Assembly: GCF_000379125.1 (NCBI RefSeq)
Contig: NZ_KB900626.1
Location: 649,433-713,432, forward strand
Length of the DNA stretch: 64,000 nucleotides
Source: Methylosinus sp. LW4
GTDB lineage: Bacteria; Pseudomonadota; Alphaproteobacteria; Rhizobiales; Beijerinckiaceae
Direction: 5' to 3'
Below, one piece after another: positions 1 through 64,000 of the stretch (the stretch's first letter is position 1; each line of letters starts with the position of its first letter). Under the pieces are notes generated by a model. It searched no databases, was not told where the DNA came from, and saw nothing but the letters and a program-made list of their open reading frames with translations. The position numbers and the translations under genes are program-made.

Positions 1-295
1 CGATCAACTGCGGATCGAAGGTCGCCTGCCGATCCCGAGGTATCTCCAGATCGATCTTGCCGGTGTCGGTCACCACCGACTTCCGACCGTAGCCGTTCCG
101 GCTGTTCGCCGCCTCGCCGGTCGCAAGGTGGTGATCCATCTCGGCGTTGAGGGCGCGCTCGGCCAACGCCTTCTTCAGATCGTCGAGCAGGCCGTTCGGG
201 TCGAAGGCCGTCTTGGGATCGGCGCCGGCCAGCAACTGGTCCAAAAGCGCGTCAGGGATGCGGGGCTGAACCGTGCCGGGATCGTCGAAGGCCAT
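1..295 (-). pseudogene. IS256-family transposase, 5' part, truncated copy
   Basis: The minus strand encodes the first ~98 residues of an IS256-family (mutator-type) transposase; the gene continues past the left edge. From about position 269 downward it is base-for-base identical to the start of the intact copy at 1920-3137 in inverted orientation. Upstream of that point the sequence diverges: the first residues here are MAFDDPGTVQP instead of MARRKEP, and the 32-bp terminal inverted repeat expected just outside is missing. The copy therefore looks 5'-truncated and joined to unrelated DNA, with the IS3 element starting a few bases further on. The rest of the gene cannot be judged. Confidence 0.75.
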
Positions 296-305
296 TTCGT
301 CTGAG

Positions 306-1207
306 TCACGCCGCGATGGCGGGCTCCTCGAGTTGCGCATAGTAGCGCGCTTCGGCTTCTGCCGGCGGAATGTTTCCGATCGGCTCGAGCAGTCTGCGAT
401 TGTTGAACCAGTCGACCCATTCGAGCGTGGCGAACTCGACCGCCTCGAAGCTTCGCCAAGGCCCTCGTCGCCAGATCAGCTCGGCCTTGTAGAGCCCGTT
501 GATCGTCTCGGCGAGCGCGTTGTCGTAGCTGTCGCCGACGCTGCCGACCGAAGGCTCGACGCCGGCCTCGGCGAGGCACTCTGTGTATTTTATAGAGACG
601 TATTGAACGCCGCGGTCGCTATGATGGACGAGGCCGCCGCGAACCGGCCGACGATCATGCAGCGCCTGCTCGAGCGCGTCGAGCACGAAGCCCGCATGCG
701 CTGTGCGCGAGGCGCGCCAGCCGACGATCCGCCGAGCGAAGGCGTCGATCACGAAAGCCACATAGACGAAGCCCTGCCAAGTCGAGACATAAGTGAAGTC
801 GGACAGCCACAGCGTATTCGGCCGCGCCGCCCGAAATTGCCGGTTCACCTTGTCGAGCGGGCATGGAGCCTTGCGGTCGCTCACCGTCGTTTTGACCGGC
901 CGGCCGCGCACGATTCCTTGCAACCCCATGCTCCGCATCAGCCGCGCCACCGTGCAGCGCGCGACCTTTTCGCCCTCGCGGCCCAACTGCTTCCATACCT
1001 TGCGCACGCCATAGACCTGGAAGTTCTCGTCGTAGACGCGCCGTATCTCCTTGCGAAGGGCGGCGTCCCGGCGTGCTCTGGCCGAGGCTTTCGCAGGGTC
1101 GCGCCGGCGCGCCGCATGCGCCCAATAGGTGGAAGGGCGATCGGCAAGAGCTTGCAGATCGGCTCGACCCCGTGCACTTCCCGCTGAGCGTCGATGAAGG
1201 CGATCAT
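306..1207 (-). pseudogene. IS3-family transposase OrfB (DDE integrase), frameshifted
   Basis: OrfB supplies the DDE catalytic domain of an IS3-family element. The N-terminus ([19 protein letters not shown]) is read from 1207, overlapping the orfA stop in the -1 frame as usual for IS3. Near 1128 the reading frame changes: the expected LPIAPSTYWA is split between two frames, consistent with loss of a single base. The remaining ~270 residues are open and include the integrase core (LWLSDFTYVSTWQGFVYVAF, HHSDRGVQY, SYDNALAETINGLYKAELI) and the C-terminal WFNNRRLLEPIGNIPPAEAE. Catalytic D, D and E are present. Unless the missing base is a sequencing error, the element is not autonomous. Confidence 0.85.
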
Positions 1208-1539
1208 TGTTTCGAGCGGCGGTCGAGCTCCGCCGCCGCAAAATAAGCCGACGCCTTGCGCAGGATCTCATTGACCTGCCGCAGCTCGCGGTTCTCGCGC
1301 TCCAGCGCCTTGATCCGATCGCGCTCATCCGTCGTCGCGCCAGGGCGGGCGCCGGAGTCGCGTTCCGCCTGGCGGACCCAGTTCCGCAATGTCTCGCCCG
1401 TGCAGCCGATCTTCGCCGCGATCGAGGCGATCGCCGCCCATTGCGACGCATGATCGCCCCGGTGCTCCAGCACCATCCGAACCGCCCGTTCCCGAACCTC
1501 AGGTGAAAATCTGTTCGATGTCTTCTTCTTCGTATCCAT
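1204..1539 (-). CDS. IS3-family transposase OrfA (HTH protein)
   Basis: This 111-residue OrfA contains an HTH_Tnp_1 domain: [19 protein letters not shown], then [26 protein letters not shown], then a C-terminal leucine-zipper-like coiled coil ([19 protein letters not shown]). The ATG at 1539 was chosen because a GAGGATGGAG ribosome site precedes it; the open frame extends further upstream but without family similarity. It ends KQ-stop at 1204 and overlaps the orfB ATG by four bases, the normal arrangement for -1 programmed frameshifting to an OrfAB fusion. Confidence 0.88.
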
Positions 1540-1726
1540 GGCTCCATCCTCTTGTATCTCTCGATTGCCAACCGGCGTGAAGCCGGCGAGGATGAGGACG
1601 CAAGCCAGCCCGGACACCTCTGGGGTCGTTGAGCCCGTCCTTGAGCACGGCGCGGCTTGCGTCCGATTGTCCGAACGCCCGAACAGTCGCAAGGGCCGAT
1701 CGAGCCCGCATTTGCAAGGATGGGTC

Positions 1727-1862
1727 ATGGACGAGCCTCGCCCCGCGTGCTGCGTTGGTGTTGATGTGTCCAAAGATCGTCTCGACGTGCATTTGCTCCC
1801 GTCGCGCGAGGCCTTTGCCGTCGCGCGCGACGGCAAAGGCCTCGAAAATCTCGTTGAGCGCC
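1727..1862 (+). pseudogene. IS110-family transposase, N-terminal fragment
   Basis: The ATG at 1727 begins [19 protein letters not shown], the first acidic motif of the DEDD (RuvC-like) domain of IS110-family transposases. The frame runs about 45 residues (to ENLVERR) and is cut at 1863 by the inverted repeat of an IS256 element. The C-terminal part of the same kind of transposase resumes at 3251. About 90 residues of the middle, including the remaining RuvC acidic residues, are absent from both pieces, so the gene is dead and was damaged by more than a simple insertion. Confidence 0.85.
1807..1844. repeat. 38-bp perfect palindrome
   Basis: Two 19-bp arms meet without a loop; the right arm (1826-1844) is the exact reverse complement of the left arm (1807-1825). 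It lies within the IS110 coding fragment and encodes [14 protein letters not shown]. The arms could form a strong hairpin or cruciform. Confidence 0.85.
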
Positions 1863-3182
1863 GGGAGTGTCAGGAATTTCGTGTGTGGGCGGGCATGATG
1901 GAGAAGAAGGAGATCCTCCATGGCCCGACGCAAAGAGCCCCGCATCCCTGACGCGCTTTTGGACCAGTTGCTGGCCGGCGCCGATCCCAAGACGGCCTTC
2001 GACCCGAACGGCCTGCTCGACGATCTGAAGAAGGCGTTGGCCGAGCGCGCCCTCAACGCCGAGATGGATCACCACCTTGCGACCGGCGAGGCGGCGAACA
2101 GCCGGAACGGCTACGGTCGGAAGTCGGTGGTGACCGACACCGGCAAGATCGATCTGGAGATACCTCGGGATCGGCAGGCGACCTTCGATCCGCAGTTGAT
2201 CGCCAAATACCAGAGGCGATTCCCCGGCTTCGACGACAAGATCATCTCGATGTATGCGCGCGGCATGAGCACGCGGGAGATCGTCGGCCATTTGCGCGAA
2301 CTCTACGGCGTCGACGTCTCGCCCGATCTGATCAGCGCGGTGACCGACGCCGTTCTCGACGAGGTCGCCGCCTGGCAGGCGCGACCGCTGGAGACGACCT
2401 ATCCGCTGGTCTTCTTCGACGCGATCCGGGTGAAGATCCGCGACGAGGGCCTGGTCCGCAACAAGGCGGTCCACGTCGCCCTCGGCGTGTGGGCCGACGG
2501 CGTCAAGGAGATCCTCGGGCTGTGGCTGGAGCAGAACGAGGGCGCCAAATTCTGGCTGCGGGTCATGAACGAACTGCGCAATCGCGGCGTCGAGGATATT
2601 CTGATCGCCGTCGTCGACGGTTTGAAGGGCTTTCCCGATGCGATCCAGGCGGTCTTTCCCGAGACGATGGTCCAGACCTGCATCGTCCACCTGCTACGGC
2701 TCAGCCTCGATTTCGTATCCTGGAAGGATCGCAAGGCCGTGGTCGCCGAGTTGAAGCCGATCTACCAGGCGCTCGACGCCGAGGCCGGCGTTGCAGCCCT
2801 CGGCGCCTTCGAAGCGAGCGAATGGGGGCGGAAATATCCGGCGATCGCCCAGAGTTGGCGCCGCGCCTGGGGCGAGGTCGTCCCGTTCTTCGCCTTCCCG
2901 AAGGAGGTTCGCCGGCTCATCTACACCACGAATGCCATCGAGGCGCTGAATTCGAAGCTGCGGCGCGCCGTCCGCGCCCGGGGACACTTCCCCACCGACG
3001 AGGCCGCGCTGAAGCTGCTGTTCCTGGTCTTGAACCGGACCGAGAATGAGTGGACGATGCCGGCACGTGAGTGGAGCCTGACCAAGGCGCAATTCGCCAT
3101 CCTCTTCGGCGAGCGCTTCACAAGAGCGATGGTCTGACGATGTTCAACCCGCCCGCCCACACACGAAATTCCTGACACTCCC
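1863..3182 (+). mobile_element. IS256-family insertion sequence, apparently intact
   Basis: The ends are 32-bp perfect inverted repeats starting GGGAGTGTCAGGAATTTCG at 1863-1894 and 3151-3182, enclosing one complete transposase gene. The flanks do not show the 8-9 bp target duplication expected for a fresh IS256 insertion: the left flank is IS110 coding sequence and the right flank is an IS5-type transposase scrap. The element therefore sits at a rearranged junction. IS256 copies often provide such deletion or inversion breakpoints. Confidence 0.88.
1920..3137 (+). CDS. IS256-family transposase
   Basis: The 405-residue protein has the full length of the IS256/mutator family. Family landmarks in order are LEIPRDRQATFDPQLI (~75-92), the long YARGMSTREIVGHLRELYG helix block, the first catalytic aspartate in PLVFFDAIRVKIRDEG (~170), the second in LIAVVDGLKGFPDAI (~235), the family CxxH signature in QTCIVHLLR and the C-terminal glutamate in YTTNAIEALNSKLRRAV (~340). 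The start MARRKEPRIPDALLDQ follows the left repeat. Nothing suggests inactivation, so it is the likely source of activity for the truncated copy at the left edge. Confidence 0.93.
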   Translation: MARRKEPRIPDALLDQLLAGADPKTAFDPNGLLDDLKKALAERALNAEMDHHLATGEAANSRNGYGRKSVVTDTGKIDLEIPRDRQATFDPQLIAKYQRRFPGFDDKIISMYARGMSTREIVGHLRELYGVDVSPDLISAVTDAVLDEVAAWQARPLETTYPLVFFDAIRVKIRDEGLVRNKAVHVALGVWADGVKEILGLWLEQNEGAKFWLRVMNELRNRGVEDILIAVVDGLKGFPDAIQAVFPETMVQTCIVHLLRLSLDFVSWKDRKAVVAELKPIYQALDAEAGVAALGAFEASEWGRKYPAIAQSWRRAWGEVVPFFAFPKEVRRLIYTTNAIEALNSKLRRAVRARGHFPTDEAALKLLFLVLNRTENEWTMPAREWSLTKAQFAILFGERFTRAMV

Positions 3183-3250
3183 GCAGCAAGCCTATCGTAT
3201 CGACGAGAATGTGCCGCTTCTTGCCCTTGATCTTTTTTCCTGCATCGTAG
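3183..3250 (-). pseudogene. IS5-family transposase scrap
   Basis: Read on the minus strand, these 68 bases encode YDAGKKIKGKKRHILVDTIG followed by LL, a stretch typical of the DDE domain of IS5-family transposases. The piece is bounded exactly by the IS256 repeat on one side and the resumption of IS110 coding sequence on the other. It implies that an IS5-type element once interrupted the IS110 gene and that IS256 later landed in it and deleted the rest. Confidence 0.7.
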
Positions 3251-3820
<570 letters not shown>

Positions 3821-3872
3821 CCGAGAACACAGTCGCTCATGGCGTCGCGCCACGCTTGGCGCCAAGATTTTA

Positions 3873-4232
<360 letters not shown>

Positions 4233-4501
4233 AGCTACCATGGTGTAACTACATCGGAGGGCGTTGGAGTTGCGTTCGGAGCGATGAACAGAACCGCACG
4301 AATAAGCGTGAGCACGCCCTCAGCTTCGAGACCGCAAGACTCGTCTCTGCCGCCCCTGTCGCCCTGACGCGGCATGACCCGCACGCCGACGGCGGCCGCT
4401 GGCAGACAATCGGCTCGACGGCGCCTTGCTCGTGATGGCGCGAACCGCCGCGCGACAAACAGGCCGAGAGCCTGCAAGATATTGCGGTCACCCGAAAAGA
4501 G

Positions 4502-5032
4502 CTACTGGAGTTTTCGCTCCAGGTAGAGTGATGTGATCGGAATCCAAGCGACCGCAAAATCACCTTCGCCAGTCCATACGCGGATGAGCGCGTAATCACC
4601 CCGCGACCTCGCCATCTCGGTTACGGTATGTGCAGGATGCGCCACGCGCACGATTCTACCATTCGGAAAGGTCCATTCGACCACGGTGTCATCGACAAAA
4701 TACGCGCGGTGTCCGGCTTCGTGATCAGAACCGGTGGCCCAGACAAAAGCGTAAGCGAAAAGAAAAGCGCCGCTAGCCCACAGCGCCACGCGCGGATGAA
4801 AGAAACGGAGCCAGGGGCGGTCCGCTCTTTCGTCCGGAAGCGCTTCTATTATCGACTGCTGCAAGAACTCTCTGTCCCTCGGAATCAAAGCCGGATCGTC
4901 GAAAAAGCGGAGCCTTTCCCTGTACGGAAGCTTCAATAGTCTGTTACGTCGGACCGCGCTTGCGAATCGTATCGCCGACTCCGATGCGACGAGTTCCCTC
5001 TCTGCCCACGCCAAGCGCTTTGCAACTGACAT
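4502..5032 (-). CDS. Hypothetical single-TM protein in the ParA operon
   Basis: This 176-residue protein is not recognised. The N-terminal ~75 residues are charged (MSVAKRLAWAERELVASESA; ALIPRDREFLQQSIIEALPD), followed by one hydrophobic segment (VALWASGAFLFAYAFVWATG, ~85-104) and a ~70-residue C-terminal part beginning SDHEAGHRAYFVDD that should lie outside the cytoplasm. The C-terminal part resembles the VirB8/TrbF-like layout of conjugation proteins (short cytoplasmic part, one TM, soluble domain), but I cannot assert that family. It starts 3 bp after parA and is clearly in the same operon. Confidence 0.75.
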   Translation of the reverse strand: MSVAKRLAWAERELVASESAIRFASAVRRNRLLKLPYRERLRFFDDPALIPRDREFLQQSIIEALPDERADRPWLRFFHPRVALWASGAFLFAYAFVWATGSDHEAGHRAYFVDDTVVEWTFPNGRIVRVAHPAHTVTEMARSRGDYALIRVWTGEGDFAVAWIPITSLYLERKLQ

Positions 5033-5035
5033 GAC

Positions 5036-5755
5036 TCAACCGATGAGCCAGTTCGCGGGCGAGCAAATTGCCTGCATGGCGTCGAGCCGAAAGCGCGCGA
5101 GATCTCTTCGGATTCGAGACGCCCGCGCCATTCCGAATTTGCGCGACAATTTCCCGGGGTCGAGCTTTGCGACGGTGGCGAATCCTCCGTCGCGAGCGAT
5201 CGCGACGGCTTCTTCGTCGAGGATCTGCTCCGGGAGTGTCGAAATCTCGGCTCCATCGGCGATGTTGCGCAACAACGACTCGTCGACTGCGCCGCGCATC
5301 TGATTTTGGACCACGAATCGAGCGCGCGCGAATGTCTTCGCGGAGGCGAGCAGGGACGGCGCTTCAGCGAGCGCCCCGGGTTCGGAGGTGACGACGATGA
5401 CCACCCCCATTTCGACACCCGCAGACGCGAGGTCGTCAGAGAGATTTTGCAGGACGTGGAAAAACGAGTTCGACGTGTTGGCGCCGACATCTATGATCGT
5501 CGGAATTGTTGCGCTCGCAATCGCATCGATTACGGCGTCGTACTCACCGCGGGCCGCACGACCTCCGGTGCGCTCGATCGCGTCGCGGTCTGCCCGCATC
5601 GGAAAAAATGTCACTCGCGCGCCGAGCTCTCTGAGACGCGAGGACATGTCGATTTCTATGATTTTTGCTTCCGGAACGGCCTCCGCGCCCGCGCGGGTCA
5701 AAGTCGATTTTCCGACGCCGCCCTTGTCTTGGGCTATGATCAGATGTCGCGTCAT
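5036..5755 (-). CDS. parA: ParA/MinD-type ATPase (plasmid partition or transfer)
   Basis: A 239-residue deviant Walker-A ATPase: MTRHLIIAQDKGGVGKSTLT carries the KGGVGKST motif with the signature lysine, IIEIDMS follows as the switch/Walker A' region, and TIPTIIDVGANTSN is Walker B. There is no N-terminal DNA-binding extension, so it belongs to the small-ParA group that uses a separate partner. The start overlaps the end of the upstream gene by four bases (ATGA), and a membrane protein follows 3 bp later. With a relaxase gene close by, its job may be plasmid partition or a VirC1-like role in conjugative transfer; the sequence does not decide. Confidence 0.85.
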   Translation of the reverse strand: MTRHLIIAQDKGGVGKSTLTRAGAEAVPEAKIIEIDMSSRLRELGARVTFFPMRADRDAIERTGGRAARGEYDAVIDAIASATIPTIIDVGANTSNSFFHVLQNLSDDLASAGVEMGVVIVVTSEPGALAEAPSLLASAKTFARARFVVQNQMRGAVDESLLRNIADGAEISTLPEQILDEEAVAIARDGGFATVAKLDPGKLSRKFGMARASRIRRDLARFRLDAMQAICSPANWLIG

Positions 5756-6216
5756 TTGATGCCCTCGCTGATGAACTGCTCCATATCCGCCAGACGAGAC
5801 CGCCGGATGAAATCTTCCAGCTCTCGAATCTCAGGCGGCGACTTGTCGACTCGGTGGTCGAGCTCAGGGGACAACTTCAGTCGTCCTTTTTTGACATCGG
5901 GCGCACGGTCCCGCGGTGCGACATCGAGAGGGGTCGACGATGCGCCGCGCCGCTCCTGCTTCCGGATTTGGGAATAGATCGCAGTCAGGCGAGACGTTGT
6001 GACCGGCAGTCGATCACGGCCCTGTGTGTACCCCTGGTTCGCGAATGCGGCCGCGATGCAAGACCATCGCACCTTATCTCCGCTTCGGAGGTTTTCGATT
6101 ATAGGGAGGGCCGCGCGGATCGCAGCTGTCAGGCCGGTCCCGTTAGACGCGCATTTCTTATCCGCTTCTTCACGACGCAGCGCGTACTCGGCGAGTGCTA
6201 TCGGATTCAGTGGCAT
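5752..6216 (-). CDS. Hypothetical protein, first gene of the ParA operon
   Basis: A 154-residue soluble, charged protein. Residues ~25-75 (TGLTAAIRAALPIIENLRSG, then WSCIAAAFANQGYTQGRD and TTSRLTAIYSQIRKQE) look like a small helical, possibly DNA-binding unit. The C-terminus (PPEIRELEDFIRRSRLADME) is acidic and helical. Position directly before parA, with an ATGA overlap, fits a partner or centromere-binding protein, but there is no recognised motif. It reads away from the intergenic region holding the 12-bp repeats. Confidence 0.7.
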   Translation of the reverse strand: MPLNPIALAEYALRREEADKKCASNGTGLTAAIRAALPIIENLRSGDKVRWSCIAAAFANQGYTQGRDRLPVTTSRLTAIYSQIRKQERRGASSTPLDVAPRDRAPDVKKGRLKLSPELDHRVDKSPPEIRELEDFIRRSRLADMEQFISEGIK

Positions 6217-7088
6217 GGCCTATTCACCCTTACGACGATGTCGACTTGCGATGTGAGCATCAATCCGCGGTGACGTCGACCAGATTGCAACACCGCAGTT
6301 CTGTACCCGAGCAGTCGCTCCGAGTGAGCTCGCCTTCTCATGGCGATCCGCATATCGACGATGCTCGTCTATTAACGATGGGCGAGGTCGTGCGCGTTTT
6401 CAACTGCATTTCTGTAGAACAAATGAGAGTTGGAAGATTCCTACCAGGAGCTGTCGAGGGCCATTGCGATTGCCATTTGGTTGCCGTACGATGCCATCGA
6501 GTTTGCCATCGAGTTTGCCATCGAGTTTGCCATCGAGTTTGCCATCGACACCGTACTTTGGCATTCAGCGCGCGGTCGGCGTGATATTTCTGTGGCGTTT
6601 GCATGGAACTGGAGGGCGGCGCTGCTGCCGTCGGCCGATCGGATCGCCTACGGCGTCGCCGAACAATGTCGGAATGCGCCGACGACATTGGTGATCGAGT
6701 GGTAGCGCTCGATTTCGCAGACATGATCCCGTGCGCGCATCTTCACGATCGCTAGGCTTTCATAAGGCTGGTCGAGAAGTACGACCATACCATGCGGCTC
6801 AATGTGGCTTCCTACAACTTTTTTGGCATTCATTCGAACCAGTGGCTGACGTGATCCCCAATCGTGGTCCGGCATGCCCTCGCGCGCTCACGAGTCTACG
6901 TAGGCCGGAACGCGCTATCGTGGGCGGATAGCCGCAATCGTCCGATCATACGTCCGGCGGATGGCGCTCGATGCAGGAGAGATATCCTAGTCGGTCAGTA
7001 GCATGTCGGTGACCGCAGATGATGATTTCCGCATTTGATTCTTTCTTTGCCCAGCTGGATGCTCTCGGCGGAACAGAGGAGCATCGCA
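6217..7088. other. Intergenic region between divergent parA operon and relaxase gene
   Basis: About 870 bp without a convincing gene. It holds the tandem repeats at 6493-6548 and lies directly upstream of the relaxase start, where an oriT would be expected. A minus-strand open frame at 6648-6875 (75 codons) has no recognisable family and no ribosome site; I do not call it. Confidence 0.6.
6493..6548. repeat. 12-bp direct tandem repeats (iteron-like)
   Basis: The unit GCCATCGAGTTT occurs four times in a row without mismatch (6493-6540), followed by a partial fifth copy (GCCATCGA). The region lies between the parA operon and the relaxase gene, where iterons, centromere repeats or oriT-binding repeats would be expected. 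There are no spacers, so it is not a CRISPR array. Confidence 0.85.
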
Positions 7089-8009
7089 ATGAGCGCACAA
7101 TTCATCCACCTCGATAACTTTGGGAGATCGCCCCGGGCCAATGCGCCCAAATGGGCGACTATAAGCGGCGTCCTGTCGGAGGCCGGTCGAGTGGCGGGCG
7201 CGGTAGGGCACATCGCGACGCCCGTGCCTCCGGCGATTCTGTATGGCGTCGCACCGGAAGCCCTCCTCGATGAAGCCGAAGGGCTCGCTCACACCGCGGT
7301 CGACGCGAAGGGTCGGAAGCTTCGATGCGACGGCGCGGTCCTCATCGCCGGCGTCGCCAGCTATCCGGCGACCGTCGAGGAATTGCACGTCGATCCTGTC
7401 GAGAAAGACGCCTATTATCTGTGGCGGTCCGAGACGATAAAGTGGCTGAAATCGATATTCGGCGCATCGCTCCGTTCCGTCGTCGAACACGAGGACGAAC
7501 CGCGAGCTCATCTCCACTTTTTTATTTTGCCTTCGCTCACACAAAACAACACTTTGAACTGGTCTGGCGCCCATCCGGGTCTCGCCGCCAAGCGGAGCGC
7601 TGCGCAGGCAAAACAGGACAAGAAATCGCAGGATCGAGCTTATCGCGGGGCAATGCGTGCATTCCAGGACGCGTATTACAATGCCGTCAGCGACTTTTTC
7701 CATCATCAGCGTTTTGGTCCTCGGCGCGCGCGGGTGTCACGTATGGAGCGGAAGGCGCAGATTGAGCTGGAGGCAGAGCGCGCGGCAATGCTGCACGAAG
7801 TTCGGACGGCCGAACACGAGGCTTTGCTGAACGCGGAATACCAAGGGCGTGAGAGAGTCCGTGAGGAGATGAGTGCGACGCAGAATGCTCTCGATCAGGC
7901 GCGCCGCGACGTTGAACACGAGCGCGCGCGCGCCGAGCGAGCCGAGGAGGAGATCGAGCGGCTGCGCGCGATGTTCGCCGAGATGGTAGGCTCCGATCTT
8001 TCGATGTGA
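7089..8009 (+). CDS. MOBV-family plasmid mobilisation relaxase (Pre/Mob type)
   Basis: A relaxase nicks oriT and leads single-stranded plasmid DNA in transfer. This 306-residue protein carries the MOBV histidine motif in VEHEDEPRAHLHFFILPS (~130-147), the HxDExxxHxH-like signature that binds the metal. The N-terminus MSAQFIHLDNFGRSPR fits the family start, and the C-terminal ~90 residues (ERKAQIELEAERAAMLHEVR onward) form a long coiled coil. The ATG at 7089 is preferred over an in-frame one at 7035 because GAGGAGCA lies just upstream. The protein is short compared with classical Mob/Pre proteins. The gene diverges from the parA operon. Confidence 0.78.
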   Translation: MSAQFIHLDNFGRSPRANAPKWATISGVLSEAGRVAGAVGHIATPVPPAILYGVAPEALLDEAEGLAHTAVDAKGRKLRCDGAVLIAGVASYPATVEELHVDPVEKDAYYLWRSETIKWLKSIFGASLRSVVEHEDEPRAHLHFFILPSLTQNNTLNWSGAHPGLAAKRSAAQAKQDKKSQDRAYRGAMRAFQDAYYNAVSDFFHHQRFGPRRARVSRMERKAQIELEAERAAMLHEVRTAEHEALLNAEYQGRERVREEMSATQNALDQARRDVEHERARAERAEEEIERLRAMFAEMVGSDLSM

Positions 8010-8227
8010 CCACCGTCAGTCCCGAGTCCTGTAGAGGCATGCTTGGTGCCGTCAGGAGAGTGTCCGGCCATTCCGCCACTTCCTTCCGCTCGAGCTTTCG
8101 AGCTTATACCGGCCGAGCGATCGGGCTTCGGCTGCTTGCGTATCATGGAGCGCGAGCGGCGAAGGGACACAGCAGGTTCGGCGTCGATGCCGAGCTCGAG
8201 CAGACGGAAGAGACCTTCTTTCGCGCC

Positions 8228-9220
8228 TCAATCGGCGGCCGACAAATACGTCAAGGAGTGCCCGTTCGAGTCGCTGCCGCTCGTATTTCCGCGAATGATG
8301 TTGTTTCGATAGCTGTAAATGGTCGCGAAATTGCCGAATGCGGTTTGATTGCCCGAAATGGTTGCGTTCGAAAGATAGATTGCGGCGGAACCGCCCGCGT
8401 ATAGTCCTTCCAAATTATTGCTCACGACAGTCCTGTTCGCGACGACGGTCCCGCCGTTGGCGGTAATTCCATACGTCCCGCTGGTGAAGCTGCTGTCGTC
8501 GATCGTGACTGTGACGGCTCCCGTCGTGTAGTGGTTGGAGACATATAGATCGTAGAATGAGGCGCTGATGTCGACATTCTTCAGATGGGCGACGACCGAG
8601 CCGGCTCCTTTGCTGGCGCCGTAGCTGGCCGGCGTGGATGGCCCCTGGGGAGACAAGAGCAGCCCCCATTGCCTATTGTTGGAAATCGTCGAGTTGTAGA
8701 CATTGACCTGCGTCGTTCCCGACGCCGGGATCACCTGCACGCCGGCTCCTGTCGATAGCGCGGTCGCGGCGAACCCCTTTATCGTGCAATTCGCGATGGT
8801 GAGGCTGGCGCCGGAGGTCAGCTTGATCCCATTCGCTCCAGAGCCGCCGCCGTCGACGACGAGCCCTTTGAGAAAGACAGCGTCATTCTGCCCTGCCTGA
8901 ATGTCGATGGCGTCGCCGGAGGCCGCGTAGATCGCGGCGTCGCCGGCGCTGTCGTTAATGATCGAGAGGGCGTGCGTGATGGTGATCGGTCCGTAGCTGC
9001 CTGCGTCGTGGACATAAATGGAGCCGCCGGGCGCGACGATATTGTCATGGACGAATTGGAACGTGCGGCAAGGGCTCGTGGCCGCGCCGCAGCCGCCGGA
9101 GTTGTTTCCGAGCGATCCGACAAAGGCGAAAGGCTGCGAGCCGGCCGCGAGTGCGGCGCTGGAAGCCAGAGGAATGCATGAGAGAGCGAGGGTGAAGGCG
9201 AGCGCCGATATTTTCGTCAT
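8228..9220 (-). CDS. Secreted right-handed beta-helix repeat protein
   Basis: The 330-residue protein starts with a signal peptide (MTKISALAFTLALSCIPLAS, cleavage near ALAAGSQ). The mature part is a parallel beta-helix (NosD/pectate-lyase-like fold): repeats such as ITITHALSIINDSAGDAAIY, LTIANCTIKGF, VNVYNSTISNNRQWGLLL, ANRTVVSNNLEGLY and YLSNATISGNQTAFGNFATI. Two cysteines near the N-terminus (GGCGAATSPCRTF) could form a disulphide. No catalytic residues are recognisable, so I give no substrate. The ATG at 9220 was chosen because the signal peptide begins there; the frame stays open further upstream only as antisense to the IS110 transposase. Confidence 0.82.
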   Translation of the reverse strand: MTKISALAFTLALSCIPLASSAALAAGSQPFAFVGSLGNNSGGCGAATSPCRTFQFVHDNIVAPGGSIYVHDAGSYGPITITHALSIINDSAGDAAIYAASGDAIDIQAGQNDAVFLKGLVVDGGGSGANGIKLTSGASLTIANCTIKGFAATALSTGAGVQVIPASGTTQVNVYNSTISNNRQWGLLLSPQGPSTPASYGASKGAGSVVAHLKNVDISASFYDLYVSNHYTTGAVTVTIDDSSFTSGTYGITANGGTVVANRTVVSNNLEGLYAGGSAAIYLSNATISGNQTAFGNFATIYSYRNNIIRGNTSGSDSNGHSLTYLSAAD

Positions 9221-9360
9221 GGTCGTTGTCCCAGCCGAGAAGTCCGTGTCGGGCGCCGCTCGATCGGCGCGGCTTTTTGGATAGCCCGGTCCGCGGCTTC
9301 GGAATGTGGCGTTGCTCACAAGAGAGACGGGGGGGACTCCCCACCGTTTGTAAAGCCCGA

Positions 9361-10617
9361 TCATGGGCGGGGATTGGCGATTTTCTCGGGGAGACTTGGA
9401 TTGAAGAGAGTCCGGGTCTGGAGCATGGCGCAGGCGACGGCGAGCAGGCGGTCGGCGACCGAGCGAAGGGCTCGTCCGTGACCATGGCCTCTGGCGCGCA
9501 GGGCGGCGTATTTGGCCCGGCTTCGTGGGTCGTGTTGCACGGCTGTGCGCGCCCAGTGATAGACGGCGTTGCGCAGTCGAACGTGCGCGGCTTGGCGCAT
9601 CAGCACGATCTTGCTCTTCCCCGATCGTTTCGTGATCGGCGCGACGCCCGACAGGCAGCGCAGCGCATGGTAGTCTCGGCGTTGCAGAGCGTGCTGAGCT
9701 TCTGTGAGCAGCGTGGCGAGGACGATCCTTCCGACGCCGGGCAAGGATCGTAGGATCGTCACGTCGCGCGGCTCTTGTGTCTGCCCCTCGGCTGTGTCCT
9801 CGCCGCCGGCGAGCTTTTCGGTCAGGCGATCGAGGCGCTTGTCGGCCTCGCGGATCTGGCGATTGACGAGCGCGAGGCGCTGGGCGGCTCCTTCGATATG
9901 CCCGGTCACGGCGCTGACCGTGCCGGCCGCGACGGAGATGGCGGGCGCCCTCAGCCGCTCCAACGCCGCGGCGGCGGTAAGGCGACGGATACGGTGACGT
10001 TTGAGCAGACGCTCGACCGTCGCCTCGCGCACGCGCCTGGCCTTGTCGGGCGTCGGAACGAGACGCCACAGCTCGAGAACCCAATCGGCGGCGACGTCGT
10101 CGCAGAGTTCGAGAAGCTGCGGATAATAACGCCAGAGCAGCTCGCGGACTTGATTGGACAGACGGGTGCGTTCGACACGCAGCTCGTCGGCGATGCGCGA
10201 CCATTCCCGCAGCTCGACGACCGTTGGATCGAGCGGCGCCAACAACCGGAAGCAGCGCCGATCGGTGCGCAACGCATCGGCGAGCGCCTCGGCGTCACGG
10301 CTGTCGTCCTTGGCGCCGGCGGGCGAGAAGCGGTCGCGGAAGCGATCGAGCTGCTTGGGATTGATGGCGTGAACGCGGAAGCCTCGCTCCATCAAGCTTT
10401 CCACGACGGGGCCATGCGGAACCTCGATGGCGATCATCACGGCCTCGGGCGGCGCGCCGGTGGACTCGAGAATCCAGTCGGCCATCTCCTTCAACCCTTC
10501 GCCGCCATGCTCGAAGGCGCGCTCGCCGATTTTGGCGCCTCTGGCGTCCGACAGGCGCACGTGGTGCGTTTGCGAAGCCCAGTCCACGCCGACGAACCAG
10601 TTATTCTCATCCTCCAT
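9361..10617 (-). CDS. IS110-family transposase, intact
   Basis: A 418-residue transposase with both IS110 domains. The N-terminal DEDD RuvC-like domain has NNWFVGVDWASQTHHVRLSD, then IAIEVPHGPVVESLMERGF and KQLDRFRDRFSPAGAKDDSR followed by DAEALADALRTD. The C-terminal transposase_20 domain has ILRSLPGVGRIVLATLLTEA, LRCLSGVAPITKRSGKSKIV and QAAHVRLRNAVYHWARTAV. The start used is ATG 10617 (MEDENNWF). It differs clearly from the broken IS110 gene at 1727-3820. The sequence ACTCCCCAC occurs just outside both ends (near 9337 and 10689), which may mark the element boundaries or target core. Confidence 0.9.
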   Translation of the reverse strand: MEDENNWFVGVDWASQTHHVRLSDARGAKIGERAFEHGGEGLKEMADWILESTGAPPEAVMIAIEVPHGPVVESLMERGFRVHAINPKQLDRFRDRFSPAGAKDDSRDAEALADALRTDRRCFRLLAPLDPTVVELREWSRIADELRVERTRLSNQVRELLWRYYPQLLELCDDVAADWVLELWRLVPTPDKARRVREATVERLLKRHRIRRLTAAAALERLRAPAISVAAGTVSAVTGHIEGAAQRLALVNRQIREADKRLDRLTEKLAGGEDTAEGQTQEPRDVTILRSLPGVGRIVLATLLTEAQHALQRRDYHALRCLSGVAPITKRSGKSKIVLMRQAAHVRLRNAVYHWARTAVQHDPRSRAKYAALRARGHGHGRALRSVADRLLAVACAMLQTRTLFNPSLPEKIANPRP

Positions 10618-10638
10618 GTCGAAGCCCCCCGTTGCCAC

Positions 10639-11272
10639 GGAGCCGCCGCGATGTCAGCCGTTCCCTGTACTGGCGCTCGAAGGCGCGGACTCCCCACGGG
10701 GCATCCATCGCGGCCGCCCGCCGGGGCACAGGTCCCCCCCAGGTGTTCAGGACACAGGGGGCGATTGGTCGCTCCCGGCGGGTCGGCTCGATCCAGGAGA
10801 GTAGCTCGAACTCGGTCTTTCGGGCGCGCGCGGTCGGAAGCGCTTTGCTGCGCTACGCTCCGCGTCGCGCTCCCGACCGCGCGCTATTCGTCATGAACCT
10901 TGGAAACGGTACAGGGGGGCGGGCAAATCACCAGGACGGCGCCGCAGTCATCGTCACTCGGGTCGAGGCTTCGATGCGCTCGGCGACGTCGGTCTCCGCT
11001 GGCCTTACGGGCGGCGGCGGCCTGGTCTCGGCGCCGGAGCTCGTCCTTGTGGGAGGTTATTCGCCACGCTTGATCTCTGGCCGTGGCTCTCATGACAAGT
11101 TTCGCTTTCCGGCCGTCGGGGTTCGCTATGCCGAGTCGGCGACGCAGGTCTGCGCGCGGTGGCGGCGATAGTCGGCGATTTCGCGCGATCGGATGTCGTC
11201 GGTCGAAGGCGAACTCGGCGACCTTGTCGAATGCGCCTCGGCGCCTCGAGGCCGCCATTTCGATGGCCGTGG
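10639..11272. other. Region without a recognised gene between IS110 and the PepSY gene
   Basis: About 630 bp. The part next to the transposase start (about 10640-10800) is GC-rich with repeated CAGGGGG/CCCCC blocks and would be the place for the non-coding bridge RNA of an IS110 element. Further right, open frames exist (for example minus strand 10884-11258) but have no recognisable domain and an arginine-rich composition typical of GC-driven spurious frames. Confidence 0.5.
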
Positions 11273-12493
11273 CTATTTAACGATCATCGGCTGCGGAGGC
11301 GCCCCCGCGGCGACGCGCGCCTTGCGAGAGAGTCGGGCCGATCGTTTCTTCCACCAAATGACGACGCCGGTGCCTGACAGCATCGCGACGACGAGGCCGA
11401 TGACGCAGACGAAAATCTGATAGGGCGTCCCGAACACGTGCGCCATGTGGAGCGCGTAGAGCCATGTCTCCACCGTGTTGCCGACGCGCTGGCCGGTCGG
11501 CGTCAGGAGCGTGATCGGCGCGCCGGTCGCGCCGTCGAACATGACTGTGGCGCCGCCCGGGCGAGGTCGATCTTCCAGGTCGCGACTGCTTCGGACCTCG
11601 TAGGCATAGGCGCCGAAGCGAGCATGATAGGCGAGCACGAGCGGCTCGCGCGTCTCGAAGCCATGGGCGGCGGCTTGCTCCGACATCAGCGCTTCGCCGC
11701 GCGCCTGCGCCGCGCGCCAGCCGAGGCGCGGAGGCTCGTCCTGTCCTTTTGGCAATATCGCGACCACGTCCCGGAAGGATCGATAGTCGAAGACCCTCCT
11801 GGTGACCCATTCATAGACTGGGCGCATGTCCATCATCACGCTCGACCAGGCAAAGACGAACAGCATCGGCCAGAGCCATAGTCCGCTCGCCCGATGGAGA
11901 TCGAAATTCACTCGAAAGGCGCCGCTTCGCCATTTGACGAGCCAGGACGGCTTCCATCGGCTCCAGAATTTCGCGCGCGAGACCGGCAGGGTGAGATAGA
12001 AGCCGATGAAGCAGTCGATCGTCCAGAAGACTGCGAGAATGCCGAGAAGCCAGAAGCCTACATTCCCCATCGCCAGCCGCCAATGCAGGTCGTAGATGAA
12101 GGGCATTAGATTGATCGCGCCTTGCGACAGATCGCCTGCGGTCCTGCGGCCGAGCTCCGCGCCTGTCCAGGGATCGAGAAAGAGCTCGTCGAAGCCGAGC
12201 TGCTGGGCCGCCTCGTCGCGCGGACTCATGCGCACGAGGATCTGATCCGGCGCCGTGACAGACACCTCCTCCACGCGACCCCGCGGGACGAGTGTTTCGG
12301 CGCGCTCGGCGAGAGTGGCGAGATCGAAGAGCGGGCCGCTGGCGCGGGCCTGCGCGAAGAGCTGCGGGCTGATCAGGCGCTCCAGCTCGCTGTTGAAGGC
12401 GAGCAGGCTTCCGGTGAGGCCGACAATGACCAGGAAGCCTGCCATGGCGAGGCCGATCCAACGATGCAACCACACGAAGAATGCGCGCGTCAT
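11273..12493 (-). CDS. PepSY-associated TM protein (siderophore/iron reductase-like)
   Basis: PepSY-TM proteins sit in the inner membrane and are thought to reduce imported ferric-siderophores. This 406-residue protein has the usual four-helix plan: TM1 in FFVWLHRWIGLAMAGFLVIV (~4-25) with the conserved HRW, TM2-3 around MGNVGFWLLGILAVFWTIDC and LWLWPMLFVFAWSSVMMDM, and a C-terminal TM (IFVCVIGLVVAMLSGTGVVI) followed by WWKKR. Conserved histidines occur in YDLHWRLA, NFDLHRASGLW and LYALHMAHV. The ATG at 12493 begins the family homology; an in-frame ATG at 12523 is possible. It lies 94 bp downstream of receptor 1 on the same strand and probably serves it. Confidence 0.85.
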   Translation of the reverse strand: MTRAFFVWLHRWIGLAMAGFLVIVGLTGSLLAFNSELERLISPQLFAQARASGPLFDLATLAERAETLVPRGRVEEVSVTAPDQILVRMSPRDEAAQQLGFDELFLDPWTGAELGRRTAGDLSQGAINLMPFIYDLHWRLAMGNVGFWLLGILAVFWTIDCFIGFYLTLPVSRAKFWSRWKPSWLVKWRSGAFRVNFDLHRASGLWLWPMLFVFAWSSVMMDMRPVYEWVTRRVFDYRSFRDVVAILPKGQDEPPRLGWRAAQARGEALMSEQAAAHGFETREPLVLAYHARFGAYAYEVRSSRDLEDRPRPGGATVMFDGATGAPITLLTPTGQRVGNTVETWLYALHMAHVFGTPYQIFVCVIGLVVAMLSGTGVVIWWKKRSARLSRKARVAAGAPPQPMIVK

Positions 12494-12587
12494 GGGCGGC
12501 TCGTCCCTTTTTAAAATTGCCATCGGGAGATCGTCGGGCGAAGGGCGGCGCAATCCGACGACCTTCGTGTCCTTCGATCGTGGACCG

Positions 12588-15152
12588 TCAGAATTCCACT
12601 TTCACCGATCCTCTGAAATGACGTGGCGAGCCGGGGATGAAATTGCCGGTCCAGCCGGAGGAGATGTAATAGGTCTGATCCAGGAGATTGCCGACGTTGA
12701 GCTGGAATGTGATCTTTTTCTTGTCGTAGTCGAAGCTGTAGCGCGACATGAGATCGACGACCGTGTACCCCGGCAATGTGAAGCTGTTGGCCTCGTCGAT
12801 CTCCACGGGACCGCGCGTCACGAAGCCCGCGCCGAACGCGAAGCCTCGAACCAGCTCGAATTGCGGTTCATAGACCGCCCAGAGGCTACCGGCGTTGCGC
12901 GGCACGCCCCACCAGCGATTGCCGACCCTTCCGTTCCGCGTGTCGGAGATAATTCGTGAATCGATGTTCGCATAGCTGCCGATGATCTTGAGTTCCGGCA
13001 GCAGTTGACCCTGGACGTCGAACTCGACGCCCGTGTTCTCCACAGCGCCGGTGGTTCGCGCTATTCCGATCGCTCCTCCGACGCCGCCCACTGGCGAGCG
13101 AACATTGGTCTTCACGATGTCGAACCAGGCGGCTGTCGCCGTCAATCGGCCGTCGAGCAGTTCGACCTTGGCGCCGGCCTCCCATTGCCTCGCTTCCTCG
13201 GGCGGCAGCGGACTGCCGTCGACGCTGGCTCCGTTCCCGACTCCAAAGCCCTCCACGTAATTTCCATAGAAGCTGAGTTCGGGGAGCGGGCGCCAGAGCA
13301 GCGCGACGCGCGGCTTCACGGCGTCGGCGGCGAACGTCTTGGAGCTCGCCGATGGATCCGGGAACAAGGTCGTGAAATTTTGATTGTTGCGGGCGGAATC
13401 GTATCGGAAGCCGGCGAGCAGATAGAAGTTGTACGGCAGCTCGATCTGGTCCTGAAGATAGACGCCGTACCAGCTTTCCTTGTAGGTGTCGTGCCCCTTG
13501 GAATCTGGATAAGTGGCGAATTGCATCAGGCTCGAAGGATAGGCGGAACTGAACAGGTCGGTCGCAGGAACGAGCCCCGAGTTGAACGGATAGGCATAGT
13601 CGTCATTGGTTCGATAGCCGTCCACGCCTGTCAGCAGGGTGTGGGCGAGGCCATAAGTATCGAATTGCCCCGTGAGCTCGAGACTGCCGAAATAGCTCTG
13701 CTCTCTCCCGGTCAGCAATCCCGCGTCGCGGAAGACCGGACAGGCTCCCGGTGCGCAACCCGCGGCCGTTGGAGGATAGACGTCGATCCAGGATTCGGGA
13801 ATGTCTCTGAGGCTGATGTCGAGACGCTGCGTGATCTTCCAGTCCTTGTCGAACGCATGCGTGAAATTATATCCGACACGGAAGTCGGATTTGCTTCTCA
13901 TCGCAGAGTCGACCGATCCGTAGTTGCGCGATCTCGGGACCGCGGCGACGACGTTCCAGGACTTGGGAACGCTCGGATCGTAGAGGGCGGGAATGCCGGT
14001 GTCGATCGCATCACGCCCATTGTAGAACTGAAGATAGAAAGTGCCCGAGGTGTCTTCCGTCGGCTGCCAGAAAATCTTCGGCGCGACATAGATATGATAA
14101 TCGTGCAGGCCGTCTCGGAACGAGTTTTCGTTCTGGTAGGCGACATCGAGGCGATAGAGCAGACTTTTGTCCGGTGTCACGGGGCCGGTCGCGCTCAGCA
14201 GCGTGCGATATTGGCCATAGGAGCCGAACAATTGCTGCACCTCGTAATGAGGTTCGGCTTCGGGCCGCTTGGTCGTGACTTCGACGAGGCCGCCCGGCTG
14301 TATGCGCCCGTAGAGGATGGATGCAGGGCCTTTGACGACCTCGACCTGCTGCACGTCGACCGTGTCGCGCGGCGGCAGCGCCATGAAGGGATTGACCCTC
14401 ACGCCGTCCTGATAATAGGCGTAGTCGAGAAACCCTCGAATGTTCCACCCACCTTGAAGCCCAACATAAGGAACCGTGTAGACATTGCTGACGTTTCTGA
14501 CCGCCTCGTCGATCACCACCGCCTGCTGGTCGGAGATGACCTGACGCGGCACCGCCTGGATGCTAACCGGCGTGTTCATGATGGGCGTGTCGGTCTTTGT
14601 CGCGGAGGTCGCGTTCCAGACTTTGTATGCTTCTCTATCCTGCGGCGCGCCGCGCTGCCCGCCGCCGGGCCGGCCCTGAGCATTACGCGCGCCGCTCTCC
14701 GCCCCGATTTCGATTGTCGGGAGCGCCTCCGCCCCGGCGTCGCTGCGCACGCCATTGTCCGCCTGCGCCAGCACAATGGACACGCCGCCGTCCACATCGG
14801 CGAAACGATAGGTGTAGCCCGTGCCGCTGAGCAGGCGGTCGAGCCCTTCGCGCAGGGAATGGCTGCCGACGAGGCCCGGCGACCGCAGATGGCGCGTCGT
14901 GCGGGCGTCATAGAGCAGATGCAGATGATTCTTCTCCGCGAAGGCCGTGAGCGCTCCGGCCATGGAGCCGGCGGGAATCGCATAGGTCGCGATCGTGTCC
15001 GAGACAATGTTCTGCGGCGGGAGCGCCGCCTCGGCCGGAGTGGACGTCGCCCCCGATCCGAGCGCGAAGGCGCTCATCGCCGTCGCCGCCAGAATCGATC
15101 CCATGTTGCCGCCCTCACGATACGCCTTCGACCGCGCCGCGCCTCGTCCCAT
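12588..15152 (-). CDS. TonB-dependent receptor with STN signalling domain (cassette 1)
   Basis: This outer-membrane transducer (854 residues) takes up an unknown ligand using TonB energy and signals to FecR. The order is: signal peptide (1-43, ending AEAALP); STN/secretin-like domain (~52-112, YAIPAGSMAGALTAFAEKNH ... LVGSHSLREGLDRLLSGTGY); TonB box near LPTIEIGAE (~145); plug with PIMNTPVSIQAVPRQVISDQ and VDVQQVEVVKGPASILYGRI; and a 22-strand barrel ending in GSVKVEF with the terminal phenylalanine. The start at 15152 has GGAGGAG upstream. Gene order before it is DUF2946-like, fecI, fecR, all minus strand. A motif shared with the fecR 1 promoter lies at 15204-15234. It is the FecA/FpvA type; the substrate is not decidable. 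Confidence 0.92.
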   Translation of the reverse strand: MGRGAARSKAYREGGNMGSILAATAMSAFALGSGATSTPAEAALPPQNIVSDTIATYAIPAGSMAGALTAFAEKNHLHLLYDARTTRHLRSPGLVGSHSLREGLDRLLSGTGYTYRFADVDGGVSIVLAQADNGVRSDAGAEALPTIEIGAESGARNAQGRPGGGQRGAPQDREAYKVWNATSATKTDTPIMNTPVSIQAVPRQVISDQQAVVIDEAVRNVSNVYTVPYVGLQGGWNIRGFLDYAYYQDGVRVNPFMALPPRDTVDVQQVEVVKGPASILYGRIQPGGLVEVTTKRPEAEPHYEVQQLFGSYGQYRTLLSATGPVTPDKSLLYRLDVAYQNENSFRDGLHDYHIYVAPKIFWQPTEDTSGTFYLQFYNGRDAIDTGIPALYDPSVPKSWNVVAAVPRSRNYGSVDSAMRSKSDFRVGYNFTHAFDKDWKITQRLDISLRDIPESWIDVYPPTAAGCAPGACPVFRDAGLLTGREQSYFGSLELTGQFDTYGLAHTLLTGVDGYRTNDDYAYPFNSGLVPATDLFSSAYPSSLMQFATYPDSKGHDTYKESWYGVYLQDQIELPYNFYLLAGFRYDSARNNQNFTTLFPDPSASSKTFAADAVKPRVALLWRPLPELSFYGNYVEGFGVGNGASVDGSPLPPEEARQWEAGAKVELLDGRLTATAAWFDIVKTNVRSPVGGVGGAIGIARTTGAVENTGVEFDVQGQLLPELKIIGSYANIDSRIISDTRNGRVGNRWWGVPRNAGSLWAVYEPQFELVRGFAFGAGFVTRGPVEIDEANSFTLPGYTVVDLMSRYSFDYDKKKITFQLNVGNLLDQTYYISSGWTGNFIPGSPRHFRGSVKVEF

Positions 15153-15203
15153 CGCCTGCTCCTCCGCCTTTTGTCGTTCGGGAGCGCGAGCGCTCCTAAA
15201 AGA

Positions 15204-15234
15204 CTCCACGGGGAGGTCGGAAATTCGGAACCTC
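15204..15234 (-). promoter_or_regulatory. Candidate FecI-type promoter of receptor gene 1
   Basis: On the minus strand GAGGTTCCG (15226-15234) is followed after exactly 15 nt by CGTGGAG (15204-15210). The same GAGGTTCCG with 15 nt to CGTCGTA occurs in front of fecR 1. FecI/PvdS-type promoters are known to have a CGT core in the -10 region. Identical spacing and -35-like sequence suggest both are read by the FecI of cassette 1. Confidence 0.55.
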
Positions 15235-15281
15235 GATTTGCGAGAAAGTTCTAAAAAAAGGCGAGGCCGCGTCGACCCCGC

Positions 15282-16250
15282 TCATTGGTAGAGGACGATC
15301 AGATAATCGGTGAGGCGAACCGCGCGCAGGTCGAGAAATGTTTCGATCTCGCGCAGCGCCCGCGAAGGGTCGTCGGCGGAGAGGACGGCCGTCACCGGCC
15401 GTGCGCAGACCGCCGCAGACAGGCAATAGACGAATCCGCGGCGATACCGGCCGAGCGCCGCCAGGACCTCGCCGAGGGGCCGGTCCTCGAATATCAGGCT
15501 GCCCCACCGCCATGCCGCGAGGCTATGGGGCGCGACGGATGGAGCCTCGGGCGGCGACTGCGCGTCGAAGATCGTCTGCCGGCCCTCCGGGACCACGACG
15601 CTGCCGCCGGCGCTCGCGACGCGGACCGAATGCTCGCCGACGGCGACGCGAACGCCGCCGCCGACGTCCACCTCGAAGGCCGTGCCGAGCGCGGTGACGG
15701 TCCCACCCCCGGCCTCGACCACGAAAGGCCGCGACGCGTCCTTCGCCACAGCGAACCAGGCTTCCCCGCGCAGCAGCGCCACGCGTCGCCGATCGGCGTC
15801 GAAGCGAACCGCGATCGCCGAGCGCGCGTCGAGCGTGACGTCGGAGCCATCGTCGAGCGTCACGGTCTTGAGCTCGCCTTTTCCTGTCGAAAAATCCGAT
15901 TGCAGCGAGAGCAGCGCGGGATCGACCGCGAGATACAGGGCGAGGCCGGCGGCGGCCGCGAGCGCGGCGATGGCCGCGCGACGTCCGCGATGCGCCGCCG
16001 CCTCGGGACGGACCGACTGGGGACGGTCTGCTCGGCTTCGACCGCCCCGAACGCGTTTCACGCGCGCGTAGGTCCGCTCGATATCGGCGTAGGCCGCCGC
16101 ATTCGCAGGATCGGCGGCGAGCCAAGCGTCGAATTCGGCGCGCTCCTCGCGCGAGAAGCCGGCCCTCGAGCTCACCCACCATTCGATGGCCGCCTCCCGC
16201 GCGGTCGCCGCGGGCGAGGGGGCGCTGTCTTCTGTCATGGAGACGCCCAT
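15282..16250 (-). CDS. fecR: FecR-type anti-sigma regulator (cassette 1)
   Basis: FecR proteins hold the cognate ECF sigma factor at the inner membrane and pass on the signal from the receptor STN domain. This one has 322 residues. The N-terminal DUF4880 anti-sigma domain is seen as REAAIEWWVSSRAGFSREER and AEFDAWLAADPANAAAYADI. A TM helix follows (AAIAALAAAAGLALYLAVD, ~93-111), then the FecR domain (VTLDDGSDVTLDARSAIAVR, LLRGEAWFAVAKDASRPFVV, VTALGTAFEVDVGGGVRVAV) and a C-terminal STN-like segment (ILSADDPSRALREIETFLD region; here AVLSADDPSRALREIETF). It lies between fecI 1 and receptor 1, on the same strand. Confidence 0.92.
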   Translation of the reverse strand: MGVSMTEDSAPSPAATAREAAIEWWVSSRAGFSREERAEFDAWLAADPANAAAYADIERTYARVKRVRGGRSRADRPQSVRPEAAAHRGRRAAIAALAAAAGLALYLAVDPALLSLQSDFSTGKGELKTVTLDDGSDVTLDARSAIAVRFDADRRRVALLRGEAWFAVAKDASRPFVVEAGGGTVTALGTAFEVDVGGGVRVAVGEHSVRVASAGGSVVVPEGRQTIFDAQSPPEAPSVAPHSLAAWRWGSLIFEDRPLGEVLAALGRYRRGFVYCLSAAVCARPVTAVLSADDPSRALREIETFLDLRAVRLTDYLIVLYQ

Positions 16251-16317
16251 TGGACCTGCCCGGTCTCGCGCCAGATTGTTCCGGCGACGGGCCGACGCGT
16301 TCCGGTCCGATATATCC

Positions 16318-16348
16318 TACGACGACGCCGGGCCGAAAACGGAACCTC
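16318..16348 (-). promoter_or_regulatory. Candidate FecI-type promoter of fecR 1
   Basis: On the minus strand GAGGTTCCG (16340-16348), 15 nt spacer, CGTCGTA (16318-16324), then ATAT. It lies in the 130-bp fecI-fecR gap, 68 bp before the fecR start, and shares the first element and spacing with the site before receptor gene 1. The CGTCGTA plus ATAT element also occurs in the fecI-fecR gaps of the other two cassettes. Confidence 0.55.
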
Positions 16349-16380
16349 TCGGGCGAAAAGATTCATCCTCTTCTTCACCG

Positions 16381-16878
16381 TCAATCGAGCGCCGCGCGGC
16401 AGACGCGCATCGCATGGGCGAGATGTTTTCGCACCATTCGGTCGGAGACGCCCAGCCGTGCAGCGATCTGGCCGACAGTCATATTCTCCATGCTGAGCTC
16501 GAACACCTCCCGGCACCGTGGCGGAAGCAAGTCGACGGCAGAGTCGAGCAGACGGGATTGTCGCTCATATTCCAGGCGGTCCTCGGGCGCCGTCTCCTCC
16601 GATGGGGCGTCGTCCAGAAGCTCCCTCGGGCGAAGATGGACGATTTCCGTCCTGCGCTTGCGCATGAAGTCGCGGACGAGGTTGAGCGCGATCTTCTGCA
16701 AAAGCGCGGGCGGATCGGCGATGGCTTCGATCTGGTCGCGCCGCAGGACGCGAATGAAGGCGTCATGCAGCAGGTCGGGAGCGGCCTCGCGTCCGACCTT
16801 GCGCGTGAAGTAGCGTAGCATTGCGCGATGATTGCGCTCGAAAAGATCGCGAATGAGCGACTTCTTGTCGTCGAACAT
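16381..16878 (-). CDS. fecI: ECF sigma factor, FecI type (cassette 1)
   Basis: A 165-residue extracytoplasmic-function sigma factor that should direct RNA polymerase to the receptor operon when released by FecR. Region 2 covers ~8-75 (LFERNHRAMLRYFTRKVGRE, DLLHDAFIRVLRR, LLQKIALNLVRDFMRKRRTE) and region 4 covers ~105-160 (LLDSAVDLLPPRCREVFELS, MTVGQIAARLGVSDRMVRKH, an HTH). There is no region 3, as expected. It follows the DUF2946-like gene by 96 bp and precedes fecR. The ATG at 16878 matches the starts of the two paralogues (MFDDKKSL against MFETKRRL). Confidence 0.93.
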   Translation of the reverse strand: MFDDKKSLIRDLFERNHRAMLRYFTRKVGREAAPDLLHDAFIRVLRRDQIEAIADPPALLQKIALNLVRDFMRKRRTEIVHLRPRELLDDAPSEETAPEDRLEYERQSRLLDSAVDLLPPRCREVFELSMENMTVGQIAARLGVSDRMVRKHLAHAMRVCRAALD

Positions 16879-16974
16879 CGGTGGCTCCGGTCGGAGCGGA
16901 GGAAATTCGAATCCACGCGGCCGCCCGACTCGGGCAGAGCGTTCATGCGCGGACGACGGATGATGGGACGGCGA

Positions 16975-17364
16975 TTATGAAAGGCCCGGAGGCGCGCGCT
17001 GCGACCACGAGCTGATCCAGCCGAGCGGCGGCGTCGTGTCCGCGCCTGGGAACATGTCGACGCGTTTGATGTCGCGGCGAGGCGAGAACTCGAAGTGCTC
17101 GTGCAGAAGCGTTAAATGCCCTACCGAGCCGTCGATTTGAAAGCCCCGACAGGGAATGCAACATGAGCAAGTAGGGTGTGGTCCGTGCGAATGCCGGTGG
17201 TCGTCGGCTTCGCCCGCACAATGCTCGAGACCTCCAGCGGAGACGGCGACGGCGCGGGATGATGCGGCGGCCGTCGCCATTCCTTGGAGGACTAAGGCGC
17301 ACGCCAAGAGGCCCGCGATCAATAGGCGGGCGATCCCCTTCGGCCAGAGCGCGAACGTGTCCAT
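16975..17364 (-). CDS. Small Cys/His-rich exported protein, DUF2946-like (cassette 1)
   Basis: A 129-residue protein with an N-terminal hydrophobic segment (IARLLIAGLLACALVLQGMA, signal peptide or anchor), a His-rich stretch (DDHRHSHGPH) running into TCSCCIPCR, a ~50-residue linker and the tail GWISSWSQRAPP. The layout (signal, CxxC-type motif, terminal W...RAPP) fits DUF2946, a family often found beside TonB receptors. Cysteines plus histidines suggest metal binding, which is inference. Two paralogues (30445-30846, 45835-46233) hold the same position ahead of fecI, with near-identical first 20 and last 12 residues. The start ATG 17364 is fixed by this alignment. The function is unknown. Confidence 0.85.
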   Translation of the reverse strand: MDTFALWPKGIARLLIAGLLACALVLQGMATAAASSRAVAVSAGGLEHCAGEADDHRHSHGPHPTCSCCIPCRGFQIDGSVGHLTLLHEHFEFSPRRDIKRVDMFPGADTTPPLGWISSWSQRAPPGLS

Positions 17365-17460
17365 TTCTCACACCGAACGCCCGGATGCGATGCGGAGTCA
17401 AGATTGAGAAATCGTCGGCTCGGCGAAAGCCCTTTCTCTGTGGCGGAATTACAACATGGC
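17365..17460 (-). promoter_or_regulatory. Conserved promoter/operator block upstream of cassette 1
   Basis: Read toward the gene on the minus strand: an imperfect palindrome TGTTGT-N6-GCCACA (17439-17456), then GAGAAAGGGCTTTCG, then CTTGACTCC, then GTTCGG close to the start. The same elements in the same order and spacing lie before the other two DUF2946-like genes (30847-30940, 46234-46325). The palindrome ends 75 nt before the ATG. TTGACT is a plausible housekeeping -35. Confidence 0.65.
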
Positions 17461-17763
17461 GCGATCGCCGACTCATTTTTCAGTCATTCTCTCCGACAAA
17501 GGCGAAAGCAGTTGCGTCTTCCGCTGGCGGATATGCCTTTGCCGAGAGACGATGGATAGACGCGCGGCTCCAGCAATACGTCCGATCGTGAGCCGCTGGT
17601 CGTCGGCGCGACGCTCGCTTTCGCCGCGCCGCTCGGTGTCGCGTCACGCCTTGCGGCCGATGCCGAGCAGGCGCGAGACCTTACAAAGCGGACGTCGCGC
17701 ATCTGGCGTTCTGCGAGAGCCCCGAGATCAAAAAGCCGCTTGTAAATGAATTATGGCTAAAGC
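17461..17763. other. Spacer between divergent Cys-protein genes
   Basis: About 300 bp between the regulatory block of cassette 1 and the plus-strand gene at 17764. A weak inverted pair (TTACAAAGCGG near 17682 and CCGCTTGTAA near 17735) flanks about 45 bp. I see no riboswitch consensus and no gene here. Confidence 0.5.
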
Positions 17764-18195
17764 ATGTTGCGCGAGCGTGGCCATATCCGCATGCGGCGGC
17801 GGTGGACGCGACGTGGGGGCCTCGGCGTGCTTGTTGGTCTGACCAGATTCTTGGTCGGCTTCGTCCTGCTGGTGCAGGCGATCACGCTCGTTCCCGCCGA
17901 ACGCGCTTTCGTGGAAATGGTCGGCTCGCTTTCCTGCTCGCGCGCGGAAGCGATCGATCCCGCTGTCGACGCGAGCGGACGAACCGATACGGACCGCTCG
18001 CAGAGCCACGCGCACGAGCGTTGCCTCCAGTGCGATGGCGTCGCCTTCGGGCCGCCGCCCTTCGCCCTCTCGCGGGTCGCCCCTGCGCGTCACGCTTCGC
18101 CAGCGAAGAATTTGGTGCGCGCGCGCGCTGCGCCACCCGGTCGGCCGCTCGCTGATCCCAATGTTTTCGCCCGCGCCGGGCCCAGCTTTTCCTGA
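17764..18195 (+). CDS. Small exported Cys/His protein preceding a TonB receptor
   Basis: A 143-residue protein with arginine-rich N-terminus, one hydrophobic segment (LGVLVGLTRFLVGFVLLVQA, ~20-40), and the motif SHAHERCLQCDG (~101-112) with two cysteines in CxxC spacing and nearby histidines. The C-terminal part is proline/alanine-rich (RAAPPGRPL). The plan matches the DUF2946-like proteins of the cassettes, though sequence similarity is weak. It lies 116 bp upstream of the receptor gene at 18312 on the same strand, so the link between a Cys-rich exported protein and a receptor repeats here without FecIR. An internal ATG at 17791 is an alternative start. Confidence 0.7.
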   Translation: MLRERGHIRMRRRWTRRGGLGVLVGLTRFLVGFVLLVQAITLVPAERAFVEMVGSLSCSRAEAIDPAVDASGRTDTDRSQSHAHERCLQCDGVAFGPPPFALSRVAPARHASPAKNLVRARAAPPGRPLADPNVFARAGPSFS

Positions 18196-18311
18196 CCTCC
18201 CGATCTCATGCGGCGCGGCGGACATTCGCGCCCGCAACATTCGCATTCTCGCGTCGCGAGGCCTAACGGCCGCGCAACGACCTCACGCATCTTTTTTTCG
18301 AGAGACACCTC

Positions 18312-20630
18312 ATGAACCGCAACGATCTGCTGCGCGGCGCGGGAGCGCTCGCGCTGCTTCTGGCCGCATCGCCGATGCGAGCGCAGGAAGAACTGCCCGA
18401 CATCGATATCTCCAGCGCCACTCGTACTTCCGTGAAGCTCCAGGAGGCGCCCGCCGCCGTCGATGTCGCCGTCTCCGACGACGATAAGGAAAAAGGCAAA
18501 GGCACTCTGCTTACCATCGAGCAGCATAATTCGCGGCGCCTCGCGGATGCGCTCACCGAGTCGCCGAGCCTCTTCTTCCGCGGCAGCGCCTTCGGCAATA
18601 CGACTCCGGGCAGCGGCCAGGGCGGCTTCTCCATGCGCGGCATCGCCGGCAATCGCTCGCGCATCATGATCGACGGCCAGACTCTGAACTCCGGCTATTC
18701 GAACGGCGTCAACTGGTCATCGGTCATGATGAGCGACGTCGAGCGCATCGAGGTCGTTCCGGGCGCCTTTTCGGCGCTTTGGGGCGGCGACGCCATGGGC
18801 GGGGTCGTCAATGTCATTTCCAAGCGGCCGACCAAGCGCGAGCTCACCGGCGAGGCCGGCGTGACGGCGGGATCGCCCGTCGCCTATTTCGCCAATGTCG
18901 GCTATCGTGATCGCTTCGACAATGGGCTCGGGATCGCGGTTGCGCTGGGCCATATCGGCAATCACAGCTTCATCGGCGACTTTGTGACGAAGACCGCAGC
19001 GGCCGGCGCCGCGGGGACGCCCGTCGTCGGCGCGATTCCGACGACGGACCAGAATGGCAATCCCTCGATCATCATCGGCGACAAGGGCCGCCGTCCCTGG
19101 GATCAGCAGAACGGCAATCTGCGTCTCTATTACGATTATTCCGCCGACACCAAGCTCTCGGCCGGCGTGAGCTACGACCGCTATCACACCTATTACACGC
19201 ACAATAACGACTATATCGCGGGCCGTGGCGGCTCCTTCCTGAGCGGAGCGGCGAATAATACGGGCGTGCAATTCTCCGTCGCGCCGACCGACTTCGTGAC
19301 CTTGCAGCCGTCCGAGGAAACGAGCCTGCGCGGCTTTGGACGTTTCGAGACGAAGATCGCCGATGGGCTCACGCTCGAAGGAGATGTGGGCTATGCGACG
19401 CTGACGAATTGGTATGTGAATTTCATCAGCGGCAAGTCCTATTACGACGGCGGCGTCGGTCAGATATCGACCTCGCCCAATACGCGCTTCAACTCGAGCA
19501 TGCAGCTCCACGCGCAGCTTCTCGAATACAACGACATCATATTGGGCGGCTCCTTCGAGGAGAGCACGCTCGCCCGGCACAATGACGACACATGGTTCTG
19601 GCGCAATCCCGATTCGCGCGTCGCCACCAGCTATTCCGCCAATGGCGATTCGACGATGACCTCTGTCTATTTCCAGGACAAGGTCTCGCCGCTGAAGGAC
19701 TTCCAGCTCCCTTATGTGCGGGCCTTCGATCTTTATTTCGGCGGGCGCTATGACATGTGGGAGGCGCATGGCGCCAATTTCCAGTCGCCCACGCCCTACC
19801 AGCCGACGCTGCTCGGCTTCTATCGCAGCAATTCGTTGCGTCAGGAGAATAGCTTCAGCCCGAAGTTTTCGGCCGTCTATGAGCCGTTCGAATGGGTGAC
19901 ATTGCACGGCTCGGTCGGCACGGCCTTTCATCCGCCGACGCTCAGCCAGCTCTATTCGACCGCCTTCACGACCAAGACCGGTCCTGTCGGCGTGCGCACC
20001 ACGGAGGCGGATCCCAATCTGAAGTCCGAAAAATTGTTCGGCTGGGAGATCGGCGCCAATTTCCGTCTGCCGACGCGCACGAAGATTCAGGCGACCTATT
20101 TCGAGAATGATCTGCGCGATCTCATCTACCAGCAGGTCATCATTCAAGGAACGGCGAACGACCTCAATCGCAACGTCAATGTCGGCCGCGCCTATGTGCA
20201 TGGCATAGAGGCGACGGTGCGTCAGGAGGTCACCGAAGAGCTCGCGCTGTTCGGCGTGGTGACGCGGCAGGATCCGCGCGTGACCAAGAACGACTCCCAG
20301 ATCGCCATGGTCGGCAAGGTGCTGGGCGACGTGCCCAGCACCAGCTTCGTGTTCGGCGGCGAATGGAAATGGCGCGAATGGGCCGCGTCGGCGGAGGTCA
20401 AATACACGGGCAAGATTTTCGGCAATAGCGACACGCTGAACCAAGGCGTGGCCAATGGGGTATTCGGAACCTACGACCCCTATACGTTGGTGAATGCGAA
20501 GATCAGCTACAAATTCGACGAGAACGTCACTTTCTCCGTCGCAGGAAACAATCTGCTGAATCAGCGCTACTTTCAATATTATCTGCAACCGGGCCTGACG
20601 ATCACATCGTCGCTTTCGGTCCGATATTGA
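18312..20630 (+). CDS. TonB-dependent receptor without STN domain
   Basis: A 772-residue outer-membrane receptor. The signal peptide is MNRNDLLRGAGALALLLAAS (cleavage at MRAQEE), with a TonB-box-like ELPDIDIS right after it (~29-36). The plug is LADALTESPSLFFRGSAFGN, GGFSMRGIAGNRSRIMIDGQ and MSDVERIEVVPGAFSALWGG. The barrel carries typical strands (LHGSVGTAFHPPTLSQLYS, LKSEKLFGWEIGANFRLPT) and ends SSLSVRY rather than in phenylalanine or tryptophan. With no STN domain it should transport only and not signal. It forms a pair with the Cys protein upstream. The barrel resembles the BtuB/CirA/OprC group, which covers cobalamin, catechol and copper receptors; I cannot choose among them. Confidence 0.9.
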   Translation: MNRNDLLRGAGALALLLAASPMRAQEELPDIDISSATRTSVKLQEAPAAVDVAVSDDDKEKGKGTLLTIEQHNSRRLADALTESPSLFFRGSAFGNTTPGSGQGGFSMRGIAGNRSRIMIDGQTLNSGYSNGVNWSSVMMSDVERIEVVPGAFSALWGGDAMGGVVNVISKRPTKRELTGEAGVTAGSPVAYFANVGYRDRFDNGLGIAVALGHIGNHSFIGDFVTKTAAAGAAGTPVVGAIPTTDQNGNPSIIIGDKGRRPWDQQNGNLRLYYDYSADTKLSAGVSYDRYHTYYTHNNDYIAGRGGSFLSGAANNTGVQFSVAPTDFVTLQPSEETSLRGFGRFETKIADGLTLEGDVGYATLTNWYVNFISGKSYYDGGVGQISTSPNTRFNSSMQLHAQLLEYNDIILGGSFEESTLARHNDDTWFWRNPDSRVATSYSANGDSTMTSVYFQDKVSPLKDFQLPYVRAFDLYFGGRYDMWEAHGANFQSPTPYQPTLLGFYRSNSLRQENSFSPKFSAVYEPFEWVTLHGSVGTAFHPPTLSQLYSTAFTTKTGPVGVRTTEADPNLKSEKLFGWEIGANFRLPTRTKIQATYFENDLRDLIYQQVIIQGTANDLNRNVNVGRAYVHGIEATVRQEVTEELALFGVVTRQDPRVTKNDSQIAMVGKVLGDVPSTSFVFGGEWKWREWAASAEVKYTGKIFGNSDTLNQGVANGVFGTYDPYTLVNAKISYKFDENVTFSVAGNNLLNQRYFQYYLQPGLTITSSLSVRY

Positions 20631-20663
20631 CGACGCGGACGGCGCGTCGGCCTACGGCGCGCC

Positions 20664-20682
20664 GTTCGATCGACGATCGAAC
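20664..20682. terminator. Perfect hairpin between convergent genes
   Basis: GTTCGATCG, one base, CGATCGAAC: a 9-bp perfect stem with a 1-nt centre, located 34 bp after the receptor stop and before the convergent yhaN-like gene. There is no T-tract, so it may be only a partial or bidirectional terminator. Confidence 0.45.
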
Positions 20683-20855
20683 GCGCTCCCAGCCCGCTCG
20701 AAAAACAATGGTCCGACTTCATCGACGCTCATCGGGATCCCCGGCGCGCCGTGCAGCGTCACGGGGCGCAATAAAAGTTCTAAATCGACGGCCGGGCTCG
20801 GAATTCCTGCGGGATTTTACATGATCGTCACGACTCTGGATCCCACTCGGGCCCA

Positions 20856-23800
20856 CTACAGCATGACCACATCCGCCGCATCCCGCAGCGTGTCTCTCGC
20901 TATTTCGGCGACATGGCGGTGATGGGTGAAGAGGATCGCCTGGCGCGCGCGGCCGAATTCGGCGAGCAGCCCGAGCGCGCAGGCGACGCGCGCCTCGTCG
21001 AAGCTCGCCAGCAGATCGTCGCCGACGAAGGGCAGGGGCTGCGCGTCGCGCAGCTCGAGCAGGGCGAGGCGCAGCGACAGGAATAATTGGTCGCGCGCGC
21101 CCTCGCTCATTCCGGCGACCGGCACGCGCACGCCGTCCGGGCGCAGCCCGGCCAAGGTCGGCGCGTCGCCCTCGTCATAATCGACGCAGAGCCCCGTGAA
21201 GGCGCCGGCCGTCGCCAGCGCGAACAGAGCGGAGGCGCGCAGGATCAGCGGGTCCTGCACCGCGGCGCGATGGCGCTCTATGGCTCGCGCGGCGAGGCGC
21301 GCGGCGGCGGCGCGCGTGATCCAGCGCTCGGCGACGCCGAGCAGCTCCGCGCCGGCCTCGGCTTTCTCATGCGCTGCGGCCTCGGCGTCCCGTCCCGCCG
21401 CCAGCCGCTCGCGCGCCGTCTCCGCCTCGTGCCGAAGCTTGGCGGCCGCTTCTATATCGGCGAGGAGCTGGCTTTGATCGACGCTCAGGCGCTCGATCTC
21501 CGTCGGCAGCAGATCGGCGTCGAGCCCGTCCTGCTCGGCGCGCAACGCCTCTTCGTCATAGCCGTCGCCGATCTCGACGAGATCACGGCGAATGGATTCG
21601 ATCTCTTTCGCCACGGTCTGCCGCCGGTCGAGACGCGGCAGCGCAGCGGCGAGGGAGGCGGGAGAGTCGAGGCCGAGCGCGAGGCGCGCTCGCTCCAGAA
21701 TCACGTCGATCCTGGCTTTCTGCGTCATCAGCGAGGCGCGCGCGACCTCGCGCTTGTCGATCGCCGCCGTCAGCGCGTCGCGACGGCTTTGCATCATGCG
21801 CGCCGTTTCGAGGCGCGCGATGACGGCGTCGAGAGCCGCCAATGGCGCGTTGCAGTCTATGTCCGGCGCCGTCGCCGCGACCAGGCGAGCGACATCAGCG
21901 GCGAAAGCCGCCATATCCTCCTCCATTCGGGAGATGCGGCGGCTCAATTCCTCGAAATCTTTCTTTTGCACGGGCACGTCGCGCCAGATCGCCAGCGCCG
22001 CCTCCGCCTCGGCGATCGTCGCATCGGCGGCGAGCCCGATCGCGCTCATTCGCGCCGGCCATTGCGCGCGCGCCGTCTCGAGCGTCTCGAGCGCGCGCGT
22101 TTTCGCGGCTTCGCGTCGCTCGACCTCCTCCTGCGCATGCTGCCGGCGAATGGCGCGTTCACGCGCCCCGGTCCAGATTCGTTGCAGGCGAGCGAGTCGG
22201 CTCGACGCATCCTTGTGCAGCAGCTCGATCGGCATGGACGGATCGTCGACGCCGCCGAGGTCCAGGACGAGCCGCGCCAAGGCGCCGCGATGCGCCGCGA
22301 GCTTGCCTTCGAGCGCCGCCGCCTCGCATCCGCGATCCGAGAGACGTCGCCGCCGCTCCGTCAATTCGCCGATTTGCGTCAGCCAATGCGCCATCGCCGC
22401 GGGCGCGCGCGGCGTGACGCCGCTGCGGCTCCACAATTCCATCCAGGCGGCCTGGGCCGCGGCGTTTCGCGCGTCGAGCGCCGCCTGCGCGTCGAGCAGC
22501 TCGGCGCGCTTGCGCTGCTCTTGCGCGAGCCGCTCGCGCGCGGTTTCGAGACGTGAGGCGCGGTCCGCGTCGGAAAGGAGAACATCGGTCACGGCGTCGA
22601 TGTCGCGCGTCTCGGCGCGCAGCCTGCCGAAATTCTCGCGTCGCTCGGATGGCGCGCTGTCGAGAGAGGCTTCGAGCGCCGAGGCGGCTGCGTCGCGGCG
22701 GGCGCGCGCCGCGAGCAGATCGTCGCGCGTCGCCGCTGCGCCAGCGCGCGAATGCCGCTCGATCTCGCTTTCGATCTCGGCGAGCGTCGCGCGCGAGGCC
22801 GCAATGTCGGCGGCCGAGCGCTTCTCTTTCTCGGCGATATCGGCCGCCGTGACGCGCGCCGCCTCTATCGCGGCCTCGTTCGGCAGCGGACGGCGCGCGA
22901 TCTCATCGAGCGCGCTCGCGGGCGGGTCGAGCCGCGCCGCATCCTCCGCGATGCGCGCCTCCTCGAGCGCGTCCTGCGCGCGGTCGCGGCGCAGCCGATC
23001 GGCGTCGCCGGCCACTTCGGCGAAGGCCTCGAAGCGTCGCTGAAACGGCTCTGGATCGGCGACATAGGCTCCGTTCTCCTCGGCGCCTTCCAGATCCCGC
23101 TGCTTCTGTAGCGCCCGCTCCAGCTCGCCCAGTGCATCGGCGCATTTCTCCTCGGCGCGCCGGCGCCCGTCGACGGCCTCGCGCGCGGCGGCCAGGGCCG
23201 GATCGGTCCGCATGCGCGCGAGCAGCTGTTCGAAGGAGGCGAAGCCGAGCCGGCGCGCCGTCTCGGTCAGCGCGTCGCCTGCGATGCGCTGCTCGCCCTG
23301 CCGTTTCGGCAGATCGGCCTGCGCCTTGCGCACGGCGCCGAGCCGCTCGCGCAGCTTCTGCGCTTCGGCGTCCTGCGCCAGCAGCGTCTCGTCGACGGCG
23401 AGGGCGGCGATCGTCGCCCGATCCTCGGCGTCGTCGGCGGCGTAGCCGGCGAGCTTCTCATCGAGCGCCTCGGCGTCCTTCCATGCGGCGCGCCAGCGCG
23501 CCGTCTCCTCGACGGCGACCGGGGGAAGATCGGCGAAATCCGCCAATTCCTCGCTAGAGGCGGCGAGGCGCAACAGCCGCGGCCGGGTGCGCGTTGCGCG
23601 CCGGCGAAGGGCGAGGGCGCGGCCGATCTCCTCATGCGCGCTGCGCAGCGCATCGCATTTGCGCCGCGCCTCCTCGACCGCCTCGTCGGCCGCCTTCAGA
23701 GCGTCGGCGGTGACGATGGCGTCGCGCAGACTTTTCTCCGCCTCGCCGAAGCGAGACTCGGCGATATAGAACTCTTTCGAGGAAGCGCGGCGCGCTCCGA

Positions 23801-24314
23801 ACAGCGCCTCCGCCTCGGCGTCGAGCCGGGCGCGCAGCCGCGACAAGGCCGAGAGCTGCGCGGAGGAGGCGGCGAGCGTCTCCGCCAGACGGCCGCCCGC
23901 CTTCAGCAATTCCTGACCGCCCTCGCGCAGCGCGCGGGCGGTGAGGCCGAATTCGGCGAAGAAGCTCTCGCGGGTCGCGGCGCCCAGCAGCGGCGCCAGC
24001 AGCTCGTCGTCGAGTGGTTTGTCGGCCTCGTCGAGAAGCGTGTTCTTGTCGCCCTTGCGGCGCCGGAAGCTCAGCGCCGCGCCGTCGACGAGGCGCAGAC
24101 GCGCCCCGATCCGCAGCGTCCGGCTCTCATGCAGAAAATCATAGGCGGTTCGCTTGCCGAAGCCGAACAGAAGATCGCCTATGCCGGCGAGCGCCGAGGT
24201 CTTGCCCGCCTCATTGGCGCCGAGCACGATATGCAGCCGCGCGTCGGGCCGGAAGGTCAGCGCGCGGTCGGTGAAGGCGCCATAGCGCTCGAAACGCAGC
24301 TCCTCGATCCTCAC
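20856..24314 (-). CDS. YhaN-type AAA ATPase (SMC/Rad50-like, DNA processing)
   Basis: A 1152-residue SMC-like ATPase. The N-terminus IEELRFERYGAFTDRALTF and LGANEAGKTSALAGIGDLLF (Walker A ~35-43) with TAYDFLHESRTLRIGARLRL fit the YhaN (AAA_27) family better than SbcC. The middle ~850 residues are alanine/glutamate/arginine-rich coiled coil with no obvious CxxC zinc hook. The C-terminus has the ABC signature MSEGARDQLFLSLRLALLEL and Walker B FVGDDLLASFDEARV, then LFTHHRHVAEIA. The GTG at 24314 overlaps the stop of the nuclease gene (GTGA), so the two are translationally coupled. It likely acts with that nuclease on DNA ends. The long open extension upstream of 24314 is a shadow of the partner gene. 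Confidence 0.9.
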   Translation of the reverse strand: MRIEELRFERYGAFTDRALTFRPDARLHIVLGANEAGKTSALAGIGDLLFGFGKRTAYDFLHESRTLRIGARLRLVDGAALSFRRRKGDKNTLLDEADKPLDDELLAPLLGAATRESFFAEFGLTARALREGGQELLKAGGRLAETLAASSAQLSALSRLRARLDAEAEALFGARRASSKEFYIAESRFGEAEKSLRDAIVTADALKAADEAVEEARRKCDALRSAHEEIGRALALRRRATRTRPRLLRLAASSEELADFADLPPVAVEETARWRAAWKDAEALDEKLAGYAADDAEDRATIAALAVDETLLAQDAEAQKLRERLGAVRKAQADLPKRQGEQRIAGDALTETARRLGFASFEQLLARMRTDPALAAAREAVDGRRRAEEKCADALGELERALQKQRDLEGAEENGAYVADPEPFQRRFEAFAEVAGDADRLRRDRAQDALEEARIAEDAARLDPPASALDEIARRPLPNEAAIEAARVTAADIAEKEKRSAADIAASRATLAEIESEIERHSRAGAAATRDDLLAARARRDAAASALEASLDSAPSERRENFGRLRAETRDIDAVTDVLLSDADRASRLETARERLAQEQRKRAELLDAQAALDARNAAAQAAWMELWSRSGVTPRAPAAMAHWLTQIGELTERRRRLSDRGCEAAALEGKLAAHRGALARLVLDLGGVDDPSMPIELLHKDASSRLARLQRIWTGARERAIRRQHAQEEVERREAAKTRALETLETARAQWPARMSAIGLAADATIAEAEAALAIWRDVPVQKKDFEELSRRISRMEEDMAAFAADVARLVAATAPDIDCNAPLAALDAVIARLETARMMQSRRDALTAAIDKREVARASLMTQKARIDVILERARLALGLDSPASLAAALPRLDRRQTVAKEIESIRRDLVEIGDGYDEEALRAEQDGLDADLLPTEIERLSVDQSQLLADIEAAAKLRHEAETARERLAAGRDAEAAAHEKAEAGAELLGVAERWITRAAAARLAARAIERHRAAVQDPLILRASALFALATAGAFTGLCVDYDEGDAPTLAGLRPDGVRVPVAGMSEGARDQLFLSLRLALLELRDAQPLPFVGDDLLASFDEARVACALGLLAEFGRARQAILFTHHRHVAEIARDTLRDAADVVML

Positions 24315-25555
24315 GCGGCGTCCTCCTGCTCGAGCGCGCCCAGCAGAAGATCGCGGGCGGTCTCGGCGAGCTGCGCCAGCGCGGCCGGATCGGCCGGAAA
24401 TTCGGCGCGCAGGCCGCGCGGCAGCTTGTCGCCTACGAGCTCGGCCAGCTCGGCGAGCGTCGCTTCGAAGCCAGGGTCGGCGGCGGCCTCGCGCAGCAGC
24501 GTCTCTATGTCGAGCGCGTCCGGCGCGGCGGGCGCTCGTGCGCGGGCCGGCGGGCGCGTCGCGATCTCCAGCTTTTCGACCCAGCAATCCTCGGCGAGGC
24601 GGAAGCCGAGCGCGCGCGCTTCCTGCTCCAGCGTCTCGCGCCCCGCGACGAGGCGCTCGTGCAGCGGAGTCGCGCCGACGAGGCGGACGCGGGCGGCGAG
24701 CGGCCGCGCCTCGGCCTGCGCATGAATTGCGCCGAGCCGCGCCTCTATGCGGGCGAGCGCCGCGGCCTCGTCGGCGCAATCGTCGATCTCGACGCTCTCA
24801 TGCGCCCAGCGGGCGGCGTCGAGCGAGACCGGCGTCGCCTCGACGATGCGTCCGTCGTCGACCGTGATCCGCATCGCGCCCTTCGCGCCGGTCTCCTTGA
24901 CGCTCCGCCCCTGAATATTGCCGGGATAGACGATCCATGGATCGCGCGCGACGATCTCCGCCGCATGGACATGGCCGAGCGCCCAATAATCATAGCCGAA
25001 GCGCGCGAGATCCTCGACCGTGCAGGGCGCATAGGCAGCGTGGCCGCGCGAGCCGTCGAGCGCCGTATGCAGAACGCCGATGTTGAGCCAGCCCTCGCGC
25101 CGCTCGGGATAGCTCGCGACGAAGGCGCCGTCGACGAGACGCGTGCCGAAGCTGCGGCCATGCAGAGCGACGCGCCGCTGCTCGACCAGCAGCGTCTCCG
25201 CGCGCGCCGAGGAGAAGATTCGCACGCTCGGCGGATAGGGCAGGGACTTCGACATGAGGCTGTCGGCGTCGTGATTGCCCTTGACGATGAAGGTCGGAAT
25301 TCCCTTGCGGTCGAGCCGGCCGAGCGCGCGCGCGAAGAAGAGGCCGGTGGTCACATCCTTCCAATCGCCGTCGAAAATATCTCCCGAGATCACGACGAAA
25401 GCGGCGTCGGCCGAGATCGCCTCGTCGATCAGCGCCTCGACGGCGCGCCGCCCGGCCTGGGCGAAGCGCGCCGCGACGGCCGGGTCCTTGACGCCGAGAC
25501 CGGCGAGCGGGCTGTCGATATGGAGGTCGGCCGCATGAAGAAAACAGAACCGCAT
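24311..25555 (-). CDS. YhaO/SbcD-type metallophosphoesterase (DNA nuclease)
   Basis: A 414-residue calcineurin-like phosphoesterase. Metal ligands are visible in FLHAADLHIDSPLAGL (DxH), VVISGDIFDGDW (GD), FIVKGNHDADS (GNHD), IGVLHTALDG (H) and YWALGHVHAAEI (GHxH). The C-terminal ~130 residues (ARVRLVGATPLHERLVAGRE onward) would bind the ATPase partner. The pair YhaO-YhaN is the Mre11-Rad50-like organisation of this family. The ATG at 25555 gives the exact family N-terminus. It is a housekeeping-looking gene pair embedded in a receptor island, with the yhaN-like gene directly downstream. Confidence 0.9.
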   Translation of the reverse strand: MRFCFLHAADLHIDSPLAGLGVKDPAVAARFAQAGRRAVEALIDEAISADAAFVVISGDIFDGDWKDVTTGLFFARALGRLDRKGIPTFIVKGNHDADSLMSKSLPYPPSVRIFSSARAETLLVEQRRVALHGRSFGTRLVDGAFVASYPERREGWLNIGVLHTALDGSRGHAAYAPCTVEDLARFGYDYWALGHVHAAEIVARDPWIVYPGNIQGRSVKETGAKGAMRITVDDGRIVEATPVSLDAARWAHESVEIDDCADEAAALARIEARLGAIHAQAEARPLAARVRLVGATPLHERLVAGRETLEQEARALGFRLAEDCWVEKLEIATRPPARARAPAAPDALDIETLLREAAADPGFEATLAELAELVGDKLPRGLRAEFPADPAALAQLAETARDLLLGALEQEDAA

Positions 25556-26031
25556 GAGGGACAGATCTCAGATTTGGGAGCCGGGCCGAACGAAGCATGC
25601 CTTTGTGGCGCAGACGAATCCGCCGCGCCGCATCATCGTAACCGATCCGCTCGATTGCGTCACACCGGGCGCGGCTCGGGCAAGCAGAGCGGCGCGCGGC
25701 GGGAATGTCTGTCGTTCACAACCGGTGCACGGCCGGCCGTCCGTATTCTGTCGAGAACGTCCCCGTCCGGTCGCTCGACCACGCCGGCAAGCTCGTGTTG
25801 GGCGGCCTGCGCAGCGTGCGCGCGCGTGGGAAGAGAGCCGCTCGACCCTTTCGCCTTTCGTGCGAGAAGGCAGCCCTCGTGTCAGCGACGGTCGAACGGG
25901 GCGCCCGCCGTTCGTCGGTTCGCGTCCTGCTTCAATTGTCGGCGTCGACTTCATCCGAGCCGGCTGCGATGCGTCTCCTTCTCCTGCTTGCGAGAGTAGG
26001 AGACGCCACATCTATCCACTGGACGGCCCCG
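25556..26031. other. Gap between receptor 2 and the YhaO-type nuclease gene
   Basis: About 475 bp. The right end carries a terminator-like hairpin (25971-26006) for receptor gene 2. The rest should contain the promoter of the yhaO-like gene, but I recognise no motif and no gene. Confidence 0.5.
25971..26006 (-). terminator. Terminator-like hairpin downstream of receptor gene 2
   Basis: GCGTCTCCT (25971-25979) pairs perfectly with AGGAGACGC (25998-26006), with an 18-nt interior that can pair further (TCTC with GAGA). It lies 26 bp after the stop of the receptor gene on the minus strand. No clear T-tract follows. Confidence 0.5.
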
Positions 26032-28653
26032 TCAGAATTCGAACTTCAGCGATCCGACGATGTTGAAGGGCGCGCCATTGCTGAGGGTGCCGAGGCTGAA
26101 GTTCGACGACGCCGGGGCGGCGACGCCATCCGTGTAGTAGCTCCGATTGAAAATATTGGTGGCGTTGATTTGAGCCGTCGTCTTCACCCCGTCGAGATCG
26201 AAGCTATAGGCGGCCATCAAATCGACAGTCCCGTATGACGAGAGCAGGGGAATCGCACCGAGCTTTCCGCCACTGCCGTCCTGGATCGGCTGCGAGCCGT
26301 GGTACGTATAGCCCGCGCCGACCTTGAGCCCCTTCAGCAGCGGTTCCTGAAATTCATAGCTCGTCCAGAGCCGCGCGAGATTGCGCGGCACATTGGGGAG
26401 ACGCTGGCCGGGCCGCAAACCGCTCAGTTGCGTGCCTTCGGCGACGCGAACGTCCTGGTTCACATAGTTGAGGATCACGTTCCAGCCGGGCAGCAGCTCG
26501 CCTTGAATGTCGATCTCGGGCCCGGAGCTGCGCGCCTTGCCGACGAGAGTAACGCACGACGGCGTGCCGTTGCAGAGATGGGTCACATCCGGATCGCTGA
26601 TCGGAATATTGGTCTTGACCAGATTGTAGTAGTCGACATTGGCGCGCAGCCTTCCGTCGAAGAGCTCGAACTTCGCGCCTGCCTCCCAGCTCTCGGCGTT
26701 CGACGGCGGCGCGAAGGTGTTCGGATACACTGTTCCGGAATTCGCGGCGAACCCCTCCGTGTAATTGCCATAGAGGCTCACCCAGGATTGGGGACGCCAG
26801 AGCAGTCCGAAGCGCGGCGTCAAGCGGGCCTGATGGGCCGGTATGGCGGAGTTCGACACGGGCCCCGATACGAACGACCCCGATCGGCTCGCGCTGGTGT
26901 TCCAATTGAAAACATACTGGTACCGCGCCCCGGCCATCACATGGAAGCCATGAGGCAGCTCGACCTGCTCCTGCATGTAGAGACCCGCTGTATCCTGCCG
27001 TTTGTATGATTCTTGGTGACTGGTCGAAGCCAGTGGAGAGACGGGGACTCCGGGAAAGATCGGATCGAGCAGGCTGATGGTCGACCAGCCCCAGGGGGCG
27101 TAATTTTGTGCGACCGAGTCGTAGGTGAAACGAGAATAGTCGCCGCCGAGCAACAGCGTATGTTTCGTTCCTAGCAACTCAAAGTGGCCGACGAGATCCT
27201 GGTTTGTTTGCCATGACGATAGAAGTACATTGCTATAGCTGGTCGACAGCGAGATAAGGGGGGTGGGTCCCGCGCCTATTATGGTCGGCTGGGTGGCGCT
27301 TCTGATCCAATTCGTGCTGGAGAAGGCGACGCGCGATCTGAGCGACCAGTCGTCGTTGAAATTATGCGCTCCCGTCAACGCCACGTTGACTGTCGGCTGG
27401 AGCGCCGGGCTGTAGCCGAAGTAGCTATTGTTGCGCGGTGTATGCACGAAGAAGCCGTTGATCATCGGAGCGTAGAATCCATAGATCGGCGACTGGTCGT
27501 TGCTGTAGCTCGCTTCCGCCTTCACCCAGGTAGAATTGTCGATCTGCCATTTGACGACCGGCGCCACGAAAAAATTCTGGCTGTGTGTTCGATCCACGAA
27601 CGAACCGAAAGGCGCGCCATTGTTCTCATAAGACATGTCGACCCGGTAGAGCACGGATTTGTCGTTGGTCACCGGGCCCGTGGCGGCGATGCTGGTGCGG
27701 TAGAGCGCCAGCGCGCCGACCTGCTGCTGGATGGCGTAATGAGGCGTGTCCTGCGGGGCCCTGGTCGTGATATTGATAATGCCGCCGGGCTCGGAGAGCC
27801 CGTAGAGAATGGCGGCGGGACCTTTCAGCAGCTCGATCGAGCCGATATTGGCGAATTGCTGAGAGCCGACGATATCTTGCGCCGCGAAGGCGCCGTTGAT
27901 GCGAAAGCCGTCCTGGTAAAAATCCTTGGTCTGGAAGCCGCGCACAAAAATGCCGCCGGCTCGCGAAGTGTTGGACGATACCGCGCCGCTAGGGACGGTG
28001 ACGCCGCTGACGTTCAGCAGAGCATCCTTCAATGTCGTCGCCTGCTGATCCTCGAGCACCTTCTGCGTGATCACCTGCACATTGATCGGCGTGTTCATGA
28101 CCGGCGTGTCGGTCTTCGTCGCCGTAGTCGCGTTCGGCACGACATAGGAGTTCTGCGAGGTGAGGCCCGGCTTGTCATTGCTGGGCCCGTCCACCCGCGG
28201 CCGCTCCGCCCCGACGTCGATCGGCGGCAGCGGCTCCGCGCCGTCGTTGCGCACGCCATTGTCCGCCTGCGCCAGAACGATCGAAACCACCTGACCGTTG
28301 TTGGTGAAACGATAGCCGAGGCCTGTTCCGGCGAGGACATGGTCGAGCGCCTCGCGCAGCGTGAAGTCGCCGGAAAGGCCCGGCGTCGTCCGTCCGCGGG
28401 TGATCGCGGCGTTGTAGAGGATATGCAGCTCGTTATCGTCGGCGATGCTGTTCAACGCCTCCGTCACCGATCCGGACGGAATTCGATAGGGACGAGCGAC
28501 GCCGAGGGCGTCGTCTGGCGGGATCGCCGCATGAGCGGGCGAAGCGGCCGGAACTGATCCCGTCATGAATGCGCCGAGCGCCGCCGCCGCGATCGCCGAA
28601 CCCATTTCGCTACCCTTCTTCGCCTCGCCTCGACGAAACCGTCTTTTCGCCAT
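26032..28653 (-). CDS. TonB-dependent receptor with STN signalling domain (cassette 2)
   Basis: An 873-residue FecA/FpvA-type outer-membrane transducer. Signal region 1-45 (GSAIAAAALGAFMTGSVPAA, cleavage near AHAAIP), STN domain ~55-115 (YRIPSGSVTEALNSIADDNE, LSGDFTLREALDHVLAGTGL), linker with VLAQADNGVRND, TonB box near LPPIDVGAE (~148), plug (PVMNTPINVQVITQKVLEDQ, FANIGSIELLKGPAAILYGL, GGIINITTR) and a barrel ending NIVGSLKFEF. The start ATG 28653 has GAGGGGCGGG upstream; an in-frame ATG at 28674 lacks this. The gene follows fecR 2. A candidate promoter sharing a 12-mer with the fecR 2 promoter lies 59-87 bp upstream. Confidence 0.92.
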   Translation of the reverse strand: MAKRRFRRGEAKKGSEMGSAIAAAALGAFMTGSVPAASPAHAAIPPDDALGVARPYRIPSGSVTEALNSIADDNELHILYNAAITRGRTTPGLSGDFTLREALDHVLAGTGLGYRFTNNGQVVSIVLAQADNGVRNDGAEPLPPIDVGAERPRVDGPSNDKPGLTSQNSYVVPNATTATKTDTPVMNTPINVQVITQKVLEDQQATTLKDALLNVSGVTVPSGAVSSNTSRAGGIFVRGFQTKDFYQDGFRINGAFAAQDIVGSQQFANIGSIELLKGPAAILYGLSEPGGIINITTRAPQDTPHYAIQQQVGALALYRTSIAATGPVTNDKSVLYRVDMSYENNGAPFGSFVDRTHSQNFFVAPVVKWQIDNSTWVKAEASYSNDQSPIYGFYAPMINGFFVHTPRNNSYFGYSPALQPTVNVALTGAHNFNDDWSLRSRVAFSSTNWIRSATQPTIIGAGPTPLISLSTSYSNVLLSSWQTNQDLVGHFELLGTKHTLLLGGDYSRFTYDSVAQNYAPWGWSTISLLDPIFPGVPVSPLASTSHQESYKRQDTAGLYMQEQVELPHGFHVMAGARYQYVFNWNTSASRSGSFVSGPVSNSAIPAHQARLTPRFGLLWRPQSWVSLYGNYTEGFAANSGTVYPNTFAPPSNAESWEAGAKFELFDGRLRANVDYYNLVKTNIPISDPDVTHLCNGTPSCVTLVGKARSSGPEIDIQGELLPGWNVILNYVNQDVRVAEGTQLSGLRPGQRLPNVPRNLARLWTSYEFQEPLLKGLKVGAGYTYHGSQPIQDGSGGKLGAIPLLSSYGTVDLMAAYSFDLDGVKTTAQINATNIFNRSYYTDGVAAPASSNFSLGTLSNGAPFNIVGSLKFEF

Positions 28654-28711
28654 TTGCCCGCCCCTCGATCTCATTGCGGGGCCGCGGCTCGAGAGCGGCC
28701 CCTGAATCGAT

Positions 28712-28740
28712 CGACGTCGCCGGGGTGAGAAACGAAACGT
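28712..28740 (-). promoter_or_regulatory. Candidate FecI-type promoter of receptor gene 2
   Basis: On the minus strand ACGTTTCGTTTC (28729-28740), 12 nt, then CGTCG (28712-28716). The identical 12-mer with the identical 12-nt distance to CGTCG occurs before fecR 2 (29787-29817). The match differs from the cassette 1 motif (GAGGTTCCG). Confidence 0.6.
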
Positions 28741-28801
28741 CGCCCATGCAAAAAAATTTCAGCGAACGCGCAGGATTGCGCGCGACGCGCAGTAACCCTC
28801 G

Positions 28802-29737
28802 CTATTCGTGCAGGAAAATCAGGTAATTGGAGAAATAGGTGGCGCGCAGGCCGAGATTGGCCTCGATTTCGGCGAGGGTCTGTGACGGGTCGTCGACGCC
28901 GAACACGCCGCTCACATGGCGCTCGCAGGCCGAGGTCGGGACGCAAAAGACAAGGCCGCGCCGATAGCGCCCGAGCGTTGTCAAGACGTCCCCGAGCCTC
29001 TGATCGTTCACGATCAGCTTGCCGCGTCGCCAAGCCGTCACGCGCGCGAGATTGGCCGGCTCCGGGAGCCGAGCGGCGCGGTCCCGCTCGAAGGCGCTCT
29101 CCTGCCCCTCCCGGACGAGCGTTCTGGCGCCGCCGCTCGCCACCTCGACGCTGTGCTCGGTGACGGCGACTTTGGCTTCGTCATCGTCCAGAGCGACGTC
29201 GAACGCCGTCCCGCGCGCTGTGACTGTCCCGCCCGCGGCTTCGACGACAAAGGGCCGGGCGGCGTCGGGCTCGACCTGAAACCAGGCTTCGCCAGCGAGA
29301 AGCGCGACGCGTCTTTCCGACGCCGAGCGGCGGATGGCGAGCGTGGATTTCGGCGCGAGATGGGCGACGGAGCCGTCGTCGAGCGTCACCAACCGGGCTT
29401 CCCCCACTCCCGTGCGATAGTCCGAGCGCAGCAGGGCGACCAGATCTATGAAATCGACGGTCAGAAAGAGCGAGGCGGCGACCAGCGCCGCCGCGCCCAG
29501 TCGCCGAAGAGCGCGTGCGCCGCGCGCTCGCGGAACAGGAGCTCCGAATGTCTCGAGATAGCCCGTGAAGCCGGCGATGTCCTCGAACGCGGCGCTGTGG
29601 CGTGGATCGCTCGCGAGCCAGGCCTCGAAGGCGGCGCGCTCGCTCCGGGACAAGGCGCCGATCTTGCCGCGCACCCACCAGTCCACCGCCGCGGCGCGGA
29701 TATCCTGCGGATCGCCTGTATTGCGTTCGTCTGCCAT
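28802..29737 (-). CDS. fecR: FecR-type anti-sigma regulator (cassette 2)
   Basis: 311 residues. The N-terminal anti-sigma domain reads IRAAAVDWWVRGKIGALSRS and AAFEAWLASDPRHSAAFEDI. A TM segment follows (LGAAALVAASLFLTVDFIDL, ~86-105), then the FecR domain (LVTLDDGSVAHLAPKSTLAI, LLAGEAWFQVEPDAARPFVV, VTARGTAFDVALDDDEAKVA) and the C-terminal part that meets the receptor STN domain (GVDDPSQTLAEIEANLGLRA). Two cysteines in FCVPTSACERH are shared in position with FecR 1 (YCLSAAVCARP) and could form a periplasmic disulphide; FecR 3 lacks them. ATG 29737 follows an in-frame GTG. It lies between fecI 2 and receptor 2. Confidence 0.92.
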   Translation of the reverse strand: MADERNTGDPQDIRAAAVDWWVRGKIGALSRSERAAFEAWLASDPRHSAAFEDIAGFTGYLETFGAPVPRARGARALRRLGAAALVAASLFLTVDFIDLVALLRSDYRTGVGEARLVTLDDGSVAHLAPKSTLAIRRSASERRVALLAGEAWFQVEPDAARPFVVEAAGGTVTARGTAFDVALDDDEAKVAVTEHSVEVASGGARTLVREGQESAFERDRAARLPEPANLARVTAWRRGKLIVNDQRLGDVLTTLGRYRRGLVFCVPTSACERHVSGVFGVDDPSQTLAEIEANLGLRATYFSNYLIFLHE

Positions 29738-29786
29738 CACTCGAACCGGGCCCCAGATTCCCGAGCGCGCTCGGGCTGTCGATATG

Positions 29787-29817
29787 TACGACGAGTCGGC
29801 GCCCGGAAACGAAACGT
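29787..29817 (-). promoter_or_regulatory. Candidate FecI-type promoter of fecR 2
   Basis: On the minus strand ACGTTTCGTTTC (29806-29817), 12-nt spacer, CGTCGTA (29787-29793) followed by CATAT. It lies 50-80 bp before the fecR 2 start. The 12-mer and spacer are identical to the site before receptor gene 2. Confidence 0.6.
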
Positions 29818-29833
29818 CACGGGCGCAAATTTT

Positions 29834-30337
29834 TTATTCCGGGAGCGAATTGCGGCACCGGAGGATGGCGAGATTCAAGTGTCGGCGGACCATGGTGTCG
29901 GTGATGCCGAGCCGTCTGGCGGCCTCTTTCGCGGGCACGCCCTCTTGCATGACCATCTCGAAAACTCGCCGGCATTGCGGCGGCAAGGCCTCGATGGCCG
30001 CCGAAACGAGGAGCCGCTTGCGTTCCTGGTCGATGCGCTCGTCGACCGGGATTTCGTCCGCCGGGACCCCCGTCGGCGGTTCGCCGAATTCCAGACGCTT
30101 CCCCTCGGACTTCGCGCGGCGTTTGAAATCTCGTGTGAGATTGATCGCGATCCGCTGGAGAAACGCCGGAGGATCGACGATCTCCTCCAGATGGTCGTGA
30201 CCGAGCGCGCGAATGAATGTCTCGTTCAGCAGGTCCGGCGCGTTGTCGCGACCGGCTCGGCGCGTCAGATATCTCAACAAAGCATGGCTGTTACGCTCGA
30301 AGAGCGCGCCGACGAGACGGCGTTTTGTCTCGAACAT
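29834..30337 (-). CDS. fecI: ECF sigma factor, FecI type (cassette 2)
   Basis: 167 residues with sigma region 2 (LFERNSHALLRYLTRRAGRD, DLLNETFIRALGHDHLEE, FLQRIAINLTRDFKRRAKSE) and region 4 (LLVSAAIEALPPQCRRVFEM, VPAKEAARRLGITDTMVRRH as HTH). The linker between them (~90-110) is longer and more acidic than in FecI 1. It is encoded between the DUF2946-like gene (108 bp upstream) and fecR. Its region 4 recognition helix (GITDTMVRRHLNL) differs from that of FecI 1 (GVSDRMVRKHLAH), consistent with different promoter preference. Confidence 0.93.
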   Translation of the reverse strand: MFETKRRLVGALFERNSHALLRYLTRRAGRDNAPDLLNETFIRALGHDHLEEIVDPPAFLQRIAINLTRDFKRRAKSEGKRLEFGEPPTGVPADEIPVDERIDQERKRLLVSAAIEALPPQCRRVFEMVMQEGVPAKEAARRLGITDTMVRRHLNLAILRCRNSLPE

Positions 30338-30444
30338 CTTCTCGATTTCCGCGCGGGCCTGGCGCGTCGCGGCGCTCGGCGCCGGCAGGACGACTCAGGA
30401 TGAATCCGGGATGCGAATTTCGCCGCTGCCGCGGCGGAGCCGGC

Positions 30445-30846
30445 TCATGTTGAAAAAGGCGGCGCGCGTTGCGACCACGAGCTGATCCAGCCCTCTGGGG
30501 ACGATGTCCCCACGATCGAAAAACTGCCGACCGGAACATCCGCGGCGGCCCAAATCGAGAGATCGTCGTCCTTAGGTAGGACTGAGAGAAATCCGGTCGG
30601 GCCGTCGATTTGGCCGAAGCGGCAGAGGATGCAACAAGAACAAGAGAGATGCGTCCCCGGCTCACGGCGTTGGTCATCGGCGCCGCTTGGTTCGGCGCAG
30701 TGACCGAAATTCGCGGAGATGACCCCGTCGCCGAGGGCTTGCGCCAATACGCTGGCGGCCAGCCCCGGCAAGACGAGAGCCCAAGCCAAGAGGCCCACGA
30801 TCAACAAGCGGGCGACACCCTTCGGCCAAAACGCGAACTTGTCCAT
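30445..30846 (-). CDS. Small Cys-rich exported protein, DUF2946-like (cassette 2)
   Basis: 133 residues. N-terminus MDKFAFWPKGVARLLIVGLL is the hydrophobic export/anchor segment. The Cys motif is SCSCCILCR (~73-81), preceded by fewer histidines than in the paralogues (one, in PGTHLS). The tail is GWISSWSQRAPP, identical to cassette 1. The middle (~82-118) varies freely. Start ATG 30846 aligns with MDTFALWPKG and MDKLAPWSKG of the other two. A conserved promoter block lies just upstream. A role in periplasmic handling of a metal, or as a partner in sensing, is inference only. Confidence 0.85.
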   Translation of the reverse strand: MDKFAFWPKGVARLLIVGLLAWALVLPGLAASVLAQALGDGVISANFGHCAEPSGADDQRREPGTHLSCSCCILCRFGQIDGPTGFLSVLPKDDDLSIWAAADVPVGSFSIVGTSSPEGWISSWSQRAPPFST

Positions 30847-30940
30847 ATCCCCTACGGAACCCCTGGAACCCACGAGGAGTCAAGGGCGGGGAACGGCGAA
30901 GCAGCGAAAGCCCTCTCTCTGTTGCAGAAGCGCCACATGG
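30847..30940 (-). promoter_or_regulatory. Conserved promoter/operator block upstream of cassette 2
   Basis: Toward the gene: palindrome TGTGGC-N6-GCAACA (30920-30937), GAGAGAGGGCTTTCG, CCTTGACTCC, and GGTTCCG near the start. The palindrome ends 74 nt before the ATG. Elements and spacing match the blocks of cassettes 1 and 3. Confidence 0.65.
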
Positions 30941-31016
30941 CCGGGGAACAAGGTGCGCCACTCCCGGCAACGGGACAGCCCCCGTTGTCGAAGAGATCGA
31001 CACGTTGTGCGGAACG

Positions 31017-31679
31017 TCATTCCCCCGCGGCGAGTTCCCGGGCGTCCGCGAGAGCCTTCGCGGCGAGGCCGATGACTGCGAAGGCGGCGAGGATGAGGAT
31101 CGCCGTGTCCAGCCGCGACAGGCCGTCAGACGCCATCTCGTCGACGCCCGAGACCCGCGCCATGAAGGGCCATGCCGCCATGAGGATGCGGAACTCGCTC
31201 GGGCCGAGGCCGATATAGGCCATCGGCCGCGCATGATGCGCGATCGTGCGAACGTAATTATAGGCCGAGAACAGCAGATAGCAGACCAGAATGACGAAGG
31301 CCGATTGGAGCGACAGAAACGGTGAGGCGCCGAACGTCACGATCAGCAGGATGTGCGACAAGAGATCATTCGTTTGGCCGAAGACTTCGAGCTTCCGATT
31401 GGTCTCGTTCCGGCTGCGCGCGAGCGGCCCGTCGAGCGCCATGCCGATCCAATTGAGAGCTATTCCGGCGACGAAGACTGGCAGCCACGCGGGCGACCAA
31501 CGGCAGCCGATGAGCGCCGCCGCGGCGATGACGGCGCCAATGACGCCGACTTTCGTCAGGCGCCGCGGCGTCACTGACGCGGGCAGCGCCGAGAGGATTG
31601 CGTCAACGAGCCTTTGCTCGCTCGCCGCGAGGAAGCTCCGATCGAATTGCGGGCTATGATGACTGAAGAGATACGCCAC
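31017..31679 (-). CDS. CDP-alcohol phosphatidyltransferase-like membrane protein
   Basis: A 220-residue integral membrane protein. The family signature DGxxARxxxxxxxxGxxxDxxxD is partly kept: LDGPLARSRNETNRKLEVFG followed by QTNDLLSH, where the last aspartate is replaced by histidine. About five to six hydrophobic segments are present (VIGAVIAAAALIGC, LPVFVAGIALNWIGMALDGP, SAFVILVCYLLFSAYNYV, TAILILAAFAVIGLAAKAL). Members transfer a phospho-alcohol to an acceptor lipid. Because a catalytic aspartate is altered, activity is uncertain. The start is GTG 31679 with GACGGAG upstream. It stands alone between cassette 2 and the tpsB gene, same strand. Confidence 0.75.
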   Translation of the reverse strand: MAYLFSHHSPQFDRSFLAASEQRLVDAILSALPASVTPRRLTKVGVIGAVIAAAALIGCRWSPAWLPVFVAGIALNWIGMALDGPLARSRNETNRKLEVFGQTNDLLSHILLIVTFGASPFLSLQSAFVILVCYLLFSAYNYVRTIAHHARPMAYIGLGPSEFRILMAAWPFMARVSGVDEMASDGLSRLDTAILILAAFAVIGLAAKALADARELAAGE

Positions 31680-31746
31680 GCTTCACTCCGTCTCTTTTTG
31701 CCGTCGCCGCTTTTGCCTCGTTCGTCTCGTCCTCTGACGTGCTTCC

Positions 31747-33474
31747 TCAGAAGGTGAATCCGACCTGCAACAGGCCCTTGGTGTGGCGGTCATAGGCCGT
31801 CGCGCCGCTGTTGGTCCCATAGGTATGCGCGGCCTGCGCCTTCAGAACAAGCAGGCTGCCGCCGCCTATGTCATAGGTCGCGTAATAGCCGACGCCGACG
31901 TCATTAACGCCCGTGTAGCTGCGCTGCGTCGTCGTGTAGGAGCCGTTCTCCAGCCAGACGCCGCCTATGTCGGTGAAGACGCCCAGCGCATGACGATAAT
32001 TCTCGATCTGCGGCAGCGCATATTTCAGCTCCGGCGTCACGATATAGCCGCTGTCGCCGGCGAGGCCTTCGTCGAAGGAGCGCACGCCCCAGAAGCCGCC
32101 GAGGCTGAATTGCTCGCTGCTGTCGAGATTGCCGTAGAGCGCCTTTTGTGCGCGAAGATAGGTCGACAGCGAGAATTTCTCATCTAGCGCGATGGTCGCA
32201 TTCACCGAGAGATTGATGCGATAGAAATTGCCGACCGTATCGGCGCCGGCGCGGTTCTGAATCTTCTGCGTGACGTCGAGATAATTCACATAGCCGGAGG
32301 TGAAGGAGAGCGTCGAGCTCGTCGCCAGCGGCAGGCCGAAGAAGTCCTGCGCCGTATCGCGCGTCACGCCGATCGTGCCGAGCGCTATGTTGCGATTGGC
32401 GGTCGATGTGTCGGCGATTTTGTCGTTCAGCCATTTATGCGTGAAGTTCGCAAAGAGCGAGATGCTCTCCTCGCGATGGCGGATCAGCGCATAGCTCAGC
32501 GTGGCGGTGAGCGCATAGGCGCTGCCGGTGGCGTCGAGGTCCTTATAGGCGCCGCCGAGCGCGTATGTCGTGCGATAGGCGCCGATCTCCGCGCGCAGCC
32601 CATCATAGCCCAGCGGGAAGGAATAGGCGACGCGGCCATTGGCGAGCGCGGCGCGTTCAGAGACGATGGCGGAGCCCGACAATCGATCGCCGAAGCCGAG
32701 TGGCGAATTGATGTTGAAGCCGCCGTTCAGACGATCGCGGCCCGTGTAGGGCGAGCCGAAATTATCGCCGAGCAGATAGGCTTCGACGCGCTTTCCTTCC
32801 GGCACGGCGAATTGAAAATCCGACGTCTCCTGTGCCTTGCCGGGCGAGACCACGATGCGCGGCACACCGGCGCCGGGGAGATCGGAGACCAGCAGCAGCG
32901 CGCGCTCGAGCGCGTCCCTGTGGATCAGCGCTTCGTCCTCGAGCGCCGTATCGACAACGCCTTGCAGGAAGCCCGTGTCGACGGCGGAAGAATTCTTGAC
33001 GAGCACGCTGCCATATTTTCCGACGACGAGCTTGATCTTCAACAAGCCGCTGCGGGCGTCTTGCGCCGGCACATAGGCCTTGGCGACGAGATAGCCCTTG
33101 GCGTGATAGAGCAGAGTGACCTTATCCGCCGCGCCATAAATATCGCCGAGCGTGAGCTTGCGGCCTTCATAGGGCGCGAGGATTTCGCGCAGCTCGGCCT
33201 CTTCGACGAGCAGCGGCCCTTCGACGATGAAATGCTTGACGAGGAGCGTCTCTTTACTCGCGAGGGTGAAGCGCGGCTCGGCGAGCTGCGGCAGCACGGG
33301 CGCCGCTCTCTCGCGTGGCGGCGGCGCCTGGCGGGCGTCATCGGCCTCACGCACGGCCGCGCCGACATTGTAGGGCAGCACGGGAGCAGGGGCGCTCTGC
33401 GCGAAGGCCTGGGGCGCGGCGAGAGCGAGGACTTGCGCGGCGGCGCAGGAGAGGAGCAGACGGCGGAAATACAT
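31747..33474 (-). CDS. TpsB/ShlB-type outer-membrane transporter of two-partner secretion
   Basis: A 575-residue Omp85-superfamily translocator. Signal peptide 1-26 (LLLSCAAAQVLALAAPQAFA), a proline/arginine-rich linker that becomes the pore-plugging helix region (QAPPPRERAAPVLPQLAEPR), a POTRA_2 domain (VKHFIVEGPLLVEEAELREI, KVTLLYHAKGYLVAKAYVPA), a second POTRA, and a 16-strand barrel with the family motif LGGFWGVRSFDEGLAGDSGY (conserved VRG/Y-type loop, here VRS) and terminal TKGLLQVGFTF. It starts 31 bp after the stop of the giant exoprotein gene on the same strand and will export it. Confidence 0.9.
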   Translation of the reverse strand: MYFRRLLLSCAAAQVLALAAPQAFAQSAPAPVLPYNVGAAVREADDARQAPPPRERAAPVLPQLAEPRFTLASKETLLVKHFIVEGPLLVEEAELREILAPYEGRKLTLGDIYGAADKVTLLYHAKGYLVAKAYVPAQDARSGLLKIKLVVGKYGSVLVKNSSAVDTGFLQGVVDTALEDEALIHRDALERALLLVSDLPGAGVPRIVVSPGKAQETSDFQFAVPEGKRVEAYLLGDNFGSPYTGRDRLNGGFNINSPLGFGDRLSGSAIVSERAALANGRVAYSFPLGYDGLRAEIGAYRTTYALGGAYKDLDATGSAYALTATLSYALIRHREESISLFANFTHKWLNDKIADTSTANRNIALGTIGVTRDTAQDFFGLPLATSSTLSFTSGYVNYLDVTQKIQNRAGADTVGNFYRINLSVNATIALDEKFSLSTYLRAQKALYGNLDSSEQFSLGGFWGVRSFDEGLAGDSGYIVTPELKYALPQIENYRHALGVFTDIGGVWLENGSYTTTQRSYTGVNDVGVGYYATYDIGGGSLLVLKAQAAHTYGTNSGATAYDRHTKGLLQVGFTF

Positions 33475-33505
33475 TTGAGGATCGACCTTTCTGGTCCTGT
33501 GCGTC

Positions 33506-36500
33506 TTATTGGGCCTTCGGGGCGGCCGCGGAATTCTTGCCGTCTGTCCCGAGGTCGAAATGCTGGCCGTCGACGTCGATGCCGCGAATGCGCGCGCGGT
33601 AGTGGGCGCCCGGCGATGAGGCGCGAACCTTGTGAGGCCCACTCGTCGTCGAAGCGTGCTGCGCATGCGTGCGGACAGCCGGCAGAGGCGTCTGCGTGGG
33701 TTCGACGCCTTGCATGATGGCGTCGACATCGGCAGGGGGCACGGCCGCCACCGCCGCTCTGCCCGCCGTGGCGAGCGACCCGTTGGGCGCCGCGGTCGGC
33801 GCCGCCGCACGATTGGAGATCACATTGCCGGCGCCGCTCGCCGCTTGCTGCGTCTGGGCCTGACGAGCGGCCGCCGCCCTGGCGGCAGCGGCGGCATCCG
33901 CCGCCGCCGTGCGCGCCGCCAATACCTGGTTGATCGTGCCGTTGATATAGAATGGCGCGTCCTTGATCTGCGCACTCGTCAGGCCGCCGCCGCCAGTCAC
34001 CTTGCCGACGACGATCTGACCGGCGATGAGGAAAGTCGGAGTATTTGTCAGGCTCAGGCCCGGATTGACCTCCGAATTGAAGTAGCTATTGTTGATAACG
34101 CCAGCGGTCGTGCTGTTGAGGTTGCCGCTGTTGTTGAAATTGACGCCGGCGATTCCGCCAGCCTGTCCGGCTACGCTGGTCACAGCGCCACTCGCGTAGG
34201 AATTGCCGATGAAGCCCGAATTGGCCCCAACGAGACCGCCAGCCGCGTTAGCGGCAGCATTCGTCACCCCGAGGCCGTTCGACGTGACATTGCCGGTGGC
34301 GTAGGAGCCCGTGATCGACGCCACACTAGTGTTGGTTCCAACGAGGCCGCCTGCGGTCGAATTCGCGACGACATTGCCGGTGGCGTAGGAATTCGAAATT
34401 GCGCCCGTGCTGGAGCCGGCAAGACCGCCGGAGTTGTTGTTGCCTGTCACATTGCCTGTCGCATAGGAGTTGGTGATGGTTGCGGCGGAGGTGCCGACGA
34501 GCCCGCCTGTCCCCGCGCCCGTCGTCGAGCCGGTGACATTGCCGGTGGCGTAGGAGCTGGAAATCGTGGCGTTGCCGCCACTGTTCGAAATATAGCCGAC
34601 AAGACCTCCCGCAGCATCCCCGAGGGAGCCTGTGAAGCCCACATTGCCGGTGGCGTGAGAATTAGTGATGACGATCGCCGAATTGGTGAAGACGCTCATG
34701 TCGCCGATCAGTCCACCGATGCCCGGCGTCGTACTGATAACGATGTTCTGGAGGCTGGTGACATTGCCCGTCGCATAAGTGTTGTCGATCGTGATGTTGG
34801 AGCTCGACGCCGAAATGATTCCAATGAGACCGCCGAGGCTTGCGCCACCGGTGACATCTCCGGTTGCAAAGGAATTCCTGATAATGGTCGGCGCGGAGCT
34901 GCTCGGAATCGTTCCGATCAATCCGCCCATGGAGCTGGTGCTAGCATTGCCGATGACTGCGCCGGTCGCATAAGAATCATATACGTTCGTGTTCGATGCA
35001 TAATTGACGAGACCTGCGCCTCCGCCAGTGATCGTGCCGCTCGCATGCGAACGGTAGATATTTTCATACTGTGAATAGCCGATCAGTCCGCCGATGCCGT
35101 TGCCCGTGACATTGGCGGTCGAGAAGCTGTCCATGATATTCGTGAACACGCCATTGGCCGAGCCGCTCTGCCCGAGCAGGCCGCCTGCATTATCTCCGCG
35201 GATCGAGCCCGTGCTGTAGGCTTTGCTGATCGTCGCCAGATTCGAGCCGACCAATGCGCCGATAAATCTCCCGTTAACCGCTGCACCATTCGTCGTGCCC
35301 GTCGAGCCGATGTTCGCATTGGTGACGCCGATGTCGCGAATTAGGCTGCCCGCCGTCGTCTGACCAATGAGCCCGAGATTGGAGATCGCGCCATTGTTCA
35401 CCGTCGCTGTCGAATTGATCGCCAGATTCGCGACCGTATGGCCGAGGCCGGCCAGCGTTCCGGAAAATTTCTCGATCAATGCATCGGTGTAGGTCGTCCC
35501 AGACGCATCGATATTCTGCCCCAGCGCATAATTTCCGGTGACGCTCGCCGCCGTGGTTCCGGGCAGGACGGTGGCGTCATGGCCGTCGAGTGCGTCGAGC
35601 TGCGCGACATTCTGGATAAGCGCGTAATTGGTTCCGTTGATCTTCAGGCCGGCGTTGGCGCCGCTCAGCGTCACGCTGGCGTATTGCGTGCCGGCGGGGG
35701 CCAGCAGCGGGATCGGATAGCCATTGGAGTCGAAAGTCACGCCGCTATAGGTCGCGGGCGAGAGAATATTATAGTCGCCGCCGTAATTCATCGCGAGGCC
35801 GGCGCTCGCGCCGGTCGCAGTGAGAGAGGCGTTGATGTTGATGTTGTTGCTCGCCGTCAGCCCGAGCGTCGTGCTCGCGGACCAGCTCACCGGATCGTTG
35901 ATCGTAATGTCGCCATTGATGGCGTTCAGGCTGAAATTGCGCGAGGCGAGCGTTCCCGCGACGAATTGCGCCGTCACCCCGCCGGAGCCGATCGTCACGG
36001 TCGGCTGCGTCCAGGACCATGTTCCATTCGTGCCCGTGTTCAACGACAGATTATTCGCGACGGAAATATTCGGGCCCGCGGTCTCGAGCAAGCCGCCATT
36101 GCCGCTCGTCGCCGCGAGATTGATGTTGCCGCCGACCTTCGTCGTCCCGGCGAGATTGCCGACAATATAGCTGCTCAATCCCGAATTGGCGGAATTCAAC
36201 GTCAGATTGAGCGTGTTCGCCGAAGCGAGCAGAGCCTTGCCGCCGCGCGCCGTCACATTGCCCGATTGCTCGACAGAATTATTGCTGGCGAGCGCGAGGA
36301 AGCCGCCGTCGACGATGACGATGTCGCCCGCAGCGACCACCGAGCCGGTCCCGCCGGCCGCCACGAAGAGATAATTGCCCGCGTTGAAATTGGCGTCGCT
36401 GACGTTGAGCGTGCTCGCGACCAGCGCGCCGACGTTTATACTCGATCCCGCCGTGAGCAGCACGCCAGCCGAATTCAGGATAAAGACGCGGCCATTGGAA

Positions 36501-39500
36501 TTCAGCGCGCCGGCGATGACGCTCTGCTCATTGCCGGTGACGCGATTGAGCACAACCGAGCTCGCCGAAGGCTGGACGAAATTCACCGTCTCGCCTGCGG
36601 CGATCGAGAAGCGGAACCAATCGATGATCGCACGGTCGGTTGTCTGCGTGACCGTCGTCGTCGCGCCGGATGTGGCGATCGATACAGAGCCGCTGACGAC
36701 ATGATCGAGCGCCAGGCTCTGCGAGCCGAGCACCGCCGAGCCGACGGCGCCGACGACCGTGTAATTCGGATTGCTGACGGTAAGGCCGCTGAAGTCGGTG
36801 ATCGTCTGCACGCCGGCCGCTGCGCCGGCGAGCTTCGCAGAGCCGCCGAGGCTGGCCGAATCGCCCGCGACAAGATTCATCGCTGTCAGATTGCCGCCGT
36901 TGATCGTGGCGGAGCCGTCGACGGATTTCGTTCCATAAATCGTCAATGGCAGCGGCGCGATATTGGCTATCGTCTGCGCGGTCGTGCTCTGGAGCAGATA
37001 GTTGCCGGCGTCGGTCCCCGTCAGCGTGAGGCCGGCGACGGTGACGGCTTTTCCAGTTCCTGCATTCTTGTCGGAAAATTGCGGCGTCGCATAGGAGAGA
37101 GCGAGACTGTCGCCGGCGACCGTGCCGGGCAACGCCCAGCTGATCGTGTCGTCCGTCGTGCCGTCATAGACCTTGTTTTGTCCGGCGACGGTCGCGGTAA
37201 TGGGCTTTTGGCCGATCGTCGCCGTCGTCGTCTTGGCGACGGAATAATTGCTCGCCTTGCCGCCACTGGCTCCGTCGGCCAACGTATAGGCGATGTTGAC
37301 CGTCTTGCCGGTTCCGGCGTTCTTATCCGCGAAAGCCGCGGAGGTGTAATTGATGTTCAGCGTCTGATTGCCGACGAGACCGACAAGGCCGCCATTGGCG
37401 ACGCCGCTTACCAAGGTCGCGGATGTCGCGCCGTCATAGACCTTATCGGCCACGGCGCTCGAGATGGTAATCGCCTTCGGCGCGATCGTCACAACGCCTT
37501 TCACATTCTTGTAGACGGATGACAATAGGCTCGAGGCGTTCCAGGCGCCGGCGTCGACAAAGCCATTGCTCGTCGCTGCGGTGAAGGGGTTATTGGTCGT
37601 CGAGGCGGCGCTATCAACGGTGGTGAGCGTCCCGCCGCCACCCTGCAAGCCGAGCGTCGTCAGCGACAGGGTCGTGGCAGAGGAAGTAGCCGAGCCATAG
37701 GACGGCGCCGTGGTCGTAGCCACATAGACGGGGATTTGCGCCAGTATCGGGAAGCCGGAGGTCGAGGCCGCCCAGATGGACGAGTCGAATCCGATATAGC
37801 TCGCGGAGGTCACGGCCTGTGTCGCGGTGAGGCTCTTGGCGCTGGAGCTGTCGGTGGGGACAGTGGCGCCGGAGGCGCTGGTCGCCGACCAATAGGCGTT
37901 GCTGATCGTGCCGCCGGTATTGTCGAGCACAAAGCCATAAAGCGGCGTCGAGCCGCTATTGGCCGAATATTCCATCGCATAGACATTGCTGATCGCACCC
38001 GAGTTCTTATAGGCGAATCCCGCAGTCCAGACAGCGGAGGCATTGGTGGTGTTGAGCGCGTTGGTGTAGGAATTGGTGATGCTGCCGGCGTTCTCGCCGA
38101 CGAAGCCGCCGACGTGAGGCCCTTGCGCATAGAGGGTGGATAATGGCGGGGCTAACACATAGGACTGATCGATGACGCCGGTGTTCTTGCCGACGAAGCC
38201 GCCGGCGATGGAGGTCGCATCGTTCAGTCGCAAGGTGAGGATAGTGTAGGATCGATCGATCTCGCCGGCGTTTACGCCGACGAAGCCGCCGGCGTAGGTC
38301 GGGGTGGTGGTGTCCTGCGAGAAAATGAGGCCAGTGTTCGCCGAATTGAGGCGAGTGAAGCTGTCGACGATCTTGCCGCTCGCCTCATTCACGCCGACGA
38401 GGCCGCCGCTGATTCCGATCGTGAAGACATTGCCGGCGGAATAGCTCTGCGCGATCAAGCCGAAATTATCGCCGACGAGGCCGCCCGCGATGGCGACATT
38501 GGTATTGGCGACATTCATTGCGGCGAAACTGTCGACGATCGTCCCGCGATTGACATTGGCGAGCGCGCCGACCGCCGATTTCGCGGCTGCGACGCCGCCG
38601 ACCGATCCGCCGGACAGGCCAAGATTGCTGATGGTCGCGCCGGCGCCGACGATCCCGAACAGGCCGGTCGCAGAGAGCGAAGGTGAATTGAACAAATGGC
38701 CGAAGCCGTTGAAGGTTCCGGTGAAGACGCTCGTCTCGCCGAGCGTCTTCCCGAAGCTGACATCGGCGCCGAGCACAAAGCGCCCGCCCAGATTATTAGC
38801 CACCGCTGCGAATCCCGCGGCGTTGCTGATGACGGTGTAGGCGTCGCCATTCAGCGTCACCGCGCCCGTGCCGCTGAAATTGATCTTGCCGGCATAGGTG
38901 TAGGCCCCAGCGCTCACTCCCATCAGCGTGTAGAGCCCCTTGGGCGAGCCGTCCGCATTGAAGCCGGTTCCGTAATTGGCGGCGAAAGAGGCGGTCCCCG
39001 TCGCCGTCATCACATTGTCGACGAAAATATTATTGGTCGCCGTCAAAGTGAGCGTGTTGCCCGACCAGCTCACCGCCTCATTCACATAAATATTGCCGTC
39101 GCCGCCCTTGCCGCTCGTCGACGATATTGTGACATTGTTCGTGGCGAGCTGCGTGGTCAGCGCCGCGCCGGTGATGTCGCCGCCGAGGCCGATGGTGAAC
39201 CCATCTGGATCGATGATCCAGCTGCCGGTCGCGCCATTGGCCGCCGCGGTCGTGATGGTCGCGCTGTCGGCGATCGTCACCTTGTTGCCGGACGTCTCGA
39301 TCATGCCGCCGTCGCCGCCCTTGGGCGCCGAGGCGTCGAGCTTGCCGGTCACATTGACGGAGCCGCCCTGCGCCAGCAGCTTGATCTTGCCGACCTTCAC
39401 CGAGCCGCCGCTCGATGTGGAGCCGCCGGTCAGATCGGCGAGGGTTCGCGCCTTGATGATCCCGCTATTGTTCACTTGCGCCGAGAGCAGATCGTCCGCC

Positions 39501-40282
39501 GCTTTAGCGGTCAGAACCACCTGGCCGCCATTGGCCTTGATCAGCCCTTTGTTCTCGACGAGCGCGTTATAGGTCCCCTTGTCGATGGTGACGTCGATGA
39601 GCGAATCGCCCTCGAAATTGAGCGTCATCTGCTCACCGGAGGCGAGTGCGACCGTGCCGAGCTTCGCCTTGATCGTTCCTTCATTGGAGACGGTCTTGCC
39701 GAGCAGCGCGACATAGCCGCCGTCCGCGGCGTTGATCGTGCCCTTATTGACGACCGCGGCGGCGGAGGAGCCGGAGAAGATGTAATTTCCGGCCATGAAA
39801 TTGGCATTGGAAATATCGAGCGTCGAGGCGACGAGTCCGCCGACATTCACCTGGGCGTCCTTGCCGAACAATATGCCGTTGGAGTTGACGAGAAACACCT
39901 TGCCATTGGCGTTGAGAGCGCCGGATATGACGCTCTGCTCATTGCCGACGACGCGGTTCAGCGTCACCGACATCGCCGTGGGCTGCAAGAAATTCACTGT
40001 CTCGCCGGCGCCGATCGAAAAGCCCTGCCAATTGATGATGGCGCGATTGGTCGATTGGACGACGTTGGTGACGTTGGTCGTGGAGGAGATGGTCGCCGCG
40101 CCATCGACCACGACGCCGCCGGTCGGATTGGCGAGGGAGAAGCTGGGTAGAGCGAGGATGGCGGCAATTGCCGTCGTCGCGGAAAGCGCCCCCATGGAGC
40201 GCGCAGGTCGTCCAAAGGAGATGGGATCGAGCATCGCTGGATGTGCTTGCGCTTTTTGTCTTGCATTGCAGCTCGAACGCAT
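33506..40282 (-). CDS. TpsA filamentous-haemagglutinin-like adhesin with two TPS domains
   Basis: About 2258 residues, secreted through the adjacent TpsB. An extended signal region (~1-50; SMGALSATTAIAAILALPSF) precedes TPS domain 1 (~50-330: NRAIINWQGFSIGAGETVNF, NRVVGNEQSVISGALNANGK, FLVNSNGILFGKDAQVNVGG). Then come GLUG-type repeats (~520-770), MBG/YDG repeats (ADKVYDGATSATL ~950, QNKVYDGTTDDT ~1035), and a second TPS domain (~1190-1380: DRAIIDWFRFSIAAGETVNF, NRVTGNEQSVIAGALNSNGR, FILNSAGVLLTAGSSINVGA). A second, longer GLUG array (~1620-2060; repeats like NSYATGNVTG plus GGLVG) and an alanine-rich tail follow. ATG 40282 has GGGGGAT upstream; a TTG at 40303 is possible. An internal TPS domain is unusual. 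Confidence 0.9.
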   Translation of the reverse strand: MRSSCNARQKAQAHPAMLDPISFGRPARSMGALSATTAIAAILALPSFSLANPTGGVVVDGAATISSTTNVTNVVQSTNRAIINWQGFSIGAGETVNFLQPTAMSVTLNRVVGNEQSVISGALNANGKVFLVNSNGILFGKDAQVNVGGLVASTLDISNANFMAGNYIFSGSSAAAVVNKGTINAADGGYVALLGKTVSNEGTIKAKLGTVALASGEQMTLNFEGDSLIDVTIDKGTYNALVENKGLIKANGGQVVLTAKAADDLLSAQVNNSGIIKARTLADLTGGSTSSGGSVKVGKIKLLAQGGSVNVTGKLDASAPKGGDGGMIETSGNKVTIADSATITTAAANGATGSWIIDPDGFTIGLGGDITGAALTTQLATNNVTISSTSGKGGDGNIYVNEAVSWSGNTLTLTATNNIFVDNVMTATGTASFAANYGTGFNADGSPKGLYTLMGVSAGAYTYAGKINFSGTGAVTLNGDAYTVISNAAGFAAVANNLGGRFVLGADVSFGKTLGETSVFTGTFNGFGHLFNSPSLSATGLFGIVGAGATISNLGLSGGSVGGVAAAKSAVGALANVNRGTIVDSFAAMNVANTNVAIAGGLVGDNFGLIAQSYSAGNVFTIGISGGLVGVNEASGKIVDSFTRLNSANTGLIFSQDTTTPTYAGGFVGVNAGEIDRSYTILTLRLNDATSIAGGFVGKNTGVIDQSYVLAPPLSTLYAQGPHVGGFVGENAGSITNSYTNALNTTNASAVWTAGFAYKNSGAISNVYAMEYSANSGSTPLYGFVLDNTGGTISNAYWSATSASGATVPTDSSSAKSLTATQAVTSASYIGFDSSIWAASTSGFPILAQIPVYVATTTAPSYGSATSSATTLSLTTLGLQGGGGTLTTVDSAASTTNNPFTAATSNGFVDAGAWNASSLLSSVYKNVKGVVTIAPKAITISSAVADKVYDGATSATLVSGVANGGLVGLVGNQTLNINYTSAAFADKNAGTGKTVNIAYTLADGASGGKASNYSVAKTTTATIGQKPITATVAGQNKVYDGTTDDTISWALPGTVAGDSLALSYATPQFSDKNAGTGKAVTVAGLTLTGTDAGNYLLQSTTAQTIANIAPLPLTIYGTKSVDGSATINGGNLTAMNLVAGDSASLGGSAKLAGAAAGVQTITDFSGLTVSNPNYTVVGAVGSAVLGSQSLALDHVVSGSVSIATSGATTTVTQTTDRAIIDWFRFSIAAGETVNFVQPSASSVVLNRVTGNEQSVIAGALNSNGRVFILNSAGVLLTAGSSINVGALVASTLNVSDANFNAGNYLFVAAGGTGSVVAAGDIVIVDGGFLALASNNSVEQSGNVTARGGKALLASANTLNLTLNSANSGLSSYIVGNLAGTTKVGGNINLAATSGNGGLLETAGPNISVANNLSLNTGTNGTWSWTQPTVTIGSGGVTAQFVAGTLASRNFSLNAINGDITINDPVSWSASTTLGLTASNNININASLTATGASAGLAMNYGGDYNILSPATYSGVTFDSNGYPIPLLAPAGTQYASVTLSGANAGLKINGTNYALIQNVAQLDALDGHDATVLPGTTAASVTGNYALGQNIDASGTTYTDALIEKFSGTLAGLGHTVANLAINSTATVNNGAISNLGLIGQTTAGSLIRDIGVTNANIGSTGTTNGAAVNGRFIGALVGSNLATISKAYSTGSIRGDNAGGLLGQSGSANGVFTNIMDSFSTANVTGNGIGGLIGYSQYENIYRSHASGTITGGGAGLVNYASNTNVYDSYATGAVIGNASTSSMGGLIGTIPSSSAPTIIRNSFATGDVTGGASLGGLIGIISASSSNITIDNTYATGNVTSLQNIVISTTPGIGGLIGDMSVFTNSAIVITNSHATGNVGFTGSLGDAAGGLVGYISNSGGNATISSSYATGNVTGSTTGAGTGGLVGTSAATITNSYATGNVTGNNNSGGLAGSSTGAISNSYATGNVVANSTAGGLVGTNTSVASITGSYATGNVTSNGLGVTNAAANAAGGLVGANSGFIGNSYASGAVTSVAGQAGGIAGVNFNNSGNLNSTTAGVINNSYFNSEVNPGLSLTNTPTFLIAGQIVVGKVTGGGGLTSAQIKDAPFYINGTINQVLAARTAAADAAAAARAAAARQAQTQQAASGAGNVISNRAAAPTAAPNGSLATAGRAAVAAVPPADVDAIMQGVEPTQTPLPAVRTHAQHASTTSGPHKVRASSPGAHYRARIRGIDVDGQHFDLGTDGKNSAAAPKAQ

Positions 40283-40628
40283 AAATCCCCCGTATCGAAG
40301 CAAGCCGAGGCAACCTCGAGCAGTCTCTGAGTGTCGACTCGGACGCGTCGCAGGCGCTTTTCGAGGCTTTCAACCAACGTAGCCTTTGCTATGTGCTAAG
40401 GTTACATTACGAATGCAAATTCACGCAATGCTGAAACGGCAGGCTTTCGGCCCGTTTTTACGCCAGGATCGGCGCCCAATGGCGCTAAAATAGTAAGCAT
40501 CCCTGCATGTGACAGAGTCCTTGTTTGAAATTTGCAAAACTTCTTATTGAACGAGTCGGCGATGAGAGAATGCGCGTGCCCTACGACGCACAGGGGAGTG
40601 CTATCTTCTTATATAAACCAGATAAATA
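40283..40628. other. Upstream region of tpsA, with a hairpin
   Basis: About 345 bp of relatively AT-rich DNA expected to hold the tpsA promoter. A hairpin AAACG (40434-40438) / CGTTT (40453-40457) followed by two more T residues looks like a small intrinsic terminator on the plus strand, but no plus-strand gene precedes it. No gene is seen. Confidence 0.45.
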
Positions 40629-40979
40629 TCACCTCTGCCGGGAGATCGTGAAGACGACGCCGACGGAGCCGGTCGTGCTATTTTGGCGGGCGCTCAGAGG
40701 ATAATGCTTGTGGCTGTTGATTTCCGCCGAGACCGACGCGGCAAAAGCGGCGTTGGATATGCGCGGCGCTTCGTCGGCGCCCTCTCGCACCTCTGCGCGC
40801 ACATCTCCGAGAGGCGTGGGCTTGTCGACGATGTAAACGATAAAGCTGATCAATATTGCCATATGCGCGTCGAGGGCGTGTCCGATCGCCAAAGGGCGCG
40901 GCTAGGCCGGCCGGACGACCGGTGCCTGCGCAGCGGAATGTTTCTCGAGCGGCGCGTCGAGCGGAGGATCGTCGACCAT
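40629..40979 (-). pseudogene. tonB: tonB-like energy transducer, broken by an internal stop and truncated
   Basis: One frame reads MVDDPPLDAPLEKHSAAQAP, VVRPA, stop (TAG near 40904), then in the same frame RPLAIGHALDAHMAILISFI (N-terminal membrane anchor) and FAASVSAEINSHKHYPLSAR, QNSTTGSVGVVFTISRQR, stop. The last part is the start of the TonB C-terminal domain (YP...G.V.V.F.I). The usual proline-rich spacer is almost absent and the final ~50 residues are missing. It should be non-functional, so the receptors here must use a TonB encoded elsewhere. Confidence 0.65.
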
Positions 40980-40990
40980 TCTCGCGTCTC

Positions 40991-41230
40991 TTACTCGGCT
41001 CCCACGGTCCTTTGCGAATGATCGCGGGCCGTCTTGGCCAGAATGAGGATCGGCGCGTTCGTCGCGGTCTCGCGTTCGTAATGCTCGACGTCGACGCGCT
41101 TCAGTGGCGAGCGATAGCGCCACGTCGGCGAAGGGAGAGCGCGATGTGGGTGATGCGTCGTCATCACGATCGTCAGCCCGTCGTCGCAGAGGGCATCCAT
41201 GCAACTAACGATTGCTGTGTGTATTATTTG
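40991..41230 (-). pseudogene. ABC transporter ATPase remnant (C-terminal end)
   Basis: The frame encodes DALCDDGLTIVMTTHHPHRA, which matches the H-loop region of FecE/FhuC-type ATPases (GLTVVMTTHDPNHA), then about 50 residues to a stop 11 bp before the tonB-like start. Walker A, the signature motif and Walker B are absent. The piece lies next to an IS21 end that probably removed the rest. Together with the dead tonB it suggests a former siderophore uptake operon. Confidence 0.5.
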
Positions 41231-41308
41231 ACTTCGATCTTGCCGTGTGATGACTAACTTCTTTGCATATGGTGCCGCAATGGCGGGCCGGAATGATTGG
41301 AAAGTGAA

Positions 41309-41389
41309 GACCGACTGACCCACAAGCCATCTTCAACCCGGGTCACTTCTCAATGGAAATCCTGGGTCAAATCTCGACGGAAATCGACA
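41309..41389. mobile_element. Solo IS21-family terminal end (81 bp)
   Basis: These 81 bases match, in inverted orientation and with only two or three mismatches, the terminal segment 60229-60309 of the complete IS21 element, from the outer tip (TGTCGATTTCC, here ending at 41389) to the point where istB would begin. No istA or istB sequence accompanies it. It is the footprint of a second IS21 copy lost by deletion. It lies about 50 bp from the stop of receptor gene 3. Confidence 0.8.
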
Positions 41390-41439
41390 CCGTGGCCGAG
41401 CGGCGGCGCACTCATCTGGAGCATGCCGCCGAAGGCGGC

Positions 41440-43980
41440 TCAGAATTCTACGCGTAACGAGCCGAGGAAAGTGCGGGGCGTTCCGGTCTGTATCGTGTAG
41501 CGATCGGTCGAGGAAGGATAATAGACCACATCAGTTATGTTCCTGACATTGAGCTGAGCGGTGACGTTGTAGCCCTCGATCTTTGTCGTATACGCGATCA
41601 TGCCGTTGAGCAGTGCATAGCCCGGCAAGACGAAAGAATTGGCGTTGTCACCGAACGAGCTTTCCGAGACGAACACTCCCGCTCCGAGGCTCAAACCGCG
41701 AAACGCTCCGTCCGCATCATATTTGATCCAGAGATTGCCGTAGTTTCGTGGACTTCCCGCGAGTTTGAAGCCGGCGACCGGACGTTGCGTCGTTATTTCC
41801 GTCAGGGGATTCAGTGGCGATCCGATGACCGTGCGCACATCGTCATGCGTGTAGTTCGCGATGATGCTCCAATTGTCGTCGACGCGGCCCGTGAGATCGA
41901 ATTCGAAGCCCTGGCTGCGCGCTTTGCCGATCAGCAGCGTATTGCCGGCGATGGTCGGGTCCGGCGTCGGAATATTGGTTTTCGTCAGGTCGAAATAGGA
42001 CATCGTCAACGAAAGGCGCTTGTCGAAGAATTCGGCCTTGAGGCCGCCTTCATATTGCTCGCCCTTTTGTGGATCGAGAGCCGTGACGCCCTGGTTGAAG
42101 CCGTTGTTCGTGCCGAAGGACTGGCTGAAATTGCCGTAGAGCGTCAACCATGGTGTCGGCTGATAGGCAATGCCGACGCGCGGACTGAACGCCTTGGCGT
42201 ATTGGAGCGCATAGGTCGCCTGCGCCATATACGGCGAGGTGGCGTTGGAGTTGATTCCGTATTCTGCCCAGTCGTATCGCCCTCCGAGCAGAACATGCAC
42301 GGAATCGTCGAGGAAGGATATCATGTCCTGACCATATATCCCCTTCCAACTCTGACCGAGCACTCGAAATGTCTGCCCCCGGAAAGGATTCTCTATATTC
42401 CAATAGCTTGGTGAGTAGATGTTTATCGGACTGATGCCATAGGAGTACACGTTGTAGAGAGGCGTGGACGTGTTGAAATAGTCGAGACCTACCAATATCG
42501 AATGGCTGAGGGGACCGGTTTCGAATTTGCCTTTGAGGTCGAGGCTCGTCACAAAGTTCTTGGTGGTGTTTCCGGTGAAGTAATTCATCGTGCGCGTCAG
42601 CACGCCGGTGGCCGGATTGAAGCTCGAGCCGAAACTATCGGTGAGACGATAACCGAAATTCGAATAGGCGAGCTTGCTCGTCAGACTCCAATCCTCGTCG
42701 AATCGGTAGGTCCAGTCGTAAGCGATGCGTCTGCGCTCCACATTGTCGTGCAGCCATGTCGTGAGCGAAGGCTCCTGGAGATAGCGGTCGAGCGGGAGAT
42801 AGGCAGGCCCTCCACCCACGGCCGGCAGCAAGGCGTAGTCGTCGACATTGTCTCGCCGCTGATATTCGAAATCGATATTCATCCGAAATTGTTCGATCGG
42901 ATGGAGCGTGATGGTGGGAGCGATGAAGAAGTTCTTGTCAGTGACGAAATTTCGATAGGAATCGATGCTGTAATATTCGGCATTGAGGCGATAGAGCACA
43001 CTCTTGTCGGCGATTACTGGGCCGGTTGCGTCGATCGTCGTCCGCGTGCCGCTGAAAGACGCCACTTGCTGCTGGACGGAATAATAGGGCGTTTCGAGCG
43101 GCCGTTTCACGACGAGATCGATGATTCCGCCGGGCTCCACGCGCCCATAGAGCATAGCCGCCGGGCCCTTCAGCACATCGATCGACTGGAGATTGGTCGT
43201 GTCGAGGTTTCGCATGCCGTATTCGAGCAATCCATTCTTGTAGGAATTCGCCGCGTTGGCGAAACCGCGCACCTTGTACTGTTCGAGGAAATTCGGCAGC
43301 AGCGTTACGCCGCTGACGTTGCCGACGATCGCATCCTTCACGCTGATCACCTGCTGATCGTCCATCGTCTGACGCGTCACGACCTGGACAGATATTGGTG
43401 TCTGGAGGAGCGGCGTGTCTGTCTTCAACGTCTGCGACGCGCTCTGAGAATTATACCCAGTGTAGCGGTCGCCCGGCCCCTGCGGCGCGCCGCCCGTCCC
43501 ACTCATGGGCCGCTCTTTCTCCGCCGCGCCCACATCAATTGTCGGCAGCGGCGTCGCGCCAGAGGCGTCGCTGCGCACGCCATTGTCCGCCTGCGCCAAT
43601 ACAATCGTCACGGTGCGGCTAGTGGCCGCCATGCGATAGGAGAGACCGGAGCCCGCGAGCAGACGCTCCAACCCGTCCTTCACGGAATAGGCGCCGGAGA
43701 GCCCCTCCGTCTTCAGCCCCAGCGTGGCCGAGGAGTCATAGAGCACATGGAGGCCGTTCGCGTCGGCGAAGCTGTTCAGCGCCGCGGCCAAGGGCCCGGG
43801 CGCAATCCGATAGCTCTGCACCCAGCCGGCCCGTTCCTGCGGCGAAACGGAAGCCTGCGCCGGCGAATCCGACGCTCCCGCCCCGAAGGCAACGACCCCC
43901 ATGGCTGTGATCGCCAGAGTTGATCCCATCGCTCCTTTGCCCGCGCCCTGGATCTCGTTCCGCAGTCCCGGTTTCGACAT
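41440..43980 (-). CDS. TonB-dependent receptor with STN signalling domain (cassette 3)
   Basis: An 846-residue transducer. Signal region 1-42 (GSTLAITAMGVVAFGAGASD, cleavage near PAQASV), STN domain ~53-113 (YRIAPGPLAAALNSFADANG, LSGAYSVKDGLERLLAGSGL), VLAQADNGVRSDA linker, TonB box LPTIDVGAAE (~148), plug (LLQTPISVQVVTRQTMDDQQ, LQSIDVLKGPAAMLYGRVEP, GGIIDLVVKRP) and barrel ending RTFLGSLRVEF. Start ATG 43980 is preferred over an in-frame ATG at 44103 because only from here does the leader-like sequence begin. Unlike cassettes 1 and 2, I find no FecI-type motif upstream that it shares with its fecR, and its fecI is frameshifted. Confidence 0.92.
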   Translation of the reverse strand: MSKPGLRNEIQGAGKGAMGSTLAITAMGVVAFGAGASDSPAQASVSPQERAGWVQSYRIAPGPLAAALNSFADANGLHVLYDSSATLGLKTEGLSGAYSVKDGLERLLAGSGLSYRMAATSRTVTIVLAQADNGVRSDASGATPLPTIDVGAAEKERPMSGTGGAPQGPGDRYTGYNSQSASQTLKTDTPLLQTPISVQVVTRQTMDDQQVISVKDAIVGNVSGVTLLPNFLEQYKVRGFANAANSYKNGLLEYGMRNLDTTNLQSIDVLKGPAAMLYGRVEPGGIIDLVVKRPLETPYYSVQQQVASFSGTRTTIDATGPVIADKSVLYRLNAEYYSIDSYRNFVTDKNFFIAPTITLHPIEQFRMNIDFEYQRRDNVDDYALLPAVGGGPAYLPLDRYLQEPSLTTWLHDNVERRRIAYDWTYRFDEDWSLTSKLAYSNFGYRLTDSFGSSFNPATGVLTRTMNYFTGNTTKNFVTSLDLKGKFETGPLSHSILVGLDYFNTSTPLYNVYSYGISPINIYSPSYWNIENPFRGQTFRVLGQSWKGIYGQDMISFLDDSVHVLLGGRYDWAEYGINSNATSPYMAQATYALQYAKAFSPRVGIAYQPTPWLTLYGNFSQSFGTNNGFNQGVTALDPQKGEQYEGGLKAEFFDKRLSLTMSYFDLTKTNIPTPDPTIAGNTLLIGKARSQGFEFDLTGRVDDNWSIIANYTHDDVRTVIGSPLNPLTEITTQRPVAGFKLAGSPRNYGNLWIKYDADGAFRGLSLGAGVFVSESSFGDNANSFVLPGYALLNGMIAYTTKIEGYNVTAQLNVRNITDVVYYPSSTDRYTIQTGTPRTFLGSLRVEF

Positions 43981-44126
43981 TGCCGCATCCCCGCATTTCG
44001 CTTGGGGCGAAACGCCCCTCACTGGGATTGACGCAGCAATCGGGAATCGGGGCAGTCGATCGTCGAAAAAGGAGAAAAAATTTTCGCGGGCGTGGCGAAG
44101 CAAACGGCGTCAGCGCTCAGCGAAAG

Positions 44127-45071
44127 TCACTCATATATAAGTATCAGGTAGTTGGTGAGATTCACCGCATGTAGTCCGAGCGAGGCTTCGACTTCCTCCA
44201 GCGCCGAGAGTGGATCGTCCGCGCCGAAAATGCCGGTGACGCGGCGCGCCCGCAGCGCTGGATTGGCGAAATAGACGAAGCCGCGATGGTAGCGTCCGAG
44301 CGCCTCGATCACCTCGCCGAGCGGCCTGTCCTCGAACATCAGCCGGCCGCGCCGCCAGGCGGTGACGCGCTCGACATTGGCGGGCTCCGCCGGCTGCACC
44401 GCGCCGTTTGTCGCATAGGCGCTCTGCTGACCCTCATCGACGATCACCTTCCGCCCCCCGCTCGCGACCGACACGCGATGCTGGGTGACTGTCACGCGCG
44501 CCTGCGCGTCCACGACCGCGACGTCGAAAGCCGTGCCCTGCGCCGTCGTCGAGCCGCCGGCCGCTTCGACGACGAAGGGGCGGGAGCGATCGGGCGCGAC
44601 CTCGAACCACGCTTCCCCCGCGAGAAGGGCGAGGCGCCGCTCGCCGGCGCTATAACGAACCGCGATCGCCGATCGGGAGTCGAGCTCGACGCGCGAGCCA
44701 TCCTCGAGCGTGATGCGCTTGGTCTCTCCCGTTCCGGCGCGATAATCGGAGCGCAGGAATAAGGACAAGTCGTCGAAGAAGACCGCGAAGGCGACCGACG
44801 CCGCGACGAGCGCCGCCGCCGGGAGACGCCGACTCCGCCCCGTTCGGACGCCTACGAGTCCTTTGGACTGAGCGGGATCCATGTCGATCAAATGCCCGCA
44901 CATGTCCGAGATATCATCGAAAGCTGCCCGGTTCGCCGTATCCGCTGCGAGCCAAGCCTCGAATTCCGTCTGCTCGCAGCTCGTCGGCGCACGGTTCTTT
45001 CTCCGCAGCCACCACTCGATGGCCGCGTCGCGCGGGTCTTCACCGCGTGAATTGCCGTTGCTTTCGTTCAT
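44127..45071 (-). CDS. fecR: FecR-type anti-sigma regulator (cassette 3)
   Basis: 314 residues. Anti-sigma domain PRDAAIEWWLRRKNRAPTSC and TEFEAWLAADTANRAAFDDI; TM helix LPAAALVAASVAFAVFFDDL (~85-104); FecR domain RITLEDGSRVELDSRSAIAV, LLAGEAWFEVAPDRSRPFVV and AQGTAFDVAVVDAQARVTVT; C-terminal signalling part FGADDPLSALEEVEASLGLH. ATG 45071 (MNESNGNS) aligns with the other FecR starts; an upstream in-frame ATG (45125) is less likely. The paired FecI gene just upstream carries a frameshift, so this FecR may have no working partner. Confidence 0.91.
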   Translation of the reverse strand: MNESNGNSRGEDPRDAAIEWWLRRKNRAPTSCEQTEFEAWLAADTANRAAFDDISDMCGHLIDMDPAQSKGLVGVRTGRSRRLPAAALVAASVAFAVFFDDLSLFLRSDYRAGTGETKRITLEDGSRVELDSRSAIAVRYSAGERRLALLAGEAWFEVAPDRSRPFVVEAAGGSTTAQGTAFDVAVVDAQARVTVTQHRVSVASGGRKVIVDEGQQSAYATNGAVQPAEPANVERVTAWRRGRLMFEDRPLGEVIEALGRYHRGFVYFANPALRARRVTGIFGADDPLSALEEVEASLGLHAVNLTNYLILIYE

Positions 45072-45135
45072 CTCGACGACCGCCCGATCGGCTGCGCTTC
45101 GCCACGCGCTCCGCGCGTGGGGCAAGCAGACGCTC

Positions 45136-45179
45136 GCATATAGTACGACGCGCCGGCGGGGAAAAAGGGCGGTCTCATG
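45136..45179 (-). promoter_or_regulatory. Candidate FecI-type promoter of fecR 3
   Basis: On the minus strand the fecI-fecR gap contains GAGACCGCCC, TTTTTC, then CGTCGTA followed by CTATAT, matching the CGTCGTA plus ATAT element of the other two gaps. The upstream element differs from both other cassettes. No second copy is visible before receptor gene 3. Confidence 0.4.
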
Positions 45180-45186
45180 GAAAAAA

Positions 45187-45691
45187 TCAATCCAAGGCCG
45201 CGCGGCAGCGCTGAAGGGCGAGGCGCATGTGCTTATGCGCCGTATTTCGGGCGATCCCCAGTCTCGACGCGATCGATCTCCTCCACGGGCAAGCCTTCAT
45301 ACATGAACAGCACGAACACTTCCCGGCATCGTGGCGGCAGCGTTTCCACGGTGGCGCGCAATCTGCGCTTCTTTTCTTCCAGCGCCAGTCGTTCGTCGGC
45401 CGGGACGGCGCCGGACGGCGCCTCCACCGGGGCATCGCCGAATTCGAGGCATGCGGCCTCGGTCGAGCGGCGCCGCGCAAAATCACGGGTGAGATTGACC
45501 GCGACCTGTCGCAGGAACGCCGGCGGATCGGCGATGGCGTCGAATTCGCCGCGTCGGAGCGCGCGAACGAATGTCTCCTGCAACAGATCGGACGCGTCCT
45601 CGCGGCCCACCCGGCGCGTCAGATATCGGAGCAATCCATGCCTGTTGCGCAGGAACAGCTCGTGGAACCAAGCTGATTTCTTATCCGGCAT
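45187..45691 (-). pseudogene. fecI: ECF sigma factor, FecI type (cassette 3), frameshifted in region 4
   Basis: From ATG 45691 the frame gives a normal FecI: MPDKKSAWFHELFLRNRHGL, DLLQETFVRALRRGEFDAIA, FLRQVAVNLTRDFARRRSTE and LPPRCREVFVLFMYEGLPVE. At 45271-45278 the bases GATCGATC are a 4-bp tandem duplication; reading continues out of frame (EEIDRVETGDRPKYGA, stop at 45233). Removing four bases restores EEIASRLGIARNTAHKHMRL and the family end ALQRCRAALD at 45187. The region 4 helix-turn-helix is therefore lost in the encoded protein. It is either a true recent mutation, a slippage switch or a sequencing error; the remaining sequence is otherwise well conserved. Confidence 0.85.
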
Positions 45692-45834
45692 ATGCGGTTT
45701 CCGGCGACATATCGAATCGCTAGCCGAGGTCGGGCGTGCGACCGTCGATTCAGCGCTCCGAGGGGCGGGCGGATATTCAAAATGAGAAGCGGCCGTTTGC
45801 TGAGGCCAGGAGGCGTTGTGATTGCCTCGCGCAG

Positions 45835-46233
45835 TCAAACCATCGGCGGAGCGCGCGACGACCAGGAGCTGATCCAGCCGGCGGGCGGCGCTGCTTCGAC
45901 GATCGGGAGCGCGCCGGCGAGAAAGGCTTCAGAGGCCGGAAATGAAAGGCCGACGTTCTTCGGCAAGTCCGAGAGAAAGCCGGTGAGCTCGTCGAGATCG
46001 CCAGAGCGGCAAGGAATGCAGCAGGAGCAAGAGGCGTGCGGCCCTCGAGAATGCCTGTGCTCGTCGGCATGATCGGCGGCGACGCAACGATCGAGGTCTC
46101 CAGAGGAGACGCCCACCACGGCGGCTCGGGACAAAACGGCTCCCGCCGCGCCTTGCATGACGAGGGCCCACGCCAGGAGCCCCGCGAGCAACGCGCGGGC
46201 TATCCCCTTCGACCAGGGCGCGAGCTTGTCCAT
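45835..46233 (-). CDS. Small Cys/His-rich exported protein, DUF2946-like (cassette 3)
   Basis: 132 residues. N-terminus MDKLAPWSKGIARALLAGLL with hydrophobic segment to ~32; a His/Asp-rich stretch DHADEHRHSRGPH precedes SCSCCIPCR (~72-80); the tail is GWISSWSSRAPP. The region after the Cys motif (DLDELTGFLSDLPKNVGLSF) is also related to cassette 2 (QIDGPTGFLSVLPKDDDLSI), so copies 2 and 3 are closest there, while copies 1 and 3 share the His-rich stretch. ATG 46233 was set by paralogue alignment; the open frame extends upstream without similarity. First gene of the cassette, followed by the damaged fecI. Confidence 0.85.
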   Translation of the reverse strand: MDKLAPWSKGIARALLAGLLAWALVMQGAAGAVLSRAAVVGVSSGDLDRCVAADHADEHRHSRGPHASCSCCIPCRSGDLDELTGFLSDLPKNVGLSFPASEAFLAGALPIVEAAPPAGWISSWSSRAPPMV

Positions 46234-46325
46234 GCGCCCACGGAACCGCTGAAGCCCATCGGTAGTCAAGGCAGACAACAGGAAGCGAGACGAAAATCCA
46301 TTCACTGTGGCAGAGCCGCAACAGC
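46234..46325 (-). promoter_or_regulatory. Conserved promoter/operator block upstream of cassette 3
   Basis: Toward the gene: palindrome TGTTGC-N6-GCCACA (46306-46323), GTGAATGGATTTTCG, CCTTGACTAC, and GGTTCCG near the start. The palindrome ends 73 nt before the ATG. Same order and spacing as the blocks of cassettes 1 and 2. Confidence 0.65.
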
Positions 46326-46483
46326 GCTTGAACGGCGAGGGAATGTCTGCCGCCGAAAAAACCAGTCGTTCGCCGTTCGGGCGCGACGGGCCCGCTTTGG
46401 GGCCAACTTTCACGTTCGTTTACTGTAAGGATGCGGAGGAGTGGACGTTCGAGCCGAGGCGCCTCCGCTATAAGCCTATTGCC

Positions 46484-47785
46484 TCACCTTTCGCTCCGTA
46501 GCAAGCCGATTGCCGCGCCGAACAGGCAGAGTGCCGACATGTAATAGATGGGCGCCATGGCAAGGGCGCGCTCTCCTACCAGGAACGCCATCAAAGGCGG
46601 CGTCGTTCCGCCGATGACGGCGTAGGCCGTGTTGTAGGACAAAGCGAATCCCGTGAATCGCAGTTCGGGCGGGAAGCTGCGGATGATCAGATAGGGGGTG
46701 AGCGTGATCGTCCCTATCGCGAAACCGCCGATCGCATAGAGATGCAGCGTCCATGCGCCGCCGTTGCCGAGGGAGAAGCCGAGCGCGGCGACAACCGCCG
46801 TCATCGCAGCGCCGCCGATCGCATAGGCTTTCCCGCCGCCGATGATATCCGTCACGCGGCCCACGAAGACGCTGCCGAGGATCAGTAGCGTTATGGACCA
46901 GCAGTTGGCGGTGAAGACATCCGCCGCCCGATAGTCGAATTGCGACTGAAGATAGGTGGGCAAATAGAGAAAATAGGTCACGAAGACGCCGGCGAATACC
47001 CAGGTCGCGGCCATGGAGACGAGAACCTCGCTCTTGCAGCGCGTGAAGACGAGCGAGATCGGTAGTCGGGCGTCAGCGACACGTCGTTCACGAAGCGCCT
47101 CGAAGACAGGCGTCTCTCGCAAATGCTTCCTCAGATAGACCGAGATCAGGCCGAAGACGCCGCCGAGGATAAAAGGAATGCGCCAGCCCCAGGCGACGAG
47201 ATCATCGGCGGCGAGGCTCGCCGTCAGTATTTTGGCGGTGAGCGCGCCCATCAATATTCCGCAGCAAAGCCCGCCCATCAGCAGCCCGCAGGCGAAGCCC
47301 ACTCGGGATTTGTGGACATGCTCGGCGCAGAAGATCCATGCGCCGGGCACTTCTCCGCCCACCGACAGCCCTTGCAGCAGCCGGCAGAACAGGAAGAGGA
47401 GCGGAGCGGCGAAGCCGATCGTCTGGTAATCGGGCGTCAGGCCGACCAACAGCGTGGGAAATGCCATCAGGAAGAGGCCGAGCGCGAACATTCTCTTGCG
47501 GCCGACGCGGTCGCCGAAATGCGCGAAGACGACGCCGCCGATCGGGCGCACGAGATAGCCGGCGGCGAAAATGCCGAAGACCTGGAGCTGCGAGAGCCAT
47601 TGCGGGCTGTCATGCGGGAAGAAGACCGCGGCGAGGGTCTTGGCGAAGAAAACGCCGACGATGAAATCATAATATTCGAGCGCGCCGCCGAGAGACGCGA
47701 GCGCCAGCGTCTTCGCCTGTTCACGAGAGAGACCGCGCAACGCTTCGATTTCGTCGGACGCCAGAGGACGGGTTTGGATTGTCAT
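46484..47785 (-). CDS. MFS transporter, metabolite:H+ symporter (MHS) type
   Basis: A 433-residue 12-TM major facilitator. The N-terminal half shows the family pattern LGGALEYYDFIVGVFFAKTL (TM1), GYLVRPIGGVVFAHFGDRVG followed by RKRMF (loop 2-3 signature) and LLQGLSVGGEVPGAWIFCAE (TM4-5). The ProP/ShiA/citrate-like relatives move small organic acids or amino-acid-like compounds with protons. The C-terminal half (TLLILGSVFVGRVTDIIGGG, FALSYNTAYAVIGGTTPPLM) is complete. It is encoded 13 bp after the methyltransferase gene in one operon under the divergent GntR regulator. Direction and substrate are unknown. Confidence 0.88.
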   Translation of the reverse strand: MTIQTRPLASDEIEALRGLSREQAKTLALASLGGALEYYDFIVGVFFAKTLAAVFFPHDSPQWLSQLQVFGIFAAGYLVRPIGGVVFAHFGDRVGRKRMFALGLFLMAFPTLLVGLTPDYQTIGFAAPLLFLFCRLLQGLSVGGEVPGAWIFCAEHVHKSRVGFACGLLMGGLCCGILMGALTAKILTASLAADDLVAWGWRIPFILGGVFGLISVYLRKHLRETPVFEALRERRVADARLPISLVFTRCKSEVLVSMAATWVFAGVFVTYFLYLPTYLQSQFDYRAADVFTANCWSITLLILGSVFVGRVTDIIGGGKAYAIGGAAMTAVVAALGFSLGNGGAWTLHLYAIGGFAIGTITLTPYLIIRSFPPELRFTGFALSYNTAYAVIGGTTPPLMAFLVGERALAMAPIYYMSALCLFGAAIGLLRSER

Positions 47786-47798
47786 GGGTCTGTTCCGA

Positions 47799-48548
47799 TC
47801 AATCGATGTCGCGCGCCGCGCTCGAAGGCTTCGTCGCCGTCACCAGCATATCGACGCCCTCGCGATAATTCGACCGCACATCGGCGAATCCGAGAGCGCG
47901 CATTGTCGATAGAGTCGCCGAAGAATACATGAGACGACTGGCGGATTCGTCGCTGAAGAGATGCACGATCCAATCCTCGAGGAGATCGTAGCGCTTCGCC
48001 TCGCCGAAGACCTTGAACATGTTGCGGACGTCCGCCTGGGTGGATGCGAGCTGAAGAGCGTAATCATCCAGCGCGAAACGATCGCCGTTGACGAACAGGC
48101 CGCCCGGCTCGAGGACTCGCAGGATCTCCGCGAAGAGCTCACGCCTGTAGCGATGATCGAAATTATGGATGGCGTAATTGGAGGCGACGAGGTCGATGCT
48201 CTCGTCGGGCAGCGCTCTCAGATAGACGAGCGCATCGCTCTCGATGAATTCGACGCGGCCGGCGCGGGCATAGGAGGCGAGATTTTCGCGCGCCTGATTC
48301 AACATCGCCGGCGAGGCGTCGACCGCCAGAAGGTTCAGATCATCACGCTGCGAGAGCAGCGAGCGCGTGCTGGTTCCCGTGCCGCAGCCGATCTCCAGTC
48401 CCCGTAGGGCGGCGCCGGGCCGCCAGGCTGCGACAGTCGCGCCGAGATTCGTCGTCACCGTCACGATGTTGGGGCAGATCATCGGAAGGAAATCATATTC
48501 CTCGCCGATAGGGCCGGTAAAAAGATTGTTGTCGCCCGCCGAAGCCAT
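47799..48548 (-). CDS. SAM-dependent class I methyltransferase
   Basis: A 249-residue Rossmann methyltransferase. Motif I is LEIGCGTGTSTRSLL (~50-64), the acidic end of beta-2 is LLAVDASPAMLNQAR, motif II is FIESDALVYLRALP, post-motif is IDLVASNYAIHNF, and motif III is RVLEPGGLFVNGDRFALDDY. The N-terminal MASAGDNNLFTGPIGEEYDF is likely a substrate lid. The C-terminal ~70 residues (DLLEDWIVHLFSDESASRLM) are specific to a subgroup that I cannot name. It is co-transcribed with the MFS transporter and lies opposite a GntR regulator, which suggests modification and transport of one small molecule. Confidence 0.85.
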   Translation of the reverse strand: MASAGDNNLFTGPIGEEYDFLPMICPNIVTVTTNLGATVAAWRPGAALRGLEIGCGTGTSTRSLLSQRDDLNLLAVDASPAMLNQARENLASYARAGRVEFIESDALVYLRALPDESIDLVASNYAIHNFDHRYRRELFAEILRVLEPGGLFVNGDRFALDDYALQLASTQADVRNMFKVFGEAKRYDLLEDWIVHLFSDESASRLMYSSATLSTMRALGFADVRSNYREGVDMLVTATKPSSAARDID

Positions 48549-48688
48549 GATCGTCGTCCCTTTTGCCCGTCTGCTTCTGCGGCAGACTCCTCCCGGCGCC
48601 TTTTCCGACCCGATCGCGTCGAGCCGGGACGCTTAATCCCGAGTCGTCTCGATATCGACTCCCCATGCGAGGCTTCGACATTCTATTC

Positions 48689-48713
48689 ATAGGTTGATAG
48701 GATCATCCTATGT
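48689..48713. promoter_or_regulatory. Palindromic operator in the GntR/methyltransferase intergenic region
   Basis: A 25-bp near-palindrome with outer arms CATAGG/CCTATG and a perfect inner repeat ATAGGAT-C-ATCCTAT (48697-48711). It lies between the divergent gntR-type gene and the methyltransferase-MFS operon, as expected for autoregulation. It overlaps an ATG at 48710 that would extend the regulator, which argues for the later start at 48791. Confidence 0.6.
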
Positions 48714-48790
48714 TTATCTGCCGCCGTCAAGCTCCAGACCGCCTCGTCATCGACTGGGGAGGACCGGCGTCTTCTGATATGAGGTCGAAT

Positions 48791-49504
48791 ATGTCGTCCC
48801 CGACCACGATTCCGCAGGCGCCTCGGCGTTCGCTCGTCGAGTCCACGATCGATCTGATCCGCGCTCAGGTCGAAAGCGGCGCTTGGAAAGTCGGCTCGAA
48901 GATCCCCAACGAACAGGAGCTCGCCGACATGCTCAATGTGGGCCGGAACACGGTGCGCGAGGCGATCCGCGTTCTCTCCCACGCTGAGGTTCTCGAAGTC
49001 CGCCAGGGCGACGGCACTTATGTGCGAACGAATGTGGATGCGGCCGAGACGATGCGCCGGATCGGCCGCTCCAGCCTGCGAGAGCATTATGAACTACGGG
49101 CGATGCTAGAAGCCGAGGCGGCTCGGCTCGCCGCGACGCACCGCTCGGAGGCCGACGTCGCATTCTTGAGAGAGCTGCTGAGCCGGCGCGGCGAACGCAG
49201 GGACCATGTGGCGCGTGAGGATTTCGTCGACGCTGACATAGAGTTCCACGGAGCTATCGCGCGCATGTCGGGCAATGCGGCGCTCGCCGAGCTCTATCGC
49301 TATTTCGCGGGCTCCGTGCGCGTCTATATGTCGGAGGCGCTGGACGAAGGAGACCTCCCCAATCCGGGGCTCGACGTCCATGCCATCATCATCGATGCGA
49401 TCGAGCGTCGCGACGGCGACGCGGCGGCCGCAGCGGCGCGCGCGGTGGCGGCTCCCGTGATCGCCGCGCTTTCGATGGAGCGGGCGAAGCCCTCGAAAGG
49501 ATGA
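48791..49504 (+). CDS. GntR-family transcriptional regulator, FadR subfamily
   Basis: A 237-residue regulator. The N-terminal winged helix reads VESTIDLIRAQVESGAWKVG, SKIPNEQELADMLNVGRNTV, REAIRVLSHAEVLEVRQGDG and TYVR. The C-terminal all-helical FCD ligand-binding domain (~85-225) includes LREHYELRAMLEAEAARLAA, DIEFHGAIARMSGNAALAEL and DVHAIIIDAIERRD, with the FCD metal ligands (D, H, H, H) recognisable in DADIEFHGAI and PGLDVHAIIIDA. ATG 48791 has AGG in good position; ATGs at 48710 and 48779 are alternatives. It probably controls the divergent methyltransferase-MFS operon through the palindrome at 48689-48713; the effector should be a small carboxylate. Confidence 0.88.
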   Translation: MSSPTTIPQAPRRSLVESTIDLIRAQVESGAWKVGSKIPNEQELADMLNVGRNTVREAIRVLSHAEVLEVRQGDGTYVRTNVDAAETMRRIGRSSLREHYELRAMLEAEAARLAATHRSEADVAFLRELLSRRGERRDHVAREDFVDADIEFHGAIARMSGNAALAELYRYFAGSVRVYMSEALDEGDLPNPGLDVHAIIIDAIERRDGDAAAAAARAVAAPVIAALSMERAKPSKG

Positions 49505-49987
49505 GGGTGCTTCGGGACGAGCGGAAATTGACGTTCCGCTGCCTCTATACGCTATCGAGCGGCCGAGGCCACGCCCGTAGTGATGGCAAGGTCCGCGTGG
49601 GTCAGAGTTGCACGTTCACCGTCCCGAACGGCTACGTGGCGCCATAACCAGCCATTCGTCGCCGACGATCGGAGGTCCGCTTTCCCTAGATGTCGCGGAC
49701 GTTCGTCACGACGAATCCCCCGCGGCGCGGCGGCGTCCATGACTTCACTTTCGAGGCCGGCTCATGCATCGCTTCCGGGCGCACCAAATTTTCCACGTCC
49801 GATTGCAGCGCGAACAACGTGATGAGGCGGTGAATCCGGCGGCCGTCGCCGACCGGCTTCTGGATCGTTGTTGGAAAAGATCGCGTGACCCACGATGGCG
49901 CGGTAATTCCCGACCTCAACCCAATTCAAAATGCCTCGCCCGGGGACCGGATGATCGTGGCGCGTGCTTCGATCGCCAGGGCCAGGG
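49505..49987. other. Gap between GntR gene and receptor gene 5
   Basis: About 480 bp lying downstream of both flanking genes (convergent). A 77-codon minus-strand frame (49686-49919) ending ENLVRPEAMHEPASKVKSWT, PPRRGGFVVTNVRDI has gene-like composition but no recognised family or ribosome site; it may be the tail of a degraded gene. I see no strong terminator. Confidence 0.4.
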
Positions 49988-52300
49988 TCACCAACGATAG
50001 AACAACGTTCCGACGATCGATCGCTCTGCGCCCCATTGGCAATTCGTCGTCGCTGTACAGACGATGTGCAGCCTGTCCAGCAAATTATTGACGTTCAATT
50101 GCAACCTGAAGCGCTCGAGCTCGGGAATGTGTTTCGGTTCATAGTGCAGGGTGAGATCGACCAGCGTGTAGCCCTTGTTCTGCACCGTGTTGGCGGAGTC
50201 CGCATAAGTCGGGCCGATGGCGCGCACGCCTGCGCCTATGCCGAAGCCTCTCGCGCTCCCATCCTGAATCGTATAGTCGGCCCATAGGGAGCCATAGTCT
50301 TTGGCGATATAGGCCGGGCGCCGGCCGATGAAGCTCACGCCCTGCGAATTCGCGTTGTCTTTGGTCACTCGGACAGGATTGTGCGTATAGGCGGCGACGA
50401 TGTCGAGGCCTGGGATCGGATTGAGCGTCGCCTGGACCTCGAGGCCATTCGAATTCACCTCGCCCGTCTGCACTTTATAGGTCGTCGCCGGGCGCGCAGG
50501 GTCCGGCGTCAACACATTCTGCTGCGTGAGATCGAAATAGGCGATCGCGAACATGCCGGGAAAGTCTTGCGGCTGATATTTGAGGCCGCCTTCGATCTGT
50601 TCGGCGAAAGTCGGCTTGAAGGGATTGCCGCCGAAATCCGTTCCCGCCGTCGGAAGGAAAGCGCGCGAATAGCCGACATAGGGGGCGAGACCGAAGGCAA
50701 AGAGATAATTCAGTCCGACGCGATAGCTCGGCTCATTATCGGTCTTGATGGCGACTGCGCTGGTGCGATAATTCGTCGTCGTCGAGCGGGCGTCGTCGTA
50801 CCGCGCTCCGATGGTCAGCACGAAATTGTCGAATTTTATCTGGTCCTGGCCATAGAATCCGAGCTGCGTCGCCGTCTGATGCGAATAGCTCGTGACGGTC
50901 GTCGGCTGCGTCACGAGCTGCCCATAGACGGGATAGACCAAGGAGAGCGTTGGTCCGCCGCCGGCGCGCGTGCGCGTCGTGTAGGTCGCCGATTGATAAT
51001 CGATTCCCGCCAACGCCGTATGCTCGAGCGGCCCCGTGGCGAATTTCGTCTCGGCCGCATTATCGAGCGCGAAGGAATAGATTTGCTCGTCGATCATAGT
51101 GGCGCTGCGATTGACGATTCCGGTCGCGGTGATGCTGGAGGCGGTCATATTGTTGTATTGCAGATCGTGAGCGCCGTAGCGCATGTTCTGCCGAAACGTG
51201 ATCGCGTCGCCGAGCTTGTGCTCGAAGCGATAGCCGACCGTTCCTTGCGTGACGTCGCTCTTATTGAAGCTCGGATCGCCGGTCATGATCCGCGTGTAGC
51301 TCTGATTTGCGAATGTGAGGGTGAAAGGACCGGCGGATCTATTGTGCAGCCAGTCTCCCAGAATGGTCAGGCTGGTGTCATCCGTCGGCCGCCACGTCAA
51401 AGACGGCGCCACATATTGGCGAATGTCGGGAACTGACTTGTCGCCATCATATCTGAACTGCGTCTCGCTGTCGCGAACCATGCCGACGATGCGGTAGAGA
51501 AATCGTTTGTCCGCGTCCAACGGGCCGCTGAAATCCACGGCCCCTTGCTTGCGATCGAAGGTTCCGCCCTGCATGTAGACTTCACCCCGCGCATTGTCTG
51601 TGGGCTTCTTCGTGACCTTGTCGATGACGCCGCCGGGACCTCCTTGCCCATAGAGCACCGAGGACGGCCCTTTGAGCACGTCGACGCGCTCGAGGCCATA
51701 GAACTCTGTGAGAAAGCGTCCCCACACGCCATTGGCCTCGCGCAAGCCGTCGCGATAAAGCCCATTGGTGGTCGCATCGAATCCGCGAATGATCGGCGCG
51801 TCGAACAGCGGACGCGAGTCAGCGCCATAAGGCTCCGCGAAGACGCCTGCCGTGTAGCGGAACGCCTCGCCTTCACGCTGCACATTGCGCACCTCCATCT
51901 GTCGGCGCGTGACGACGGAGATCGACTGCGGAACCTCGAGAATCGACGCATTCGTCTTGGTTCCGGCCGTGCTCCGGCTCGCGACATAGCCTTGCACGCC
52001 CGTCGCCGCATCGCTTTGTCCTCCGCCGACTGTCGTGGGACCGCCTCTCGTCGTCGCCGAAGCGCTTTCGTTTCTCGGCGCGACGCGCGATGGCGCGCGA
52101 GCCGGACGCGACTTCGCCGCTCGCGCGACGGCGCGGGCAGCGGCTCTTTGCTGCGGCTTCGGCTGCGGCGCCTCCACCCTCACGGCGGGCAAGACCGACG
52201 ACGCCGTCTGTTGCCCGAAGGCGGGATCGTTCGAGAGTACGGTCGTGGTCAGCAGAGATGCGGCGGCGGCCCAAATCGCATGACGAAGCAGAACAGACAT
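49988..52300 (-). CDS. TonB-dependent siderophore receptor (FhuA/FoxA type)
   Basis: A 770-residue receptor without STN domain. Signal peptide 1-29 (MSVLLRHAIWAAAASLLTTT, ending AFGQQ), TonB box near VLPAVRVEA (~37-45), a long Arg/Ala/Pro-rich linker (~46-105), plug (ILEVPQSISVVTRRQMEVRN, PIIRGFDATTNGLYRDGLRE, LERVDVLKGPSSVLYGQGGP, GGVIDKVTKKP) and barrel with the siderophore-receptor signature LGFYGQDQIKFDNFVLTIGA and terminal GTLFYRW. Two cysteines near the end (IVCTATTNCQWGAE) form the conserved last-loop pair of this family. It diverges from the two-component operon at 52526 and is a likely target of it. Ferric hydroxamate-type ligand is plausible, not proven. Confidence 0.9.
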   Translation of the reverse strand: MSVLLRHAIWAAAASLLTTTVLSNDPAFGQQTASSVLPAVRVEAPQPKPQQRAAARAVARAAKSRPARAPSRVAPRNESASATTRGGPTTVGGGQSDAATGVQGYVASRSTAGTKTNASILEVPQSISVVTRRQMEVRNVQREGEAFRYTAGVFAEPYGADSRPLFDAPIIRGFDATTNGLYRDGLREANGVWGRFLTEFYGLERVDVLKGPSSVLYGQGGPGGVIDKVTKKPTDNARGEVYMQGGTFDRKQGAVDFSGPLDADKRFLYRIVGMVRDSETQFRYDGDKSVPDIRQYVAPSLTWRPTDDTSLTILGDWLHNRSAGPFTLTFANQSYTRIMTGDPSFNKSDVTQGTVGYRFEHKLGDAITFRQNMRYGAHDLQYNNMTASSITATGIVNRSATMIDEQIYSFALDNAAETKFATGPLEHTALAGIDYQSATYTTRTRAGGGPTLSLVYPVYGQLVTQPTTVTSYSHQTATQLGFYGQDQIKFDNFVLTIGARYDDARSTTTNYRTSAVAIKTDNEPSYRVGLNYLFAFGLAPYVGYSRAFLPTAGTDFGGNPFKPTFAEQIEGGLKYQPQDFPGMFAIAYFDLTQQNVLTPDPARPATTYKVQTGEVNSNGLEVQATLNPIPGLDIVAAYTHNPVRVTKDNANSQGVSFIGRRPAYIAKDYGSLWADYTIQDGSARGFGIGAGVRAIGPTYADSANTVQNKGYTLVDLTLHYEPKHIPELERFRLQLNVNNLLDRLHIVCTATTNCQWGAERSIVGTLFYRW

Positions 52301-52416
52301 CAGACATGGCCTCCGGCGAGATTTTCGTCCGGCTCGCCAAACCCTTGGAGGCGCGGCTGCCGATCATGACAGCCATGGTTACGCTGATGAACCTTACACC
52401 AATCTGCCAAGCTGAA

Positions 52417-52444
52417 GGCTTCGGAAAGTTTCCAGAAAGAAGCC
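52417..52444. promoter_or_regulatory. Nested inverted repeats between receptor 5 and the two-component operon
   Basis: GGCTTC (52417-52422) and GAAGCC (52439-52444) flank the palindrome GGAAAGTTTCC (52423-52433). The site lies in the middle of the 225-bp divergent intergenic region and could be the operator for the adjacent response regulator. Confidence 0.45.
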
Positions 52445-52525
52445 CCTCGGGTGGCGAGGCGAGAGTTCGCGGTCTAGTCTCTGCCGGGGTTTGTGCCGCG
52501 TCCGCCGCGGCCGGGTAGCGCGCGA

Positions 52526-53203
52526 ATGCGAATTCTGATCGTCGAAGACGAGGCCGATATGGCTCGGCTCATCGGCAAGAGGCTGGAGAAGGCCGGCTAT
52601 GCTTGCGACCATGTCGGCAATCTCGCCGACGCTCTCGAAGCGCTGAAGCAATTTCCCTATCAGCTGACATTGCTCGATCGGCGCTTGCCGGACGGCGACG
52701 GCGTGGAGGCGGTTCCGGCCTTGCGCGTATTGCGGCCGGGCTTGCGCATCATGATGGTGACCGCGCTCGATGCGCCTCGAGAGCGGGTGGAAGGGCTGGA
52801 CGCGGGGGCCGACGACTATCTCGTCAAGCCTTTCGACGGAGAAGAGCTGATGGCGCGCGTGCGGGCGCGTCTGAGATCGCCGAGCGGCTCGAGGTCTCCA
52901 GAGATCACGGCCGGCGCCTTGTCCTTCGATCCTGGCGACCAGCAGTTTCGCGTGGCCGAAAATCCGATGAAACTCCACAAGCGAGAGTTCGCCCTCCTCG
53001 AATCGCTTATCCTGCGCATCGACCGCGTGGTCGCTCGCTCCATTTTGATGGAAGAAGTGTATGGTTTCGACGACATCGTGTCGCCGGGTGCGCTCGACAC
53101 GCTGGTTTCCCGTCTGCGCAAGCGGCTCGAAAACGCCGACGCGCGCGTCGAGATTCATCTCGTGCGAGGGCGCGGCTATCTCTTGAGCGAGGCCGGCGCA
53201 TGA
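52526..53203 (+). CDS. OmpR-family response regulator
   Basis: 225 residues. Receiver domain 1-115: acidic pair in MRILIVEDEADMARLIGKRL, phosphoacceptor D51 in LTLLDRRLPDGDG, conserved T in IMMVTALDAP and K in GADDYLVKPFDGEELMARVR. The C-terminal winged helix (~130-222) reads LHKREFALLESLILRIDRVV, ARSILMEEVYGFDD, LDTLVSRLRKRLENAD and IHLVRGRGYLLSE. The start ATG 52526 gives the standard receiver N-terminus. Its stop overlaps the kinase ATG by four bases, so the two are translationally coupled. The divergent receptor gene is the nearest candidate target. Confidence 0.92.
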   Translation: MRILIVEDEADMARLIGKRLEKAGYACDHVGNLADALEALKQFPYQLTLLDRRLPDGDGVEAVPALRVLRPGLRIMMVTALDAPRERVEGLDAGADDYLVKPFDGEELMARVRARLRSPSGSRSPEITAGALSFDPGDQQFRVAENPMKLHKREFALLESLILRIDRVVARSILMEEVYGFDDIVSPGALDTLVSRLRKRLENADARVEIHLVRGRGYLLSEAGA

Positions 53204-54573
53204 TCCCGTTCCGCTCGGTCACGGCGCGGCTTTCGGTCTATGTCGCGATCGCGCAGGTCGCCGGCTATGTCGTGACGCATGTCTGCGTTCATATTCTCGG
53301 CGCGTTCGGCGTGATTCCCGGCGGACCCGAATATTGGAACGACCTCGCCTTTCCGAAAATCCATGCGTTGGCGGCGGCGTCCGTCACGCGTGTGCCCGAT
53401 GGAATTTTGCGTCTCGATCCGACGCCAGAATTGCGGGCGTCCATGGAGCTCATGCCGTCTCTTCGCATAGCGATCATTGATCCGAGAACGGCGGCAGAAT
53501 TGCCAGGATCGTCGCCGGAGCTCGTGTCGCGCATCAAGGCCAAGGACGGCGTCAGGCCGATCAGCCTGTCCTATCGGATCGATGGCGAGGCAGGAACAGA
53601 TTTCAAAGGAGCGCTCGTAATGACGAACACGCGACACGGCGCTTTGGAGATCGCGACTTATGGATACGCATCGTCATGGCGTGACTTTCCTTACTGGATG
53701 TATGTAGCCGGGCTGGGAGACATCAGATATCATCTCATTGAGATCGTCATCGTCGCGATCATCGGATGGGTGACGCTGAAGCGCGGGCTCTCGCCCCTCG
53801 ATGCACTCGTCGGACAAACCAGGCTGATCGATCTCGTGTCGCTCGACCGGCGCCTGTCGCTCTCCACAGCGCCATCCGAAATTCGGCCACTCGTCGCCTC
53901 GTTGAACGAGGCGCTCGAGCGCCTCGACGACGACATCAAGCGCCAGCGCCGCTTCCTCGCCAACGCCGCGCATGAGTTGCGGACGCCAGTTGCTATTCTC
54001 ACCGAACGCCTGAACCATCCGGAGGAGGCCGGGTTCATCGGCGACATGAAACGCGATGCAAGGCGGATTCGCTCGATAGTGGAACAGCTTCTAGCGTCTG
54101 CGCGTTTGCAGGGCCGCCCCGAGGCGGCGACCTCGGTCGATCTCGCCGAGGTCGCGCGGGCGGCCGTTGACGACTATGCGCTGCTGGCGCTCAAGAGCCG
54201 GCGCCATCTCGCATTGGAGACGCCGCCGGCGTCGGTCGTCGTCGTCGGAGATCGGCAGGCGTTGGAAAGCATCATCTGCAATCTCATCGACAATGCGCTG
54301 CGCGCCGAGCCGGAAGGAGGCACAGTGCTCGTGCGCGTCGACTGCGACGCTACAATAACCGTGATCGATCATGGAGACGGCGTGGCCGCGGCCGATCACG
54401 AGCTGATCTTCGAGCCGTTCTGGCGCAAAACCGATACCAAGCCCGGCGCCGGGCTCGGGCTCGCAATCGTCAAGGAGCTGATGGAAACGCATGGCGGCGG
54501 CGTCATCCTCGAGGCGACGCCCGGCGGCGGCGCTACATTCAAATTGTCCTTTGCGGCGGCGGACATCGATTAG
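53200..54573 (+). CDS. Sensor histidine kinase
   Basis: 457 residues. TM1 ~8-40 (VTARLSVYVAIAQVAGYVVT), a ~130-residue periplasmic sensor (YWNDLAFPKIHALAAASVTR ... FPYWMYVAGLGD), TM2 ~178-195 (LIEIVIVAIIGWVTLKRG), a short HAMP-like linker (LSPLDALVGQTRLID), H-box with His in RRFLANAAHELRTPVAILTE (~258-265), N-box ICNLIDNALRAEP, G1 VIDHGDGV, F-box IFEPFWRKTD and G2 GAGLGLAIVKEL. The ATG overlaps the response-regulator stop (ATGA). The signal could be metal or envelope stress; the periplasmic domain has no recognisable ligand motif and no cysteines or His clusters. Confidence 0.92.
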   Translation: MIPFRSVTARLSVYVAIAQVAGYVVTHVCVHILGAFGVIPGGPEYWNDLAFPKIHALAAASVTRVPDGILRLDPTPELRASMELMPSLRIAIIDPRTAAELPGSSPELVSRIKAKDGVRPISLSYRIDGEAGTDFKGALVMTNTRHGALEIATYGYASSWRDFPYWMYVAGLGDIRYHLIEIVIVAIIGWVTLKRGLSPLDALVGQTRLIDLVSLDRRLSLSTAPSEIRPLVASLNEALERLDDDIKRQRRFLANAAHELRTPVAILTERLNHPEEAGFIGDMKRDARRIRSIVEQLLASARLQGRPEAATSVDLAEVARAAVDDYALLALKSRRHLALETPPASVVVVGDRQALESIICNLIDNALRAEPEGGTVLVRVDCDATITVIDHGDGVAAADHELIFEPFWRKTDTKPGAGLGLAIVKELMETHGGGVILEATPGGGATFKLSFAAADID

Positions 54574-54618
54574 CCCATTTCATCTAGCTTGGACGTGAAC
54601 GTTCACTGTGAGGGCTCT

Positions 54619-56856
54619 TCACCAACGATAGCGCAATGTCGCCACGAGCTTGCGGCGTTCGCCATAAAAGCACTCTGGCGCGCTGTAATAGCAGGCGGCG
54701 ACATAAGCGTTGTCGAGAAGGTTGGAGACGTTCAATGCGAGACGCCAATTGTCGCGCTCATATCCGATCATCGCGTCGAGCACCGCATAATCGGGAACCC
54801 GGTAGACGACGGCGGGGGCGGCGAGCGGCGGCGAGAAGCTCGGGCCGGTGTAGCGCAAGCCGGCGCCGAAGCTCAGCCCTTGCAGCAGCTCCGTCTCTCG
54901 CGCGCCGAGCGCGGCGAAGTCCGGCCGATAATTGAACCAGACCGCGAAAGCGTTGCGGGCGACGCCCGGCATGGACTGCCCCTGCGTGCTGGTGGCGCTC
55001 TGCATGATCTTGTTCTCGGTGAAAGTGTAGGAGCCGAGGAGATCGAGATTGCGGTCGATCGTCGCCTTGCCCTCGAGCTCGACGCCGCGGGAGCGTACCT
55101 CGCCGATCGATATCTGCGCCGACGGATTGATCAGACGATGCGAAGCATCGGGGTCGGCGCTCGGCACATTCTGCTGCGTCAGCTGATAGGCCGCAAAGCT
55201 CAGCATATAGTCGGAGCCCGGCGGCTGGAGCTTGAAACCGACCTCATATTGCTCACCCGTCTTCGCCTTCAGCAGCGCGCCTGTGTAATCCATCGCCGTT
55301 TGCGGCTCGAAAGAGCTGGAGTAGCTCGCATAGGGCGAAACGCCTTCATCGAAGAGATACATGAGCGCTGCGCGACCGGTGAAGGCGTCCTGCTTGGACG
55401 GCGTGACCGTGCTGGCCCGATAGGCGTAAGTGGTCTGCGTCGTCCAGTCCTGACGACCGCCTCCCGTGATTAGCCAATGCCCGTCGAGCTTGATCTGATC
55501 CTGGAAATAGACGCCGAGCTGATCGTTGACAATCAGGCTGTCGATGGTCGGCGTCGAATTGAGGATGACCGGCGAGCCAGAGACAGGGTTGAACAAATCG
55601 AGCGCCGCGACCGTCCCGCGCCAGGTCTTATAATTCCAGCGATAGTTCTGATAATCGAGTCCTGCCAGCGCCTTATGCTCGAGCGGGCCGGTGTCGAAGC
55701 GCGCCTCGATCTGATTGTCGACGGTCCAGCTGCCATATGTATCGCGGCGGCTGTAGCCGAAGCGGTTGAGATAGCGCCCGTTCGCCTGTAGCGAGCTGCC
55801 ATAGGCCGAATCCCATGCGAGCGCCGATCCCCAGCGATTGAAGTTTTGCCGCACGGTGAACATGTCACCGAAGCGATGCTCGAACTGATAGCCGACCGCA
55901 TAGACCTCGGTCGTGTATTTGTCGAAATTGGGCTCTCCCGTGAACATGTGTCGAGGCAAGACGCCGTTGAGGTTGTACGCGACGCTACCGGCCGCCGGCA
56001 GTCCCCAATTGAACGCGGTGCGACTGTCCTGATAGCGCGCGAGAAGCGTGAGGGACGTGTCGGACGATGGCTCGAATCGTAGCGCCGGCGCAATGTAGCG
56101 GCGATCATCCGGGACATGGCTCACCATCGTGTCGCTATCACGGAAGAGGCCAGTCAGACGATAGGACCAGACGCCTGCTGGATCGATCGCGCCGCGAAAG
56201 TCGCCAGCGATCTGCTTGCGATCGAAGCTGCCGAGCTCCGCTTCCAGTTCACGAAGCGGCTCGGTCGACGGACGCTTGGTCACGAGATTGATGAGCCCTC
56301 CGGGCGCGATCTGGCCGTAGAGCACCGAGGCCGGGCCGCGAATGACCTCGACGCGCTCCAATCCGTAGGGTTCGGAGGGCTCCGCATAAGTGCCGCCAAG
56401 TTGCTTGAGCCCGTCACGATAGATCGCCATCGGCGCGCTCGCGAGACCGGCGGCGAAGCCACGAAGATTGAAGGAATCGTCGGTGAGATTTACGCCGCGC
56501 TCGCCGCTGACTCCGGTCGTGTAGCGCAAGGCGTCGTAGATCGTCGGCGAACCTTGGAGATCGAGCTGCTTGCGCGTGACGACCGTCACTGATTGCGGCG
56601 TCTCGAGCAGCGGCGTGTTCGTCTTGGTGGCGGCGGACCCGCCTCTCGCGACAACGGCTGAATTATCGTCGGTCTTGCGCTTCTCGCCCGTTGCTTTCTC
56701 GGCGCCGATATCGATCGTATCTAGAGCGATCGGCTGTTCTTCGGCAAGGACGGGGGTAACGGAAAGGAGACCGATCGGCAGACAATTGATCGCGATGGTT
56801 TCGAGTAGGCGTCCACGCCGGATCGCACGGAGGCGATGCGATTTTTTGAGAAACAT
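54619..56856 (-). CDS. TonB-dependent siderophore receptor adjacent to PepSY operon
   Basis: A 745-residue receptor without STN domain. The signal peptide is long with a twin-arginine-free charged start (MFLKKSHRLRAIRRGRLLET, then INCLPIGLLSVTPVLAEEQ), TonB box near IALDTIDIGAE (~42-52), plug (LLETPQSVTVVTRKQLDLQG, SFNLRGFAAGLASAPMAIYR, LERVEVIRGPASVLYGQIAP, GGLINLVTKRP) and barrel with LGVYFQDQIKLDGHWLITGG and terminal VATLRYRW. The last loop holds cysteines (YVAACYYSAPECFYGERR), a siderophore-receptor trait. ATG 56856 has GGGGGA upstream. It diverges from the DUF3649-PepSY-DUF3325 operon, which normally accompanies ferric-siderophore receptors, so an iron-siderophore is the best guess. Confidence 0.9.
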   Translation of the reverse strand: MFLKKSHRLRAIRRGRLLETIAINCLPIGLLSVTPVLAEEQPIALDTIDIGAEKATGEKRKTDDNSAVVARGGSAATKTNTPLLETPQSVTVVTRKQLDLQGSPTIYDALRYTTGVSGERGVNLTDDSFNLRGFAAGLASAPMAIYRDGLKQLGGTYAEPSEPYGLERVEVIRGPASVLYGQIAPGGLINLVTKRPSTEPLRELEAELGSFDRKQIAGDFRGAIDPAGVWSYRLTGLFRDSDTMVSHVPDDRRYIAPALRFEPSSDTSLTLLARYQDSRTAFNWGLPAAGSVAYNLNGVLPRHMFTGEPNFDKYTTEVYAVGYQFEHRFGDMFTVRQNFNRWGSALAWDSAYGSSLQANGRYLNRFGYSRRDTYGSWTVDNQIEARFDTGPLEHKALAGLDYQNYRWNYKTWRGTVAALDLFNPVSGSPVILNSTPTIDSLIVNDQLGVYFQDQIKLDGHWLITGGGRQDWTTQTTYAYRASTVTPSKQDAFTGRAALMYLFDEGVSPYASYSSSFEPQTAMDYTGALLKAKTGEQYEVGFKLQPPGSDYMLSFAAYQLTQQNVPSADPDASHRLINPSAQISIGEVRSRGVELEGKATIDRNLDLLGSYTFTENKIMQSATSTQGQSMPGVARNAFAVWFNYRPDFAALGARETELLQGLSFGAGLRYTGPSFSPPLAAPAVVYRVPDYAVLDAMIGYERDNWRLALNVSNLLDNAYVAACYYSAPECFYGERRKLVATLRYRW

Positions 56857-57185
56857 GGCGCAAAACTCCCCCGAGATTGCGTGTGCGTCGAAAGCGAATG
56901 CGCGAACGACGCCGATATGGCGGAGATCACGCTCTATCACGAGCAATGACGATCACGATCGAGGAATGCTTCCAATCTATGCATCGAAAGGTCTATTACG
57001 GAACTCTTCCAAACAAGCTGCTTCGCACGATCGCCAGCAGCGCAATCATCGGATTTCTGCGCTAGGTTTCACGATCGTAGCAAGGCGCGCAAGCGCGCGC
57101 TTCGTGCTTTGACGAGGATCGAAAGCGCTTGGCCTCCATTCACGAAAGGGCGAGCAGGAGCGAGCAACGAAGGAGCAAGAGCGTC

Positions 57186-57494
57186 TTGTCTAGATTGTTT
57201 CATGGCGTATCGGCGAATCGCCGTCTCGGGATTTTTTTCCGAATCTTTGCGGCGATCGTCGGCGGCTATGCGCTCGCATCGCTATTCGTCGTCTCTGTCT
57301 CGGTTTCCTCGCACGCCGCCCGCGCCGACGCCGTGCTCACAGGCATGATGACGAGCTTCGCCGTCTATGTCGGCGCATTCCTCTGGTGCTTTGCGGCGTC
57401 GAGCGCGCTTCGGGCATGGCTCGGGCTTCTGGTCTGCGCTGCGCCGCTCGCGGCGATGGCGGCGGCGCTGTCAGTGTCGAGGAGCCTATGGTGA
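57186..57494 (+). CDS. DUF3649-family small membrane protein
   Basis: About 102 residues with three hydrophobic segments: LGIFFRIFAAIVGGYALASL, MTSFAVYVGAFLWCFAAS and AWLGLLVCAAPLAAMAAALS. DUF3649 proteins are found as the first gene of siderophore-utilisation operons with PepSY-TM and DUF3325 partners, exactly the order here. The start is uncertain: TTG 57186 has AAGGAG about 10 nt upstream, while a TTG at 57129 would add 19 hydrophilic residues. Its stop overlaps the PepSY ATG (ATGGTGA), indicating translational coupling. Molecular role is unknown. Confidence 0.8.
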   Translation: MSRLFHGVSANRRLGIFFRIFAAIVGGYALASLFVVSVSVSSHAARADAVLTGMMTSFAVYVGAFLWCFAASSALRAWLGLLVCAAPLAAMAAALSVSRSLW

Positions 57495-59029
57495 ATGGAT
57501 CGCTTTTTCGATCGATGCTATGGCTGCACGGCTGGGCGGGGCTGCTAGCGGGCTGGCTTCTCTACGCGATTTTTCTCACGGGCAGCGCGACCTATTTCCG
57601 CTCCGAGATTTCGCATTGGATGCGGCCGGAGCTCAGTTTTTCCGCCGATACGAAGGATGATGCGCAAATCGCCGACGCGGCCCTGCGCCGTCTTCGAGCG
57701 ATTGGCGGCGACGCCGAGCGATGGCGGGTGACCTTGCCGAATGCGCGCGAGCCGGCGACGGAGATTCATCTCTGGCGTAAATCCGGAAAGGAGCCGAGCT
57801 TCGTTCACGAATGGCTCGAGCCGGCGAGCGGCGCGCCCTCACCGGCGCGTGCGACGCTCGGCGGTGACTTTCTCTATTATTTCCACTTCGACCTTCAGAT
57901 GCCGTCGATCTGGGGACGATTGCTCGTTGGCCTCGCGGCGATCGTGATGCTGGCCACTCTCGTTAGCGGCGTCGTTGCGCATAAGCGCCTGTTCGTTGAC
58001 TTCTTCACCTTTCGGCCCGATGCGACGCGGCAGCGCGCCTGGCTCGATGGCCACAACGTCGCCGGCGTGCTGGCGCTGCCGTTCCATCTCGTCATCACCT
58101 ATACGGGACTGGTCACTTTGATGTTCCTCTATATGCCCTGGGGAATACATGTCGCGTATCAGGGCCGCGCGCAGGCGTTACTCGCCGAGGCCGGTCTCGG
58201 CGCTCCGACGCCGGCAATCTCGGATCCTGCGCCTCTCGCGCCCATCGCGCCGCTACTCGCGGAAGCGCGGCGACGTTGGGCCGGCGGTCGCGCCGGAGTG
58301 ATCGATATCTATCGGCCGGGCGAAGTCGGAACGCTCATCGAGTTGACGCGCGACGCCTCCGAAACTTTAGCCTATCGCTACGACAAGCTGCGTTTCATCG
58401 GACCAGACGGGAGATCGATGCCACAGCCGCCGCCGTCGGCGGTCGTCACCACTCAGATGACAATGTACGGGCTGCATGTCGGTCGCTTCGCCGACGCGAC
58501 TCTGCGGGCAGGCCTGTTCATTTGCGGATCGGCAGGGACAGCGATGATCGGAACGGGTCTCGTGCTGTGGTCGGTCAGCGCGCGCCGGCGCGAGACGTCG
58601 CGCATGGGAATGCTTCTCATCGAGAGGCTGAATATTGGCGTGATCGTCGGATTGCCGATCGCTGTGGCGGCGTATTTCTGGGCTAACAGGCTGCTCCCTT
58701 CCGCCTATCCCGGTCGCCTGCTAGGCGAGCCTATGATGTTTTTCTCGACCTGGCTCGCCGTGTTCCTCGTCTCGCTTTTCCCTTGGCGCCGTGCGCCCTG
58801 GGAGACGATGCTGCTCGTCGCCGCCGTAGCCTTTGCCGCTTTGCCGCTCGCCGACGCGGTGGCCTATCGCAAGGGAGAGATCGCTTCCTATGATCGAGTC
58901 TTTCTCGGATTCGACGTCGCCATGGCGGTAATCGGATGCACGTTCGCAGCGATCGCGAGAAAGCTGCGTAAAGAACGCACGAGCGCGAAAATCATCGATC
59001 AGATTCCTACGAGAGAGTTCGTCCCATGA
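57488..59029 (+). CDS. PepSY-associated TM protein (ferric-siderophore reductase-like)
   Basis: A 513-residue inner-membrane protein. TM1 carries the family motif MLWLHGWAGLLAGWLLYAIF, later segments are WGRLLVGLAAIVMLATLVSG, LALPFHLVITYTGLVTLMFL, FICGSAGTAMIGTGLVLWSV, then four extra C-terminal TMs (IGVIVGLPIAVAAYFWANRL onward). Histidines in YFHFDLQMP, HNVAGVLALPFHLVIT and GLHVGRFADATLR are the likely haem ligands. The first periplasmic domain (~45-150) resembles PepSY. It is larger than the PepSY protein at 11273 because of the extra C-terminal module. It is translated with overlaps on both sides (DUF3649 and DUF3325), and probably reduces iron delivered by the divergent receptor. Confidence 0.88.
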   Translation: MVNGSLFRSMLWLHGWAGLLAGWLLYAIFLTGSATYFRSEISHWMRPELSFSADTKDDAQIADAALRRLRAIGGDAERWRVTLPNAREPATEIHLWRKSGKEPSFVHEWLEPASGAPSPARATLGGDFLYYFHFDLQMPSIWGRLLVGLAAIVMLATLVSGVVAHKRLFVDFFTFRPDATRQRAWLDGHNVAGVLALPFHLVITYTGLVTLMFLYMPWGIHVAYQGRAQALLAEAGLGAPTPAISDPAPLAPIAPLLAEARRRWAGGRAGVIDIYRPGEVGTLIELTRDASETLAYRYDKLRFIGPDGRSMPQPPPSAVVTTQMTMYGLHVGRFADATLRAGLFICGSAGTAMIGTGLVLWSVSARRRETSRMGMLLIERLNIGVIVGLPIAVAAYFWANRLLPSAYPGRLLGEPMMFFSTWLAVFLVSLFPWRRAPWETMLLVAAVAFAALPLADAVAYRKGEIASYDRVFLGFDVAMAVIGCTFAAIARKLRKERTSAKIIDQIPTREFVP

Positions 59030-59358
59030 CTCCGATTGTTTTCGTTCTCGGCTATTGCGGCTCTTTCGCCGCAGCGCTGGCGATGAACCGTCACCATCAG
59101 CAGGTGTTCGGACGGCGCGCCAGCAAGACAAACAAGGTAGCCGCGCGTTGCCTGAGCTGTGTGCTTTTTGTCTCTACTTTCATTTCCGCGACATTGGCGC
59201 GAAGCGGCTCGATCGGCGTCGTCGCATTCGTCATTGCAGCCTCCGTCGGAGCGCTACTGGCTACTGTCCTGCTCGCCTACGCTCCCCGATTTGCGGCGGC
59301 CGTCGCCTCGTTCGCGAGTCTGATCGCAATTCTCGAGATGATCTTGGACTCAGCGTGA
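59026..59358 (+). CDS. DUF3325-family small membrane protein
   Basis: 110 residues with three hydrophobic segments (IVFVLGYCGSFAAALAMNRH, LSCVLFVSTFISATLA, VVAFVIAASVGALLATVLLA). The MNRHHQQVFG block after TM1 with paired histidines is typical of DUF3325. It starts inside the PepSY stop codon (ATGA overlap) and closes the three-gene operon. The function is unknown; the conserved histidines may help electron or metal transfer. Confidence 0.82.
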   Translation: MTPIVFVLGYCGSFAAALAMNRHHQQVFGRRASKTNKVAARCLSCVLFVSTFISATLARSGSIGVVAFVIAASVGALLATVLLAYAPRFAAAVASFASLIAILEMILDSA

Positions 59359-59526
59359 TGTCACTGAAGTGATCGCCCAACCTCGCTCGAACGTGTGTGT
59401 CCCTCTCCTCGGCGCGTTCGTGCGGCCTTCGAGATAGCAACGGCTGAGGGGGAAGAAAGGACTTTTTTCTATTGCGGAGCCGCAATACGAAAAAGAAGCA
59501 AGGGATGCTGTCCTGGTGGCCGTTGC

Positions 59527-60228
59527 GTGACCCCTGCCCGGAAATGTCGCCCTTCGGCCTAACCCGACGTTGGGCCTATCGGCGCGACAGGTCTGCAAGG
59601 GGTCGTGTGTCACGAGCGCGCCGTCGCGAGTATCGGCGGCGCTCAACTATACGAGAGATGAAGGAGGGCCCTTCGAGTTCGGCAATCAGGTGCCGATCTC
59701 AAGCCACCGCAAGCAGCTTCGGTCAAGAGCCGTGGTTGTGAGCGTTGCGGAAACGCCGGGACATGATTCCGGCAGGCAAGGTCGAGAGAGGCGAGCGAAA
59801 GCAAACCGTCGATGAAGTGTCGAAAGCGGTTAGGCGATGTCGAAACCGGGGGGTGACCCTTCCTCCGGGATAAGTTCGGGAGATACCTGATACGGCCCGA
59901 ACGGCATCCGGCATGTAGGCGGCGCGAAGCTCGACCAGGCTTTCGTATGGAACGTGAGAACCTGGGCTCCGTCACGCCGATGGCGTGAAGCGACAAGCCA
60001 CAAGCGGCTCCAACCGCGAGGGTGAGAGTAGCTATGCGGAGCACAGGGACGGAGCAGCCCGTAGTAGTGATGAAGGTTCTGTAATGGGACTGGAGCGAAG
60101 GGGCTGCGTTGTTCAGCCGAGGCCGCGGGCCAACCGGCGACGGGAGGAGTCCGTGGACAAGGTAAAGCCGTTCGACATCCCTAAACGGGAGGTCTGGGAA
60201 GCCTTCAAGCGTGTGAAGGCCAACCAGG
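59527..60228 (+). mobile_element. Group II intron, 5' part (truncated by IS21)
   Basis: About 700 bases of catalytic-RNA type sequence precede a reverse-transcriptase start. Recognisable intron stretches are CGATGAAGTGTCGAAAGCGG, GGAACGTGAGAACCTGG, GCGGAGCACAGGGACGGAGC and TAGTAGTGATGAAGGTTCTG, characteristic of domain I and the lead-in to the intron-encoded protein of bacterial group II introns. The exact 5' boundary near 59527 is uncertain (GTGAC occurs there). Domains V and VI and nearly all of the reverse transcriptase are missing because the IS21 end at 60229 cuts the element. It cannot splice on its own. Confidence 0.7.
60084..60228 (+). pseudogene. Group II intron reverse transcriptase, N-terminal fragment
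   Basis: The frame from ATG 60084 contains VDKVKPFDIPKREVWEAFKR followed by VKANQ, the N-terminal RT-0 region of LtrA-type intron-encoded proteins (usual continuation GAAGVDG). At 60229 the sequence becomes the IS21 tip and the frame ends at 60251. The RT, maturase and endonuclease domains are absent, and nothing after the IS21 element at 62725 resumes the gene. Confidence 0.75.
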
Positions 60229-60310
60229 TGTCGATTTCCGTCGAGATTTGACCCAGGATTTCCATTGAGAATTGACCCGGGTTGAAGATGGCTTGCGGGT
60301 CAGTCGGTCG

Positions 60311-61093
60311 TCAAGTTTTGGTCTTCTCCTTTGCAGGTTTGTCCGCCGTCGCCGAGCTGTCCTTGAACCGGAAGCTGTCGTTCCCGGTTTCGAGGATGTG
60401 GCAGCGGTGAGTGAGGCGATCGAGCAGAGCCGTCGTCATCTTGGCGTCCCCGAAGACGGCGGCCCATTCGCCGAAGCTCAGATTCGTCGTGATGATGACG
60501 CTGGTCCGCTCGTAGAGCTTGCTCAGCAGATGGAACAGCAGCGCCCCGCCGGAGCCGCTGAACGGCAGGTAGCCGAGCTCATCGAGGATGACGAGATCGG
60601 AATGAACGAGCCGCGCCGCGACTTGGCCCGACTTGCCTTGGTGCTTTTCAGTTTCGAGCGCGTTGACGAGCTCGACGGTGGAGAAGAACCGCACGCGCTT
60701 TCTGTGATGCTGGATCGCCTGGACGCCGATTGCTGTCGCCAGATGCGTCTTGCCCGTGCCAGGTCCCCCGACCAGGACGGCGTTATGCGCATCTTCGAGG
60801 AACTCGCAGCGATGAAGCTGGCGCGCGAGCGCCTCGTTGACCTCACTGCTGGCGAAGTCGAAGCCGGCGAGATCGCGATAGTTCGGGAACCGCGCGGATT
60901 TGAGCTGGTAGGCGATCGATCTCACCTCCCGGTCGGCGGTTTCCGCCTTCAAGAGTTGCGACAGGATCGGCAGCGCCGCCTCGAAGGCCGGGGAGCCTTG
61001 CTCGGTCAGCTCGCTGACGGCTTGCGCCATGCCGTGCATTTTGAGACTGCGCAGCATGATGACGATGGCGCCGGCGGCAGGATTATGACGCAT
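60311..61093 (-). CDS. istB: IS21 helper ATPase IstB
   Basis: 260 residues, DnaC-like AAA+ ATPase that assists the IstA transposase in target choice. Walker A is [20 protein letters not shown] (~94-113), Walker B is [17 protein letters not shown], sensor region [20 protein letters not shown], and arginine-rich box [23 protein letters not shown] 61093 starts inside the end of istA (11-bp overlap). The stop lies about 80 bp from the IS tip. Confidence 0.92.
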
Positions 61094-62621
61094 GGCGCGC
61101 CTCCCGACCTTTGCGCAGCGCGTCGTAACGCTCGACATTGGCCTGCGGCTCGGTGGTGAGCGTCAGCGCATTGGGCGGCTTCACGGGCGGCGCGTCGACC
61201 GGCTTGCCGTCCACCAGGCGATGCAACAGGTTCAAGATGTGCGTCTTGGTCGGCGCGCCGGCCGCCAACGCCAGTTCGACGGCGGTCAGCACGGCCTGCT
61301 CGTCGTGCTGTAGGACCAGAGCCAAAATCTCGACCATCTCACGGTCGCCGCCCGGCTTCTCGAGCATGCGCTGTTGCAGCGTCCGTAAGGCGACCGGCAG
61401 TTCGGCGAAGGGCGCGCCGTTGCGCAGCGCGCCCGGCTTGCGCTGGATGACGGAGAGATAATGCCGCCAGTCGTAGACCGTCACGCTCTTGTCGTTATGC
61501 GAACGGGCGAAGACGCGGGCGTGCTCGCACACGATCTGCCCCTCGGCGGCGACGACGACGCGCTCGGGGTAGACCCGCACGCTGACGGGGCGATTGGCGA
61601 ACGAGGCCGGCACGCTGTAGCGATTGCGCTCCAGATGGATCAGGCACGTCGGCGTGACCCGCTTGGTGTGTTCGACGAAGCCGTCGAATGGCCGCGGAGG
61701 CTGCATCAGCTGCGGAACCTCCTCGCGCCAAGCGTCCGCGATCGTCCCCGGCTGCGCGCTGTGCGGAATCTCGGCCCACAGCTCGCGGCATCGCGCCTCC
61801 AGCCAGTCGTTGAGCGCCGCCAGCGACGGAAAGCTCGGGATCGGCTGCCAGAGGCGGTGACGAGCGTCCTGAACGTTCTTCTCGATTTGCCCCTTTTCCC
61901 AGCCGGAGGCCGGATTGCAGAATGCGGCCTCGAACAGGAAATGGCTGACCATGGCGGCGAAGCGGGCGTTGACCTGGCGCTCTTTGCCGCGCCCGACCTT
62001 GTCGATCGCCGTGCTCATATTGTCGTAAATGCCTCGCCGGGGCACGCCGCCCAGCACGCGGAAGGCGTGATTGTGAGCGTCGAACAGCATCTCATGCGTC
62101 TGTTGCGGGTAGGCGCGGAGGAAGAACGCGCGGCTGTAGGAGAGCTTGAACTGGGCGACCTGCAACTTCGTCCGCTCGCCCGCGATGATCGCCCAATCCT
62201 CCGACCAGTCGAACTGGAACGCCTCGCCGGGTAGAAACGTCAGCGGCACGAACGCGCCGCGCCCGCAGGTCTGCTGCTCCCGATGCCGCGCCGCCCTCCA
62301 CTCCCGCGCGAAGGCCGCCACGCGATTGTAGGAGCCGTCGTAGCCGAGGGCGACCAGATCCGCGTGCAACTGTTTGACCGTCCGCTTCTGCTTGCGCGAC
62401 TTTGCGGCCTCGTGACGCAGCATGTGCGCCAGCTTGTCGGCGAACGGGTCGAGCCGGCTCGGTCGATCGGGCGTGGCGAACCGCGGCTCGACGCTGTCCG
62501 AGCGCAGGTATTTGCGCACGGTATTGCGCGACAGCCCCGTGCGTCGCGCGATCTCTCGGATCGAGAACTCCTGCCGATATCGCCAGCGTCGGATGACGCT
62601 CAATAACTCCATGTCGATCAC
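61083..62621 (-). CDS. istA: IS21 transposase IstA
   Basis: 512 residues. N-terminal HTH ([20 protein letters not shown], ~18-37), then the DDE integrase core: first aspartate in [20 protein letters not shown] (~137), second in [20 protein letters not shown] (~200), glutamate in [20 protein letters not shown] (~248). The C-terminal part ([20 protein letters not shown] onward) is the Mu-type beta-barrel plus IS21-specific tail. The gene is intact and followed in overlap by istB. Confidence 0.93.
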
Positions 62622-62904
62622 TCCCAGGTCCCCCGCGACGGTCGAGGGGGAAAGGTTCGAACATGGGTCAGTTCTCGGTGGAAAAACCCGTGCTGCCTGG
62701 GTCAGCTCTCAGTGGAAATCAACATTGCCGCGTCTTCGAGTTCCGAGCGGCGGCGCGGCGCATAGAAAATTTGGCTAGAGGGATCGAGGCGACCAACCAC
62801 CGCTCGTGCGAGTTATTAGCTCGGCTCGGGGCGCCCGCATTCCAAAGCGGAGCGGGCGGCGACGCCCAGCGGCCCGCTCCGACGCGCCCGAGCCGAGGCG
62901 CTCG

Positions 62905-63741
62905 TCACTTCAAAGGCTCCTCGCCGGCGATGGTCGTTCGCGTCATCAGCCGGCCGCTCTCCGCGTCATAGGGCGTGACGCGATGCATGGTTCCGGCGTT
63001 GTCCCAGATGAGCAGATCGCCGAGGCTCCATTCGTGCCGATAGACGAAGCGCTTCGATGTCGCCCATTCCGTGAGCTCGGCGAGAAGCGCGCCGCTGACA
63101 TCGGGCGTCAGACCTTCGATATGCGACGCCGTGCATCCGAGCGCGAGCGACTTGCGTCCTGATTTGTGGGTCCAGACCAGCGGATGCGTCTTTGGCGCAT
63201 GGCGTCGCCATCGGCGCAGCTCGTCTTCCGTGGGCGTGGGGTTCACGAGACGCTGGGCCGCTTCGACGCTATGAACGACGCGGAGTCCTTTTATGGACGA
63301 CTTGACCGAGACCGGCAGCTCGTCCCAAGCTGCGTAGCAATTGCTGAATTCGGTCTGACCGCCGGTCGGCGACAAACGCTTCGCATTCAATATCGCCGCG
63401 CGCGCCGGAATATCGTCGCTCGCCCCGTCGAAATGCCAAAAGAACGATCCTCTCAAGTATTCGGCCGCGAATGCGTCGACTTGTTTGTCGAGCGTGATCG
63501 GCACAAGTCCGTCTCCGCGCAAGGGGACGATCTCGCCGAGCGTCCGGGAGAGCGCGAGGTGCTGCGCATCATCGAGGTGCAGCTGAGGAAAGACGATCAC
63601 GCCGCGTCGTTCCAGAATGTCGCGAATCTCCGCCGCATATTCCCCGCGCGTTAGGGCCGCGACATCCATCTCGATCGAAGATCCGATGCGCGGCGTCAAA
63701 TCGAACATCTCGAAGCCACGCCGAATGGTGATGGCGTTCAT
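62905..63741 (-). CDS. TauD/TfdA-family Fe(II)/2-oxoglutarate dioxygenase
   Basis: A 278-residue non-haem iron oxygenase. The iron-binding HxD is in GSFFWHFDGASDDIPARAAI (~105-107) and the distal His is in NAGTMHRVTPYDAESGRLMT (~250); the 2-oxoglutarate-binding arginine follows as RLMTRTTIAG. A conserved block is LSPTGGQTEFSNCYAAWDEL. These enzymes hydroxylate small organic molecules (taurine, 2,4-D, amino-acid-like or natural-product substrates). ATG 63741 has GAGGAG directly upstream. The gene stands between the IS21 element and an incomplete gene at the window edge (125 bp gap, same strand), possibly one operon. The substrate is undetermined. Confidence 0.85.
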   Translation of the reverse strand: MNAITIRRGFEMFDLTPRIGSSIEMDVAALTRGEYAAEIRDILERRGVIVFPQLHLDDAQHLALSRTLGEIVPLRGDGLVPITLDKQVDAFAAEYLRGSFFWHFDGASDDIPARAAILNAKRLSPTGGQTEFSNCYAAWDELPVSVKSSIKGLRVVHSVEAAQRLVNPTPTEDELRRWRRHAPKTHPLVWTHKSGRKSLALGCTASHIEGLTPDVSGALLAELTEWATSKRFVYRHEWSLGDLLIWDNAGTMHRVTPYDAESGRLMTRTTIAGEEPLK

Positions 63742-63865
63742 GCTCGCCTCCTCATGTATGTATCGAGCGCCCCCCGCCCGTGACATGGAAAGAAGCTCGG
63801 CTCGCCGAAGACGATGTGAGCGCTCGGGCCGCGCTGTCTCGTTGCGACCCGCAGCGGAAACGGCG

Positions 63866-64000
63866 TCAGGACTTCGCCGAGCGGGAAAGCTGCTCCAACA
63901 GGTCTTCAGCGCCTTTCTCTATCCCCGTCCGGGCGGCGGATAGCGCGCCGACGCTCGCCGGAATATTCAGCGGGCTGGGATATTGCTTGGCGACGAAAGC
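63866..64000 (-). CDS. C-terminal end of an unidentified protein (partial)
   Basis: The last 44 codons of a minus-strand gene that begins beyond the right edge: AFVAKQYPSPLNIPASVGAL, then SAARTGIEKGAEDLLEQLSR, SAKS, stop. It reads toward the dioxygenase gene and may be its upstream operon partner. No family can be assigned from this piece. Confidence 0.5.
   Translation of the reverse strand, partial: AFVAKQYPSPLNIPASVGALSAARTGIEKGAEDLLEQLSRSAKS

Follow-up and report, generated by a model that had tools for sequence, protein, structure and literature searches.

The small Cys-rich gene that opens three FecI-FecR-receptor cassettes of Methylosinus sp. LW4 is, judging by its motifs and relatives, quite likely a CruR-like regulatory upstream ORF whose nascent peptide would sense a metal, most likely copper, and not a working chaperone. 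Its conserved GWISSWSxRAPP, earlier read as a binding surface, is probably a stalling sequence. Among the roles offered by the original prediction, the metal sensor is the best reading. In the window, by which we mean the whole stretch of 64,000 nucleotides analysed, and in related genomes we have observed the gene order, the motifs, the homology, the linkage to FecIR and methanobactin genes, and, at the end of the ORF or close to it, a stretch rich in C. The wider proposal, to which we would give an even chance, is that CruR-like arrest peptides supply the missing copper input both to the methanobactin system and to every FecIR system in this genome, wired in two ways, through Rho ahead of fecI and through unmasking of the Shine-Dalgarno sequence (SD) by the last codons of the ORF ahead of receptors.

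Three cassettes and their leading ORF

The order Cys protein-FecI-FecR-STN receptor occurs in three copies, all on the minus strand, just as predicted. In all three sets Pfam identifies sigma-70 regions 2 and 4, FecR with DUF4880, and STN with Plug and barrel, that is, an ECF sigma factor, a FecR protein and a receptor with STN; by its domains the FecI-FecR-receptor trio is present in every copy, with fecI 3 frame-broken. In the first cassette the CruR-like ORF (16975..17364; 129 aa, CSCCIPC, tail GWISSWSQRAPPGLS) is followed by a FecI-type ECF sigma factor (16381..16878), FecR (15282..16250, also an own-genome DUF4880 match), an STN-type TonB receptor (12588..15209, from the GTG start of the longest ORF, the real start being perhaps further in) and, behind it, a PepSY_TM protein (11273..12553), also minus-strand and assigned by Pfam. 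The second comprises the ORF (30445..30846; 133 aa, CSCCILC, tail GWISSWSQRAPPFST), FecI-type ECF sigma factor (29834..30337), FecR (28802..29740) and STN-type TonB receptor (26032..28674), and the third the ORF (45835..46233; 132 aa, CSCCIPC, tail GWISSWSSRAPPMV), the broken fecI (45187..45691), FecR (44127..45125) and an STN-type TonB receptor (41440..44103) that is MbnT-like by its identity to receptors of methanobactin loci. The N-terminal frame of fecI 3 runs 45691-45233 and its C-terminal segment continues in another frame to 45187, so the final ~30 codons lie in a different frame (45486-45187), and the Pfam match to sigma region 4 stops at profile position 32 of 54. Gaps of 96, 107 and 143 nt separate ORF and fecI in cassettes 1, 2 and 3, respectively. 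A fourth, divergent CruR-like ORF was found by the window scan on the plus strand (17764..18195, E 9.1e-9), with the tail NVFARAGPSFS, in which RAGP replaces RAPP; the TonB receptor behind it (18312..20630, plus strand) has Pfam Plug and barrel without an STN match.

As foreseen, the first gene encodes a small protein of exported type, judged by hydropathy only, each copy having a hydrophobic segment at its N-terminus (18-residue hydropathy means 2.1, 2.4 and 1.7). The ORFs are rich in Cys and His, and each contains a CXXC as CSCCI(P/L)C, in agreement with the CSCC(I)xC motif first described, and RAPP 2–3 residues ahead of the C-terminus. GWISSWS(Q/S)RAPP, predicted to form the last 12 residues, is indeed conserved, but 2–3 variable residues come after it, while the alignment bears out a variable middle. 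Across 23 paralogue rows from the own genome (mean identity 31%) the (near-)invariant columns are M1, C49, C69, C72, R123, A124, P125 and P126, and CSCCxxC is kept in all six members of the close group. The label "DUF2946-like" survives only indirectly: against the DUF2946 profile (cut-off 23.7) the three ORFs gave 15.1 bits, 17.3 bits and no match, but a profile of the three matches another ORF (G000:C1:469838, E 1.5e-6) that exceeds the cut-off at 24.6 bits, so they are linked to DUF2946 only via intermediates. The spacing from CXXC to RAPP is 50–51 counted from CI(P/L)C, or 53–54 from CSCC, and misses that of CruR (45, within 1–2). We therefore file the window ORFs as a CruR variant and not as CruR itself; the longer spacing also counts against the copper-sensing reading.

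Relatives, neighbours and methanobactin loci

The own genome has six close paralogues and, with E values of 1e-4 or lower, 33 matches, so the similarity of the cassettes is not due to chance; nine other Methylosinus genomes have 0–24 matches. This expansion provides natural variants for arrest studies, RAGP and spacing changes included. An exact RAPP lies within 8 residues of the C-terminus in 118 of 152 distinct relatives and a variant in a further 14, the 20 without a proper ending being 8 fragments, 5 with RAPP/RGPP plus 11–14 residues and 7 in which the motif is lost. A plasmid collection gave no matches for two of the ORFs, and in a wider scan of genome contigs, from which records very close to the genome of the window may be excluded, a single relative turned up, in Methylosinus sporium DSM 17706.

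All 14 FecR loci found in the own genome carry a CruR-like ORF ahead of fecI, 13 of them with RAPP and the remaining one with an SGPP ending and an in-frame TGA. Across the genus such an ORF is present at 59 or more of the 89 FecR loci, the other 30 being without one among the matches listed. The 18 relatives that belong to other genera within the order are never followed by fecI; six precede receptors, and some stand, by eye, before CopC-, Sco- or PCuAC-like genes, which are copper contexts. Moreover, 64 of 143 relatives directly precede a TonB receptor with no FecI or FecR between. The idea of an obligate leading member is thus true of the own genome and not of the genus or of the other genera, and homologues scattered without fecIR linkage, named beforehand as a result that would speak against the idea, were in part found.

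These neighbourhoods bear on another reading, in which the exported protein, once mature, would serve in the periplasm as a chaperone for metal, or would bind FecR or the STN domain via its C-terminal surface and so act as a modulator. The N-terminal hydrophobic export-type stretch, the Cys/His-rich composition and the FecIR linkage would suit it, and we nevertheless consider it very improbable: what is conserved at the C-terminus is RAPP, the motif at which CruR arrests (described in passages of PMC12992588 and PMC9426467); the tail recurs ahead of receptors where FecR is absent; the receptor class has RNA-level signals in its last codons (see below), unexpected for a binding surface; and CruR is reported to be inactive in trans (passages of PMC9426467). 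A chaperone or FecR partner was accordingly dropped as the leading idea.

All six methanobactin loci with upstream DNA included start with a CruR-like ORF, one of these ORFs being a weak case, and the locus of the known M. trichosporium OB3b peptide is among them. In the OB3b-type ORF the spacing to RAPP is 45 from CGGC and 48 from CALC. By its place at the head of that locus, this ORF is a candidate for the negative regulator, binding copper, whose existence was postulated in 2013. Receptor 3 has 60, 59, 63 and 53% identity to the receptors of four fecIR-headed methanobactin loci (own genome, G102, G099 and OB3b type, respectively). Receptor 1 has 36–39% identity to the methanobactin-locus receptors of the own genome and OB3b type, and receptor 2 about 34% to the same two and 72–73% to paralogue L187. 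There is no mbnA or mbnB beside the window cassettes, and an MbnA-like pattern had no credible match in the window; the single above-cut-off MbnB of the genome is on contig C2, the window on C1.

An arrest peptide that senses another metal (iron, zinc, nickel, cobalt or a lanthanide), the redox state, or several metals by paralogue seems unlikely to us. FecIR systems serve iron for the most part, and with the ORF on all of the own-genome FecIR units none would be left for iron. The Cys motifs also vary among paralogues, three of which (L006, L014 and L022) are without CXXC, and His-only CutF-like proteins adjoin HupE/UreJ nickel/cobalt genes, according to passages of PMC9973294. Copper is favoured over these by the CSCCxxC kept throughout the close group, by the response of CruR to Cu in metal tests (passages of PMC9426467), by the linkage to methanobactin genes and by the MbnT-like receptor 3.

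Signals around the ORF end and the proposed control

In the copper-sensing reading that we prefer, a ribosome translating the ORF when metal is scarce would stall at the C-terminal RAPP and keep Rho away from the C-rich region in which the ORF ends, and fecI-fecR would be transcribed. Copper on the CSCCxxC of the nascent chain would release the arrest, the ribosome would depart and transcription would end before fecI. FecI made under scarcity would be kept by FecR until the STN receptor takes a metal-loaded ligand (methanobactin or another chalkophore), and once freed it would drive its target genes, so that each cassette would work as an AND gate for low copper and a ligand outside. Stalling, copper as ligand, Rho, the direction of control and the AND gate we infer from papers on CruR and on FecIR/MbnIRT. 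Since MbnT1 of OB3b is reported to be constitutive as far as its own methanobactin is concerned (passages of PMC9601215), a simple AND gate would be ill-suited to OB3b.

As raw values, the C>G bubble reaches maxima of 18, 19 and 21% in the window cassettes and a mean of 12%, centred 20 nt past the stop, in 55 fecI-type loci. A second, lesser rise (7%) lies within fecI in these loci. In cassette 2 the maximum, at 30612, still lies within the ORF, and C and G are nearly even in number in the gap, at 41 and 37.

A different pattern was found for the sister ORFs that precede receptors, which mostly end in TCCTGA, able to mask the receptor's ribosome-binding site, and whose tail-SD pairing in ensemble folds has a mean of 0.44 (47 loci). 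This pairing, the precedent of CutF (passages of PMC9973294) and C68-C72, which has the CxxxC spacing named for CutF, would be in line with a control of the opposite sign, in which a stall that lasts longer in the presence of metal would let the ribosome open a hairpin that masks the fecI start region, turning the operon on. We hold this to be very unlikely, as tail-SD pairing was not found ahead of fecI (mean 0.04, 25 loci, ensemble fold), synonymous recoding there had no effect (11 of 25 loci below control), a strong SD precedes fecI in none of 20 clusters, and genes for uptake and methanobactin would hardly be expected to be induced by copper. When partners were permuted at the fecI loci, the test of tail against start region was significant (6 of 5000) and leaves some weak complementarity; masking of the SD by the ORF tail was nonetheless rejected as the fecI mechanism.

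Directly behind fecR 1 and before the receptor lies a terminator-like hairpin with a T run (15261..15281, minus strand), of which only the position is suggestive; between 12000 and 31500 intrinsic terminators show no excess, with 12 terminator-like sites versus 14.6 in shuffles. Upstream of the ORFs, pattern matching located the inverted repeat TGTKGC-N6-GCMACA at ORF 2 (30920..30937) and ORF 3 (46306..46323) and a degenerate copy with at most 2 substitutions at ORF 1 (17439..17456); the repeat is counted by the exact pattern only, 3-substitution matches being uninformative (104 on the two strands of the window). A conserved TTGACT-N18-TTCCGTA-like element on the minus strand ends 6 nt before the start codon of ORF 1 (17371..17401), with like elements at ORFs 2 (30883-30853) and 3 (46269-46239).

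What is new here is the position of CruR-like ORFs ahead of fecI and ahead of methanobactin loci, together with the TCCTGA endings before receptors. The open-access papers searched do not describe any DUF2946-type ORF that precedes fecI or mbnI, although Fig. 7 or Table S1 of the CruR paper may list fecI; the main text of that paper (PMC9426467), in the parts available, has no mention of FecI or FecR. Copper control of methanobactin and the methane-oxidase copper switch are treated as open in the passages available from the methanobactin literature. If the wider proposal is true, one sensor family would head mbnIRT-mbnABC and every fecIR operon of this Methylosinus genome, copper would shut the sigma factors off and a chalkophore at the STN receptor would activate them, and copper-sensing arrest peptides would govern not only single transporters but also a cascade of sigma factors. 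Two mutable leader-ORF motifs at the native locus make copper control of methanobactin directly testable.

Comparison with known arrest peptides

CruR (bp2923) of Bordetella pertussis is a DUF2946 copper-responsive uORF which, in the passages of PMC9426467, is predicted to be poorly structured, stalls at RAPP under low copper, keeping the operon on, and exerts its control in a Rho-dependent way. The same passages state that RAPP and CXXC are both required for function, RAPP for downstream expression and CXXC sensing Cu, that the spacing of 45 is conserved within 1–2 residues, a change of +5 strongly cutting the copper response, and that MbnPH-like genes are among those named; arrest on RAPP was demonstrated in vitro (passages of PMC12992588). 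CruR and the window ORFs share an exported-type small protein with a CXXC and a RAPP near the C-terminus, a long gap and uptake genes downstream; the first place in an operon and a C>G bubble close to where the ORF ends may also be common to both. They differ in the next gene, a receptor for CruR and fecI for the window ORFs, in the CSCCxxC with its longer spacing, in the DUF2946 score under the cut-off and in the extra conserved GWISSW preceding RAPP.

MbnI-MbnR-MbnT of Methylosinus (passages of PMC3621798 and PMC9601215) resembles the cassettes in having FecI, FecR and an STN-type receptor in identical order, and differs in adjoining mbnA/mbnB. A leader ORF goes unmentioned in those passages of PMC3621798 and in the available text of PMC9601215 (no uORF, DUF2946, leader peptide or attenuat-).

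CutF of Rhodobacter capsulatus, with which the DUF2946 passages of PMC10502375 deal, is an exported sensor of DUF2946-like type whose C-terminus carries a Pro-rich motif for stalling, features which the window ORFs probably share, and through it copper switches cutO on (passages of PMC9973294). It opens a stem-loop that masks the SD; the receptor-type ORFs of Methylosinus may act likewise, and no such masking by the ORF tail was found ahead of fecI. Arrest peptides with a C-terminal RAPP/RAGP stalling motif, the motif of the window ORFs, are also known (abstract of PMC10951233). ApdA, ApdP and SecM are of this kind and sense protein export, not metals. SecM also carries WI...RAGP. In Streptomyces lividans, arrest peptides with four predicted TM segments precede ECF sigma factors (passages of PMC12992588).

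Cassettes in the window and their leading protein

The set of four genes expected three times on the minus strand (a small Cys-rich exported protein, FecI, FecR and an STN-type TonB receptor; cassettes 1, 2, and 3) was confirmed by ORF reading and Pfam domains, with sigma-70 regions 2 and 4, FecR with DUF4880, and receptors with STN, Plug and barrel. The genome around the window is 4.8 Mb, and Methylosinus sporium was the sole named relative found in a scan of named genomes. The leading proteins of cassettes 2 and 3 are 50 and 51% identical to that of cassette 1, and all three carry a hydrophobic stretch near the N-terminus and the motif CSCCI(P/L)C, and close with GWISSWS(Q/S)RAPP plus 2–3 residues. 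As judged by sequence, this motif set is the signature of CruR, the copper-responsive DUF2946 upstream ORF of Bordetella. By analogy, we consider it rather probable that these are CruR-like nascent-chain sensors, probably of copper, heading FecIR cascades. Of the function originally predicted, the sensor is retained, while the proposed C-terminal binding surface is not, the end being the RAPP arrest motif.

A profile built from the three leading proteins gave 20 genome matches (E up to 1), and a 23-row profile of their relatives gave 33 (E up to 1e-4). The invariant or nearly invariant columns of the 23-row alignment (mean identity 31%) are the start Met, Cys49, Cys69, Cys72, and R-A-P-P. Among 152 distinct ORFs, exact RAPP was found within 8 residues of the C-terminus in 118 and a variant in 14; the 20 with neither comprise eight fragments, five with RAPP or RGPP followed by 11–14 residues, and seven in which the motif is lost. 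Of 99 genomes sampled from the family, 3 contained the closest subfamily (E below 1e-50), all three being members of the window's own genus.

The third fecI (45691-45187, minus strand) is frame-broken near its end, within sigma region 4; a fecI in two frames was also seen at the methanobactin locus of a relative (G102, L199). Divergent from cassette 1, the window scan revealed a fourth CruR-like ORF (17764-18195, plus strand), ending in RAGP (SecM-like) instead of RAPP, with a TonB receptor identified by Pfam behind it (18312-20630, plus strand). Between cassettes 2 and 3 lies a minus-strand two-partner secretion pair, an ShlB-type transporter (31747-33810) and a 2265 aa protein (33506-40303) with TPS, YDG, and GLUG matches. 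There are also two more TonB receptors (49988-52300 and 54619-56946, minus strand) and a PepSY_TM protein (57386-59029, plus strand), near which the window scan found no CruR-like ORF.

Linkage to fecI, FecR, and TonB receptors

The conserved leading position of the ORF was upheld for all 14 FecR loci found in its own genome, although not as a general rule. This genome has at least 14 FecR genes by DUF4880 (with 150 of the 190 first-look candidates scored), 13 of them within 1.6 kb behind a listed CruR-like ORF and matching its 13 fecI-class loci. The fourteenth also has an ORF (L228, tail SSSRAPPSIG, E 8.7e-10), followed in the stretch read by fecI, fecR, and receptor. One of the 14 ORFs (G000:C2:167169) has an SGPP end and an in-frame TGA. 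Across the genus, at least 59 of 89 FecR genes lie behind a CruR-like ORF (58 among the matches listed, one of these from a second list, plus L228), and the other 30 had none among the matches listed.

Downstream genes were counted wherever more than 400 nt followed the ORF, which held for 143 relatives (the other 9 of the 152 being dropped): fecI in 55, a TonB receptor directly behind in 64, and neither or unclassified in 24. The first automatic sorting had given 55, 56, and 32; eight were then reassigned by a start-motif pass. The ORF–fecI pattern fades beyond the genus, with fecI behind 1 of 6 loci in another genus of the family and 0 of 18 across further genera of the order (one of these likewise from the family). 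A receptor stood behind 6 of these 18, and some others had genes resembling, by eye, CopC, Sco, PCuAC, and PepSY proteins.

Methanobactin loci

The genome encodes a true MbnB (428 bits), immediately preceded by an MbnA-like peptide, and MbnM (467 bits). Some 8.5 kb before them, in the same orientation, the locus starts with a CruR-like ORF, fecI, fecR, and an STN receptor. Eight MbnB genes occur in 7 of 10 genomes of the genus, and a CruR-like ORF heads all six methanobactin loci with enough upstream DNA (those of G100 and G104, too near a contig end, are outside this count). Five continue with fecI–fecR and one has the ORF directly ahead of the receptor, a weak case (G078:C4; E 7.8e-11, RGPP then 13 residues). 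One of the six encodes MTVKIAQKKVLPVIGRAAALCGSCYPCSCM, the precursor of M. trichosporium OB3b (PMC3621798), and its leader ORF ends in SSWSRAPPAALC, at a spacing of 45 from CGGC and 48 from CALC. A negative regulator that binds copper was postulated in 2013, and this leader ORF is a candidate for that role. For OB3b, a foreign methanobactin is reported to induce mbnT2 in a way that requires MbnI2R2 and the receptor signalling domain, and MbnT1 is termed constitutive (PMC9601215). If the CruR-like reading holds, an unusual consequence is that methanobactin control gains a candidate copper input.

The cassette 3 receptor is 53–63% identical to the receptors of four methanobactin loci, those of cassettes 1 and 2 being more distant (29–39% over the five such receptors compared). 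Cassette 3 therefore looks, from its sequence, like a methanobactin uptake system without synthesis genes and with a broken sigma gene. Separately, an ORF–fecI–fecR–receptor unit on contig C2 of G105 is followed by a short ORF whose leader resembles that of MbnA (MAIKISKK...; L202:2837-2703, minus strand); no MbnB-like ORF was found in this 9.5 kb stretch, and the short ORF is either a remnant or chance.

Regulatory signals and comparison with CruR

The inverted repeat TGTKGC-N6-GCMACA has 14 genome sites (30920-30937 and 46306-46323 in the window, plus 12 further) versus 2 for the reversed pattern. Nine of the 14 are directly upstream of CruR-like ORFs and three of the other five are beside receptor genes, so a common transcription factor on top of the arrest peptide is likely. 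One of these three (G000:C2:185189, L184) lies 99 nt from a divergent gene for an OmpR-type response regulator, which may be the protein binding the repeat. Another conserved element, TTGACT-N18-TTCCGTA (17401-17371, 30883-30853, and 46269-46239, minus strand), ends 6 nt before the start codon in the close group; as a promoter, it would give an mRNA with almost no leader.

The ORFs directly ahead of receptors mostly end in TCCTGA (51 of 64; 27 of the 31 clusters whose start was defined), even though TCC ranks just third among the serine codons of the sampled window genes. Such an end is able to pair with the receptor SD (mean pairing 0.44, 47 loci). In 37 of the 47, with related loci counted separately, synonymous recoding gave a more accessible SD than the native sequence has. 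A ribosome arrested on RAPP should sit over the TCCTGA end. This is not a feature of the ORFs ahead of fecI, where TCCTGA ends 10 of 55 (0 of 20 clusters) and tail–SD pairing is 0.04 over 25 loci, the 30 of 55 without a motif-defined start being left out. Some complementarity may exist at the fecI start, a possibility kept because permuting the partners gave a significant result for the receptor class (14 of 5000) and the fecI class (6 of 5000) alike.

In CruR, downstream expression is reported to need RAPP, the copper response CXXC, and shut-off Rho (PMC9426467), and arrest was seen in vitro with the two prolines in the P and A sites (a 2025 paper, PMC12992588). The three cassettes resemble it in their ORF–fecI gaps (96, 107, and 143 nt) and C over G maxima (18, 19, and 21%), a likeness limited in cassette 2, where the maximum falls within the ORF and the gap contains almost as many G (37) as C (41). 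For the 55 fecI-type loci, the raw excess of C over G is on average 12% in windows with their centre 20 nt past the stop, ~zero at +220, 7% at +300, and near zero from +380; receptor-type loci have 13% at +20. Unlike CruR, with its Cys–RAPP spacing of 45, the cassettes have 50–51, and a spacing change of +5 is reported to have strongly impaired CruR's response (PMC9426467). Given this mismatch and a DUF2946 score under the cut-off, we therefore label the leading protein a CruR-like variant.
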